NCBI GenBank assembly: GCA_017453465.1
Contig: JAFTEV010000018.1
Location: 1 to 42,665 of the forward strand
Direction: 5' to 3'
Source of the DNA: Bacteroidaceae bacterium
Lineage (GTDB): Bacteria > Bacteroidota > Bacteroidia > Bacteroidales > Bacteroidaceae
Length of the DNA stretch: 42,665 nt
The notes under the pieces were generated by a model. It saw only the letters and a program-made list of their open reading frames with translations. It had not been told where the DNA came from and searched no databases. The first letter of the stretch is position 1; each line of letters opens with the position of its first letter. Of the stretch, positions 1-42,665 are shown in pieces. A program made the position numbers and the translations under genes.

Positions 1-51
1 ATGCTTGAACAGGCGGCAGAATCACCTCCAGATGACAACGAAAATGAATAA
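1..51 (+). CDS. C-terminal fragment of an unknown gene cut by the window edge
   Basis: Frame 1 is open from the first base and closes with TAA at 49-51, giving an acidic tail that ends ESPPDDNENE. The first codon in the window happens to be ATG, but a 16-residue gene is unlikely, so this is probably the end of a gene that starts upstream. No function can be assigned from so short a piece. Confidence 0.35.
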   Translation: MLEQAAESPPDDNENE

Positions 52-336
52 GGGGGGCTTGTCACGAAAAAGAAACTATCCCGACTCCTGTCTCTCAAAG
101 AGTTGGAATAGCTATAGCTACGTTTAGCGGACAGTAATAAAAACAAAACAACCTTCATGTCAAAAAAGTGTTGGTGGTACGATTGCGGATAATCATAAAA
201 AAATACACTTTCAGCCGGACACCAAGGCGGTTTCCAGTTCCCAGCACAGTGCCGAACAAGCGGAAGGGACGCGAAATCCATGCCACAACGATACAAAATC
301 GTCCTATTTTCTGCCCTTTTTTGCCCTCGGTGGGGA

Positions 337-480
337 CAAAAGTCGTTCTTGTCCGCAATGAAAGTTGAAACAACGGCGTTGTTTGTAAAAACAATGAGCG
401 TTGTTTTTGAAAACAACGGCGATGTTTATAAAAACAACGCCGTTGCGTCAACTTTGTAAGCCGACAAGAATAATTTTGTT
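337..480. repeat. Palindromic intergenic element, AACAACG/CGTTGTT type
   Basis: Bases around 337-383 (CAAAAGTCGTTCTTGTCCGC, then AAAGTTGA and AACAACGGCGTTGTTT) are mirrored by 430-480 (AAAACAACGCCGTTG, TCAACTTTG, CCGACAAGAATAATTTTG). The arms pair over about 45 bases with a few mismatches. The centre carries further copies of the AAAACAACG/CGTTGTTTT word. The rest of the gene-free stretch 52-600 shows no convincing gene or RNA. Confidence 0.6.
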
Positions 481-600
481 TGGGAATGGCAAAAATTTCC
501 CCGCGCAGTGGGGCTGAGAGGGGAAGGAAGTGGGAGGGAGGGGAAAGCGAATTGAGAATGTTTTTTTAGACATGAATCATCATGGGATGACTTCTATAAC

Positions 601-735
601 TTGAACACAGAGACACAGAGGCACAGAGAGGAAATTAGGAATTAGGAATTAGGAATTAGGAATGGATACTCAAATTGTGAATTGTTAATTGTTAATTGTG
701 AATTCCTTAAAAACTCTGTGTCTGTGGGCTTTCTC
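601..735. repeat. Mosaic palindromic element ending inside a HEPN gene
   Basis: It opens with TTGAACACAGAGACACAGAG, continues with four AATTAGG-type units and the core GATACTCAAATTGTG, then TTAATTG units, and closes with CTCTGTGTCTGTG, which pairs with the opening words. The same modules in the same order make up the element at 3531-3662. Its right end coincides with the point where the HEPN-like reading frame loses family resemblance. Confidence 0.65.
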
Positions 736-783
736 CAGTTGCAAGCGGACAACGGTTTGGCGTTCTTGTTCGTTCAGGCTCAT
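685..783 (-). pseudogene. Truncated HEPN-domain partner of the MNT nucleotidyltransferase
   Basis: The ATG at 783-781 overlaps the TGA of the upstream nucleotidyltransferase by four bases (ATGA), the usual coupling in MNT-HEPN pairs. The reading frame starts MSLNEQERQTVVRLQLEKAH, which resembles the beginning of Bacteroidales HEPN proteins (MxLxxEERxxxVxxxxEKA). After about 20 residues it runs into the intergenic repeat word CACAGAGT and stops at 685 after 32 residues. A HEPN domain normally has 110-140 residues with an RxxxxH motif, and none of that is left. I read this as a remnant cut off by insertion or expansion of the repeat element. The family assignment rests on the short N-terminus and on context, so it is tentative. 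Confidence 0.55.
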
Positions 784-1097
784 AGCAGCACGATTTTGTC
801 TTGTTCTACATTCTTGTAATAGGGCATGAAGGACATGGACTGCCATTCTTGCTTTGTGTACATCTGTGGGCTGATGAGTTCGCCTATTTTCCAGCCAAGC
901 AGAGTAAAGGGGAAGGAGATGTTATCGTAGTCACATTCTTCCAGCAGTGGCTTGTCGAGCAGGATGAGCAGGTCCCAGTCGCTGCCCTTGTGGGCATCGC
1001 CACGCGCACGCGAGCCATAGAGCAACAGATGGCTGCCCAGAGGCAGGGTCTCCCTTGCCACTTCTTTAATGTTGTTGATTACTTCTGCTTGTTCCAT
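780..1097 (-). CDS. MNT-type minimal nucleotidyltransferase
   Basis: This 105-residue protein has the nucleotidyltransferase signature GSRARG at 28-33 followed by SDWDLL at 39-44, whose aspartates (D40, D42) would bind the metal-nucleotide. Its length fits the minimal nucleotidyltransferase (MNT) family. Such proteins usually pair with a HEPN ribonuclease-like protein and, in characterised systems, inactivate it by AMPylation, forming a toxin-antitoxin pair. Here the HEPN gene follows with an ATGA overlap but is cut short after about 20 codons, so the MNT appears orphaned. The gene starts only 4 bases after the stop of the OmpA-family gene and is probably co-transcribed with it. Family assignment is firm; the antitoxin role is inferred. 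Confidence 0.85.
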   Translation of the reverse strand: MEQAEVINNIKEVARETLPLGSHLLLYGSRARGDAHKGSDWDLLILLDKPLLEECDYDNISFPFTLLGWKIGELISPQMYTKQEWQSMSFMPYYKNVEQDKIVLL

Positions 1098-1101
1098 GTG
1101 T

Positions 1102-2184
1102 CTATTTCCCTACGATGATGACGCAGCGGTTCTGGGCGTTGTCGGCGAAGGGTTGCTTGGTGTCGCCGTAGGCGGTGACGGTGATTTGGCTGGCGGGCAC
1201 GCCTTTGGACTTGAGGGCCTGAGCCACTTTGTCGGCACGCTGCTGGGCGAGCTTCATGTTGTAGTCGGGGGTGCCAGTGCCTTTGTCGGCATAGCCCTCG
1301 ACGATGATGCGGCCCTGGGGGTGCTGCTGGCTCCAGGCGGCTACCTTGTCGATGATGATGGTGTTGTTGACATCGGTCTCACGGATGGCGTATTGCAGGG
1401 CTTCGTTGAGCGGGGCTTCTACGGTCTTGGTGACGATGCGCTCGGCGGGCACGGCCTTGGGCTGCGGGGTGGGCGGCACGGGGGTGACCACCGGGGGTGC
1501 AACGGGTGCGGCTGTCTGAGCTTTGCGGCGCGAGAGGCCGAAGCGGTAGGTGAGCGAGAGCTGGGTGGTGAGCATCCAGTCGCGCTTGTGCTGCTGGTAC
1601 TTGGCGTTCCAGTCGTCGCCCATTGCGTTCATGTCGGCTTCGAGGCCCAGTTGCCAGTGGCGTGAGAGGCGGAAGTCGAACATGAGGCCCATGCGGAAGG
1701 AGGTGCCGTTGTAGCTCTGCTGCGCGAGGTTGTCGCCCCAGATATTGCTGATGTTCTCCTGCACGGCGGCGAGGGGCAGGGTGGAAATGTTGTTCCCCCA
1801 GGCATGGTTGATGCCGATACCGGCCACAAGGCTGACGTCGAAGAGGTGGGGGCGGTAGTGGCGGGTGAAGAGGTTGCAGAGGTTGAGCAGGAGGTCAACA
1901 TCGGCGTTGATGTAGTTGAACTTGTATTTGTCGTCGATGCTGCGGAAGCCGCCTTTCGACTGCCAGCCGTTGACACCCACGCGGAGTCCCAGCTGCGGTA
2001 TGACCATGGCACCCACGCCCACGGTGAAGGTGGGGGAAAGGAGCTTGTTCTGGTCCACGTTTGTAAAGGTGGTTCCCACACCGCCCTGCAGTTGCAGGAA
2101 TCCGTAGGGACGGAATTTCTCTTGTGCGCTGAGCGTGGTGAGCGCAGACAGTGCCACGGCTGTAGCCAATAAAATTCGTTTCAT
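1102..2184 (-). CDS. OmpA-family outer-membrane protein
   Basis: The start is placed at MKRILLATAVALSALTTLSA, a clear signal peptide; an in-frame start 14 codons upstream would spoil it. Residues about 22-230 have alternating polar/aromatic strands typical of an 8-stranded outer-membrane barrel (YGFLQLQGGVG, LGLRVGVNGWQ, FRMGLMFDFRLS, LSLTYRFGL). A proline-rich linker (APPVVTPVPPTPQPK) leads to an OmpA-like peptidoglycan-binding domain, where EGYADKGTGTPDYN and QQRADKVAQAL supply the conserved Asp and Arg that contact diaminopimelate. It likely anchors the outer membrane to the cell wall. A -7-like box (TATTTTTG on the minus strand, 2213-2220) lies just upstream, and the MNT gene follows 4 bases after the stop. 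360 residues, a normal size for this family in Bacteroidales. Confidence 0.88.
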   Translation of the reverse strand: MKRILLATAVALSALTTLSAQEKFRPYGFLQLQGGVGTTFTNVDQNKLLSPTFTVGVGAMVIPQLGLRVGVNGWQSKGGFRSIDDKYKFNYINADVDLLLNLCNLFTRHYRPHLFDVSLVAGIGINHAWGNNISTLPLAAVQENISNIWGDNLAQQSYNGTSFRMGLMFDFRLSRHWQLGLEADMNAMGDDWNAKYQQHKRDWMLTTQLSLTYRFGLSRRKAQTAAPVAPPVVTPVPPTPQPKAVPAERIVTKTVEAPLNEALQYAIRETDVNNTIIIDKVAAWSQQHPQGRIIVEGYADKGTGTPDYNMKLAQQRADKVAQALKSKGVPASQITVTAYGDTKQPFADNAQNRCVIIVGK

Positions 2185-2212
2185 GGTTTGCTCTTTTTTA
2201 CATTTACTGCTG

Positions 2213-2220
2213 CAAAAATA
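2213..2220 (-). promoter_or_regulatory. Bacteroidetes -7 box for the OmpA-MNT unit
   Basis: TATTTTTG on the minus strand matches TAnnTTTG with N = TT and lies 29 bases before the OmpA start codon. No clear -33 TTTG is visible upstream. Confidence 0.45.
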
Positions 2221-2291
2221 CGACATTTTATTTGTTTAATGAAATAAAATAACGAAATTTGCTGAAAAATTGCAAAAAGGAAAAAGCCTGT

Positions 2292-3515
2292 ATGTATAAT
2301 ATAGATAATGTACGTGAAGATTTCCCCATCCTGATCCGTCAGGTGTATGGCCGTCCGCTGGTGTATCTGGACAACGGGGCGACAACGCAGAAGCCGCGCT
2401 GTGTGGTGGAGGCGATGGTGGACGAATATTATAATGTGAATGCCAATGTGCACCGTGGTGTGCACTTCCTGTCGCAGCAGGCCACGGAGCTGCACGAGCA
2501 GAGCCGCGAGACGGTGCGCCGCTTCATTGGTGCGCGCAGTGCGAGCGAGGTGCTCTTCACGCGGGGCACAACGGAGAGCATCAACCTGCTGGCCTTCAGC
2601 TTTGGCGAGGCGTTCCTTCGCGAGGGCGACGAAGTGGTGGTGTCGGCCATGGAGCACCACAGCAACATTGTGCCCTGGCAGATGGTGTGCGAAAGGAAGG
2701 GGGCGAGGCTGCGTGTGATTCCGATGACGGACGCGGGCACGCTCTGCATGGATGCTTACCGCCAGTTGCTGAGTGAGCGCACGCGCATCGTGTGTTGCAC
2801 CCATGTGAGCAATGTGCTGGGCACGGTGAACCCCGTGGAAGAGGTTGTGCGCGAGGCACACCGCCATGGCATCCCTGTGCTAATTGACGGTGCGCAGTCC
2901 ACGCCGCATTTCCCTGTGGATATGCAGCAGCTGGACTGCGACTTCTTTGCTTTTTCGGGGCACAAGATTTATGGACCCACGGGCATCGGTGTGCTCTACG
3001 GCAAGGAGGAGTGGCTGGAGAAGTTGCCTCCCTATCAGGGCGGCGGCGAAATGATTAAGAATGTGTCGTTTGAGCGTACCACTTACAACGAACTTCCCTA
3101 CAAGTTTGAGGCTGGCACGCCCGACTACGTGGCGAGTCACGCACTGGCTGTGGCTCTGGACTATGTGTCGGCGCTGGGCATGGAGAACATCTACCAGCAC
3201 GAACAGGCTCTGACACGCTATGCCATGGAGCAGCTGCAGCAGCTGGAGGGTATGCGTATCTTTGGCCCCCCCGCAGCGGAGGGGCAGCACGATGCAGTCG
3301 TCAGTTTCCTGGTGGGCAACATTCACCACCTCGACATGGGCACCCTGCTCGACCGCCTCGGCATTGCCGTGCGCACGGGTCACCACTGTGCCGAACCGCT
3401 GATGCACCGCTTGGGCATCGAGGGCACCGTGCGTGCCTCCTTCGGCCTGTATAATACAAAAGATGAGGTTGATGCGCTGGTGGCTGGCATTGAGCGCGTG
3501 AGGAAAATGTTTTGA
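2292..3515 (+). CDS. sufS: Cysteine desulfurase SufS
   Basis: A class V aminotransferase-fold cysteine desulfurase of 407 residues, the usual length for SufS. It takes sulfur from cysteine, using PLP, and delivers it for Fe-S cluster assembly on SufBCD. The PLP lysine is K225 in FSGHKIYGP, the PLP-stacking histidine sits in AMEHHSN (about 119-125), and the persulfide cysteine is C366 in RTGHHCAEPL, the group II (SufS) loop arrangement. The start at 2292 (MYNIDNVREDFP) follows an AGGAAAAAG stretch; an earlier in-frame start adds 11 atypical lysine-rich residues. The gene stands alone, divergent from ompA, while sufB, sufC and sufD lie at 33643-37085; in many Bacteroidales sufS follows sufD directly. 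A palindromic repeat fills the gap after its stop. Confidence 0.93.
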   Translation: MYNIDNVREDFPILIRQVYGRPLVYLDNGATTQKPRCVVEAMVDEYYNVNANVHRGVHFLSQQATELHEQSRETVRRFIGARSASEVLFTRGTTESINLLAFSFGEAFLREGDEVVVSAMEHHSNIVPWQMVCERKGARLRVIPMTDAGTLCMDAYRQLLSERTRIVCCTHVSNVLGTVNPVEEVVREAHRHGIPVLIDGAQSTPHFPVDMQQLDCDFFAFSGHKIYGPTGIGVLYGKEEWLEKLPPYQGGGEMIKNVSFERTTYNELPYKFEAGTPDYVASHALAVALDYVSALGMENIYQHEQALTRYAMEQLQQLEGMRIFGPPAAEGQHDAVVSFLVGNIHHLDMGTLLDRLGIAVRTGHHCAEPLMHRLGIEGTVRASFGLYNTKDEVDALVAGIERVRKMF

Positions 3516-3530
3516 GATTTTGGTTGAGTT

Positions 3531-3662
3531 TTGAACACAGAGAGACAATGAGGAATTAGGAATGAGGAATTAGGAATTAGGAGTTGATACTCAAATTGTG
3601 AATTGTGAATTGTGAATTATTCATTGCCCTAAACCTCTGTACCTCTGTGTCTCTGTGTTCAA
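3531..3662. repeat. Mosaic palindromic element between convergent sufS and deoxynucleoside kinase
   Basis: It begins TTGAACACAGAGAGAC and ends GTCTCTGTGTTCAA, an exact 14-base inverted match at the tips with further CTCTGTG units inside. The middle has AATTAGG units, the core GATACTCAAATTGTG and three GAATTGT units. It occupies nearly all of the 156 bases between two convergent stop codons and may act as a bidirectional terminator. Confidence 0.7.
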
Positions 3663-3671
3663 TTTAACTTC

Positions 3672-4292
3672 CTACATGTCTGGGAACAGACCAAAGAGGC
3701 GTGCGTCTATCTGGTCGGTAATTTTCTGGAAGTCTTCGGGATTCTGCTCGAACTTTAGTGTGTCGCCATCTACGATGATGAACTTCCCCTTGTAGTCCTT
3801 AATCCAGTTTTCGTACTTCTCGTGGAGTCCCTGCAAGAAGTCCATGCGCATGGCTTGCTCATAGTCGCGTCCGCGCTTCTGAATCTGGTTGACCAGCGTG
3901 GGGATGCTGGAGCGGATGTAGATGAGGAGGTCGGGCAGACGCACCGTGCTGATCATGGTCTCGAACAGGCTCAGGTAGTTGGCGTAGTCGCGGTCGTCAA
4001 TCATGCCCATGTCGTGGAGGTTGGAGGCGAAGATGTAGGCATCCTCGAAGATGGTACGGTCGAGCACGATGGAGCGGCTGGAGGCAGCAATCTCCAGCAC
4101 GTCTTTGTAGCGTTTCGAGAGGAAGAAGACCTGGATGTTGAAGGCCCAGCGTTTCATGTCGGCATAGTAGTCGGACAGGTACGGATTGTTTTCTACTGGC
4201 TCGAAGTGAGGCTCCCAGCCATATCGCTTGGCAAGCATGTTGGTCAAGGTTGTCTTGCCGCAACCTATGTTTCCTGCAATGGCAATGTACAT
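3672..4292 (-). CDS. Deoxynucleoside kinase (dGK/dAK family)
   Basis: A 206-residue P-loop kinase that phosphorylates deoxynucleosides in the salvage pathway. The N-terminus MYIAIAGNIGCGKTT holds the Walker A motif at residues 7-15. EPVENNPYL near residue 36 matches the substrate-binding E-P-V/x-x-N-P-(Y/F)-L motif of the family, VLDRTIFED near 75 supplies the catalytic DR(S/T) box, and the arginine-rich lid is at KRGRDYE (about 138). Bacterial relatives act on deoxyadenosine and/or deoxyguanosine; the preference cannot be told from the sequence. A -7-like box lies about 20 bases before the start. It is divergent from the B12 locus and convergent with sufS, and shows no functional link to either. 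Confidence 0.88.
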   Translation of the reverse strand: MYIAIAGNIGCGKTTLTNMLAKRYGWEPHFEPVENNPYLSDYYADMKRWAFNIQVFFLSKRYKDVLEIAASSRSIVLDRTIFEDAYIFASNLHDMGMIDDRDYANYLSLFETMISTVRLPDLLIYIRSSIPTLVNQIQKRGRDYEQAMRMDFLQGLHEKYENWIKDYKGKFIIVDGDTLKFEQNPEDFQKITDQIDARLFGLFPDM

Positions 4293-4312
4293 ATTTACTT
4301 AGTTTTTGTTTG

Positions 4313-4320
4313 CAAATATA
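4313..4320 (-). promoter_or_regulatory. -7 box for the deoxynucleoside kinase
   Basis: TATATTTG on the minus strand matches TAnnTTTG exactly and lies 20 bases before the kinase start. A TTTG at 4336-4333 on the same strand is closer than the usual -33 spacing. Confidence 0.5.
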
Positions 4321-4375
4321 CAAGCATTTTTTCAAAAAGAGGCTATTTGTGTAACGTTTTTTATGAAAACGCTTC

Positions 4376-4403
4376 TTGGAGTGCAGATTTTTCCTTACCT
4401 TTG
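4376..4403 (+). promoter_or_regulatory. Promoter of the cobalamin-uptake locus
   Basis: A TTG at 4376-4378 (-33 region) and TACCTTTG at 4396-4403 (perfect TAnnTTTG) are separated by 17 bases. Transcription would start just before the riboswitch. Confidence 0.6.
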
Positions 4404-4407
4404 CAGC

Positions 4408-4580
4408 GCATTTGGTTCCATGAAGGATGAAAAGGGAACGTGGGTGAGAATCCCCGACAGTCCCGCTGCGGTATTTTCCGTTAATCTGAACCACGTTGTT
4501 GCCACTGGACACAAGCGCTTGTTCCGGGAAGGTTTTGTGGGGAAGAGGAATGAGTCCGAAGACCTGCCAATATGCCAGTA
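4408..4580 (+). ncRNA. Cobalamin riboswitch
   Basis: The conserved parts appear in order: GGTTCC at 4414, AAAAGGGAACGTGGGTGAGAA leading into TCCCCGACAGTCCCGCTGCGGT (4430-4472), GCCACTGG at 4501, GGGAAGG at 4526, and GAGTCCGAAGACCTGCC at 4552-4568 (B12-box pairing region). This is the aptamer that binds adenosylcobalamin or related cobamides and normally represses uptake genes when B12 is plentiful. It is followed by a btuB-like receptor, which fits. Boundaries are approximate. Confidence 0.93.
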
Positions 4581-4581
4581 A

Positions 4582-4620
4582 GAACAGAACTCTCCCTCGT
4601 GGATTGGGGAGGCGGTTCTC
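4582..4620 (+). promoter_or_regulatory. Hairpin after the cobalamin aptamer, possible expression platform
   Basis: AGAACTCTCCC can pair with GGGGAGGCGGTTCT around a short loop. It follows the aptamer directly. There is no U-tract, so it may act on translation or RNA stability rather than as a simple terminator. Confidence 0.4.
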
Positions 4621-4731
4621 AATTAACAATTAACAATTAACAATTAACAATTGGAGTATCAGGCTTCACTGCCCATGTTACTCAAATTGTGAATTCACAA
4701 ATTGTCAAATTGTCCAATTGTCCAATTTGAA
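4621..4731. repeat. AATTAAC/AATTGTG repeat between riboswitch and btuB
   Basis: Four ATTAACA units are followed by AATTGGAGTATCAGG, a spacer, then TTACTCAAATTGTGAATTC and several AATTGTCC units. The two halves are partly complementary (CAATTGGAGTA with TACTCAAATTG). It places about 110 bases of repeat between the riboswitch and the start codon of the receptor gene. Confidence 0.6.
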
Positions 4732-4734
4732 AAA

Positions 4735-6765
4735 GTGTGTAAAAAACGATGCTTGTTCGTTGCACTCTGTCTGCTGACGCTGATGCGTGGAGCAGCGCAG
4801 GGGAGTGTGGAGGCCGATAGCAGTGCTGTCAGCCTGAACGATGTTGTGGTGTGGGGCAGCAGCAACGGAAAGGAAATCGTGCCGAGCCAACGACTGAGTG
4901 GCAAGCGGCTGGAGGGGCTAAGCAGTTTCTCCGTGGCCGATGCCATCCGCTACTTCTCTGGTATTCAACTGAAAGACTATGGCGGCGTGGGTGGCCTGAA
5001 GACGGTGGACGTACGCAGCATGGGCACCAACCACATGGGGGTGTTCTACGACGGCATTCAGCTGGGCAATGCGCAGAACGGACAGGTCGATTTGAGCAAG
5101 TTTTCGCTGGACAACGTGGAGAGCATTTCGCTCTACAATGGCCAGAAGAGCGACATCTGTCAGTCGGCCAAGGACTACGGAGCTTCGGGCGTTATCTACA
5201 TCAGAACCAAGCGTCCCCGATTTGAATATGGCAAGAACTACAATCTGCGCCTGAGCATGAAGGCTGGTTCGTTTGGTGTGGTTGACCCCTCGGTGTTGTG
5301 GGAGCAAAAGTTGTCAGACCACGTGAGCAGTTCCATCAGTGCAGAGTATCTTCATGCCACAGGCAAGTACAAGTTCCGCTATCGCCGTGTGCTCCACGAC
5401 GGCACGACGGCTTGGGACACGACTGCCACACGGCAGAACGGCGACATTGAGTCGTTCAGGGTGGAAGGCGGCTTGTTTGGCCGCATGACAGAAGGCGTGT
5501 GGAATGCCAAGCTGTACTACTACACCTCGAACAAGGGCATACCGGGTGCCATCGTGAACAACGTGTGGAAGACGAGCCAGCGGCAGTGGGACAGGAACTT
5601 CTTTGCGCAGGGCAATGTGAAGAAGACGTGGGGCAAGTATGAACTGATGGTGAACGCCAAGTTTGCCCGCGACTACCTGCACTATCTGGATCCCGACACC
5701 ACGAGCCTATATATAAATAATGAGTTCACGCAGTGTGAAACTTACCTCTCTGTGGCCAACCACTACAGCCTGACGGGCAGCTGGGACGTGGCTCTCTCGG
5801 CTGACTATCAGTACAACACGCTGGATGCTGACTTGGCCAACTTTGTTCACCCCAAGCGGCACACCATGATGTGGGTGGCTGCCACGACCTACGAATGGTG
5901 GCGACTCCGCGTGATGGCCAGTCTGCTGGGCACACACGTCTTCGACCGAAGCCGAAACGAGAAAGTGAGCCACGAGTCGTGCACCGGCAAGCTGACACCA
6001 GCGGTGTTCCTCTCACTCCATCCCCTGAAGAGCAAGGAGCTGAGTGTGCGTGCCTTCTACAAGAAATCGTTCCGAATGCCCACGTTCAACGACCTGTACT
6101 ACACCGACATAGGCAACATAGCCCTAAAACCAGAGTATGCCACACAGTACAACGTGGGGCTGCACTATGAACGCAGCTTCACCCGTCCCTGGCTGAAGCA
6201 CATCGAGGCCAAAGCCGATGCCTACTACAACCAGGTGGACAACAAGATTGTGGCCATCCCGAAGGGCAGCGGACAGTATCGCTGGATGATGATGAACATT
6301 GGCAAAGTGAAGATTCACGGCCTCGACCTCAGTGCACAAACCCTGTGGCAACCCCACCGCTACTGGACGCTCAACCTCACGCTGAACTATACCTACCAAC
6401 GTGCCCAGGACTACAGTGACCCCACCGACAACGACCCCGTGGCTGGCACCTGGGGCAGACAGATTGCCTACATTCCGTGGCACAGCGGTTCGGTCATCGG
6501 AAACCTCACCTACAGGAGCTGGGGCCTGAACTACTCGTTCATCTATGTGGGTGAACGCTACCACAACTCGTCCAACATTCCTGCCAACCACGAAGAACCC
6601 TGGTACACCCACGACGTGTCGCTGACGAAAGACTTCCGCCTAGGCCGTCAGCTGGCTTCCGTAGCTCTGGAGTGCAACAATGTGCTGAATCAACAATACG
6701 ATGTCATACTAAACTACCCCATGCCTGGGAGAAACTGGAAATGCGTATTAAAGTGGAATTTTTAG
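4735..6765 (+). CDS. btuB: TonB-dependent cobalamin receptor, BtuB-like
   Basis: An outer-membrane TonB-dependent receptor of about 676 residues. There is no in-frame ATG before the signal peptide. I chose GTG at 4735, which gives MCKKRCLFVALCLLTLMRGAAQG, a good signal peptide; TTG at 4702 is the alternative and adds 11 repeat-encoded residues. The plug domain spans about 35-150 (LNDVVVWGSS, FSVADAIRYFSGIQLKDYG, VDVRSMGTNHMGVFYDGIQL, VESISLYNGQ). A 22-stranded barrel follows, and the protein ends in phenylalanine (CVLKWNF), the outer-membrane insertion signal. The cobalamin riboswitch directly upstream and the BtuG-like gene overlapping its end by 25 bases point to B12 or related cobamides as the substrate. 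Confidence 0.9.
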   Translation: MCKKRCLFVALCLLTLMRGAAQGSVEADSSAVSLNDVVVWGSSNGKEIVPSQRLSGKRLEGLSSFSVADAIRYFSGIQLKDYGGVGGLKTVDVRSMGTNHMGVFYDGIQLGNAQNGQVDLSKFSLDNVESISLYNGQKSDICQSAKDYGASGVIYIRTKRPRFEYGKNYNLRLSMKAGSFGVVDPSVLWEQKLSDHVSSSISAEYLHATGKYKFRYRRVLHDGTTAWDTTATRQNGDIESFRVEGGLFGRMTEGVWNAKLYYYTSNKGIPGAIVNNVWKTSQRQWDRNFFAQGNVKKTWGKYELMVNAKFARDYLHYLDPDTTSLYINNEFTQCETYLSVANHYSLTGSWDVALSADYQYNTLDADLANFVHPKRHTMMWVAATTYEWWRLRVMASLLGTHVFDRSRNEKVSHESCTGKLTPAVFLSLHPLKSKELSVRAFYKKSFRMPTFNDLYYTDIGNIALKPEYATQYNVGLHYERSFTRPWLKHIEAKADAYYNQVDNKIVAIPKGSGQYRWMMMNIGKVKIHGLDLSAQTLWQPHRYWTLNLTLNYTYQRAQDYSDPTDNDPVAGTWGRQIAYIPWHSGSVIGNLTYRSWGLNYSFIYVGERYHNSSNIPANHEEPWYTHDVSLTKDFRLGRQLASVALECNNVLNQQYDVILNYPMPGRNWKCVLKWNF

Positions 6766-7931
6766 TCTTGCTGGCGCTTGGAGCCTGTCGCAAAGACATT
6801 GAGGTTTTCCTGCCCGAAGTGGAAAAGGTGGGAGAACAGGAGGTCATCGTGGACAGCGGTGAACCCCTCCAGCCCTTCCTTCCCCAATACAAAAGCATCC
6901 AGGGCTTCTACCTGCTGAACGAAGGCAACATGGGCAGCAACAAAGCCACGCTGGACTACTACGACTACACCACGGGCGACTACACCCGCAACATCTACGG
7001 CAATGCCAACCCCAACGTGCCCAAGGAAATGGGCGACGTGGGCAACGACCTCGCCATCTACGGAGGCCGCCTCTATGCCGTCATCAACTGCTCCAACAAG
7101 GTGGAAGTCATGGACAAAACCACAGCCCGCCGCATCGGGCAAATCGACATACCCAACTGCCGCTACATCCGTTTCCACGAAGGCTATGCCTACGTCACCA
7201 GCTATGCAGGACCCGTCCTCATCAGCGACGACTACAAGCAACGTGGCTACGTGGCCAAGGTAGATACCGCCACCCTGCAAGTGGTCGATACCTGCGTCGT
7301 GGGCTTCCAGCCCGACGAACTCGAAATCATCGGCGGCAAAATCTATGTGGCCAACTCTGGCGGCTACATGGTCTCCAACTACGAAACCACCCTCTCCGTC
7401 ATCGACCTCGCCACCTTCAAGCACCAGCGGCGCATCCCCGTAGCCCCCAACCTCCACCACGTCAGGGCCGACAACCACGGCCAGCTCTGGGTCACCAACC
7501 GAGGCGACTACTTCGATGTCCCCTCCCGTCTCTACTGCATCGACACCCACACCGACCAGCTCACCGACACCATCGACATCCCCGTCACAGGCTACCACCT
7601 CGACGGCGACTCCCTCTACATCTACGGCACAGCCTGGAGCTACGAGACCATGGACGAAGAAGTGACCTACGCCATTGTCGATGTACAGCACCACACCATC
7701 CTCACCCGCAGCTTCATCACCGACGGCACCGACCAGACCATCCGCAAACCCTACGGCATCACCGTCAACCCCCTCACCAAAGACATCTACCTCACCGATG
7801 CAAAAAACTACGTCAACCCCGGCACACTCTACTGCTTCACCCCCGACGGCAAAAAGAAATGGAGCGTCCGCACAGGCGACATCCCCGCCCACATCACCTT
7901 TCTGGGAGAAGTGAAAACAATTCACAATTAA
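6741..7931 (+). CDS. btuG: BtuG-like surface cobalamin-binding lipoprotein (beta-propeller)
   Basis: Start ATG at 6741 lies inside the end of the receptor gene (25-base overlap), suggesting translational coupling. MRIKVEFLVLLALGAC is a lipoprotein signal with lipobox LGAC and lipidated Cys16. The 396-residue protein then has YncE-type propeller repeats, visible as recurring strand units (GDVGNDLAIYGGRLYAVINCSNKVEVMD, DELEIIGGKIYVANSGG, HHVRADNHGQLWVTNRGDY, KPYGITVNPLTKDIYLTDA). In Bacteroides, BtuG caps BtuB on the cell surface and captures B12 with very high affinity; length and position fit. Codons here end mostly in C, unlike the btuF and btuC genes further along the locus. Confidence 0.87.
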   Translation: MRIKVEFLVLLALGACRKDIEVFLPEVEKVGEQEVIVDSGEPLQPFLPQYKSIQGFYLLNEGNMGSNKATLDYYDYTTGDYTRNIYGNANPNVPKEMGDVGNDLAIYGGRLYAVINCSNKVEVMDKTTARRIGQIDIPNCRYIRFHEGYAYVTSYAGPVLISDDYKQRGYVAKVDTATLQVVDTCVVGFQPDELEIIGGKIYVANSGGYMVSNYETTLSVIDLATFKHQRRIPVAPNLHHVRADNHGQLWVTNRGDYFDVPSRLYCIDTHTDQLTDTIDIPVTGYHLDGDSLYIYGTAWSYETMDEEVTYAIVDVQHHTILTRSFITDGTDQTIRKPYGITVNPLTKDIYLTDAKNYVNPGTLYCFTPDGKKKWSVRTGDIPAHITFLGEVKTIHN

Positions 7932-8100
7932 TCAATTCACAATGCACAATTTGAGTATCAATTTCTAATTCTTCATTCCTAATTCCTAATTCCTAATTCC
8001 ACATTATGTATCAATTCCACATTCCTCATTCCTCATTCCTCATTCCTCAACCCCTCTGTGCCCTCTGTCTTCTCAGTGCTCTCTGTGCCCCTTTAGAGGC
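7920..8100. repeat. Mosaic repeat running into the next coding sequence
   Basis: The words are those of 601-735 in reverse orientation: CAATTCACAA and ACAATTTGAGTATC, then several TAATTCC units, ATTCCTC units, and CTCTGTGCCCTCTGTC-type units. The last two groups lie inside the coding sequence that starts at 8006 and encode its signal peptide. Confidence 0.65.
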
Positions 8101-9133
8101 CCAAAACCCCTACATCGCCCAAGTATTCGACTACACCCCCGCCCCAGGGCAATTTGTCAACGAAATGCCCGAATGGGAAGAAGGCGACGACGCAGAAGCC
8201 ATGCGCCAGAAAGCAGAAGACTGCCTCAGGGACCACAACCAAATCACCATCACCCTCGGCAGCTGGGGAGGCTACGTCATCTTCGGCTTCGACCACGAAG
8301 TCAAGAACATCCTCGGCCAGTACGACTTCAAGCTGCTGGGCAACTCCTTCTATCAGGAAACTGACGGAGTCACCTCCGTGAAGACAGGCTCAGCCGAACC
8401 AGGCATTGTCATGGTTAGCTACGACGCCAACGCCAACGGACAGCCCGACGACCCCTGGTACGAACTGGCTGGCTCCATGCACAGCCACCCAGCCACCCAG
8501 CCTGGCTACACCTGCACCTACTACCGCACACCAGCCGACCACGAAGCCACCCCCGACCCCGCCAACAAGTACATCAAAGACACCAGCTACATCCGCTGGA
8601 CAGCCACTGGCGGCGAAACAGGCTACGTCAAGAAACTCTCCTTCCACAAGCAAGACTACTACCCCCGCTGGATTGCAGCCGACTCCCTCACCTTCACAGG
8701 CACTCGTCTGCCCGACAACAACCTCGACCTCAGCGGCAACGGCACCAACCTCGTCCTCTACTGCTACGACTGGGGCTATGCCGACAACCAGCCCAACAGC
8801 TTCGGCGGCGACAAGACCGACCAGAGCATAGCCGAACACCTGCGCCACCCCTCCGAGTTCAAGATAGACTGGGCCACCGACAGCGACGGGAACCCCGTCC
8901 AGCTGCCAGGCATCCACTTCGTCAAAGTCTATACCGCCGTCAACCAGTTCAACGGCTGGATGGGCGAAGCCAGCACCGAAGTCACCGATGCATGGGACCT
9001 CCACCTGCTCGATGCCGACGGCAACCCCATCCCCGCCGAACCCACACCTCATCCCTACGACCTCGATGGCGACGGACGGCTCACCGTCAGCGACATCACG
9101 CTGCTCATCAATATCTATCTGAATGAAAATTGA
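8006..9133 (+). CDS. Secreted B12-locus protein with dockerin-like C-terminus
   Basis: A 375-residue exported protein. The only usable start is ATG 8006; residues 1-33 (…SFLIPQPLCALCLLSALCAPLEA) form a signal peptide encoded by intergenic repeat words. The mature part begins NPYIAQVFDYTPAPGQFVNEMPEWEEGD and continues ITLGSWGGYVIFGFDHEV, a family I recall as 'cell surface protein' genes often found beside BtuB/BtuG in Bacteroidales; its function is not known to me. About residue 130 has DANANGQPDDPWYELAGS, a calcium-site-like Asp/Asn run. The end, DLDGDGRLTVSDITLLINIYL, is a single dockerin/EF-hand-like repeat. There is no lipobox. It sits 74 bases after btuG and is probably part of the same transcript. 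Function in cobalamin binding is an inference from position only. Confidence 0.82.
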   Translation: MYQFHIPHSSFLIPQPLCALCLLSALCAPLEAQNPYIAQVFDYTPAPGQFVNEMPEWEEGDDAEAMRQKAEDCLRDHNQITITLGSWGGYVIFGFDHEVKNILGQYDFKLLGNSFYQETDGVTSVKTGSAEPGIVMVSYDANANGQPDDPWYELAGSMHSHPATQPGYTCTYYRTPADHEATPDPANKYIKDTSYIRWTATGGETGYVKKLSFHKQDYYPRWIAADSLTFTGTRLPDNNLDLSGNGTNLVLYCYDWGYADNQPNSFGGDKTDQSIAEHLRHPSEFKIDWATDSDGNPVQLPGIHFVKVYTAVNQFNGWMGEASTEVTDAWDLHLLDADGNPIPAEPTPHPYDLDGDGRLTVSDITLLINIYLNEN

Positions 9134-9166
9134 CACACATATTTTATTTATTATTAATTAATCCGT

Positions 9167-12100
9167 ATGATGAAACAAAGAATTCTACACGCATTGCTGT
9201 TGACGTTCACCCTGTCGCTCCAAGCTTGGGCTGACAGAGAAGTCAACCAACAGCAATTTGGGAAGCAAACCATTGAGGTCGCTTCCGACGAAGTCATCAC
9301 GTTCTACGACCCCTGGGGAACGGCGAACATCGTTGACCAAAACAGTTACAACGCCCAGTCGTTGACCGTATTCAAACCCGCAGAGGCAGGCAAGTCCGTT
9401 CAAATCACGTTTGAACAGATAGACCTCAACCAGTACAACACTGGCTACTACCTCTACATCAACCTCTACGACGGCACAGCCGATGCCGACAACACCTTCA
9501 CATGGGCCACCAGCAGCAGCGAAGTGACGGCTTCTTCAAGTCTGTCTGGGTTGTCTGGCACCCTTCTGGCCGAAAAAATCAACAACGACAACAAGCCCAC
9601 CCTGCCAGCCACCTACACATCAGGCACAGCCGACGGCGCACTCTCGGTGGGCTTCATGCACCGCAACTCAAACCCCTGTGCAGGCTGGGTAGCCAAAGTC
9701 CGTGTTGTCACACTGGAGAACATGACCATCACAGGCGCAGGAAGCAACTATGACGACGTGACCTCTACACCGACATCCAAGCAAAACATCCCCCTCGCTA
9801 ACGCCTACGTGACAGCCACAGGCGTGATGAACCCCGACAACGTGACGGGCATTTATTTCACAATGCCCCAGAACGAGGGCATGTTTGACCCATTGGCACT
9901 GAAGCTCTACCGAGGCGATAAACTCGTGGAAGCCACCGTTGCAGCCGATGGCGAAGGATACAGCTTTACTTTCAATGCAGCTCCTGCCCCAGGAGTGACC
10001 ACCTTCACCATCAAGGGTGACATTCTTCCAACAGCCTCCGTTGGAGCCAAGGCACAGCTTACTGTTACCAAGGTGACCACAGTCCTTCAAGCCGAAGGCA
10101 TCCAGCCATTCACGGGAAGCACAGCAGTCACCGTTGTTAATCCAGCCCTTGTGCTGATGACTGCTGAGCCACAGACCGTCACCGTAGGAGAAACACCCCT
10201 GCAATTCTACGACGAAGGCGGCATTGACGGAGGCATCACAGCCAAGACCAACGGACAAGTGACTTTCGTTCCTGCCACAGAAGGGCAGAAGGTCATGGTC
10301 AATTTCACAAAGAACGCCATCTGGCATGGCTCCTACTACAATCAGGAACTGCGCATCTATAGCGGCACAGAAGTAAATGCCAACAGCCTCATCAAGACCC
10401 TGCAACAGGGCGAAACGGGCATTGTACGTTCTACGGCTGAAGACGGCTCCCTGACAGTTGTACTCTTCAGCGATGCTTCCACCACCACCGCAGCCGACGG
10501 TTTTGAGGCTGAAGTAAGCCTCTTCACCCCACAGCCTATGGACTTCGACGGCCTGGCCGTGGCACAATACGCCACAGGTACCGTTTGTGCCGGCGATGCC
10601 GACCAGCGCATCCTCGACATCACCGTAAAGGCAAAGAATACTGAACCAGCCATGCAGCTGACAAAGATGGCCTTCACAACCAACGAGACAAACGACATCG
10701 TGACGAAGGCTGCACTCTTCTTTGGAAACAAGAAGGTTGGTGAGACCGACATCATCGCCGACGCTTTTGACATCACCCTCACTGAGGCACTGCCACTTGT
10801 CGAAGGTGACAACAATTTCTATCTGGCCTACACCATCAGCGACGAAGCCCTGAACAATCAGGCCATCGATGCCAAACTGATCAGCGTCACAGCACTGGTC
10901 AACGGTGAAGAAAAGACCGAGGTTGCCACAGAGGGCAATCCTGAGGGCAACCGCACCGTGGAGAATATCGTCCTTTCTCATGCCGACCAAGGCAGTGTCA
11001 CAAAAACTGTTAATGGCTCCATTGTCTTCAACACGAAAGCAAGAAGCGAATACACTGAGAACTACGAATCGGGCACGGATGATCGCATCAACGTCTTTGT
11101 TCCAAAGCACGAAGGCATGGTCTGCCAGATTGACTTCTCGGAGTTCGCCATTTATTACAACAGCTACAGCTCATCGTCTTCAGCCAAGTTCAAGATATAC
11201 AACGGACAGGGCACGACGGGTGAAGTGTTGTGGGAACCAACAGAGCGTGACGACTACACAGTAGGCCCTAACAAGGTCATTCGTTCATCAGCAGCCGATG
11301 GCGCACTGACCGTCTATTTCAACCCCAATCAGACATATGGTTCAGCAGCCGGATTCCAAGCCACTGTCAGCGAATATCTGTCGAAAGACATGCAGATTGC
11401 TGGTGTAGAAGTAAGCCAGGCCAGCACAGCCATTGCTTCTGTCGGAGCAGAAAATCAAGACCTGCTGAATGTCAACGTGAAGACTGACGGCAACCTGAAC
11501 CCCGTGCAACTCAGCAGCATCAAGCTCAACCTGAAAGAAACAGAGACGAGCCTCAGCAAAGTTTCCGTATGGCAGAACAACGAGAAGCTGGGCGAAGCCG
11601 TCGCTGACGCAGCTGTTGAAATAATCTTCAGCGAGCCAGTCACATTGAAGGAAGGCAACAACCTGTTTGTAGTAAAAGCAGACGTAAGCAGTGAGGCTGA
11701 AGCTGAGGATACGATTGATGCCAAGGTCGTTGCAATCGTAACAACCAGTGATGAGATAGCAGTTGAAGACGGCGACCCAGAAGGCAGCCGCACACTGAAG
11801 AACATGATTATCCTTGTCGCTGGCGATAACGGAGAAAGGCAAATGGCCCTGGGCAAGACCATCATGCTCTATGATGACGGCGGTGCAGAAGGCGACGGTG
11901 CTGACGGTGTTGAAGCTACCATCACATTTGCTCCAGCAGAGGCCGGACATTCTATCAAGCTGACCGACAAGGGCATCAGCTTTAACTACACATCTCACCT
12001 CTACATCTATGAAGGTGGCGAAGTAAACGACGACAAGCTTATTGTTGACTTGAGCGGCTCGTCGGCCAAGTTCGACCCCATCATCTCCGATACTGAAAAC

Positions 12101-15100
12101 TCGGACGGCAAACTTACCATCAAGTATGTTGGCAAAGGCAGCTACACACGTCCTAACTTTGCCATCGAAGTGGAAGGTTACAAGAAGAGCGAAGTTGCCA
12201 TTACGGGTGTTGAAACGGAAGACATCAGCGTGAACGAAGTGCTGAAAGGCCAGACCGACGTGAAGATGCTGAAGATTGCTGTCACCGCCAAAGGTGAACT
12301 GGGCAGCGTCAGCCTGACTGGTTTCGATGTTGCTTCAACCAGCAGCGAAGTCATAGCTGCACAGCACATCTACCAGACTGGCACACTGGCCAGCTTCTCG
12401 GCCAACGAAACCTTCAACGGAGAATATACAATTACTGGTACAGGCACTTACTATTTCTGGCTGACCTACGACCTCAACACCGATGCTGAAGTAGGCCAGA
12501 CAGCCGATGCACAGCTGACAGCCATCGTTGCGGGCGGCGAAACTATCGCTGTAACCGAACCTGCCACTGCCTCCGTCACCGTAGCTACTGGCAAGAGCGG
12601 AACCTACACGATAGGTGCTGACGCCGACTACGCCACCATTCAGGGAGCCATCGACGACATGGGCACACTGGGCATGGAAGGTCCCGTAGTGCTGAAGATA
12701 AAAGCTGGTGAATACAACGAAAAAGTACGCATCCCTTACATCAAAGGTATGGGGGCAGTCAACACACTCACCATCGAGAGCGAAAGCGGACAGCGCGACG
12801 TGAAGATTTATCACGACAACTACACCACCAGCGGCTACAGCGATGACCAGCACAAGAAAGACTATGGTGTGGTGACTCTCTACGAAGCCAACTATGTCAC
12901 CCTGCGCAACCTTGAAATCTGCACCACCGACAAAGCCTACAAAGCCATCGTCATGGTGAAGGACCAGAGCCGCCATACCACTATCGACGGCTGCTACCTC
13001 CATGCACCAGCCTGCACCGCATCCAGTGGTGAAGATGTATGTCTTGTAGGCCACACCATCATCGACGAAGAGAACAAGAACAACGACTACCTCACAGTGC
13101 GCAACTGTCTGCTCGAAGGCGGCAAGATGGGTGTAAGCATGGGTGGAACCAGCTATGTCGCCCTGCCCAAGGAAGTAGGTGGCATCATTGAGGGCAACAC
13201 CTTCAAGAACAATGCACAGAAAGCCATCTACGTGATGGACGAACTGGGTGTGAAAATTAAGAACAACACCATCATCATCGAACCCACCGCAGCCACCAGG
13301 ATGAGTGTAGGTGTGCTCGACTTGCAATTACGCGACGAGTATTCCGAGGCTACCGAAATCACAGGCAACATCTTCAACGTGGCTCCCAGCACCTACGTCG
13401 CCGTCATGAACCTACGTCAACTGCAGGGTACAGCCGAGGCTCCAGTCCTCATTGCCAACAATGTCATCAACTTGACATCGCTCAATGCCTCATACGCAGC
13501 TTTCAAATTCAATGGCGGCAACATCAAGAATGTCAACGTGGCCAACAACACCTTCCGCATGACAGGCGAAAATGGAGGTCCCGTCTTCTGGGCATCTTCC
13601 ACGCTGGGTGACGGTTACGGAAACGTGAACGTGGTAAACAACATCATCCAGAACGAAACCAACGGCTATGCTGTAAACCTTTACAACGACGGCAATCTGG
13701 GCACCGACAAGTTCAACTTCCAGAACAACCTCATGTACACAGCTGGCGAAACCTTCTTCCGTGCATCTTCCAGCACGACTGGCGACTTCGCTGCTTTCGT
13801 AGAGAAGACAGCTGCCACGGGCAACATCAACAAGCAGGTTGCATTTGCCAGTGATGACATTCTGGAACCCGCTGCCACACTGGAAGGCGACCTCCTTGCC
13901 GCCCTGCCACTGTCATACGTCACTACCGACATCAACGGCACAGCTCGTCCTGCCGAGAGCATCACAATAGGTGCCTACGAATACGACCCCGACTTGACAC
14001 GCATCCCTGTTGTTGCCGAAGGTTATCCACAGGCCATGGCCACAGCCTTCAACGAAGCCATGGTGACCGTGAAAGCCGACATGAACGGCAAAGCATACGT
14101 AGCCCTGCTGCGTGCAGAAGAAGCTGCTCCAGGAGCAGCCGAACTGAAGGAACAGGGAACACCATTTACTGTAACAAAAGATGCTGAAGCTTCTCTGAAG
14201 ATTGACACCCTGCAAGAAAAGACAACCTACGTGGCATACATCCTTGTGGAAAGTACACGTGGCAACCAGACAGAAGTGTTGGCTACCGAAGCCTTTACCA
14301 CACCCATGGAACCCATCGACTTGCTCATTGCTTGTACAGAACCAGAGCAGACCGTGGCTAATGGCACAGAGGCTGAACTGAAAGTTATGGTTGCCAGCGG
14401 CCTGGCACCCTTCACAGTAAACTGGATGAACAGCAAGCACCAGACGGTAAGCACTTTTGAAACAGACTTGTTGGGCGAAGAAATCACAGCCAGTCTCATA
14501 CCGACTCAGTCTGGTGACTACTACGTAACCATCACCGATGGACAACAGAAGACCGCTACCGACACCTGCCGTGTCATCGTGACGGGTCCAGCCCTGACAG
14601 CTGATTTCGAGAACCTCTATCTTGAAGAAAACAGCTATTGGCGTGGTCCCGACACAAAAGGCGAGCTGGAGGAAGGACTCTATGGCGACGACCAGTATCA
14701 AGGCTCCTTCGTTAGTGGCAGCTACCACTTCTCCAACAACTACAGCATCGACTGGGGCAGCTGGTCTGGGTTCAGCTATTCCAATCGCACTGCCACGTCG
14801 TTTGCTTCCTACTCTACCGACCAGTGGAACTCCTGTGTAGGAGAAGGACACAATGGTTCTGAAAATTATGCCGTATTCTTTGAAGACAGTTACGCTCCTA
14901 TGACAGTGACTGTTCTCAACAAGCCCGACGGCGACCTCATTCGTGGTTTCTACATCACCAACGCAGCCGTTACTGTCAACTCCATTCTGAACGGCGACGG
15001 CATGACAGGCGAAAGGGATGCACACGGTCAGCCAGTTGATGGCACAGTGGGATTCAAGGAAGGTGACTACTTCCTGTTGACCATTACAGGTGACAATGAC

Positions 15101-16120
15101 GAGGAAGTGGAATACTATTTGGCCGACTATCGTTCAGAGAATGCCGACGAACACTACTACGTGAACGACTGGCAGTGGGTTGACCTCACTTCACTGGGCA
15201 AAGTGAAAGAACTCACTTTCAGCTTGAAGAGTTCACGCAGAAACAGCTGGGGTTACACCACACCGCTCTACTTCTGTATGGATGATTTCAACGGCATTGG
15301 CGAAGGCCCGGCAACCATGGAGGACCTTGCTCTTGACGAAGAAAGCTATTGGGACGGCAGCGACCTGACGGGCGGTTTCGTGTCGGGTGCCTACCGCTTT
15401 GAGAACGGCTACTTCGAGAATCAGTATGGCAGTTACTCCTACGGTTTCTCTTACAGCAACAAGAGCAGTTCGTCGTTCACGACTTATTCGTCGGACCGCT
15501 ACAATTCTTGTGTAGGCGGTGGTGCAGAGGGTTCTGCCACGTTTGCCGTGTTCAACATGAGCAAGGGCCACAGTCAGGGTGTGGAAGTGATGAAAGGTGA
15601 AGAGGGCGACAGCGTGAGCGGCTTCTATGTCACCAATGCAGCCTCCACCTATAAGGCTATACTTGAGGGCACCGACCTGGCACGCCAGTTTGCAGTAGGC
15701 GACTGGCTCAAACTGACCGTCACAGGATGGGATGCCAGTGGCAATGAAACGGGTACGGTGGACTACTATCTGGCTGATTTGCGTGACTCGCACCATAGTT
15801 ACATCGTTGATGAGTGGCGTTGGGTTGACCTAACCTCTCTGGGCAGGGTGAAACGGCTTAGCTTCACCATGAGCAGCAGCGACAGCAGTCAGTGGAGCAT
15901 GAATACGCCGTCTTACTTCTGCCTGGATAATCTGGGTGGCATGAAGCCAGAGGATGAACAGCCCATTGTTACTTCTATCTGTACGGTTCAGCCCAGCCAG
16001 TCGGCTGTGGTTCCTGTGGCCATCTATAGTTTGAACGGAACATTGCAGCATGAGCTTCTGCCTGGTGTGAACATTGTGAAATATTCCGATGGTTCGCAAA
16101 GGAAGGTGCTTGTCAAGTAG
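9167..16120 (+). CDS. Giant modular surface protein with CUB-like, beta-helix and two DUF4465 domains
   Basis: A 2317-residue secreted protein. Residues 1-22 are a signal peptide (ILHALLLTFTLSLQAWA). Four CUB-like modules are recognisable by ITFYDPWG, LQFYDEGGIDGG, a degenerate IVFNTKA and IMLYDDGGAEG starts (about 30-185, 331-456, 604-738, 882-1005). Three modules like the N-terminal domains of BNR-type proteins (DQRILDITVKA, GDNNFYLAYTISDEALNNQAIDA and similar) lie at 459-601, 743-878 and 1008-1142. A right-handed beta-helix follows at 1145-1608 (YATIQGAIDDMG, then LRNLEI, TIDGCYL, NCLLEGG, NNTFRM rungs), then fibronectin/Ig-like domains to about 1807. Two DUF4465 domains (about 1812-2045 and 2048-2258) resemble the next gene; I recall this family as containing BtuH, a B12-binding protein. 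The end, GVNIVKYSDGSQRKVLVK, looks like a type IX secretion tail. Domain limits are estimates by eye. Confidence 0.85.
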   Translation: MMKQRILHALLLTFTLSLQAWADREVNQQQFGKQTIEVASDEVITFYDPWGTANIVDQNSYNAQSLTVFKPAEAGKSVQITFEQIDLNQYNTGYYLYINLYDGTADADNTFTWATSSSEVTASSSLSGLSGTLLAEKINNDNKPTLPATYTSGTADGALSVGFMHRNSNPCAGWVAKVRVVTLENMTITGAGSNYDDVTSTPTSKQNIPLANAYVTATGVMNPDNVTGIYFTMPQNEGMFDPLALKLYRGDKLVEATVAADGEGYSFTFNAAPAPGVTTFTIKGDILPTASVGAKAQLTVTKVTTVLQAEGIQPFTGSTAVTVVNPALVLMTAEPQTVTVGETPLQFYDEGGIDGGITAKTNGQVTFVPATEGQKVMVNFTKNAIWHGSYYNQELRIYSGTEVNANSLIKTLQQGETGIVRSTAEDGSLTVVLFSDASTTTAADGFEAEVSLFTPQPMDFDGLAVAQYATGTVCAGDADQRILDITVKAKNTEPAMQLTKMAFTTNETNDIVTKAALFFGNKKVGETDIIADAFDITLTEALPLVEGDNNFYLAYTISDEALNNQAIDAKLISVTALVNGEEKTEVATEGNPEGNRTVENIVLSHADQGSVTKTVNGSIVFNTKARSEYTENYESGTDDRINVFVPKHEGMVCQIDFSEFAIYYNSYSSSSSAKFKIYNGQGTTGEVLWEPTERDDYTVGPNKVIRSSAADGALTVYFNPNQTYGSAAGFQATVSEYLSKDMQIAGVEVSQASTAIASVGAENQDLLNVNVKTDGNLNPVQLSSIKLNLKETETSLSKVSVWQNNEKLGEAVADAAVEIIFSEPVTLKEGNNLFVVKADVSSEAEAEDTIDAKVVAIVTTSDEIAVEDGDPEGSRTLKNMIILVAGDNGERQMALGKTIMLYDDGGAEGDGADGVEATITFAPAEAGHSIKLTDKGISFNYTSHLYIYEGGEVNDDKLIVDLSGSSAKFDPIISDTENSDGKLTIKYVGKGSYTRPNFAIEVEGYKKSEVAITGVETEDISVNEVLKGQTDVKMLKIAVTAKGELGSVSLTGFDVASTSSEVIAAQHIYQTGTLASFSANETFNGEYTITGTGTYYFWLTYDLNTDAEVGQTADAQLTAIVAGGETIAVTEPATASVTVATGKSGTYTIGADADYATIQGAIDDMGTLGMEGPVVLKIKAGEYNEKVRIPYIKGMGAVNTLTIESESGQRDVKIYHDNYTTSGYSDDQHKKDYGVVTLYEANYVTLRNLEICTTDKAYKAIVMVKDQSRHTTIDGCYLHAPACTASSGEDVCLVGHTIIDEENKNNDYLTVRNCLLEGGKMGVSMGGTSYVALPKEVGGIIEGNTFKNNAQKAIYVMDELGVKIKNNTIIIEPTAATRMSVGVLDLQLRDEYSEATEITGNIFNVAPSTYVAVMNLRQLQGTAEAPVLIANNVINLTSLNASYAAFKFNGGNIKNVNVANNTFRMTGENGGPVFWASSTLGDGYGNVNVVNNIIQNETNGYAVNLYNDGNLGTDKFNFQNNLMYTAGETFFRASSSTTGDFAAFVEKTAATGNINKQVAFASDDILEPAATLEGDLLAALPLSYVTTDINGTARPAESITIGAYEYDPDLTRIPVVAEGYPQAMATAFNEAMVTVKADMNGKAYVALLRAEEAAPGAAELKEQGTPFTVTKDAEASLKIDTLQEKTTYVAYILVESTRGNQTEVLATEAFTTPMEPIDLLIACTEPEQTVANGTEAELKVMVASGLAPFTVNWMNSKHQTVSTFETDLLGEEITASLIPTQSGDYYVTITDGQQKTATDTCRVIVTGPALTADFENLYLEENSYWRGPDTKGELEEGLYGDDQYQGSFVSGSYHFSNNYSIDWGSWSGFSYSNRTATSFASYSTDQWNSCVGEGHNGSENYAVFFEDSYAPMTVTVLNKPDGDLIRGFYITNAAVTVNSILNGDGMTGERDAHGQPVDGTVGFKEGDYFLLTITGDNDEEVEYYLADYRSENADEHYYVNDWQWVDLTSLGKVKELTFSLKSSRRNSWGYTTPLYFCMDDFNGIGEGPATMEDLALDEESYWDGSDLTGGFVSGAYRFENGYFENQYGSYSYGFSYSNKSSSSFTTYSSDRYNSCVGGGAEGSATFAVFNMSKGHSQGVEVMKGEEGDSVSGFYVTNAASTYKAILEGTDLARQFAVGDWLKLTVTGWDASGNETGTVDYYLADLRDSHHSYIVDEWRWVDLTSLGRVKRLSFTMSSSDSSQWSMNTPSYFCLDNLGGMKPEDEQPIVTSICTVQPSQSAVVPVAIYSLNGTLQHELLPGVNIVKYSDGSQRKVLVK

Positions 16121-16123
16121 TTG

Positions 16124-16212
16124 GTTGAGTGTTTAGAGATGAGTGTTTAGCGTTTATAGACGTTGCTGTAAAGTCTCTCATCTCTAAACTCTAAACACTC
16201 ATCTATAAACAA
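16124..16212. repeat. Palindromic element, GAGTGTTTAGA type
   Basis: GAGTGTTTAGAGATGAGTG at 16127 and GCGTTTATAGAC at 16150 are answered by CTCATCTCTAAACTC, TAAACACTCATC and CTATAAAC at 16177-16210. It lies between the giant gene and the following DUF4465 gene. Confidence 0.6.
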
Positions 16213-16242
16213 TAAACTAAAAACTAAAAACATTTTTTGATT

Positions 16243-17118
16243 ATGAGAAAGATTTTCTACTTTGCTTTGCTGATGTCCATGCCTGCCGTGGCACAGCAGT
16301 CGGACGTGGTGGCTACATTCGAGGATTTGGCTCTGGAGCGGGATTGCTTCTGGAATGGTAGCGACGGCACTGGGGGCTTTGTCTCTGGTGGCTTCCGTTT
16401 TGAGAATGGCTATGAGGTGATGGACTATGGTGGTTACTCTTACGCTTACGCATACGGGTTCTACTATAGCACGATGACGGCTACGTCGTTTGCGGATTAC
16501 GCGACGGACCAGTACAACAGTTGTGTGGGCCACGGCGCGGAGGGTTCGGCTACGTATGCCGTGTATAATGTGAACAATTATACGCCGAAGGGCATCGAGG
16601 TGCTGGGCGGCGAGAGGGTTGTGCCTGGCTGCTACCTGACGAATGATGCCTGTGCTTACTGGTCGATGATGCAGGGCGATGGTTATGCAAAGAAGTTTGG
16701 CGCGGGTGACTGGTTCAAGTTGACCATCACGGGGCTGGATGCTGCGGGCGCGGTGACGGGCGCGGTAGATTTCTATCTGGCCGATATGCGCGAGGGCGCG
16801 GACGGTGGCATCGTGGACGATTGGCAGTGGGTGGACCTTAGCTGTCTGGGCAGGGTGGCTCGGCTGAGTTTCGACATGAGCAGCAGTGACAGCGGTCAGT
16901 ATGGCATGAATACGCCTGCTTATTTCTGTCTGGACAATCTGGGTGCTGCCCAGCCTGGGGTTGACCCGTCGGTCGGCGTGGCGGCGGTGGAGGCTGCGGG
17001 GGACGGTGTGCCTGTGGCTATCTATAGCGCGAGCGGTGTGCGTCGCAGTGCGTTGGCGGCGGGACTGAACATCGTGAAGTATGGAAATGGTGTGACGAAA
17101 AAGATTTTTGTTAGATAA
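16243..17118 (+). CDS. DUF4465-family secreted protein, BtuH-like
   Basis: A 291-residue protein with signal peptide MRKIFYFALLMSMPAVA, start at ATG 16243. Almost all of the mature part is one DUF4465-type domain: FEDLALERDCFWNGSDGTGG, FRFENGYEVMDYGGYSY, GFYYSTMTATSFADYATDQYNSCVG, VDFYLADMREG, DDWQWVDLSCLG, MNTPAYFCLDNLG. The same motifs occur twice at the end of the upstream giant protein, so the two genes probably share a duplicated module. I recall BtuH, a surface B12-binding lipoprotein of Bacteroides, as a member of this family; here there is no lipobox, and the C-terminus GLNIVKYGNGVTKKIFVR looks like a type IX secretion tail instead. The next gene starts inside its stop codon (TAATG). 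Family firm; B12 binding inferred. Confidence 0.85.
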   Translation: MRKIFYFALLMSMPAVAQQSDVVATFEDLALERDCFWNGSDGTGGFVSGGFRFENGYEVMDYGGYSYAYAYGFYYSTMTATSFADYATDQYNSCVGHGAEGSATYAVYNVNNYTPKGIEVLGGERVVPGCYLTNDACAYWSMMQGDGYAKKFGAGDWFKLTITGLDAAGAVTGAVDFYLADMREGADGGIVDDWQWVDLSCLGRVARLSFDMSSSDSGQYGMNTPAYFCLDNLGAAQPGVDPSVGVAAVEAAGDGVPVAIYSASGVRRSALAAGLNIVKYGNGVTKKIFVR

Positions 17119-18248
17119 TGTATCGTCCTTTGAATATCATTTTTGTTGTTGTTGCGTTTGCCATCCTCGCTTCGTGTGGGGGTGGCAATGCTGTTTCTGT
17201 CTCGGCTGAGGGGGAGGAGGTGGAACTGGTGTATGCCGACTTGCTCAGCATGAGGCAGTGCGCGGGGTATGTGTATGCCGAGGTGCGCAATCCGTGGGAC
17301 AGCGGGGCAGTGTTGCATTCCTACGTGCTGGTGGAGCGGGACAGGCCGCTGCCAGCTGGGTTACCGAAGGGGGATGTGGTGCGCATTCCGCTGAGGAGGA
17401 GTGTGGTCTATACGCTGGTACACATGGGGCTGATTGAGGAGCTGGGGGCTTACGACCAGGTGGCGGGTGTCTGCGATTTGCGCTACATGGACATTCCGAG
17501 GGTGCAGGCCGATGTGCGGGCTGGCCGTCTGAGGGACTTGGGCGAGGGTTTGAATCCGAACATTGAGGGGTTTATCGACATGGAGCCAGATGCTGTCCTG
17601 CTTTCTCCGTTCCAGAACGACGGCGGGTATGGCCGTCTGGGTAAGTTGGGCATTCCGATTGTGGAGTGTGCAGACTATATGGAGACTTCGGCTCTGGGCA
17701 GAGCTGAGTGGATGAAGTTTTACGGGTTGCTCTACGGAAAGGAGACTGAAGCCGACAGCTTGTTTCGTGGCATAGTCTGCCGTTACGAGGCGTTGAAGCA
17801 GTTGGCTGCCGGGCAGAAGGAGCGTCCCACGGTGGTGACGGACTTGAAGTATGGTGCCATGTGGTATGTGCCTGCGGGTGGCAGCACGACGGGTGGGTTG
17901 CTGTCCGATGCAGGTGCGGACTACGTGTTCAAGGACTGGACAGGGAGCGGCAATCTGACGCTGGCTCCAGAGACGGTGTTTGACCAGGCTGCGGATGCGC
18001 AGTTTTGGCTGATTCGCTACAATCAGCGGACGAGCAAGACTTACGACGAGTTGGCTCAGGAGTACACGAATTACAGGAAGATGGCTGCCTTCAGGAACCG
18101 TAACATTTATGCCTGCAACACGGAGGACATTCCGTTCTACAAGGAGGCTCCTTTCCATCCCGACTTGCTGCTGAGGGATTTCATCAAAATCTTTCATCCA
18201 GAGGTACTAAGGGGAGACTCTTTGCGTTATTATAAGAAAATGGAATAA
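17118..18248 (+). CDS. btuF: BtuF-like cobalamin-binding lipoprotein of an ABC importer
   Basis: A 376-residue substrate-binding protein of the TroA/BtuF fold. The lipoprotein signal IIFVVVAFAILASC has its lipidated Cys at 20. The first lobe carries RRSVVYTLVHMGLIEELGAYDQVAGVCDL, the linker region FIDMEPDAVLLSPFQNDGGYGRLGKLGIPIVEC, and the second lobe TVVTDLKYGAMWYVPAGGSTTGGLLSDAGADYVF, matching class III binding proteins for B12, haem or siderophores. It would collect cobalamin in the periplasm and deliver it to the BtuC permease encoded 171 bases downstream. Its ATG shares one base with the stop of the DUF4465 gene (TAATG). The riboswitch-led context favours cobalamin over iron complexes. 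Codons end mainly in G or T, unlike btuG. Confidence 0.85.
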   Translation: MYRPLNIIFVVVAFAILASCGGGNAVSVSAEGEEVELVYADLLSMRQCAGYVYAEVRNPWDSGAVLHSYVLVERDRPLPAGLPKGDVVRIPLRRSVVYTLVHMGLIEELGAYDQVAGVCDLRYMDIPRVQADVRAGRLRDLGEGLNPNIEGFIDMEPDAVLLSPFQNDGGYGRLGKLGIPIVECADYMETSALGRAEWMKFYGLLYGKETEADSLFRGIVCRYEALKQLAAGQKERPTVVTDLKYGAMWYVPAGGSTTGGLLSDAGADYVFKDWTGSGNLTLAPETVFDQAADAQFWLIRYNQRTSKTYDELAQEYTNYRKMAAFRNRNIYACNTEDIPFYKEAPFHPDLLLRDFIKIFHPEVLRGDSLRYYKKME

Positions 18249-18400
18249 TTCTTAAATCCGAAAGGTTTAAATCCGAATTACGAAATCCGAAATCATAAAT
18301 CCGAATTACGAAATCCGAAAGGCCATCCGGATGGTCTCGTAACTCGTAATTCGTATTTCGTAATTCGTAATTCGTAATTCGTAATTAAAATTCTTCATTC
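18249..18400. repeat. Palindromic element, AAATCCGAATTACG type
   Basis: Left half: AAATCCGAATTACGAAATCC units (18269-18320). Right half: CGTAATTCGTATTTCGTAATTCG units (18345-18386). The centre GGCCATCCGGATGGTC (18321-18336) is itself a small hairpin. The same words appear in the infB-nusA spacer at 40640-40684. Confidence 0.65.
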
Positions 18401-18490
18401 CGTAAAACCGCAAAACCGTATGACCGCAAAACCGCAAAACCGCATAACCGCCCTCTGTCTTCTCTGTGTCCTCAGTGTCCTCTGTGCCTT
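18400..18490. repeat. AAAACCGC and CTCTGTG repeat words overlapping the btuC start
   Basis: Seven near-copies of AAAACCGC/ATAACCGC (18400-18450) are followed by CCCTCTGTCTTCTCTGTGTCC-type units (18450-18485). The btuC ATG lies in the first group and the second encodes its first membrane helix. The CTCTGTG group is nearly the same as that at 8052-8092. Confidence 0.6.
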
Positions 18491-19454
18491 CCTGAACTTG
18501 TTTTTTGGCACCGTACCTATCCCAGCCGATGAAGTGTGGCGGGCATTGACGGGTGGTGAGGTGTCGAAGGCTTCGTGGGCATACATCGTTCTGGAGTCGC
18601 GATTGCCGAGTGCGGTGACGGCGTTGCTCTGCGGTGCTTCGTTGGCGGCCAGCGGACTGATGTTGCAGACGGTGTTTCGGAATCCCCTGGCGGGGCCGTC
18701 TATTCTGGGCATTACGAATGGTGCGTCGCTGGGGGTGGCGTTGGTGATGCTGGCTATGGGTGGTGTGCTGGGCACGACGGTGCTGGGTGCCGACTTGCAG
18801 GTGGCTGGCATTCTGGCTGTGATTGTGGCGGCGTTCTTGGGTTCTGCCGTGGTCATGGCTGTGCTGCTGATGATGAGCGGTGTGGTGCGGAGCAATGCGA
18901 TGCTGCTGATTGTGGGCATCATGTTTGGCTACCTGACGGGGTCGCTGATTTCGCTGCTCAATGTGTTTGCCTCGTCCGACAATGTGTTTGCTTACGTCAT
19001 TTGGGGCATGGGCAGTTTCTCCAGTGTGTCGCTCCAGCAATTGCCTTGGTTTGCGGGGCTTTCGCTTGTGGGCCTGTTGCTTTCGCTGCTGCTGGTGAAG
19101 CCGCTGAATGCCTTGCTGCTGGGCGACCAGTATGCGCAGAACTTGGGGTTCAACATTCGCAGGATTCGCACGCTGCTACTGCTCTCCACGGGGTTGCTCA
19201 CGGCGATTGCCACGGCTTTCTGTGGTCCTGTAGCTTTCCTTGGGTTGGCCACGCCACACATTGCCCGCATGGTGATGGGCACTGAGAACCACAAGTTGCT
19301 CTTGCCTGCCACCATCCTGACAGGGTCGCTGATTGCCCTGTTGTGCAACGTGCTTTGTATGCTGCCGTCCGACACCATTTTGCCACTCAATGCTGTCACG
19401 CCGATGATTGGCACGCCTGTGATTTTGTACGTGATTTTGTGCAAACGCAGTTGA
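18420..19454 (+). CDS. btuC: BtuC-like ABC importer permease (FecCD family)
   Basis: A 344-residue inner-membrane permease with about ten hydrophobic helices. FecCD-family landmarks are FFGTVPIPADEVWRAL (about 22-37), ASGLMLQTVFRNPLAGPSILGITNGASLGVAL (about 77-108), the cytoplasmic coupling region QYAQNLGFNIRR and FCGPVAFLGLATPHIARM near 265-282. It would move cobalamin delivered by BtuF across the inner membrane. The first helix, ALCLLCVLSVLCAFL, is encoded by intergenic repeat words. No BtuD-type ATPase follows: the next 247 bases are repeats and then an exporter gene, so the ATPase must be elsewhere or shared. No alternative in-frame start within the family boundary was seen. Confidence 0.87.
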   Translation: MTAKPQNRITALCLLCVLSVLCAFLNLFFGTVPIPADEVWRALTGGEVSKASWAYIVLESRLPSAVTALLCGASLAASGLMLQTVFRNPLAGPSILGITNGASLGVALVMLAMGGVLGTTVLGADLQVAGILAVIVAAFLGSAVVMAVLLMMSGVVRSNAMLLIVGIMFGYLTGSLISLLNVFASSDNVFAYVIWGMGSFSSVSLQQLPWFAGLSLVGLLLSLLLVKPLNALLLGDQYAQNLGFNIRRIRTLLLLSTGLLTAIATAFCGPVAFLGLATPHIARMVMGTENHKLLLPATILTGSLIALLCNVLCMLPSDTILPLNAVTPMIGTPVILYVILCKRS

Positions 19455-19546
19455 AGAAAGTTAAAAGTTGAAAGTTAAAAGTTAAAATGCCCTGCGGAGT
19501 GTAGGCTGCAAGCCATTTTAACTTTTAACTTTTAACTTTTAACTGA
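19455..19546. repeat. Palindromic element, AGTTAAA/TTTAACT type
   Basis: AAGTTAAAAGTTGAAAGTT and AAAAGTTAAAATG on the left face CATTTTAACTTTTAAC and further TTTTAACT units on the right. The loop contains TGCCCTGCGGAGTGTAGG; TGCC-TGCGGAGTG is shared with the large palindrome at 25947-26255. Confidence 0.7.
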
Positions 19547-19555
19547 AATTTTCCT

Positions 19556-19563
19556 TAACTTTG
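19556..19563 (+). promoter_or_regulatory. -7 box for the MsbA-like gene
   Basis: TAACTTTG matches TAnnTTTG. It immediately follows the TTTTAACT repeat array and lies 138 bases before the start codon, leaving a leader full of ACGGTT and AAACCGC repeats. Confidence 0.5.
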
Positions 19564-19569
19564 CAGCCT

Positions 19570-19695
19570 AGAAGTACGGTTGTGCGGTCTTACGGTTAGA
19601 CGGTCATACGGTTGTACGGTTAGACGGCTGTTCTACCATAAAACCACAAAACCGTTAAGCGAAGCGACCGCAAAACCGCAAAACCGCAAATAAGT
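19570..19695. repeat. TACGGTT/AAACCGC repeat in the leader of the MsbA-like gene
   Basis: TACGGTT and TAGACGG words (19573-19627) are complementary to the ACCGTTAAG and AAAACCGC words at 19640-19690. The element fills the space between the -7 box and the start codon. Confidence 0.55.
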
Positions 19696-19701
19696 GTTGA
19701 T

Positions 19702-21537
19702 ATGTTGAAGCAATTTCTCTCCATCATGGCACGCTACCTGAAGCCTTACCGCAAGTATTTGGCGTGGTCGGTTGTGCTGAATTTTCTGTCGCAGTGGATG
19801 AACGTGTTCTCGTTCATGGTGTTGATTCCGATTCTGAACATCCTTTTCAAGATAGACAAGGCGGTGTATGAGTATCAGCCTGTGGACTGGCACCATCTGA
19901 ACAAGGATGTCATCATCAACAATGCTTACGCCTGGGTGCAGGAACTGATTTCGCTGCATGGGGCTTTCCTCACATTGGTCATCATGGGGGTGGCTCTCAT
20001 CGTGATGACGGGTGTGAAGACATTGGGCTATTTTGCTTCGTCTGCCGTCATGGTGCCGTTGCGCACGGGCATTGTCCGCGACATTCGTGTGGAGGTGTAC
20101 GAGAAGGTGCTACGTCTGCCGCTGAGTTTCTTTTCGGAAGAACGCAAAGGAGATATCATTGCCCGAATGAGTGCCGATGTGCAGATGGTGGAAAGTTCTA
20201 TCACGAGCAGCATTGATATGCTGATTCGTCAGCCCATCGCCATTCTGGTCTGCTTCTTCACCCTGTTCAGCGTGAGTTGGCAGCTGACGGTGTTTGTCAT
20301 CGTGGTGGCTCCTGTGGCTGGCTGGATTATGGGCGTGGTGAGCCGTAAGCTGAAGAGCCAGTCATCTGCCGTGCAGGGTCAGTGGGGTGACATCATTGCC
20401 CAGCTGGACGAAACGTTGGGCGGACTGCGCATCATCAAGGCGTTCATTGCGGAGCACAAGATGTTGCGGCGGTTTACATTCGTGAACGACGAGTTTCGCA
20501 AGGGCATGAACGAAATGGTGATTCGCCAGAATGCTGCTCACCCAATGTCGGAATTTCTGGGCACTATCATCATCGTGGTGGTGCTTTGGTTCGGCGGTTT
20601 TTTGATTCTGAATGAGTCGAACCTGATTGATGCTTCTACCTTCATTTTCTATATGGTCATCCTCTACAGCGTCATCAATCCGCTGAAGGAACTCTCGAAG
20701 GCCACCTACCAGATTCCCTTGGGCTTGGCTTCGATGGACCGTATTGACTTCATCCTGAAAGCCGAAAACCCCATCAAGGAGCCAGCCCTGCCTGAGCCGC
20801 TTCCCAGCTTTGAGCGGGAGATTGAGTTGCGCGATGTTTGCTTCAGCTACGTTGAGGGACGCGAGGTGCTCAAGCACATCAACCTCACTGTGCCGAAGGG
20901 GAAGACCATTGCGCTGGTGGGACAGTCGGGTTCGGGAAAGAGTACACTGGTTGACCTGATACCTCGTTACCACGATGTATCTCAGGGCGAGGTGCTCATT
21001 GACGGCAAGAACATCAAGGGGGTGAAGATAAGTGAACTACGCTCGCTCATTGGCAATGTCAACCAGGAGGCCATCCTCTTCAACGACACGTTCTACAACA
21101 ACATTACTTTCGGTGTGGAGAATGCCACGATGGAGCAAGTCATCGAGGCTGCCAAGATAGCCAATGCCCATGAGTTCATCATGGAGAGCGAACACGGCTA
21201 CGACACGATGATTGGCGACCGTGGCGGCAGACTCTCTGGCGGTCAGCGGCAGCGAGTGAGCATTGCGCGTGCCATCCTGAAGAATCCTCCCATCCTCATT
21301 CTTGACGAAGCCACCAGTGCGCTCGACACCGAGAGTGAGCGACTGGTGCAGGAGGCTCTGGAGCGGCTGATGCTTTCGCGCACCACCATTGCCATTGCCC
21401 ACCGTCTGAGTACCATCAAGAACGCTGACGAAATCTGTGTGCTCTACGAGGGTGAAATTGTGGAGCGTGGTCAGCATGAAGAGCTGATTGAGAAGAATGG
21501 CTACTATAAGCGGCTGTATGATATGCAGCAATTATAA
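19702..21537 (+). CDS. MsbA-like ABC exporter (lipid or glycolipid flippase)
   Basis: A 611-residue fused exporter: a six-helix type IV membrane domain (about 15-330) and a nucleotide-binding domain (about 370-611). Walker A is GQSGSGKST at about 407-415, the signature LSGGQRQR at about 512, Walker B ILILDEATSALD at about 530-542, and the H-loop lies in IAIAHRLSTIK. FFSEERKGDIIARMSADVQMVE is the typical intracellular loop of MsbA-type exporters. Orthologues flip lipid A-core or other lipid-linked products to the periplasmic side. It is unlikely to supply the missing BtuD ATPase, since it has its own membrane domain and exporter architecture. The convergent glycosyltransferase operon next to it supports a role in LPS or glycan export. 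Confidence 0.88.
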   Translation: MLKQFLSIMARYLKPYRKYLAWSVVLNFLSQWMNVFSFMVLIPILNILFKIDKAVYEYQPVDWHHLNKDVIINNAYAWVQELISLHGAFLTLVIMGVALIVMTGVKTLGYFASSAVMVPLRTGIVRDIRVEVYEKVLRLPLSFFSEERKGDIIARMSADVQMVESSITSSIDMLIRQPIAILVCFFTLFSVSWQLTVFVIVVAPVAGWIMGVVSRKLKSQSSAVQGQWGDIIAQLDETLGGLRIIKAFIAEHKMLRRFTFVNDEFRKGMNEMVIRQNAAHPMSEFLGTIIIVVVLWFGGFLILNESNLIDASTFIFYMVILYSVINPLKELSKATYQIPLGLASMDRIDFILKAENPIKEPALPEPLPSFEREIELRDVCFSYVEGREVLKHINLTVPKGKTIALVGQSGSGKSTLVDLIPRYHDVSQGEVLIDGKNIKGVKISELRSLIGNVNQEAILFNDTFYNNITFGVENATMEQVIEAAKIANAHEFIMESEHGYDTMIGDRGGRLSGGQRQRVSIARAILKNPPILILDEATSALDTESERLVQEALERLMLSRTTIAIAHRLSTIKNADEICVLYEGEIVERGQHEELIEKNGYYKRLYDMQQL

Positions 21538-21645
21538 GTGAAGAGTGAAAAGTGAAGAGTGAAAAATTTAAGTTACTGGGGTTAAACGCAGTCTAATGGT
21601 GGCTAAACTGTAACTTAGATTTTTCACTCTTCACTTTTCACTTAC
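21537..21645. repeat. Palindromic element, AGTGAAGAGTGAAA type, between convergent genes
   Basis: AGTGAAGAGTGAAAAGTGAA at 21537 and AAATTTAAGTTAC at 21564 pair with GTAACTTAGATTTTTCAC and CTCTTCACTTTTCACTT at 21610-21643. The right arm reaches across the stop codon of the fucosyltransferase-like gene. Likely a bidirectional terminator. Confidence 0.7.
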
Positions 21646-22486
21646 TTCCCCCTTCCACCGTTTCCGTCCAAATTGAATCAAGTTGTGGCAACCGCACCTC
21701 GAAAGGCTCGAAGGTGATGGGTGCTGTAGTTTTGTGGCTGTGCATCCAGTGGAGGCGGGCTTTGCCATACATGGTGGCCACAAGGGTAAAGCTGCTGAAG
21801 GGACCAATGAGGTAGTCGCATTCGGAGAGCAGACAGAGGTCTTCGCCAGGATTGCCAGTGGGGAAGTGTACCTGCCAGGGCTGGAGAGCCTGACGGTAGC
21901 GGTCTTGATCGGGCTGGGCGTTGCTACATATATATATAATGTAATGGGGAAATCCTAACCCCTGTAGGGCACGGCGAATGGTGGCAATGTATTCTTCGTC
22001 GGTGAAGTAGAATTTGCCGTCGCACCATGTCTGGTAGTCACCGCGCCGAATGTGTACGCCGATGCGGACGGTGTCGGCAGGGGCTGTGCTTTCCATGTAT
22101 TTCTGTATATTTTGGCTGATGGCTGGCTTGAAGGAGAACAGGCTGCGGATGTCGGCGAGGTGTTGAAGGAAGAGGCTGTAGTGACGCACGCTCCAACCTT
22201 CCACCATAACGTTACGGCTGGCCAGTATCTGTGCTTCTTTCTCTGGGTGGGGCTGGATGTCGCCGCTGTAGCTGACGGTGGGGATGATGCCCCAGCGAGC
22301 CATGAACTTGCCAGCCAGGTAGTAGGCGAAGTTGTGGTGGGGCGTGGTGCTGATGGCGAAGTAAGGGTATTTGTAGGCAAACCGCATCGACATACAGGGA
22401 CGGTGATGTTCCTTTGCCCAGGCATAGACGTGGGCATATTGCAGGATGTTGTTGCACATCTGGCCTTTGTCGCGTACAAATATCAT
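21638..22486 (-). CDS. Family 11-type glycosyltransferase (alpha-1,2-fucosyltransferase-like)
   Basis: A 282-residue protein starting at MIFVRDKGQMCNNILQYAHVYAWA, whose early N-N-x-L-x-Q/Y pattern is usual for GT11 fucosyltransferases that begin G-x-x-x-N. The GT11 nucleotide-sugar motif is VRIGVHIRRGDYQTW (near 155-170). GNPGEDLCLLSECDYLIGPFSSFTLVATMYG near 220-250 matches the second family motif (D-x-x-x-M-x-x-C-x-x-x-I-x-x-N/x-S-S-F). It would add a sugar, probably fucose from GDP-fucose, to a surface glycan. It is the last gene of a four-gene operon; its ATG overlaps the stop of the upstream gene by four bases. Acceptor unknown. Confidence 0.8.
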   Translation of the reverse strand: MIFVRDKGQMCNNILQYAHVYAWAKEHHRPCMSMRFAYKYPYFAISTTPHHNFAYYLAGKFMARWGIIPTVSYSGDIQPHPEKEAQILASRNVMVEGWSVRHYSLFLQHLADIRSLFSFKPAISQNIQKYMESTAPADTVRIGVHIRRGDYQTWCDGKFYFTDEEYIATIRRALQGLGFPHYIIYICSNAQPDQDRYRQALQPWQVHFPTGNPGEDLCLLSECDYLIGPFSSFTLVATMYGKARLHWMHSHKTTAPITFEPFEVRLPQLDSIWTETVEGGSK

Positions 22487-24174
22487 GGCTTGCCCTCCTC
22501 CTGCTGTGTGTTCAGGTATTTGTTGACACCGTTTTCGCACCACTTGATTTGCTGGCTGACGACGTGCTCCAGTTCCTTCAGGTGTGTGCCTTCACCCGCT
22601 TTTGAGGCTTCCTGGTGCCACAGGTGATAGAGCACGCCGCCCATCTTCAGTGCCTTCTTCTTCACTCCTGCAAAGTGCATTCGGTAGATGAGTTCGCCGT
22701 CCTCATGTCCCCATCCACACAGGTTCTCGTTGTAGCCGTTGACGGCAATGAAGTCGGAACGCCAGAAGGCCATGTTGCAGCCGCGCAAGTGGTCAATCTT
22801 TCGGGCATAGCGCAGTGCCATGTAGTGACGCAGTGTCTTGTTGCGTAGGCGGTTGAGGATGAAGGCTGGCTTCAGTCCTGTGGCGTGGAGGTGGAATTGG
22901 CCTGAAGCCAGAATTGCTTCGGTCTCGCGGCGTTCCACCTTGGTGCGGCTGCCGCAGACGTAGTAGCCACGTTCCATCAGCTCGGCGTGGTCGGCCAGGA
23001 AGTGCCTGTCAAGCACCACGTCACCGTCAATCTGCACGATGTATTCGCCTCTGGCCTTGGCAATAGCCTTGTTCAAGATAATCGTTCTTCGGAAACCTTC
23101 GTCGGGCTGCCACACGTGCTGAATGTCAAGTTCGGGGTAACGCTTTTGCAGCTGGCCGATGAGCAGCCTTGTCTCTTTGCCCGACCCGTCGTCCGCAATG
23201 ATGACCTCGCAGGGAAGCTGGGTTTGCCGACCGACCGACTCAATGCAGAGCTGGAGGGCACGGGGCCAGTTGTAGGTAGAGACAAGCAGCGTGATGTCGG
23301 CGTTTGGGGGCGAAAAGTGCCATGGCTCTTTGTAGGTGAGTTTGTGTATAAAGCTCTGTCGGGCAGCTTGCTGGATGAGCAGCGTGGAGAAATTTCTGCC
23401 CCGGCGCAGTGCATAGAACATGAAGTGCATGGCTGCGTCGGTCTCCCTGAGCTGGGCCTGCTGAAACTGACCCAGAAAGTCGGGGTTGGTACGGAGCAGG
23501 GCTATAAAGATGAAGTGGAAGGTGAAGTAGTGGATGACGGCTCCCTCCTCCTGCCAGTAGCGTTCCAGGGTTTGGCACATTCGGTGGATGAGGGGATGGT
23601 GGGCTTCGGCCTTGATGAAGCAACTCTGGATGTAGGTATAGGCAAATTCACCCTGCGCGAGGTAGCAGAAGAAAGGCTTCTGCAAAATTTCGTCGGGAAT
23701 GGTGGCAGTGAGCAGACAAGTCGCGTCAATCCAGATGCCACCGTATTTGTCGAGTAGCCACACACGCAGGATGTCGGAGAAGTGGGTGATGGAGATGGCA
23801 TTCTTCTCTTTGGCTTCCCTGATGTAGGCTGGCAGGTCGATGTATTGCTGGAGGTTTTCTGCCGTGATGACGATGTGGGTGTAGCCCTGTGGCAGGAACT
23901 CATCTACCGACTGAATGCTCTGGCGAACAATGTCGGGACAGTGGTCCAGCCCCTGTGCCCAATATTGCCAGACGATGCAGCGGGTAGGGCCATCGGCGGA
24001 AGGTGTGGTTGGGGCTGGTGCCTTCTCGGTGCAGTATTGTTCCAGGTACTTGATGCACCGCTCAGGATTGGTGGGGGAGAGGGAATTGCGCACCCGGTGG
24101 CGCAGCTCTCTGTCCCAGAAACATGTCATCGAAGCGACATTGGCAAGGAATTTTCTTGTTTTGCGTCCTTTCAT
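22483..24174 (-). CDS. Two-domain glycosyltransferase (capsular-synthesis/GT32-like plus GT2)
   Basis: A 563-residue protein with two transferase domains. Residues about 65-285 resemble capsular polysaccharide synthesis/GT32-type enzymes: CIVWQYWAQGLDHCPDIVRQS near 66-86 and HFSDILRVWLLDKYGGIWIDA at 131-151, with the metal-binding D-x-D replaced by the YGGIWID arrangement of the family. Residues about 293-540 are a GT2 fold: ITLLVSTYNWPRALQLCIESV, EVIIADDGSG near 323-332, the DxD-type QIDGDVVLD at 381-389 and the chondroitin-polymerase-like GCNMAFWRSDF...GWGHEDGELIYR. It may add two sugars in sequence. Linked by ATGA overlaps to genes on both sides. The N-terminus has a basic patch (KGRKTRK) and no clear membrane segment. 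Confidence 0.82.
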   Translation of the reverse strand: MKGRKTRKFLANVASMTCFWDRELRHRVRNSLSPTNPERCIKYLEQYCTEKAPAPTTPSADGPTRCIVWQYWAQGLDHCPDIVRQSIQSVDEFLPQGYTHIVITAENLQQYIDLPAYIREAKEKNAISITHFSDILRVWLLDKYGGIWIDATCLLTATIPDEILQKPFFCYLAQGEFAYTYIQSCFIKAEAHHPLIHRMCQTLERYWQEEGAVIHYFTFHFIFIALLRTNPDFLGQFQQAQLRETDAAMHFMFYALRRGRNFSTLLIQQAARQSFIHKLTYKEPWHFSPPNADITLLVSTYNWPRALQLCIESVGRQTQLPCEVIIADDGSGKETRLLIGQLQKRYPELDIQHVWQPDEGFRRTIILNKAIAKARGEYIVQIDGDVVLDRHFLADHAELMERGYYVCGSRTKVERRETEAILASGQFHLHATGLKPAFILNRLRNKTLRHYMALRYARKIDHLRGCNMAFWRSDFIAVNGYNENLCGWGHEDGELIYRMHFAGVKKKALKMGGVLYHLWHQEASKAGEGTHLKELEHVVSQQIKWCENGVNKYLNTQQEEGKP

Positions 24175-25094
24175 CGGGATGTCTTTTTGTTGCGTTGCAG
24201 GAAGAAGTCGATAAGCTGTTGGTCGGTCTCCTTGATTTTTCTGACGAAGAAGAGGGGCGAAGCCTCCAGTTCCTCAATGTCCTCATGGGTGAAGGTGTAG
24301 GGGGTGCCACGTGTCCAGTCGATGAGGCGCATGTTGCAGCCAAACACATCGTTTTCGCCTGTGTGTCCTGTACATTCTCCCTGCCTGTAGATGTTTTCCC
24401 TGAAGGGAGAGTTCCAGATGACAGACTGCAAGAACAGCTCGTCGGCACAGTAGGTGTGGCGGAAAGCCTTTTTGATGAGGTTGCGTTTAGTCAGCAGGTA
24501 GCGGACGAAGCCGTCAGTGACCGACACCCAGTTGGGACCCATCCTCAGTTCGGGCAGACTGCTGATTCGGGGCTTCATCCACAGGTGCTTGTTGAGGGAG
24601 AGCAGGTTGCGCTGTATCATGCGTTCCAGGTTCTGCCCCAGTGTACGGTGGGGCAACTGGTTGTAGTTGTGGAAAAAGTGTTTCCGCAGTCTCTTCTGGA
24701 TGATGTCGTGGGTGGCTGGCTGGCTCCAGAACTCCACAAACTCTTTTCCGTCGTGAGCCTGAAAGAAAGCATGGATTTCGTCTTGCGACTTCAGCGGAAG
24801 GTCGGCTCCCGACAGCAGGTGGTAGTAGGCATAGTGCCCCGTCTGGCTGGCTTTCTCGAACAGCCGCATTTCGGCCTCAATCTGCGAGTCCTCGCCCCAC
24901 CAGATTTTGATGGAGGGCATCACATACAGACGGCTATGTTCCACCTCCACGTTCTTGAACCGTGCAGGGTCGGCCTTCTTGTCAATCATCAGGAAGATGT
25001 CGTTGCGCTCGTCGTCAATCAGGTGTACGAGCAACTGCAACAAGGCAGGCTGGTCGTGGGCAATGATGCAATAAGCATGACGTTGATTCTCCAT
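24171..25094 (-). CDS. Core-2/I-branching (GT14)-type glycosyltransferase
   Basis: A 307-residue protein. The start is set at MENQRHAYCIIAHDQPALLQLLVHLIDDERNDIFLMIDKK, which matches the typical beginning of bacterial GT14-like enzymes (H-A-Y-L-I-x-A-H); a longer reading frame runs 40 codons back into the previous gene and is rejected. Other family features are YYHLLSGADLPLKSQDEIHAFF near 110-131 (the SG-x-D-x-P motif), GPNWVSVTDGFVRYLL near 196-211 and the D-E-L-F-x-Q motif CADELFLQSVIWNSP near 227-241. Eukaryotic relatives transfer N-acetylglucosamine or xylose; the bacterial donor is unknown. It lies 10 bases after the GT2 gene and overlaps the next by four. Confidence 0.85.
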   Translation of the reverse strand: MENQRHAYCIIAHDQPALLQLLVHLIDDERNDIFLMIDKKADPARFKNVEVEHSRLYVMPSIKIWWGEDSQIEAEMRLFEKASQTGHYAYYHLLSGADLPLKSQDEIHAFFQAHDGKEFVEFWSQPATHDIIQKRLRKHFFHNYNQLPHRTLGQNLERMIQRNLLSLNKHLWMKPRISSLPELRMGPNWVSVTDGFVRYLLTKRNLIKKAFRHTYCADELFLQSVIWNSPFRENIYRQGECTGHTGENDVFGCNMRLIDWTRGTPYTFTHEDIEELEASPLFFVRKIKETDQQLIDFFLQRNKKTSR

Positions 25095-25104
25095 AAGCAA
25101 AACC

Positions 25105-25911
25105 CTATAAACGATGAAACCATGTGATAACGTGCAGCAGTGAACGAATCCACCGCCGGTAACATCGGCTCTCGGCACAGTAGTCGCGAGTCTGGATGCA
25201 AGGCTTGTTGTCAAAAGTATATAGCTCGTCCAGAGCCTCCCGATACACGGCTGGCACCAGTTCCTCGAAAAACTGCTCCCTTTCCTGCTCCATCAAGTCC
25301 TGCGAGCGGTAGCTGATGCCACCCATGTCATAGCGGCACACCACCCCAGGCACATACACAAAGCGACACGCCTCCAGCTTCATCTGCACCAGCAAACGCC
25401 AGTCGGCAGCAATGCTGAAACGCTCGTCAAATCCACCCAGCCGTTCAAAGCACTCACGCCGCACAAGGGTTGACTGATGGTTCAGCGGAGCCTTCCGCAG
25501 GTATTGCAGAGTCAGCCGTTCTGGTTGCCGCCCTATGTCCTCTCTGTCGGGGTAGCAGAAACACACATCCCCGTACAGCATGTCAGCCTCGTCAGCCTCA
25601 GGACTTTCCAGCAAGCGTTGCAACACATCAGGAGCATACAGCTCATCGCCCGAATTGAGGAAATACAGAAACTCCCCCTTCGCCATCCGTGCCCCCTTGT
25701 TCAGGGCATTATAGATGCCACGGTCGGGTTCACTTACCAACCAGGCAAAATGCGCCTTCATCTCGTCCAGAAACTCACAGCTGCCGTCGCTGCTTCCGCC
25801 GTCCACCACAATCCACTCGTAGTCGTGGAACGTCTGCTTGAGCATACTTCCCACCGTCTGCCTCAGTCCGTGCAGATTATTGTAATTGATGGTGACAACC
25901 GAAAGCTTCAT
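25105..25911 (-). CDS. GT2-family glycosyltransferase, first gene of the glycan operon
   Basis: A 268-residue GT-A enzyme with start MKLSVVTINYNNLHGLRQTVGSM. VDGGSSDGSCEFLDEM near 35-50 and the acceptor/metal region FLYFLNSGDELY near 82-93 follow the WcaA-like GT2 pattern (IDGGSxDGT, LNSGD). RECFERLGGFDERFSIAADWRLLVQ (about 150-174) is the characteristic loop of this subgroup. It would transfer a sugar from a nucleotide donor onto a growing surface glycan. A -7 box (TACCTTTG, minus strand, 25955-25948) lies 37 bases upstream at the tip of a very large palindrome, which separates it from the divergent phosphotransferase gene. Confidence 0.87.
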   Translation of the reverse strand: MKLSVVTINYNNLHGLRQTVGSMLKQTFHDYEWIVVDGGSSDGSCEFLDEMKAHFAWLVSEPDRGIYNALNKGARMAKGEFLYFLNSGDELYAPDVLQRLLESPEADEADMLYGDVCFCYPDREDIGRQPERLTLQYLRKAPLNHQSTLVRRECFERLGGFDERFSIAADWRLLVQMKLEACRFVYVPGVVCRYDMGGISYRSQDLMEQEREQFFEELVPAVYREALDELYTFDNKPCIQTRDYCAESRCYRRWIRSLLHVITWFHRL

Positions 25912-25947
25912 CTCTCCTGTTTTCTCTACATAATGATAAAAACATCG

Positions 25948-25955
25948 CAAAGGTA
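25948..25955 (-). promoter_or_regulatory. -7 box for the glycosyltransferase operon
   Basis: TACCTTTG on the minus strand is a perfect TAnnTTTG. It forms one tip of the large palindrome 25947-26255. Confidence 0.6.
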
Positions 25956-26245
25956 CGATTTTTTTTAGTTAAAAGTTAAAAGTTAAAAGATAAAATGCCA
26001 TGCGGAGTGCTTTTTAGTTAAAAGTTATGTGTTCATAGTGGGGAGGTAGGGGGTTAGGGAGATAGAAGGAGATAGAAGGAGTTAGAAGGAGTTAGAAGAC
26101 GATACAAAATCTGGTAACGTCCTTTATCTTCCTCTATCTCCCTTTAACTCCTTCTACCTCCCCACTATGAACACATAACTTTTAACTAAAAAGCACTCCG
26201 CATGGCATTTTAACTTTTAACTTTTACTTTTAACTAAAAAACTCT

Positions 26246-26253
26246 TACCTTTG
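26246..26253 (+). promoter_or_regulatory. -7 box for the LTA-synthase-like gene
   Basis: TACCTTTG, a perfect TAnnTTTG, ends only 15 bases before the chosen ATG at 26269. The leader would be very short, near ten bases. Confidence 0.55.
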
Positions 26254-26268
26254 CACGCAAAAAGCCCC

Positions 26269-28083
26269 ATGTTTCTTCTTTTCCTCCTCACGCTCCTCCT
26301 CTTCGTCCTCCAGAAGCCCCTCTTCATGCTCTACAACGCCGACATCGACCCCACAGTCAGCGTTTCCGACTACCTCGCCGTGATGTGGCACGGACTGCCG
26401 CTCGATGTCACCACCTCGGCCTACACCCTCGTCCTCCCCTGGCTCCTGCTGCTGGTGGCAAAGCTCGTTCCCCGCTTCCCCCTGCGCCCGCTGCTCCGGT
26501 CCTACTACGCGCTGGTCAGTCTGCTGCAGGCCCTCATCTTCGTGGCCGACACAGTGATGTACAGCTTCTGGCACTTCAAGCTCGACTCCACAGTCTTCCT
26601 CTACACCGACAAACCCGCAGCCGCCTTTGCCAGCGTCTCCCCGCTTTTCCTGTTCCTCTGCATCCTGGCAATACTGGCTCTCACCGCAGTCTATGGCTAT
26701 GCCTACCTGAAAGTCACTGCCCAGGCCGTGAAATCCAGCCGCAAACTGTGGAGCGTGCTCCTCCATCTGCTGCTGGCCCCACTCCTTTTCCTCATGATAC
26801 GCGGCGGACTGGGCGAAAGCACCGCCAACGTGACCAAGGCATACTACTCCGAAAACCAGTACCTCAACCATGCCAGTGTCAACGCAGCCTTCAACCTCTT
26901 CTATTCCCTCTCCCATCAGCAAAACTTCGCCCAGGAATTTCAATACTACGACACAGCAGCCGAGCGCGAATCACTCCTGCAAGGCATCTACCACACCGAG
27001 AGCACCCGTCCCGACACCCTCCTGCGCACCACCCGTCCCGACATCCTGCTCATCGTCTGGGAGGGCTGTGCCGCCAATGCCGCTGGCTGTATGGGCTGCC
27101 CCTTCGGAGCCACACCCCACCTCGACAGCCTTGCCGCCCACAGCGTCTTCTTCTCCAACTGCTGGGCCAACAGCTTCCGCACCGACCGTGGCCTCGTCTC
27201 CATCCTCTCCGGCTGGCTCGGACTGCCCTCGGCCTCCCTCATGCGTCTGAGCAGCAAGTCGGAGAGTCTGCCAGGCATAGCCCGCACCCTGCGGCAGGCC
27301 GGCTACACCACCGACTTCTGGTATGGCGGCGACATCGGCTTCACCAACATGGGCGGCTTCATGCTGCAAAACGGATTCCAGCGCACCCACAGCGACAAGG
27401 ACTTCACTGCCGCCGAAATCTTCAACGAATGGGGCGCAGCCGACGGCACGGTGTTCCGCCGGATTCTGGCAGACTGGCAGACACCCAGCCCCCAGCCACG
27501 CTTCACGACCGTCATGACCATCAGCAGCCACGAACCCTGGACCGTGCCCGACTACCATCGGCTCGACAACGAGATAGACAACAGCTTTGCCTACACCGAC
27601 CAGTGCATCCACGACCTCACCGTCTCCCTCCAGGCACAGGGACTTTGGGACAACACCCTCGTCATCATCCTGCCCGACCACGGAGCACTCTCCCGTCCTG
27701 GCTACAGCTTCTCCAGTCCCCAGCTCATGCACATCCCCCTCGTCCTCACGGGCGGAGCCATCCGTCAGCCGCGCCGCATCGCCACCCTGATGAACCAGTC
27801 TGACCTCGCCGCCACCCTCCTTGGCCAGCTCGCCCTGCCCCACGACGACTTCCCCTTCAGCCGCGACGTACTCAGCCGCGACTACACCTACCCCACCGCC
27901 ATCCATGCCTCGAAGACCAACCTCACCTTCATCGACTCCACGGGCCTCACCAACATCGACCTGGCCTCCGACCAGATAGTCAGCAGCACCGAGACCTGCG
28001 ACACCCTGCCCCATGCCCAGCTCCGTGCTCGCAAAGCCCGTGCCATCCTCCAGACCCTCTACCTCGATGCCAGCCGCCGCTGA
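26269..28083 (+). CDS. LTA-synthase-like membrane phosphotransferase (sulfatase fold)
   Basis: A 604-residue inner-membrane enzyme. About five membrane helices occupy residues 1-190 (FLLFLLTLLLFVLQKPLFMLY, LVLPWLLLLVAKLV, LVSLLQALIFVADTVMYSF, LFLFLCILAILALTAVYGYAYL, VLLHLLLAPLLFLMI). The periplasmic sulfatase-type domain has the metal ligand in LLIVWEGCAAN (about 261-271), the nucleophile threonine in NSFRTDRGLVSILSG (about 302-316) and the metal site in IILPDHGALS (about 466-475). Relatives transfer phosphoglycerol or phosphoethanolamine from phospholipids to glycans or lipid A. Start at ATG 26269; the earlier TTG lies inside the -7 box and is rejected. Codons end overwhelmingly in C. Divergent from the glycosyltransferase operon, so a role in decorating the same glycan is plausible. 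Confidence 0.86.
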   Translation: MFLLFLLTLLLFVLQKPLFMLYNADIDPTVSVSDYLAVMWHGLPLDVTTSAYTLVLPWLLLLVAKLVPRFPLRPLLRSYYALVSLLQALIFVADTVMYSFWHFKLDSTVFLYTDKPAAAFASVSPLFLFLCILAILALTAVYGYAYLKVTAQAVKSSRKLWSVLLHLLLAPLLFLMIRGGLGESTANVTKAYYSENQYLNHASVNAAFNLFYSLSHQQNFAQEFQYYDTAAERESLLQGIYHTESTRPDTLLRTTRPDILLIVWEGCAANAAGCMGCPFGATPHLDSLAAHSVFFSNCWANSFRTDRGLVSILSGWLGLPSASLMRLSSKSESLPGIARTLRQAGYTTDFWYGGDIGFTNMGGFMLQNGFQRTHSDKDFTAAEIFNEWGAADGTVFRRILADWQTPSPQPRFTTVMTISSHEPWTVPDYHRLDNEIDNSFAYTDQCIHDLTVSLQAQGLWDNTLVIILPDHGALSRPGYSFSSPQLMHIPLVLTGGAIRQPRRIATLMNQSDLAATLLGQLALPHDDFPFSRDVLSRDYTYPTAIHASKTNLTFIDSTGLTNIDLASDQIVSSTETCDTLPHAQLRARKARAILQTLYLDASRR

Positions 28084-28087
28084 ACTT

Positions 28088-28203
28088 AATAATTCACAAT
28101 TAAACAATTCACAATTCACAATTTGAGTATGAAAACTTCGGCGGACACAACAGCCGTAGATACTCAAATTGTGAATTGTGAATTGTTTAATTGTGAATTA
28201 CTA
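28088..28203. repeat. Palindromic element, AATTCACAA/TTGTGAATT type, between convergent genes
   Basis: Bases 28090-28130 and 28160-28200 are an exact 41-base inverted match composed of AATTCACAA words ending in TTTGAGTAT (core word shared with 601-735, 3531-3662 and 7920-8100). The loop is GAAAACTTCGGCGGACACAA and a few more bases. It fills the space between two convergent stops. Confidence 0.75.
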
Positions 28204-28221
28204 ATCGTGAATTGTTACACT

Positions 28222-28653
28222 CTATCCGTTTCCATCAGGAGCGGGAGCGACCTCATTGCTCTCAATCTCGGTATCGACAATGAAGCCCACCTTGTTCAGT
28301 TCCTCGCGCAGTTCGGGGCTGGGGGTGAAGATGACACGGCGGCGACGGATGAGGTCGGTGCTCACATCCTCAGCATTCTCCACCGCCTTCGCACGGAAGC
28401 CGATGCGGAACGTGCCCAGGTTGCCAATCTGCACGCTGTGACCGTTGAAGAGCAGCTGGCGCACCTCCTGCGTGTAGGCACGGCAGCCCACAGCAATCTG
28501 CGCATCGGTCAAGCCGCAGTCCTTGGCGCACAGCTGGATAAGCTCGTCAGCATGGATGGTGTTATAACGCTTAGCGGTTGTCACGTAGGCCACCTTCTTA
28601 GAGTAGCCAATCTTCTTTTTCTTGCTCGAAAGCCTGATTTTTGGATTTCCCAT
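28222..28653 (-). CDS. HU-like DNA-binding protein, copy 1
   Basis: A 143-residue protein of the Bacteroidales HU-like group. A lysine-rich start (SSKKKKIGYSKKVAYV) precedes the HU fold: YNTIHADELIQLCAKDCGLTDAQIAVGCRAYTQEVRQLLFNGHSVQIGNLGTFRIGFRAKAVENAEDV, in which GxSVxIGxLGTFR is the hallmark turn and strand. The arm region DLIRRRRVIFTPSPELREEL ends the fold, and an acidic tail follows. It probably shapes or compacts DNA, though the family's exact roles are unclear. A paralogue lies 108 bases upstream on the same strand, sharing NGHSV, AKAVENAEDVS and the general layout. Its end faces the phosphotransferase gene across a perfect palindrome. Confidence 0.83.
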   Translation of the reverse strand: MGNPKIRLSSKKKKIGYSKKVAYVTTAKRYNTIHADELIQLCAKDCGLTDAQIAVGCRAYTQEVRQLLFNGHSVQIGNLGTFRIGFRAKAVENAEDVSTDLIRRRRVIFTPSPELREELNKVGFIVDTEIESNEVAPAPDGNG

Positions 28654-28696
28654 AATGTTTTTTCTTTTGTTTTAGGGGTTAATAATTTTGTTTGTT

Positions 28697-28760
28697 TTGC
28701 CCGGAACACCCGGACAACCCGGAAAACCCAGAATATCCGGATTATCCGGAAAAGCCCGGC
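28697..28760. repeat. CCCGGA-word repeat between the two HU-like genes
   Basis: CCCGGAACA, CCCGGACAA, CCCGGAAAA, then ATCCGGATTATCCGGAAAA and CCCGG. The TATCCGGA words are self-complementary. It lies in the 108-base spacer between two co-directional genes. Confidence 0.5.
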
Positions 28761-28761
28761 C

Positions 28762-29154
28762 CTACTCCTCCTCCACCACGAAGGACTCCACACTGACGCG
28801 GCGCAGACGCTCCTGCATGTCGGCGTTCAGCACAAAGAGGATCTTCCTGCGCTTCACCAAGTCGGCACTCACGTCCTCGGCATTCTCCACCGCCTTCGCG
28901 TTGATGCCGAAGCGGAAATAGCCCACGCCCGGAAACTCCACGCTGTGCCCGTTCAGCAGCATCTGCTTCAGCTGGTGGCAGATGGCGCGAGCCACGCCCG
29001 AAAGCACTGCCTCGCTGATGCCCGTGTCGGCAGCCGCGTGCTCCAGAAACTGCTCATGGTCAATGGTGGTGTAGCGCACCGCCCGCTGTACGTAGCCCTG
29101 ACGGTTGGCCACCTTAATAAACTGTCGTTTTGCTCTTGAAACAAGATTTCCCAT
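28762..29154 (-). CDS. HU-like DNA-binding protein, copy 2
   Basis: A 130-residue paralogue of the neighbouring gene: YTTIDHEQFLEHAAADTGISEAVLSGVARAICHQLKQMLLNGHSVEFPGVGYFRFGINAKAVENAEDVSADLVKRRKILFVLNADMQERL. The GHSVxxxxxGxFRFG turn and a basic arm mark the HU fold. The two copies share AKAVENAEDVS but differ elsewhere, so the duplication is old. Start MGNLVSRAKRQF lies 68 bases after a perfect -7 box on the minus strand (29229-29222), suggesting that this gene leads a two-gene transcript. Target DNA is unknown. Confidence 0.83.
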   Translation of the reverse strand: MGNLVSRAKRQFIKVANRQGYVQRAVRYTTIDHEQFLEHAAADTGISEAVLSGVARAICHQLKQMLLNGHSVEFPGVGYFRFGINAKAVENAEDVSADLVKRRKILFVLNADMQERLRRVSVESFVVEEE

Positions 29155-29221
29155 AATGTCTTACATTTTTAATTAAAGGGGTTCTACAATCGTTTAAATT
29201 CTCTCTGCTTGCAAGCTGGTG

Positions 29222-29229
29222 CAAAGGTA
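29222..29229 (-). promoter_or_regulatory. -7 box for the HU-like gene pair
   Basis: TACCTTTG on the minus strand, perfect TAnnTTTG, 68 bases before the start of HU-like copy 2. Confidence 0.55.
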
Positions 29230-29330
29230 CGGCCATTTCGCCACCCGCAGAAGACTTTTTCCGCGCTTAACGGAAATTGGCCACCCTGCCCTGCCCCTCC
29301 CTGCGGGCCGAAACAGGCATACCCGCTGAA

Positions 29331-29412
29331 CGGCATAGGCAATCCGTCGCGCTCGCATAGGCAACCAAACGCAAACCATTGCCTACGCGAGCGCGACGGA
29401 TTGCCTACGCCG
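29331..29412. repeat. GC-rich palindromic element, GGCAATCCGTCGCGCTCG type
   Basis: CGGCATAGGCAATCCGTCGC and GCTCGCATAGGCAA (29331-29364) match the inverse of TTGCCTACGCGAGCGCG, ACGGATTGCCTACGCCG (29379-29412): 34 bases with two mismatches around a 14-base loop. A second copy lies at 42601 to the window end. The remaining gene-free bases 29155-29330 and 29413-29681 hold promoter boxes and an A-tract but no gene I can support. Confidence 0.75.
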
Positions 29413-29570
29413 CCCCGACGCTTTCCCTTTCTATATAAGGCCATTCGGCTCTGGACGGGCACTTGCAGCGATGCGCCGACCGATTTCCGAGCCTCTCCAC
29501 GCGATTTTTTACACTTCTGCACAAAAATCGCGTTAACAAAAAAAAAAAAACGATAAGGTTTGCTAAAGAA

Positions 29571-29603
29571 TTGTTAACAATACTACTAATAGCCGTACCT
29601 TTG
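29571..29603 (+). promoter_or_regulatory. Promoter of the secreted T9SS-type protein
   Basis: TACCTTTG at 29596-29603 with TTG at 29571-29573, spacing 22 bases. The start codon is 78 bases further on. Confidence 0.55.
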
Positions 29604-29681
29604 CATCCGAAAACAAACCTCGTGCGCAAATTTTCCAAAACATTTATTATACTCACTAATTTTATTTATTAAAACTCAAAA

Positions 29682-31400
29682 ATGCGTATGAAAATCTTTA
29701 CGTTAAAAACGCTCCTGATGAGCGCACTGCTTTGTGTGGGGTTGAACTCGTGGGCGGCTGATGAAACCATCACTTTTAGTGATAAGTACTCGTCAAATAC
29801 TACGATGACAGAAGAAACCGTGACAGGCTCAAATTTTGTCATAACTTTTAGTAAAGGTTCAAGCGGTACTGCGCCTCAATTTTATACCAATGGTTCTGCT
29901 ATCCGTGCATACGGCGGAAACACTTTCACGGTCAGCTCTACCACAAACATTGAAAAAATTGAAATCGCTTTTGGCTCAAGCGATGGCTCAAATGAAATCA
30001 CGACAGATGTTGGAACCTATGAAAGTGGCACATGGACAGGAAGCGCGACCAGCGTTACTTTCACTATAGGCGGAACAAGTGGTAACAGACGACTTGCATC
30101 CATAGCCGTAACTTATGCTTCTTCTGACATTCCTGTTACCCAAACAGACCCCACCATCCTTGTTGAGGATGACAATGTGACCTACGGCACAACCTACACA
30201 GTGGATGATGATTTGATTGAAGGCGGTGCCATCACGGTTACTTCTGCTGACGAAAGCATTGCTACAGTAGAGGGACTTACCATCACGCCACAAGCCGTAG
30301 GCACTGTGACTATCACCGTAGCTACTGCTGAAAACCTCAACTATTATGCTGGCAGCAAAACATTCACGCTGACCGTGAAGGCTCCAGAAGGTTCTGACAA
30401 GGCTCCTGCGGCTGCAACAACATTATTCAACGAAACTTTTGACGAGAGCAACGGCTCAGGTGGTCGTGACAACACTTTTGGTGGAAATGTTGGTACAAGC
30501 TCACTTACTGGAAAACTTGATGAAACATGGACAACTATTGGCAACAATGGTGCATCTGAGTGCATTAAGCTTGGTACGAGCAGTGCTGCTGGCACTGTTA
30601 AAACAGGCAATATCAGCTTGACTGGCAATGGTACACTGACATTCGCTGCTGCCGGCTGGAGTAGCGGGACAAATACCGTAACTGTAACTGCTACAGGTGC
30701 TACACTTAGCGGTGACACTGAGGTAACATTGACAAACAGCACATGGAATAGCTACACCGTAAACATCACTGAAGCAACAGGCAATGTGCAGATTACTTTC
30801 AGCATGAAGCGTGGCTTCCTCGACGATGTAAAGGTTGAAAGTGTTGGTGGTGCTGCCAACGTAACAGCACCCCTCAACGCCTCTGGCTATGCTACCTTCT
30901 GCTCACAGTATCCGCTCGACCTTGACAACATGGAGAATGGAACGGCCTGGATTGTCAAGAGCGTAGCTGATGACGGTGCCATCAAGTTTGAACAGGCAAC
31001 TGGCACAGTGAAGGGTGGCACTCCGCTCTTCCTGATGGGCGATGCTGGTGCTACTGTCACCATCCCAAGCGTTGACAGCAACGTGACTCCAGCGGGCAAC
31101 CTGCTTGTGGGCACATTGGCTCCCACATACGTAAGCGACGGCTACGGTCTGAGCGGCAACACCTTCATGACGATTAATGCAGGTGTGGTTCCTGCTGGCA
31201 AGGCTTATCTGCCTACAGGCGTGATGGCCAGCGGTGCTAAGCCACGCTTCGTCTTCGGCGAAGAAGATGCTACAGGCATCCAGACCGTGAAGACTGGCGG
31301 ACAGCTGGATGGCATCATCTACAACCTGCGTGGCCAGCGTGTAGCCAACCCCGTGAAAGGCATCTACATCCAGAACGGAAAGAAGATTCTCGTAAAATAA
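29682..31400 (+). CDS. Secreted beta-rich protein with type IX-like C-terminal tail
   Basis: A 572-residue exported protein; signal peptide MRMKIFTLKTLLMSALLCVGLNSWA. Residues about 27-150 form a beta-sandwich unit (ITFSDKYSSNTTMTEETV … GNRRLASIAVTYA), 155-245 an Ig-like unit (DPTILVEDDNVTYGTTYTVDDDLIEGGAITVTS … YYAGSKTFTLTVKAP), 255-390 a carbohydrate-binding-like jelly roll (ATTLFNETFDESNGSGG … MKRGFLDDVKVE), then a region starting NASGYATFCSQYPLDL that is common in Prevotella surface proteins. The end, GIIYNLRGQRVANPVKGIYIQNGKKILVK, is a standard type IX sorting-like tail. No catalytic motif was recognised; a binding or adhesin role is possible. A 61-residue small protein follows 36 bases later. 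Confidence 0.85.
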   Translation: MRMKIFTLKTLLMSALLCVGLNSWAADETITFSDKYSSNTTMTEETVTGSNFVITFSKGSSGTAPQFYTNGSAIRAYGGNTFTVSSTTNIEKIEIAFGSSDGSNEITTDVGTYESGTWTGSATSVTFTIGGTSGNRRLASIAVTYASSDIPVTQTDPTILVEDDNVTYGTTYTVDDDLIEGGAITVTSADESIATVEGLTITPQAVGTVTITVATAENLNYYAGSKTFTLTVKAPEGSDKAPAAATTLFNETFDESNGSGGRDNTFGGNVGTSSLTGKLDETWTTIGNNGASECIKLGTSSAAGTVKTGNISLTGNGTLTFAAAGWSSGTNTVTVTATGATLSGDTEVTLTNSTWNSYTVNITEATGNVQITFSMKRGFLDDVKVESVGGAANVTAPLNASGYATFCSQYPLDLDNMENGTAWIVKSVADDGAIKFEQATGTVKGGTPLFLMGDAGATVTIPSVDSNVTPAGNLLVGTLAPTYVSDGYGLSGNTFMTINAGVVPAGKAYLPTGVMASGAKPRFVFGEEDATGIQTVKTGGQLDGIIYNLRGQRVANPVKGIYIQNGKKILVK

Positions 31401-31436
31401 TTTATTAACGGCAACTAAAAGAAAGGACTGAAAGAT

Positions 31437-31622
31437 ATGAAAAAGACATATATTGCTCCCGCCGTGGAGATTGAACACATCACAGTGGAAACCATGATTG
31501 CAACATCGCCTGGTGCTACTGTAGATTCTACAAAGACAGTCAACGCTGCAAACATCGAAGCCCGCGACCGTGGCGACTACGCCCCCGTAGAGGACGATGC
31601 TACCTTTGGCAACCTCTGGTAA
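31437..31622 (+). CDS. Small MKKTYIxPxxE protein (61 residues), unknown function
   Basis: The sequence starts MKKTYIAPAVEIEHITVETM, continues IATSPGATVDSTKTVNAANIEARDRGDYAPVEDD and ends ATFGNLW. This start, the SPG near residue 25 and an acidic, tryptophan-ended tail recur in many small proteins of Prevotella and relatives that I recall as hypothetical. There is no signal peptide or membrane segment. It follows a T9SS-type surface protein by 36 bases with GAAAGGACTG before the start and is probably co-transcribed. A strong terminator lies 117 bases after its stop. Function unknown; a peptide precursor or an accessory to the upstream protein are both guesses. Confidence 0.7.
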   Translation: MKKTYIAPAVEIEHITVETMIATSPGATVDSTKTVNAANIEARDRGDYAPVEDDATFGNLW

Positions 31623-31738
31623 GAAGCACGAAAAGTGTTTGATAATTTCGATATAAAATCTATGGGCAACCGAAACGGCTGTGAAGCTCCTGCCCAGAAA
31701 ATTAGTGTTTTAAATTAGTAATATAAGTAAAATTTTTA

Positions 31739-31777
31739 GGGCAGCACACGCTGTGAAGCGCACGCTGCTCTTTTTTT
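31739..31777 (+). terminator. Rho-independent terminator
   Basis: GGGCAGC(ACACGCTGTGAAGCGCAC)GCTGCTC followed by seven Ts. The stem GAGCAGC/GCTGCTC-type pairing with additional GCG/CGC inside ends the transcript of the secreted protein and small protein. Confidence 0.75.
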
Positions 31778-31802
31778 GTCCCTGCGAAGCGGGGAGAAAA
31801 AA

Positions 31803-31960
31803 CCACAGATTGCACGGATTACACGGATTCTTTTCTTATGATAACCATTCACGAAATTACACAGATTGGACAGCACGGAGGAGTCGTTCACGACTCTAAA
31901 ATCTGTGTAATCCTATCTATAATTTCAAAAAAGAATCCGTGTAATCTGTGCAATCTGTGG
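31803..31960. repeat. Palindromic element, CACAGATTGCACGGATT type, copy A
   Basis: CCACAGATTGCACGGATTAC and ACGGATTCTTTT pair with AAAGAATCCGTGTAATC and TGTGCAATCTGTGG at the other end. Inside, GAAATTACACAGATT pairs with AATCTGTGTAATCC, and the tip GAGTCGTTCACGACTC is a small hairpin. A close copy follows 60 bases later. Confidence 0.8.
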
Positions 31961-32019
31961 TAAGTAGAAGAACAAAAATGATTTATATGAAATTCATGTT
32001 AAAAAAGCGAGAGAAAAAA

Positions 32020-32181
32020 CCACAGATTGCACAGATTACACGGATTCTTTTCTTATGATAACTATTCATGAAATTACACAGATTGGACAGCACGGAGGAG
32101 TCGTTCACGACTCTAAAATCTGTGCAATCTTATTCATAATTTCCCCCAAAAAAGAATCCGTGTAATCTGTGCAATCTGTGG
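32020..32181. repeat. Palindromic element, CACAGATTGCACAGATT type, copy B
   Basis: Nearly the same sequence as 31803-31960 in the same orientation, with scattered point changes (for example CATTCAC to TATTCATG) and a CCCCC insertion near 32143. Its right end is 16 bases before the start of the S24 peptidase gene, so it forms that gene's leader. Confidence 0.8.
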
Positions 32182-32197
32182 TAACAAAGAAACATAC

Positions 32198-33034
32198 ATG
32201 ATGGAAAACCAAGAAATACTCAGTCTGCTGGAGGCACAGGGCTGGCACCCCCAGCTGTGCGACACGGCTGTGCCCTACATCGACTCGCGGGTGGTGGCGG
32301 GCAACCCCACCATGCCCGGCGACTGGACTCGCGGACAGTATGTGATGCTGCCCAAGGAGGTGGTGGGCCTGCACCCCACGTTTGTCATCGAGGTGACGGG
32401 CGACTCCATGGTGGAGGCCGGCATACACGAGGGCGACCGCCTGACGGTGCAGCTGGGCGTGGAGGTGACAGACGGCAATGTGGTGCTGGCCTGTCTGGAC
32501 GGCGAAACGACGGTGAAGGTGCTGTTCACCGACGAGGAGGGCGTGCGCTGGCTGGTGCCCCGGAACAAGGCGTACAGGGCTATACGGCTGGACGAGTACA
32601 GCCGCGTGGACATCCTGGGCAAGGTGGTGGGCCAGAGCAGCCCCGTGGCGAACACGCCTTACCGCGAGAGCCTGGCCGCCGTGCGCCGCACGCTGGACGA
32701 GGCTCGGCGCACGGAGCCGGTGGATGAGCGGCGTGTGGCGGATGCCGTGCTCAGCGTGGCGCAGCGGATAGGCAAGCGGCGGCTGTGGTTTGCCGTCTAT
32801 AGGGCTGTGGCCGACCGTGGCGGCGTGCGTGACTGCGGCGAGTTTGTGCGGCTGTTGCAGCGCGTGGTGCCCGCCCATGCCTTCCTGCCCGACGTGAAGG
32901 AGCTGCGCCGCATGGATGTGCTGAGCTTCTCGCACCCCCTGAGCCTGTGGGACAAGGAGAACGCACCCGTGAGCGGTGTGCGCTTCGACGAGTACCTGCG
33001 CATTGCCCAGGAGGTGGCGCAGCTGCTGAAGTGA
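32198..33034 (+). CDS. UmuD/LexA-like S24 peptidase with extra C-terminal domain
   Basis: A 278-residue protein. Residues about 45-145 form the S24 fold: catalytic Ser70 in VTGDSMVEAGIHEGD and Lys107 in DGETTVKVLF, followed by VRWLVPRNKAYRAIRL. RVVAGNPTMPGD at 31-42 places an Ala34-Gly35 bond like the LexA/UmuD self-cleavage site. The N-terminus has only 33 residues before it, too short for a helix-turn-helix, so it resembles UmuD rather than LexA. Residues 155-278 are a helical domain (ESLAAVRRTLDEARR, RRLWFAVYRAVADRGGVRD, FDEYLRIAQEVAQLLK) of unknown role. No umuC-like gene lies nearby. The start (ATG 32198, or 32201) follows a palindromic repeat, and a strong terminator follows the gene. 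Confidence 0.82.
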   Translation: MMENQEILSLLEAQGWHPQLCDTAVPYIDSRVVAGNPTMPGDWTRGQYVMLPKEVVGLHPTFVIEVTGDSMVEAGIHEGDRLTVQLGVEVTDGNVVLACLDGETTVKVLFTDEEGVRWLVPRNKAYRAIRLDEYSRVDILGKVVGQSSPVANTPYRESLAAVRRTLDEARRTEPVDERRVADAVLSVAQRIGKRRLWFAVYRAVADRGGVRDCGEFVRLLQRVVPAHAFLPDVKELRRMDVLSFSHPLSLWDKENAPVSGVRFDEYLRIAQEVAQLLK

Positions 33035-33104
33035 AACTCCCGCCGCCTACCCCCCGGAACTCCCGCCCCATGCGGAAAGTCCCGCCAAAACTCTCTCTTT
33101 CTCC

Positions 33105-33139
33105 CGCCCAAGCGTCTCCCCCGCGCCTGGGCGTTTTTT
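33105..33139 (+). terminator. Rho-independent terminator after the S24 gene
   Basis: CGCCCAAGCG and CGCCTGGGCG pair around TCTCCCCCG-type loop bases and are followed by TTTTTT at 33134-33139. Confidence 0.75.
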
Positions 33140-33146
33140 GTGTCTG

Positions 33147-33154
33147 TACCTTTG
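33147..33154 (+). promoter_or_regulatory. -7 box for the unknown 146-residue gene
   Basis: TACCTTTG, perfect TAnnTTTG, 34 bases before the start codon at 33189 and directly after the preceding terminator. Confidence 0.5.
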
Positions 33155-33188
33155 CAGTGTGTTTAATAAATAAACAATGTAAGAAACA

Positions 33189-33629
33189 ATGAAAACACTG
33201 GCATTGATGAAAACGGCGCAATATAAGGATTGCGCAACCTACACACTGCATGTGGGGAGTACACGGGACGACGAGGAGCAGATGGTGCTGGACAAGCCCC
33301 TGCTGCTGTTGGTAGTGCCCAAGAACACGGAAGCGCGCCTCCAACGGGTGGTGAAGGTGCGCTTCGAGTTTTATCACGTAGTATTCACGCTGTACTTCTC
33401 GGACAGGGTGCACAAGGCGGTGAGGTGTCTGCCCGCCGACGGGCTGAACCTGCGGGCACTGAGCGGACCCGACGAGCGGCTGGTGTTTGGCCTGAATGCC
33501 AACAGGCAGTGCATGGACCGCATTGAGTTCAGCGACAAGGTGCGCCGCATTGCCCTGCTGAGACTGGAGAAGGTGGTGGTGGTGCCGAGCCGCTACGTGG
33601 TGTACGACAAGGCGTTTGAGCTGGACTGA
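33189..33629 (+). CDS. Hypothetical protein, 146 residues
   Basis: I do not recognise the family. It starts MKTLALMKTAQYKDCATYTLHVGSTRDDEEQ, has a hydrophobic strand pair LDKPLLLLVVPK and FEFYHVVFTLYFSDRVHKAV, and a strongly basic second half with VRRIALLRLEKVVVVPSRYVVYDKAFELD. There is no signal peptide, membrane helix or helix-turn-helix. The alternating beta-like pattern suggests a small, mainly beta cytoplasmic protein. It has its own promoter box, is isolated by a terminator from the S24 gene, and its stop is only 13 bases from the convergent sufD stop. Codons end mainly in G or C. The reading frame and promoter make it likely to be a real gene. Confidence 0.7.
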   Translation: MKTLALMKTAQYKDCATYTLHVGSTRDDEEQMVLDKPLLLLVVPKNTEARLQRVVKVRFEFYHVVFTLYFSDRVHKAVRCLPADGLNLRALSGPDERLVFGLNANRQCMDRIEFSDKVRRIALLRLEKVVVVPSRYVVYDKAFELD

Positions 33630-33642
33630 GGCTGCGGTGTGG

Positions 33643-34863
33643 TCACTTGCAGAGGCGGCAGTCGTCACACTTCTCGTGTTCGCCACGGAAGCGTTTCTCT
33701 ACCTTGACGTAGAGGCGGTCGCGCAGGGGACGGTACTGTATCTGGTCGATGACCTGCCCCATGAAGGCGTTCTTGAGCAGACTGCGTGCCTCGGCTTCGG
33801 GTATGCCGCGCTGGAGCATGTAGAAGAGGGCTGCGGGGTCGAGCACGCCGACGGTGGAGCCGTGGTTGCACTTGACATCGTCGGCATAGATTTCGAGCAT
33901 GGGCTGGGTGTACATGCGTGCCTGGGGCGATGCGCAAAGGTTGGCGTTGGTCTCCTGCGAGGTGGTCTTCTGCGCGTCTTTCTCCACGAGGATTTTGCCG
34001 GCAAAGGCTCCGACGGAGTGGCCGTCGAGGACGTACTTGTAGAGCTGTCGGGACTGGCCGTGTGGCGCAGTGTGGCGGATGAGGGTGTTGTTGTCGATGT
34101 GCTGCTGCCCGGTGCCGATGGCGCATCCGCCCAGGGTGACTTCGGCGTAAGGGCCTTGCAGGTGGACATCGCAGAGGTTGCGGGTGTGGCCGCCATTGAG
34201 GGTGATGGAGTTGTGGCCGACGATGCTGTCGCGCTGAGCCTGCACATAGACGTTGCTGAAACGGGTGCAGAGCGGGAGGGTTTCTTCCACTTCGTAGAGG
34301 TCGATCCGCGAGCCTTCTTTGCAGATGACCTCGACGACCTGGAGCGTGAGGAAGGGGGAGGCCAGCTGCCCTGCCCTGTCGTTCATAATGACGGTGGCCT
34401 GTGCACCTGCTTCGAGGAGTATGAGCACGCGGCGGTTCATCATCGTGGGTGCTGTGCCGCTGAGCAGGTTATCGACCTGTATGGGGTCGGCTGGGTGTTC
34501 GCCCTTGGGCACATAGATGAGGAGTCCGTCGTGGGCCAGGGCGGTGTTGAGCGCGGTGAGGCTGTCGGCGGTGTCGGCTATCTTATTATAATAAGGTGTA
34601 AGGTCGATGGGTGCGTCGTGGAAGCTGAAGATGTAGCGCGAGGGACTCACTTGGAGCGGAGTCAAGGAGAGGCCGAAGTTGGGCGCAAAGGCTGTGGCAA
34701 CGTCGGTGTACTTGTAGCGTTCCACCTTCTGGCTGGGAAAACCCTGCTGCTGGAAGGCATGGAAGGCGGCTTCGCGCTGGAGGTTCATCACGGCGCAGCT
34801 CCGCTGGGAGATGAGGCGGCTGGCCTGGCTGTAGAGGTCGATGTATTGTTGTTCTGCTTTCAT
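33643..34863 (-). CDS. sufD: SufD, Fe-S cluster assembly scaffold subunit
   Basis: A 406-residue member of the SufB/SufD beta-helix family. The N-terminal helical part (AFHAFQQQGFPSQKVERYKYTDVATAF) has the usual K-x-E-x-W/Y-K-Y-T/x-D pattern. The repeating strand region follows (NRRVLILLEAGAQATVIMND, FSNVYVQAQRDSIVGHNSITLNGG, CDVHLQGPYAEVTLGGCAIGTG). The end carries the conserved histidine region MLEIYADDVKCNHGSTVGVLDPAALFYMLQRGIPEAEARSLL. With SufB and SufC it forms the scaffold on which Fe-S clusters are built. Its ATG overlaps the end of sufC by four bases. It is the last gene of the operon; sufS, which often follows, is instead at 2292-3515. Confidence 0.92.
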   Translation of the reverse strand: MKAEQQYIDLYSQASRLISQRSCAVMNLQREAAFHAFQQQGFPSQKVERYKYTDVATAFAPNFGLSLTPLQVSPSRYIFSFHDAPIDLTPYYNKIADTADSLTALNTALAHDGLLIYVPKGEHPADPIQVDNLLSGTAPTMMNRRVLILLEAGAQATVIMNDRAGQLASPFLTLQVVEVICKEGSRIDLYEVEETLPLCTRFSNVYVQAQRDSIVGHNSITLNGGHTRNLCDVHLQGPYAEVTLGGCAIGTGQQHIDNNTLIRHTAPHGQSRQLYKYVLDGHSVGAFAGKILVEKDAQKTTSQETNANLCASPQARMYTQPMLEIYADDVKCNHGSTVGVLDPAALFYMLQRGIPEAEARSLLKNAFMGQVIDQIQYRPLRDRLYVKVEKRFRGEHEKCDDCRLCK

Positions 34864-35609
34864 GCCAGTTCTGCTTTGATCCAGTCGAATCCTTCGTTTT
34901 CAATCTTCACGGCCAGCTCTGGGCCTGCGGTCTTGACAATCTTGCCGTCGATGAGCACGTGGACGAGGTCGGGACGGATGTAGTCGAGCAGTCGCTGGTA
35001 GTGGGTGATGATCATGGCGCTGGTCTGGGGTGTGCGCAGTTTGTTGAAGCCTTCGGCCACAGTGCGCAGTGCATCGACATCGAGGCCGGAGTCGGTCTCG
35101 TCGAGAATGCAGAAGGTAGGCTCCAGCATGGCCATCTGAAAGATTTCGTTGCGCTTGCGCTCGCCGCCTGAGAAGCCTTCGTTGACGGAGCGGTTCATGA
35201 GCCGCTGGTCTATCTCGACGAGTTTGCGCTTTTCGCGCATGAGACGGAGGAAGTCGGTTGACTTGAGGGGTTCTTTGCCCTGTGCCTCGCGACGTGCGCC
35301 CACTGCGGCTCGCATGAAATTGGTCATGCTGACGCCTGGGATTTCGATGGGTGCCTGGAAGGACATGAAGATGCCGGCGTGGGCACGTTCTTCTGTCTTC
35401 ATGGCGAGCAGGTCTTGGCCGTTGAAGGTGATGGTGCCCTCGGTGACTTCATAGAGGGGGTTGCCCACAATGACGTTGGAGAGTGTGCTTTTGCCCGCGC
35501 CGTTGGTGCCCATGATGGCGTGAATCTCGCCGTCGCGGATGGTGAGGTCGATGCCCTTGAGTATTTCTTTGCCAGCTACTGTGGCGTGGAGGTTCTTGAT
35601 TTCTAACAT
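34860..35609 (-). CDS. sufC: SufC, Fe-S assembly ATPase
   Basis: A 249-residue ABC-type ATPase, the standard SufC length. Walker A is GTNGAGKS at 34-41, the signature FSGGE at 146-150 followed by RKRNEIFQMAML, and Walker B CILDETDSGLD at 167-177. FNGQDLLAMKTEERAHAGIFMSFQAPIEIPGV contains the Q-loop and the SufC-specific IPGV. It powers conformational change in the SufBCD scaffold. It lies 3 bases after sufB and overlaps sufD by four, so all three are translated from one message. Confidence 0.95.
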   Translation of the reverse strand: MLEIKNLHATVAGKEILKGIDLTIRDGEIHAIMGTNGAGKSTLSNVIVGNPLYEVTEGTITFNGQDLLAMKTEERAHAGIFMSFQAPIEIPGVSMTNFMRAAVGARREAQGKEPLKSTDFLRLMREKRKLVEIDQRLMNRSVNEGFSGGERKRNEIFQMAMLEPTFCILDETDSGLDVDALRTVAEGFNKLRTPQTSAMIITHYQRLLDYIRPDLVHVLIDGKIVKTAGPELAVKIENEGFDWIKAELA

Positions 35610-35612
35610 TGC

Positions 35613-37085
35613 TTATCCTACGGTTCCTTCGAGTGATACGGTTAATAGTTTCTGTGCTTCTACGGCGAACTCCATGGGGAGCTTGTTGATGACATCTTTG
35701 GCATAGCCGTTGACGATGAGACCCACGGCTTCTTCGGTGCTGATGCCGCGTTGGTTGCAGTAGAAGAGCTGGTCTTCGTTGATTTTGCTGGTGGTGGCTT
35801 CGTGCTCCACAGTGGCCGTGTTGTTGTGCACGTCGATGTAGGGGAATGTGTGGGCACCGCAGAGGCTACCGAGCAGGAGGCTGTCGCAGCTGGAGTAGTT
35901 GCGTGCGCCCTCCGCGTTCTTGCCGATGCGGACGAGGCCACGGTAGGAGTTTTGTGAATGGCCCGCGCTGATGCCTTTCGAGATGATGGTGGAGCGGGTG
36001 TTGCGTCCCAGGTGTATCATCTTGGTGCCGGTGTCGGCCTCCTGATGGTTGTTGGTGACGGCGACAGAGTAAAATTCCGCCTGCGAGTTGTCGCCACTGA
36101 GTACGCAGGACGGATATTTCCAGGTGATGGCCGAGCCTGTCTCGACCTGAGTCCAGGAGAGTTTGCTGTTCACACCGCGCAGGTGTCCACGCTTGGTGAC
36201 AAGGTTGAGCACGCCGCCCCGCCCTTCGCTGTCGCCTGGATACCAGTTCTGCACGGTGGAGTATTTCACTTCTGCATTGTCCATGACCACTATCTCGACG
36301 ATGGCGGCATGGAGCTGGTTCTCGTCGCGCATGGGGGCTGTGCAGCCTTCGAGGTAGCTGACGTAGGAGCCTTCGTCGCAGACAATGAGGGTACGTTCAA
36401 ACTGCCCTGTGCCAAGTGCGTTGATGCGGAAGTAGGTGGACAGCTCCATGGGGCAGCGAGTGTTCTTTGGAATATAAACAAAGGAACCGTCGCTAAACAC
36501 GGCTGAGTTGAGCGCGGCAAAGTAGTTGTCGCGATAGGGCACAACGCTGCCCAGATACTGCCGAACCAAATCGGGATACTGCTGGACAGCCTCGGAGATG
36601 GAGCAGAAGATGATGCCTTTCTCGGAGAGCTTCTCCTTGAAGGTGGTCTTGACGGAGACGGAGTCCATGACGGCATCGACGGCCATGCCAGAGAGTGCCA
36701 TGCGTTCTTCGAGCGGAATGCCGAGCTTGTCGAATGTCTTCATGAGTTCGGGGTCAATCTCCTTCTGTTCGTTCCCCTTCGATGCCGCTGTGGGGTCGGC
36801 ATAGTAAGAGATGGCCTGATAGTCGATTTCGGGCAACGTGACGTGTGCCCACGATGGCTGTTTCTGAGTGAGCCAGTAGCGATAGGCTTCGAGACGGAAC
36901 TGAAGCAACCACGCGGGTTCTCCCTTTTTCTGAGAAATCAGACGCACTACTTCTTCATTAAGCCCCTTGTCAATAATTTCTGTCTGTACGTCTGTGGTGA
37001 AACCAAACTCATATTTCTTTTCAGCCACAGACCGCACAAAGGCGTTCTGCTCCTGCTGTCTGCCTGCTTCTTTATTCTTGTTCAT
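35613..37085 (-). CDS. sufB: SufB, Fe-S cluster scaffold
   Basis: A 490-residue Suf[48 protein letters not shown] is the usual N-terminal region. The beta-helix core has [45 protein letters not shown]. Cys400 in [11 protein letters not shown] corresponds to the essential cluster-building cysteine and [10 protein letters not shown] carries the conserved glutamate. The ATG at 37085 lies 14 bases inside the end of cvpA. No separate promoter was seen, so it appears to be transcribed from the rimP side or an internal site. Confidence 0.95.
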
Positions 37086-37692
37086 GCGCTTTGTCTTCGG
37101 GATTCATCATTGACTTTAGGGTTCCGCTGACGATGTTGCCAGCCTGGTCAACAGCTTTGTCAACCACGTCCTTCACGCCGCATCGGGGAGCTTCTCCGTG
37201 TGCCACCTCGGTAGAGTCGGCCACAATGACGATGTCGGGAACGATGGGCTGGCTGGCATGTTTCACGGCGTAATAGAGTTCACTGCGTTCTTCCAGCAAT
37301 TCGGGATGGTAGCCAAACTTGCTTTCAATGAAATCCATGCCGTTGCACGCAAAACTCAGAACGAGTCCGTAGCTAAACACGCCAAGTGCGGCTCCCGCCA
37401 TGCGATTGAGGAAGCCCAGATGGATGCACGACACGGCCTTTGTCAGCAACGAAGCTATCCAGCCCAGCACCACAGGCACAAGAATGACGATGATGACAAA
37501 GGCCACCATGTGGGCTGTGCTGGCACTGGCTCCACTCTTGTCGGCCAAGTAGTCGCCACATTGTTGATAAAGCATGGACGCCAGGAAGAGTCCCAGCGCC
37601 ACGCCAATGAAATTTGCTATTTGTTTGAATGCTCCCTGATAGAAACCGATGGCGGCTCCCACTGCGAGCACAATGTAAATCAGTGTGTTCAT
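37072..37692 (-). CDS. CvpA-family membrane protein
   Basis: A 206-residue protein with four hydrophobic segments ([77 protein letters not shown]), the CvpA layout, then a cytoplasmic or periplasmic tail ending EDKAHEQE. F-x-x-G-x-x-x-x-x-x-N-F-x-x-x-x-x-x near the first two helices fits the family. The role is poorly defined; in other bacteria CvpA affects colicin V production and envelope stress. It sits between infB (start codon directly abutting the infB stop) and sufB (14-base overlap), a conserved neighbourhood in Bacteroidales as I recall it. Confidence 0.85.
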
Positions 37693-40629
37693 TTATAGCT
37701 TCGCCTTTACTTCTACTTCGGTGTAAGTCTCGAAGATGTCGCCTTCCTGAATGTCGTTGTAGTTCACGATGGAAATACCACATTCAAATTCGCGTCCCAC
37801 TTCCTTCACGTCGTCCTTGAAACGCTTCAGCGCAAGGATTTCGCCTGTGTGAACAACGATACCGTCGCGAATGACACGAATCTTGTCGGTGCGGTGCACC
37901 TTGCCTTCTGTCACCCAGCAGCCAGCCACTGTGCCGACCTTGGTAATCTTATAGACTTGACGCACTTCAGCCTGACCAGTCACTTCCTCCTTCATGGTCG
38001 GAGCAAGCATACCTTCCATCGCATCCTTCACCTCTTCGATAGTGTCGTAGATGATGGAGTAGAGGCGAATATCTACACCCTCCTGCTCAGCCAACTTGCG
38101 GGCGGCAGCAGAAGGACGCACCTGGAAGCCGATGATGATGGCATCACTGGCACTGGCCAACGTGACATCGCTTTCGCTGATTTGACCCACAGCCTTGTAG
38201 ATAACGTTGACTTGAATCTTCTCCGTAGAAAGTTTGATGAGCGAGTCGGACAAAGCCTCGATGGAACCGTCCACGTCGCCCTTGACCACAAGGTTGAGTT
38301 CCTTGAAGTCGCCCAAGGCAATGCGTCGGCCCAGCTCGTTGAGGTCAACACGCTTCATCGTGCGCAGACCCTGTTCACGCTTCAGCTGTTCACGCTTGTT
38401 GCAGATTTCGCGAGCCTCATGCTCAGTCTCCATCACGTGGAACGTGTCACCTGCCGTAGGCGCACCATTCAAGCCCAGAATGACAGCTGGTTCAGCTGGC
38501 AGAGCCTTGTCGATGCGCTGTCCACGCTCATTGAACATGGCCTTAATCCTACCATAGTGTGTACCAGCCAGCACAATGTCGCCCACGTGCAGCGTACCAT
38601 TCTGGCAAAGCACTGTAGCCACATAGCCACGTCCCTTGTCCAGTGTCGATTCTATGATGGAACCCGTTGCCTTGCGGTTCGGATTAGCTTTCAGGTCGAG
38701 AATCTCGGCTTCCAGCAACACCTTGTCCATCAGTTCCTCCACACCGATACCCTTCTTGGCAGAAATCTCCTGACTCTGGTACTTGCCACCCCAGTCTTCC
38801 ACCAGCAGATTCATGGCAGCCAGCTGCTCCTTAATCTTCTCTGGGTTTGCGCCTGGCTTATCAATCTTGTTGATGGCAAAGACCATCGGCACATTGGCTG
38901 CCTGAGCATGAGCAATGGCCTCTTTGGTCTGTGGCATGATGGCATCGTCGGCAGCAATGATGATGATGGCAATGTCCGTCACCTGAGCACCACGTGCACG
39001 CATGGCTGTAAACGCCTCATGTCCTGGCGTATCGAGGAAAGTGATACGTCGTCCATCCTTCATCTTCACGTTGTAGGCACCGATGTGCTGCGTAATGCCG
39101 CCCGCTTCACCAGCAATCACGTTGGTCTTGCGGATGTAGTCGAGGAGCGAAGTCTTACCGTGGTCAACGTGACCCATCACCGTGATGATAGGAGCACGTG
39201 GCAGCAAGTCTTCAGCAGCATCCTCTTCTTCCACGATGGCATTGCTTACTTCCTCACTCACATAATTCGTGGTAAAGCCAAATTCCTCCGCCACGATGTT
39301 GATGGTCTCAGCGTCCAGACGCTGGTTGATGCTCACCATCATGCCGATAGACATACACGTGCCGATAACCTTCGTCACAGGCACATTCATCATGGTAGCA
39401 AGTTCGCTGACCGTCACAAACTCGGTCAACTTCAGAATCTTGCTCTCAGCATTCTCCTGCTGTTCTTCTTCCGCCATGCGGTCACGGATGGCATCGCGCT
39501 TCTCCTTGCGGTACTTCACGCCCTTCTTCTCTTGCTTCGACGTGAGGCGAGCCAATGTCTCCTTTACCTGCTTTGCAACTTCCTCGTCGCTCAGTTCCTG
39601 TATGTTGACCGTCTTGTTCTTCTTCTTTTTCTTCTTGCCCTGAGCCTGTGGCTGCTGCTGTCCCTTCTGCTGCTGCTTCTGCTGATTGCTGCCAGGACCC
39701 TGCTGCTGCCCCTTGTTCTTAGCCTTGGGCTGTGCAGCAGTCACCTGCTTGCCGGCAGCCTCCACGTCGATGCGCTCCTTGCCAATGCGGTTGCGCTTCT
39801 TCTTTGTGTCGCCGCTCTTGGTCTGACCCTGCTGTGCCTGTTGCTGCTGACGCTTTTCGTTGCGTTCCTTTTTGCGCTCACTGGCACTCTTGCGGTCGGG
39901 GCGTGTTTTCGAGTTGATGCTCGAAAGGTCGATGAAGCCCACCTGCTTGAACTGCACGCTGGCCTCCTGCGGAGCGGCCAAATGATACACACCGTTTTCG
40001 TCCATCTCCAGTCTTTCGGCTGGTGAAAGCGGTTTCGGCTTACGCTTCGGCTCGGCCTTTTCATTCTTGCTTTTCTCGTCAGATGGTGCGGGCTTTTCAC
40101 TGGCATCAGACGTTTCTTGAGACTGCGGCTGCGAAACGGCAGGCGTTTCTTCCTGCACAGGTTCAGCTAGTGCAGAAGGAGTTTCCACGGGTTTCACCTC
40201 TGGTGCTGGAGCCGTCTTCTTTTCTTCCACAGCAGGTGCTTCGGCTTGTTCCTCCTTCGGTTTCTTTTCCACCGCAGGTTGTCCTTTCAAGTCATTGATG
40301 TTGCCAACAATCTTGAACTGCTGCTTCTTTTCCATTTCTTTCTCTTTGCGCTCCTTTTCCAGACGTTCTTTTTCCAGCCGCTGCTGCTCCTTGCGCTCCT
40401 GCTTTTCCTTTTCCTCACGCTCCTTGCGTTTCTGGATGTCGGCCTTCACTTCGGCATGTTTCGTCTTGTCAGTGCCAAACTCCTTCACAAGCAAGTCATA
40501 CTGTCCGTCAGTCAGTTTCGCATTAGGGGTAGCATCCTCCAGCGGTGCACCCTTCTTTTGCAGGAATTCAGCCACAGTGTTGATTCCCACATTCAGTTCT
40601 TTCAATGCTTTATTTAGTCTTACTGCCAT
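37693..40629 (-). CDS. infB: Translation initiation factor IF-2
   Basis: A 978-residue IF-2. [27 protein letters not shown] is the standard N-terminus. Residues about 60-390 are a long charged region with [15 protein letters not shown] and glutamine/lysine runs ([26 protein letters not shown]), as in other Bacteroidales. The GTPase domain begins near 480: [16 protein letters not shown] (G1), [15 protein letters not shown] (G3), [12 protein letters not shown] (G4), then domains II-IV ending [10 protein letters not shown]-2 places initiator tRNA on the ribosome. It follows nusA with a 55-base spacer containing repeat words, and its stop directly abuts the cvpA start. Confidence 0.96.
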
Positions 40630-40637
40630 ATAAAACC

Positions 40638-40686
40638 TTTTTAATTACGAATTACGAAATCCGAATTACGAAATGATTTCGGATTT
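40638..40686. repeat. ATTACGAAATCCG repeat in the nusA-infB spacer
   Basis: ATTACGAATTACGAAATCCG and AATTACGAAATG are followed by ATTTCGGATTTA, which can pair back. The words are those of the element at 18249-18400. It fills nearly all of the 55-base spacer in an otherwise tight operon and reaches the nusA stop codon. Confidence 0.65.
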
Positions 40687-41950
40687 AGTCTTCAAATTCA
40701 GCGCGGAGGGTGTTAAGCACCTCGTCAACAGTGCCTTCTTCCAGGTCGGCCTTCTCGATGAGCATATCGCGGGGCGCATTGAGCACCTTCTTCGCCGTGT
40801 CAAGGCCAATGCCCTTGATGGCTTCGATAATCCACTCGTCGATTTCGTCCTTAAACTCATCCAGATAGATGTCCTCTTCGGCTGGTTCGTTGCCGTCCAG
40901 TTCGCGGAACACATCAATGGTGTAGCCTGTCAGCATCGAGGCCAGCTTGATGTTCTGTCCGTTCTTACCGATGGCGAGGCTCACCTGGTCTGGCTGCAAA
41001 TACACCTCTGCCTTCTTCGCCTCCTCGTCCAGCTGGATGCTCGACACATGGGCAGGCGAGAGCGCACGCTGAATGAACAGCTTCGTATTGCTCGTATAGT
41101 TGATGACATCAATGTTCTCGTTGTGCAGTTCACGCACAATGCCATGGATACGGCTACCCTTCACACCGACGCACGCACCCACAGGGTCAATGCGCTCATT
41201 GTAGCTCTCCACCGCAATCTTCGCACGCTCGCCAGGAATGCGGGCAATCTTGCGGATAGTAATCAGGCCATCGTTGATTTCAGGCACTTCGTTCTCCAGC
41301 AACCGCTGCAAGAACTCTGGAGCCGTGCGGCTCAGGATAATCTTCGGATTGTTGTTCAGGTTATCCACACGCAGCACCACGGCACGTGCAGGTTCACGCT
41401 TGCGGAAGAAGTCGGTCGGTATCTGCTCGCTCTTCGGCAGCAACAGTTCATTGCCCTCGTCGTCCAGCAGCAGCACCTCGCGCTTCCACACCTGATAGAC
41501 CTCAGCCGTGACAATCGTGCCAATCTTCTCCACATATTTATTATAAAGGTTGTCGTGCTCCAGGTCCAGAATCTTGCTGGCCATCGTCTGGCGCAACGTC
41601 AAGATGGCACGACGGCCAAAGTCGGTGAAGTTCACCCGCTCCGACACCTCTTCGCCCAACTCGTAATCCTCGTCTATCTTCTGAGCCTCGCTCAGCGCAA
41701 TCTCTGCGTTGGGATTCTTCACCTCGCCGTCAGCCACCACTGTGCGGTTATGGTAAATCTCGAAGTCGCCCTTGTCGGGGTTCACAATCACATCATAATT
41801 CTCGTCCGAACCGTAAGTCTTCTGCAACACACTGCGGAACGAATCCTCCAGCACGCTAATCAGCGTAGTTCGGTCAATGTTCTTGGTCTCCTTGAAGTCC
41901 TTGAAGGTATCAATCAGGTTGACCTTTGCAATATTCTTCTTAATAGCCAT
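40685..41950 (-). CDS. nusA: Transcription termination/antitermination factor NusA
   Basis: A 421-residue NusA. The N-terminal domain (KVNLIDTFKDFKETKNIDRTTLISVLEDSF) contacts RNA polymerase. An S1 domain follows near 140-205 (GTIVTAEVYQVWKREVLLLDDEGNELLLPKSEQ), then KH domains with ILSRTAPEFLQRLLENEVPEI, RIPGERAKIAVES, DPVGACVGVKGSRI and VSLAIGKNGQNIKLASMLTGY. The C-terminal acidic repeats of proteobacterial NusA are absent, which is normal for Bacteroidetes; a short helix-hairpin-helix-like end (AIKGIGLDTAKKVLNAPRDML) remains. It modulates pausing and termination. Located 20 bases after rimP and before infB. Confidence 0.95.
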   Translation of the reverse strand: MAIKKNIAKVNLIDTFKDFKETKNIDRTTLISVLEDSFRSVLQKTYGSDENYDVIVNPDKGDFEIYHNRTVVADGEVKNPNAEIALSEAQKIDEDYELGEEVSERVNFTDFGRRAILTLRQTMASKILDLEHDNLYNKYVEKIGTIVTAEVYQVWKREVLLLDDEGNELLLPKSEQIPTDFFRKREPARAVVLRVDNLNNNPKIILSRTAPEFLQRLLENEVPEINDGLITIRKIARIPGERAKIAVESYNERIDPVGACVGVKGSRIHGIVRELHNENIDVINYTSNTKLFIQRALSPAHVSSIQLDEEAKKAEVYLQPDQVSLAIGKNGQNIKLASMLTGYTIDVFRELDGNEPAEEDIYLDEFKDEIDEWIIEAIKGIGLDTAKKVLNAPRDMLIEKADLEEGTVDEVLNTLRAEFED

Positions 41951-41970
41951 TTATGTGTTTTTTACGTTTT

Positions 41971-42438
41971 TCACTTAAAATCAATGATGCTTCGCACCCA
42001 CTTCACTTCGTCGTAAGCGAAAGTCTTGTCCACATCCACCATGACGGGACGCTTCTTTTCCTCCAGACGCTGCTTTTCCCGCACCGTCACGGTGAAGCCT
42101 TCAGGTGTAGCATCCTTCATAGAGCCTTCCATCTTCTTGCCGTCCGCAGTCAGCAACTCCACATCGTAGCCAATGGAGTTGACATACTGCTGGAGAACCT
42201 TGAAAGGCTGACCGATACCAGCCGAACCCACCTCCAGCTCATAATCCTCCACGTCACGGTCCAGATGAGCCTCGATAAACTTACTTAATTCACAGCAATC
42301 CTCTATCCATACGCCATCCCTGTGGTCTATCTCCACAGTAATCTTGTTCTGGTTATCCACTTCAACGTCAACAAGGAAATACTCTCTTCCTGTCAACCAT
42401 TCAAGTGCCAAGTCCCTAACTTTGCTTTTATCTATCAT
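41971..42438 (-). CDS. rimP: Ribosome maturation factor RimP
   Basis: A 155-residue RimP, needed for late assembly of the 30S subunit. REYFLVDVEVDNQNKITVEIDHRDGVWIEDCCELSKFIEAHLDRDVEDYELEVGSAGIGQPF matches the N-terminal family domain, where LEVSSPG is usual and LEVGSAGIGQPF is the Bacteroidetes version. An SH3-like C-terminal domain follows (VNSIGYDVELLTADGKKMEGSMKDATPEGFTVTV). First gene of the rimP-nusA-infB-cvpA-sufBCD run; a -7-like box lies 54 bases upstream. Confidence 0.93.
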   Translation of the reverse strand: MIDKSKVRDLALEWLTGREYFLVDVEVDNQNKITVEIDHRDGVWIEDCCELSKFIEAHLDRDVEDYELEVGSAGIGQPFKVLQQYVNSIGYDVELLTADGKKMEGSMKDATPEGFTVTVREKQRLEEKKRPVMVDVDKTFAYDEVKWVRSIIDFK

Positions 42439-42492
42439 AAAACTACAATTAAAAGAGGGAACTTGTCAAGTCCCCTCCGTTCCTTTCGGCTG

Positions 42493-42500
42493 CAAAATTA
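42493..42500 (-). promoter_or_regulatory. -7 box for the rimP-nusA-infB-suf operon
   Basis: TAATTTTG on the minus strand matches TAnnTTTG and lies 54 bases before the rimP start. Confidence 0.55.
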
Positions 42501-42600
42501 CGAAAAACCCAGCAACCAGCCAAGAAAACAGCCACTTATTTTCACAAAAACATTGAAAATTCTTGCAAAAGGGTTAAACGGGTATTAAAACACGTCGCTA

Positions 42601-42665
42601 CGGCATAGGCAATGCGTCGCGCTCGCGTAGGCAATTGTTGACCCTTGATTGCCTACGCGAGCGCG
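42601..42665. repeat. GC-rich palindromic element, second copy, cut by the window end
   Basis: CGGCATAGGCAATGCGTCGC and GCTCGCGTAGGCAA are followed, after a 15-base loop, by TTGCCTACGCGAGCGCG, where the window stops. It matches 29331-29412 in both arms (one base differs, AATGCG against AATCCG), while the loop is different. Confidence 0.7.

Follow-up and report, generated by a model that had tools for sequence, protein, structure and literature searches.

The intervening sequence (IVS) of the Coxiella burnetii 23S rRNA gene is an element of about 430 nt with a sporadic distribution, in which an S23p ORF, itself in reductive evolution and of 'no known function', lies between terminal inverted repeats forming a 28-bp stem, with tandem heptamers (GACAGAT) ahead of the ORF (PMC4990558). 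Heptamers are also known as direct repeats of TAACTGA in Beggiatoaceae, Cyanobacteria and some Bacteroidetes, where a regulatory role has been proposed (PMC4679880). The elements reported here share with the IVS an S23p ORF subject to reduction, tandem heptamers, terminal inverted repeats, a comparable length and a sporadic distribution, although the S23p / 23S_rRNA_IVP ORF is found in gene-bearing copies only and most palindromes have none. They differ in that the copies studied are numerous, mostly ORF-less and situated between protein genes, that their arms consist largely of words, and that an unrelated family, GxxExxY, occurs in the same layout. With the TAACTGA repeats they share intergenic tandem heptamers, a patchy occurrence over distant lineages and 7-nt indel steps, whereas those repeats are described as direct, and the excerpted text mentions neither palindromes nor a link to S23 or GxxExxY (PMC4679880). 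Within the open-licence PMC literature we found no link of either protein to iterated-word palindromes, and six of the word strings occur in no open-licence PMC paper searched.

The window, by which we mean the whole 42,665-nt stretch of DNA analysed, contains 59 inverted pairs of at least 14 nt within 300 bp, and repeated words can be read by eye directly in its gap sequences (Table 1). Among the 17 gaps of at least 40 bp between genes predicted by our own simple gene caller, nine hold a stem scoring at least 12 and 13 hold a stem or tandem array scoring at least 10, two edge regions (the F3 palindrome at 339-477 with the 601 element, and F4 near 42600-42665) being additional to this count. 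An Rfam scan of the window returned a cobalamin riboswitch and nothing else. Across 692 kb of the window's own genome (G000, 85% complete), in 38 stretches (L020, L027 and L108 having been dropped because they belong to duplicate contigs), a strong inverted repeat (stem score at least 14) is found in 108 of 233 gaps, a rate of 46% that may overstate the whole genome because many stretches were chosen for the AGTTAAA word. Tandem-word arrays scoring at least 12 are present in 74 of these gaps, 47 of them of period 7. Strong stems occur in 29 of 140 gaps in the congener G004 and in 8 of 149 in G001, the latter sample also being partly word-picked. The palindromes of iterated words described in the initial annotation are therefore real, and their words commoner than in shuffled DNA, since none of 699 dinucleotide shuffles reached the stem threshold and none of 699 the array threshold. 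Its statement that they occupy nearly every longer gap holds reasonably well, 2170-2291 and 33035-33206 being exceptions, and the modules that it placed in the same order at 601 and 3531, and reversed at 7920, are visible in the gap sequences.

Table 1. Iterated-word elements of the window, with gene-bearing or orthologous counterparts (percentages followed by aligned length).
Position	Element	Remarks
339-477	F3 palindrome, AACAACG words; arms 339-393 and 423-477	Arms 55 nt, 78% complementary; no gene-bearing partner found
604-726	F7 element, CACAGAG arms enclosing AATTAGG and AATTGTG arrays	Limits by eye
3531-3662	F7 element, convergent gap	AATTAGG/AATGAGG part 94.6%/37 nt to arms of S23 locus L373
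4620-4652	Tandem AATTAAC array, then AATTGTG-type words to ~4720	Gap sequence, array scan
7932-8000	F7 modules reversed, filling a 74-bp codirectional gap	Gap sequence
16130-16211	GTTTAGA-word palindrome	Orthologous G004 gap holds a palindrome of other words
18266-18389	F8 palindrome (AATTACG/AAATCCG)	Genes overlap at the G004 junction
19459-19544	F1 palindrome (AGTTAAA)	Arms 96.8%/31 nt to arms around S23 gene L374
19580-19691	F5 word element (ACCGCAA / CGGTTNT)	Limits by eye
21544-21642	F2 palindrome (AGTGAAA and AATCTAAGTTAC), between convergent stops	Arms 94.4%/36 nt to arms around S23 gene L375; orthologous G004 gap has F10 words in place of F2
25962-26241	Nested element, F1 arms enclosing F9 (26057-26162)	F1 arms 88 nt, 92% complementary; F9 words 84.4%/45 nt to words at S23 gene L372
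28086-28204	AATTGTG palindrome, convergent gap	Arms 45 nt, 98% complementary
29331-29412	F4 palindrome (TAGGCAATCCGTCGCG), divergent gap	Inverted-pair scan; no gene-bearing partner found
31802-31961	F10 palindrome (CACRGATT nonamer), first of two	Outer arm 89.3%/28 nt to arm at GxxExxY gene L380
32019-32182	F10 palindrome, second copy	Loop near-identical to that of first copy
40643-40672	AATTACG tandem array, one arm only	Array scan
42600-42665	F4 element, truncated by window end	Start by eye

The 121 palindromes from G000 are not one population: 84 belong to seven families and 37 to none. The latter, 19 of which lie in convergent gaps and 14 of which have a terminator-like tract (the reverse pattern occurring in one), look largely like terminators, an identity that is likely for many of them. 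Copies of one family have inner modules or loops in common and are therefore dispersed copies by descent, and word sets are unlike even at a single orthologous gap in different species. Hence, the earlier suggestion of a common process rather than one mobile sequence suits the families taken together, with their single architecture and many word sets, but not the copies within a family. An element's own right arm is strictly its best partner in 40 of the 84 family elements, where 7.0 are expected; the arms of one copy match each other better than they match the arms of sister copies, contrary to drift without preserved pairing.

Arms of the same kind enclose genes. S23 (PF05635, 23S_rRNA_IVP) and GxxExxY (PF13366, PDDEXK_3), the latter being the ORF family reached from the F10 arms, are the two gene families found inside them. 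A flanking inverted repeat scoring at least 12, comparable with the stem-forming terminal repeats of the IVS, is present at 28 of 30 S23 loci (at three of the 30 did any of five shuffles score so high) and at 18 of 30 GxxExxY loci (none of 150 shuffles), 12 of the GxxExxY loci being without strong arms. Ordinary genes lay between such arms in 19 of 258 cases in total, comprising small ordinary genes (9/104, 2/50 and 3/69) and same-locus neighbours (5/35). In G000, all four genes above the PF05635 cut-off lie between word arms: those of F1 around L374 (score 25), F2 around L375 (37), AATTAGG words around L373 (25) and F9 words around L372, where the score of only 11 is under the threshold. The GxxExxY gene L380 is enclosed by F10 arms (17); a third widely spaced F10 pair, at L133, holds no GxxExxY-type ORF. 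The same arms thus occur with and without a gene in one genome, and 33 of the 121 palindromes share at least four 9-mers with gene-bearing arms (3 of 121 after shuffling), one F8 assignment among them resting on four 9-mers. The other 88, including every F3 to F6 palindrome in this genome, have no such word tie to a gene-bearing copy. The word match of palindromes to S23-locus arms is demonstrated in G000 only; exact doublets of the window words F1, F2, F7 and F8 occur at none of 34 S23 loci, a probe too strict in that it also misses L374 and L375. Among 17 congeners, GxxExxY and F10 presence gave counts of 10, 3, 1 and 3 (p = 0.10).

Whole units are present or absent at orthologous junctions. 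At korA-korB, 14 of 18 placed species, hand-chosen from a larger table, have an empty gap of 40-42 bp and four have a unit of 485-593 bp behind the stop codon. The empty gaps are short and conserved and have no palindrome; arms and gene are therefore present or absent together. ORFs of the four unit-bearing species form a single clade (0.978), although the word sets of both arms have changed among G000, G004/G003 and G013, the last most of all. At groES-groEL, where 29 of 30 loci were placed, gaps range from 25 to 481 bp with several word sets, and 12 loci have stems scoring at least 12 (at one of 29 did any of five shuffles score so high). An S23 gene is present here in G000 only, while G015 has AGTTAAA arms without a gene; some copies retain gene remnants between their arms and others have arms alone. 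Separately, in the Bacteroides pairs G196/G222 and G309/G421, palindromes with located flanks, a number of others not being located, were mostly the same in both members, and two palindromes differed by modules of 46 bp and 22 bp.

F10 arms were found again across Bacteria and Archaea. In 129 loci from other phyla, seven of eight GxxExxY ORF pieces lie inside F10 arms and three of three S23 pieces have inverted arms, a test that is partly circular, since F10 arrays served to retrieve the loci and the search model included L115; of the three Desulfosporosinus fragments, two are weak (E about 5e-5). The F10 pattern, for which a hand estimate with even base composition gives a chance expectation of ~0.004 in the genome contig collection, is present in 10 IMG/VR contigs, and the F10 probe gave weak to good matches in 23 phage records and 22 plasmid records (14 Bacteroides, 6 Persicobacter and 2 Streptococcus). 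The reversed pattern has no match in 45 congeners.

The family palindromes are, in our view, probably for the most part copies, without a gene, of tiny elements of two kinds, one carrying S23 and the other GxxExxY. Between protein genes, such elements would correspond to what intervening sequences are in 23S rRNA genes. In a full copy, a single gene of about 120 codons is enclosed by an inverted arm of tandem words and its mirror image. The first kind carries the four-helix-bundle S23/23S_rRNA_IVP gene and, in G000, heptamer or 10-base words; the second carries the PD-(D/E)XK-type GxxExxY gene and mostly CAC-type nonamers. Both sit behind a stop codon, often within an operon, and are present or missing as whole units, a bare palindrome probably remaining where the gene is lost or decays. 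From comparison of sequences, the elements appear to be mobile: the encoded protein may move them in cis or in trans, slippage may multiply the words, and fold-back copying at the DNA level may keep the arms alike. Like MITEs, the palindromes are short, non-autonomous and bounded by inverted repeats, with longer gene-bearing relatives whose ends are shared by 33 of the 121; unlike MITEs, they have iterated-word arms, and no target-site duplication was found in the F10 family. Their gene-bearing form carries PF05635 or PF13366, neither of them a known transposase but either a candidate to move DNA. Direct repeats of at least five occur at 8 of 73 F10 palindromes against 8.7 in shuffles, and an earlier pass, with too narrow a pattern, gave 10.5% of 19 pairs against 8.8% shuffled. 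A 6-bp repeat noticed by eye around the F10 copy of B. congonensis was set aside as evidence; in its sister G393 the element is absent, in a gap that differs in other respects too.

Alternatively, the palindromes could have an origin of their own, as host repeats or as another mobile element, and serve as landing sites, with the S23 and GxxExxY genes as passengers that insert in hairpin loops. This accommodates the preponderance of palindromes without a gene, the sharing of one layout by two unrelated proteins and the gene at L379, which has a palindrome beside it and not around it; moreover, rRNA intervening sequences are stated to have replaced tetraloops of 23S rRNA helices (PMC4990558). 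We consider it unlikely, however: such arms rarely bound ordinary genes, the empty korA-korB gaps hold no palindrome, and gene fragments inside arms point from full to empty copies.

Less probable still, and in our judgement very doubtful, is that the palindromes are host RNA signals, such as bidirectional terminators, 3' stabilisers or RNase III processing sites, with hairpins under selection and words as neutral filler. Position is consistent with such a role, in that 37 of 51 codirectional family elements lie nearer the upstream stop and 29 of 39 convergent gaps in the 692 kb hold a stem, as is the occurrence of palindromes of different words in one gap across species; yet 20 of the 84 family elements lie in divergent gaps. 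Mismatches have no G-U bias on the transcript (GT 19 and AC 36 in family stems, 31 and 40 over all stems), and RNA-level selection on the stems was accordingly rejected. So was an identity of the families as intrinsic terminators, the tract being present in 12 of 84 and its reverse in 15. Scans of the whole window found 26 terminator-like sites against 19.4 in shuffles and 19 against 19.9, and 16 promoter-like sites against 12.3 and 8 against 9.3. Finally, REP/REPIN-like elements mobilised by a RAYT, or by some other known transposase, would also be dispersed intergenic palindromes with shared loops, but we give this origin almost no credence and dropped it for RAYTs, since the RAYT-like transposase suggested in the initial annotation does not track with the elements (PF01797, the Y1 transposase, has no match in G000, itself 85% complete, and among 45 congeners its presence is not associated with that of F10, with counts of 7, 10, 13 and 15, p = 0.77) and the F10 palindromes yielded no target duplications.

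Returning to gene-bearing elements and their gene-less copies, we offer a wider reading only tentatively, thinking it rather more apt to fail than to hold. Word-ended elements might constitute their own class of mobile DNA, spread through both Bacteria and Archaea. Each would rely on one protein of about 120 residues, either a PD-(D/E)XK-type GxxExxY nuclease or an Avd-like S23 pentamer, to recognise hairpin-folded tandem words and insert the element behind stop codons. Words would turn over fast and in concert in both arms, giving genome-specific word sets; gene-less copies would fill much intergenic DNA, and the 23S rRNA intervening sequences would be those few that ended up in rRNA genes. 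Avd is a helper of diversity-generating reverse transcriptases, and because S23 resembles Avd, the S23 kind might be copied by way of RNA. The proteins S23 and GxxExxY, the second of which is a family name only, are both small and common, and they now have a shared setting. Two old puzzles, the nature of rRNA intervening sequences and the origin of heptamer repeats and intergenic palindromes, are thereby made testable. Gene-less copies would account for part of the intergenic palindromes, and the elements that lie inside core operons, such as groES-groEL, may alter the processing of those messages.

Our analyses show that palindromes and tandem words are common in the intergenic gaps of the window's genome (G000; 3.16 Mb in 108 contigs, 84.97% complete, 6.04% contaminated), which belongs to the same family as genomes matching a Bacteroides congonensis locus at no more than 91%. 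Genes were called with a simple hexamer-scoring ORF caller, and gaps of 60–1500 bp were scored for stems (match +1, mismatch −2). Stems scoring at least 14 occurred in 108 of 233 gaps (692 kb) and tandem words scoring at least 12 in 74 (47 with period 7), against 0/699 shuffles each, and both occurred together in 53; these rates may be too high because the stretches, like those of the congeneric G001, were partly picked for containing the word AGTTAAA. The claim of the initial annotation that iterated-word palindromes, alike in architecture but varied in their words, occupy most longer gaps of the window is thereby upheld; that annotation also suspected one shared process behind them. Two congeneric genomes gave stems in 29/140 gaps, arrays in 32/140 and both in 13 (G004), and stems in 8/149, arrays in 28/149 and both in none (G001); sampling was uneven throughout this work, and the bins used are incomplete. 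Contig pairs C11/C84 and C81/C106 are 100% identical across the compared stretches and represent duplicated contigs in the assembly, so three stretches were omitted from the counts.

Clustering 158 palindromes from these three genomes by sequence placed 84 of the 121 from G000 in seven clusters of at least four members, many of which have inner modules or loops in common besides the arm words; the clusters merge some of the ten families that we named F1–F10 (see table). The remaining 37 palindromes include 19 in convergent gaps, and a terminator-like tract outnumbers the reverse pattern 14 to 1 among them, as against 12 to 15 among the 84 family elements. Hence a portion of the palindromes noted in the initial annotation are probably ordinary terminators, a role that we reject for the word families. 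Six of the seven F6 copies are located in divergent gaps, and F6 rather resembles a regulator site or an element of a different kind. A further palindrome family, AAATTCCAAGCGCTTAGAATTT, occupies four gaps of G001 (L031, L033, L037, L042), and two Bacteroides genomes (G196 and G222, loci L264–L283) carry a dispersed palindrome made of TTTTGTACARAAGATTG words, two copies of which differ between them by modules of 46 and 22 bp. Elsewhere in the window, a TonB-dependent receptor, a DUF5074 protein, a 2308-aa DUF4465 protein and a periplasmic binding protein lie downstream of a cobalamin riboswitch, a region likely devoted to B12 uptake.

Word families, gene-bearing loci of G000 and individual sites
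Feature	Position or locus	Words or arms	Observation
F1		AGTTAAA
F2		AGTGAAA + AATCTAAGTTAC
F3		AACAACG
F4		TAGGCAATGCG
F5		ACCGCAA
F6	L013 12912–12972; L016 14433–14493; L023; L025; L093; L107; L019	AAATCATTGTTTGATTC	palindrome TAAATCATTGTTTGATTCTTAAGAATCA, 7 near-invariant copies
F7		CACAGAG + AATTAGG + AATTGTG
F8		AATTACG
F9		GGAGATAGA
F10		CACRGATT
S23 gene	L374	F1 arms	96.8% over 31 nt to window copy
S23 gene	L375	F2 arms	94.4% over 36 nt
S23 gene	L372	F9 words	84.4% over 45 nt; inverted-repeat score just 11
S23 gene	L373	AATTAGG/AATGAGG arms enclosing match	94.6% over 37 nt
GxxExxY gene	L380	F10 arms	89.3% over 28 nt; top-scoring piece 74.6% over 63
GxxExxY gene	L379	CACGAATT	palindrome beside gene
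GxxExxY gene	L381	arms of different sequence
Cobalamin riboswitch RF00174	window 4396–4585 (+)		92.2 bits
Palindrome	window 16121		palindromes in G000 and G004, words differ
Gene junction	window 17118		genes adjoin; element in G004
F2 element	window 21538–21637	F2	inverted F10 words in G004
Nested element	window 25962–26241	88-nt arms	92%
Direct array	window 28700–28750	CCCGGAAAA-type words	period 9
F2 element	L018 4125–4251	F2	orthologous gap only 6 bp
Element	L092 3888–3990		orthologous junction an overlapping start

In three F10 arm pairs the two arms lie more than 400 bp apart, and two of these pairs, from Muribaculaceae (L115) and Planctomycetota (L122, where the gene is frameshifted), enclose the same kind of ORF (PF13366 PDDEXK_3, E 4.7e-37 and 8.9e-17; TIGR04256 GxxExxY). 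The reverse test sought inverted repeats scoring at least 12 between the 500-bp flanks of such genes, and PF05635 (23S_rRNA_IVP, here S23) was included because it is the ORF of rRNA intervening sequences. Among 251 Bacteroidaceae-level genomes scanned, taking one locus per genome, the repeats were found at 18 of the best 30 GxxExxY loci (of 100 genomes with a match; shuffles 0/150) and at 28 of the best 30 S23 loci (of 146; any of five shuffles scored so high at 3/30). Ordinary genes of like size had such arms in 9/104, 2/50 and 3/69 cases, and neighbours in the same loci in 5/35. Arm words are mostly of CAC type at GxxExxY genes (TTCACCACAGATTACACAGATT, GAACACAGAGACACGGAGACACAGAG, GGCACGGATTACACGGATT) and differ at S23 genes (AGTTAAGGAGTTAAGG, TTAGACGTTAGA, GGAGTTAAATGGAGTTAGAAGG); we infer the roles of both proteins in the elements from their position.

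G000 itself carries four S23 genes above the cut-off, three weaker matches and three GxxExxY genes, none inside the window, and their arms contain words of the window palindromes. Shared 9-mers tie 33 of 121 G000 palindromes to a gene-bearing copy (shuffled arms 3/121), with none so tied in F3–F6. The genes of L372–L375 and L380 sit in what by eye appear to be core operons, with neighbours resembling groES/groEL, ackA/pta, tkt/rpiB and korA/korB.

The F10 pattern CACRGATTNCACRGATTACACRGATT is present in 17/45 genomes of the genus (reversed control 0/45), and public genomes contain at least 119 stretches that carry it. Among the matches listed, record titles name Bacteroidota, Planctomycetota, Verrucomicrobiota, Acidobacteriota, Chloroflexota, Cloacimonadota, WOR-3, FCPU426, Bacillota (Desulfosporosinus), Pseudomonadota (Asticcacaulis, Azospirillum), sulphate-reducing Desulfobacteraceae, Treponema and the archaea Methanoperedens and Methanolobus; some are isolates, and many are metagenome bins in which a contig may be misplaced. 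Among these same matches, 82 of 157 arrays of at least three words are paired with an inverted one no more than 350 bp away, and in 73 distinct palindromes most arms start CCACRGATT after A or T, loop length varies widely and no sign of target duplication was seen. The 129 loci retrieved with the F10 pattern hold eight GxxExxY ORF pieces, seven inside F10 arms: L115 (itself part of the search model) and the Desulfobacteraceae locus L208 have an intact gene, L122 has two pieces, and three Desulfosporosinus loci have fragments of 132, 75 and 75 bp (E 4e-10, 4e-5, 5e-5); the eighth, in L215, lies at the end of its locus. Inverted arms also flank three S23 pieces, from Phycisphaerae, FCPU426 and Treponema, with scores of 14, 17 and 17 (shuffles 12, 9 and 9).

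Orthologous junctions (gene names ours, korA-korB from protein sequences) differ in content between species. At korA-korB, 17 of 18 short stretches, selected with the match table in view (full-length matches in 7/40 genomes), were placed and G000 added: 14 genomes have a gap of 40–42 bp, and four a unit of 485–593 bp that begins directly behind the stop codon, with a GxxExxY gene between its arms. Since these four ORFs group in a single clade out of 37 sequences (support 0.978), the unit is probably old at this junction. Both of its arms nevertheless show a change of words, small from G000 to G004/G003 (CACRGATT to ACGGATT) and large in G013 (CGAATT). At groES-groEL, 29 of 30 loci were placed, with gaps of 25–481 bp; 12 have stems scoring at least 12 (1/29 with any of five shuffles so high) and 16 tandem words, in several unrelated sets. 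Of these, G000 alone has the S23 gene, and there the first word, as judged by eye, supplies the groES stop codon; G015 lacks the gene but retains AGTTAAA words on either side. The many unrelated palindromes in this gap among congeneric species (L382–L411) offer a natural panel for turnover. Comparable orthologous gaps number 9 with G004 and 16 with G001, and presence in one species reads alike as gain or loss. The inverted F10 words of G004 opposite the F2 element at 21538–21637, noted by eye and recovered in a separate scan, enclose a loop too long for the stem score used.

Neutral drift without preserved pairing is contradicted by the arms, since an element's own right arm is a better partner than every sister arm in 40 of 84 family elements (7.0 expected). 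Selection on an mRNA hairpin is argued against by the mismatches, which show no G-U preference on the transcript strand (GT 19, AC 36; p = 0.03 in the opposite direction). Both this pattern and the nested element in the window fit change at the DNA level, for instance by fold-back copying. Of the 51 family elements in codirectional gaps, 37 lie closer to the upstream stop (p = 0.002); 11 come within 10 bp of that stop and a single one as near to a start, a bias that selection against disturbed promoters would also give.

Among solved structures, the S23 protein of L374 matches chain 2rld (E 4.6e-36), with 2gsc as a weak match, and PF05635 is described as similar to the Avd protein of diversity-generating retroelements (PMC10053308). 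GxxExxY proteins have no close solved relative, the best being 3cae (Endonuclease I, E 0.061), and a D...E-x-K pattern is kept in 29 of 37 trimmed sequences; the passage of PMC8934634 that mentions GxxExxY is unrelated. The nearest known system is the 23S rRNA intervening sequence: according to PMC4990558, that of Coxiella has an S23p ORF within a 28-bp terminal inverted repeat, the ORF being preceded by GACAGAT heptamers in tandem, and resembles the S23-bearing elements here in its S23 ORF, inverted ends and tandem heptamers.
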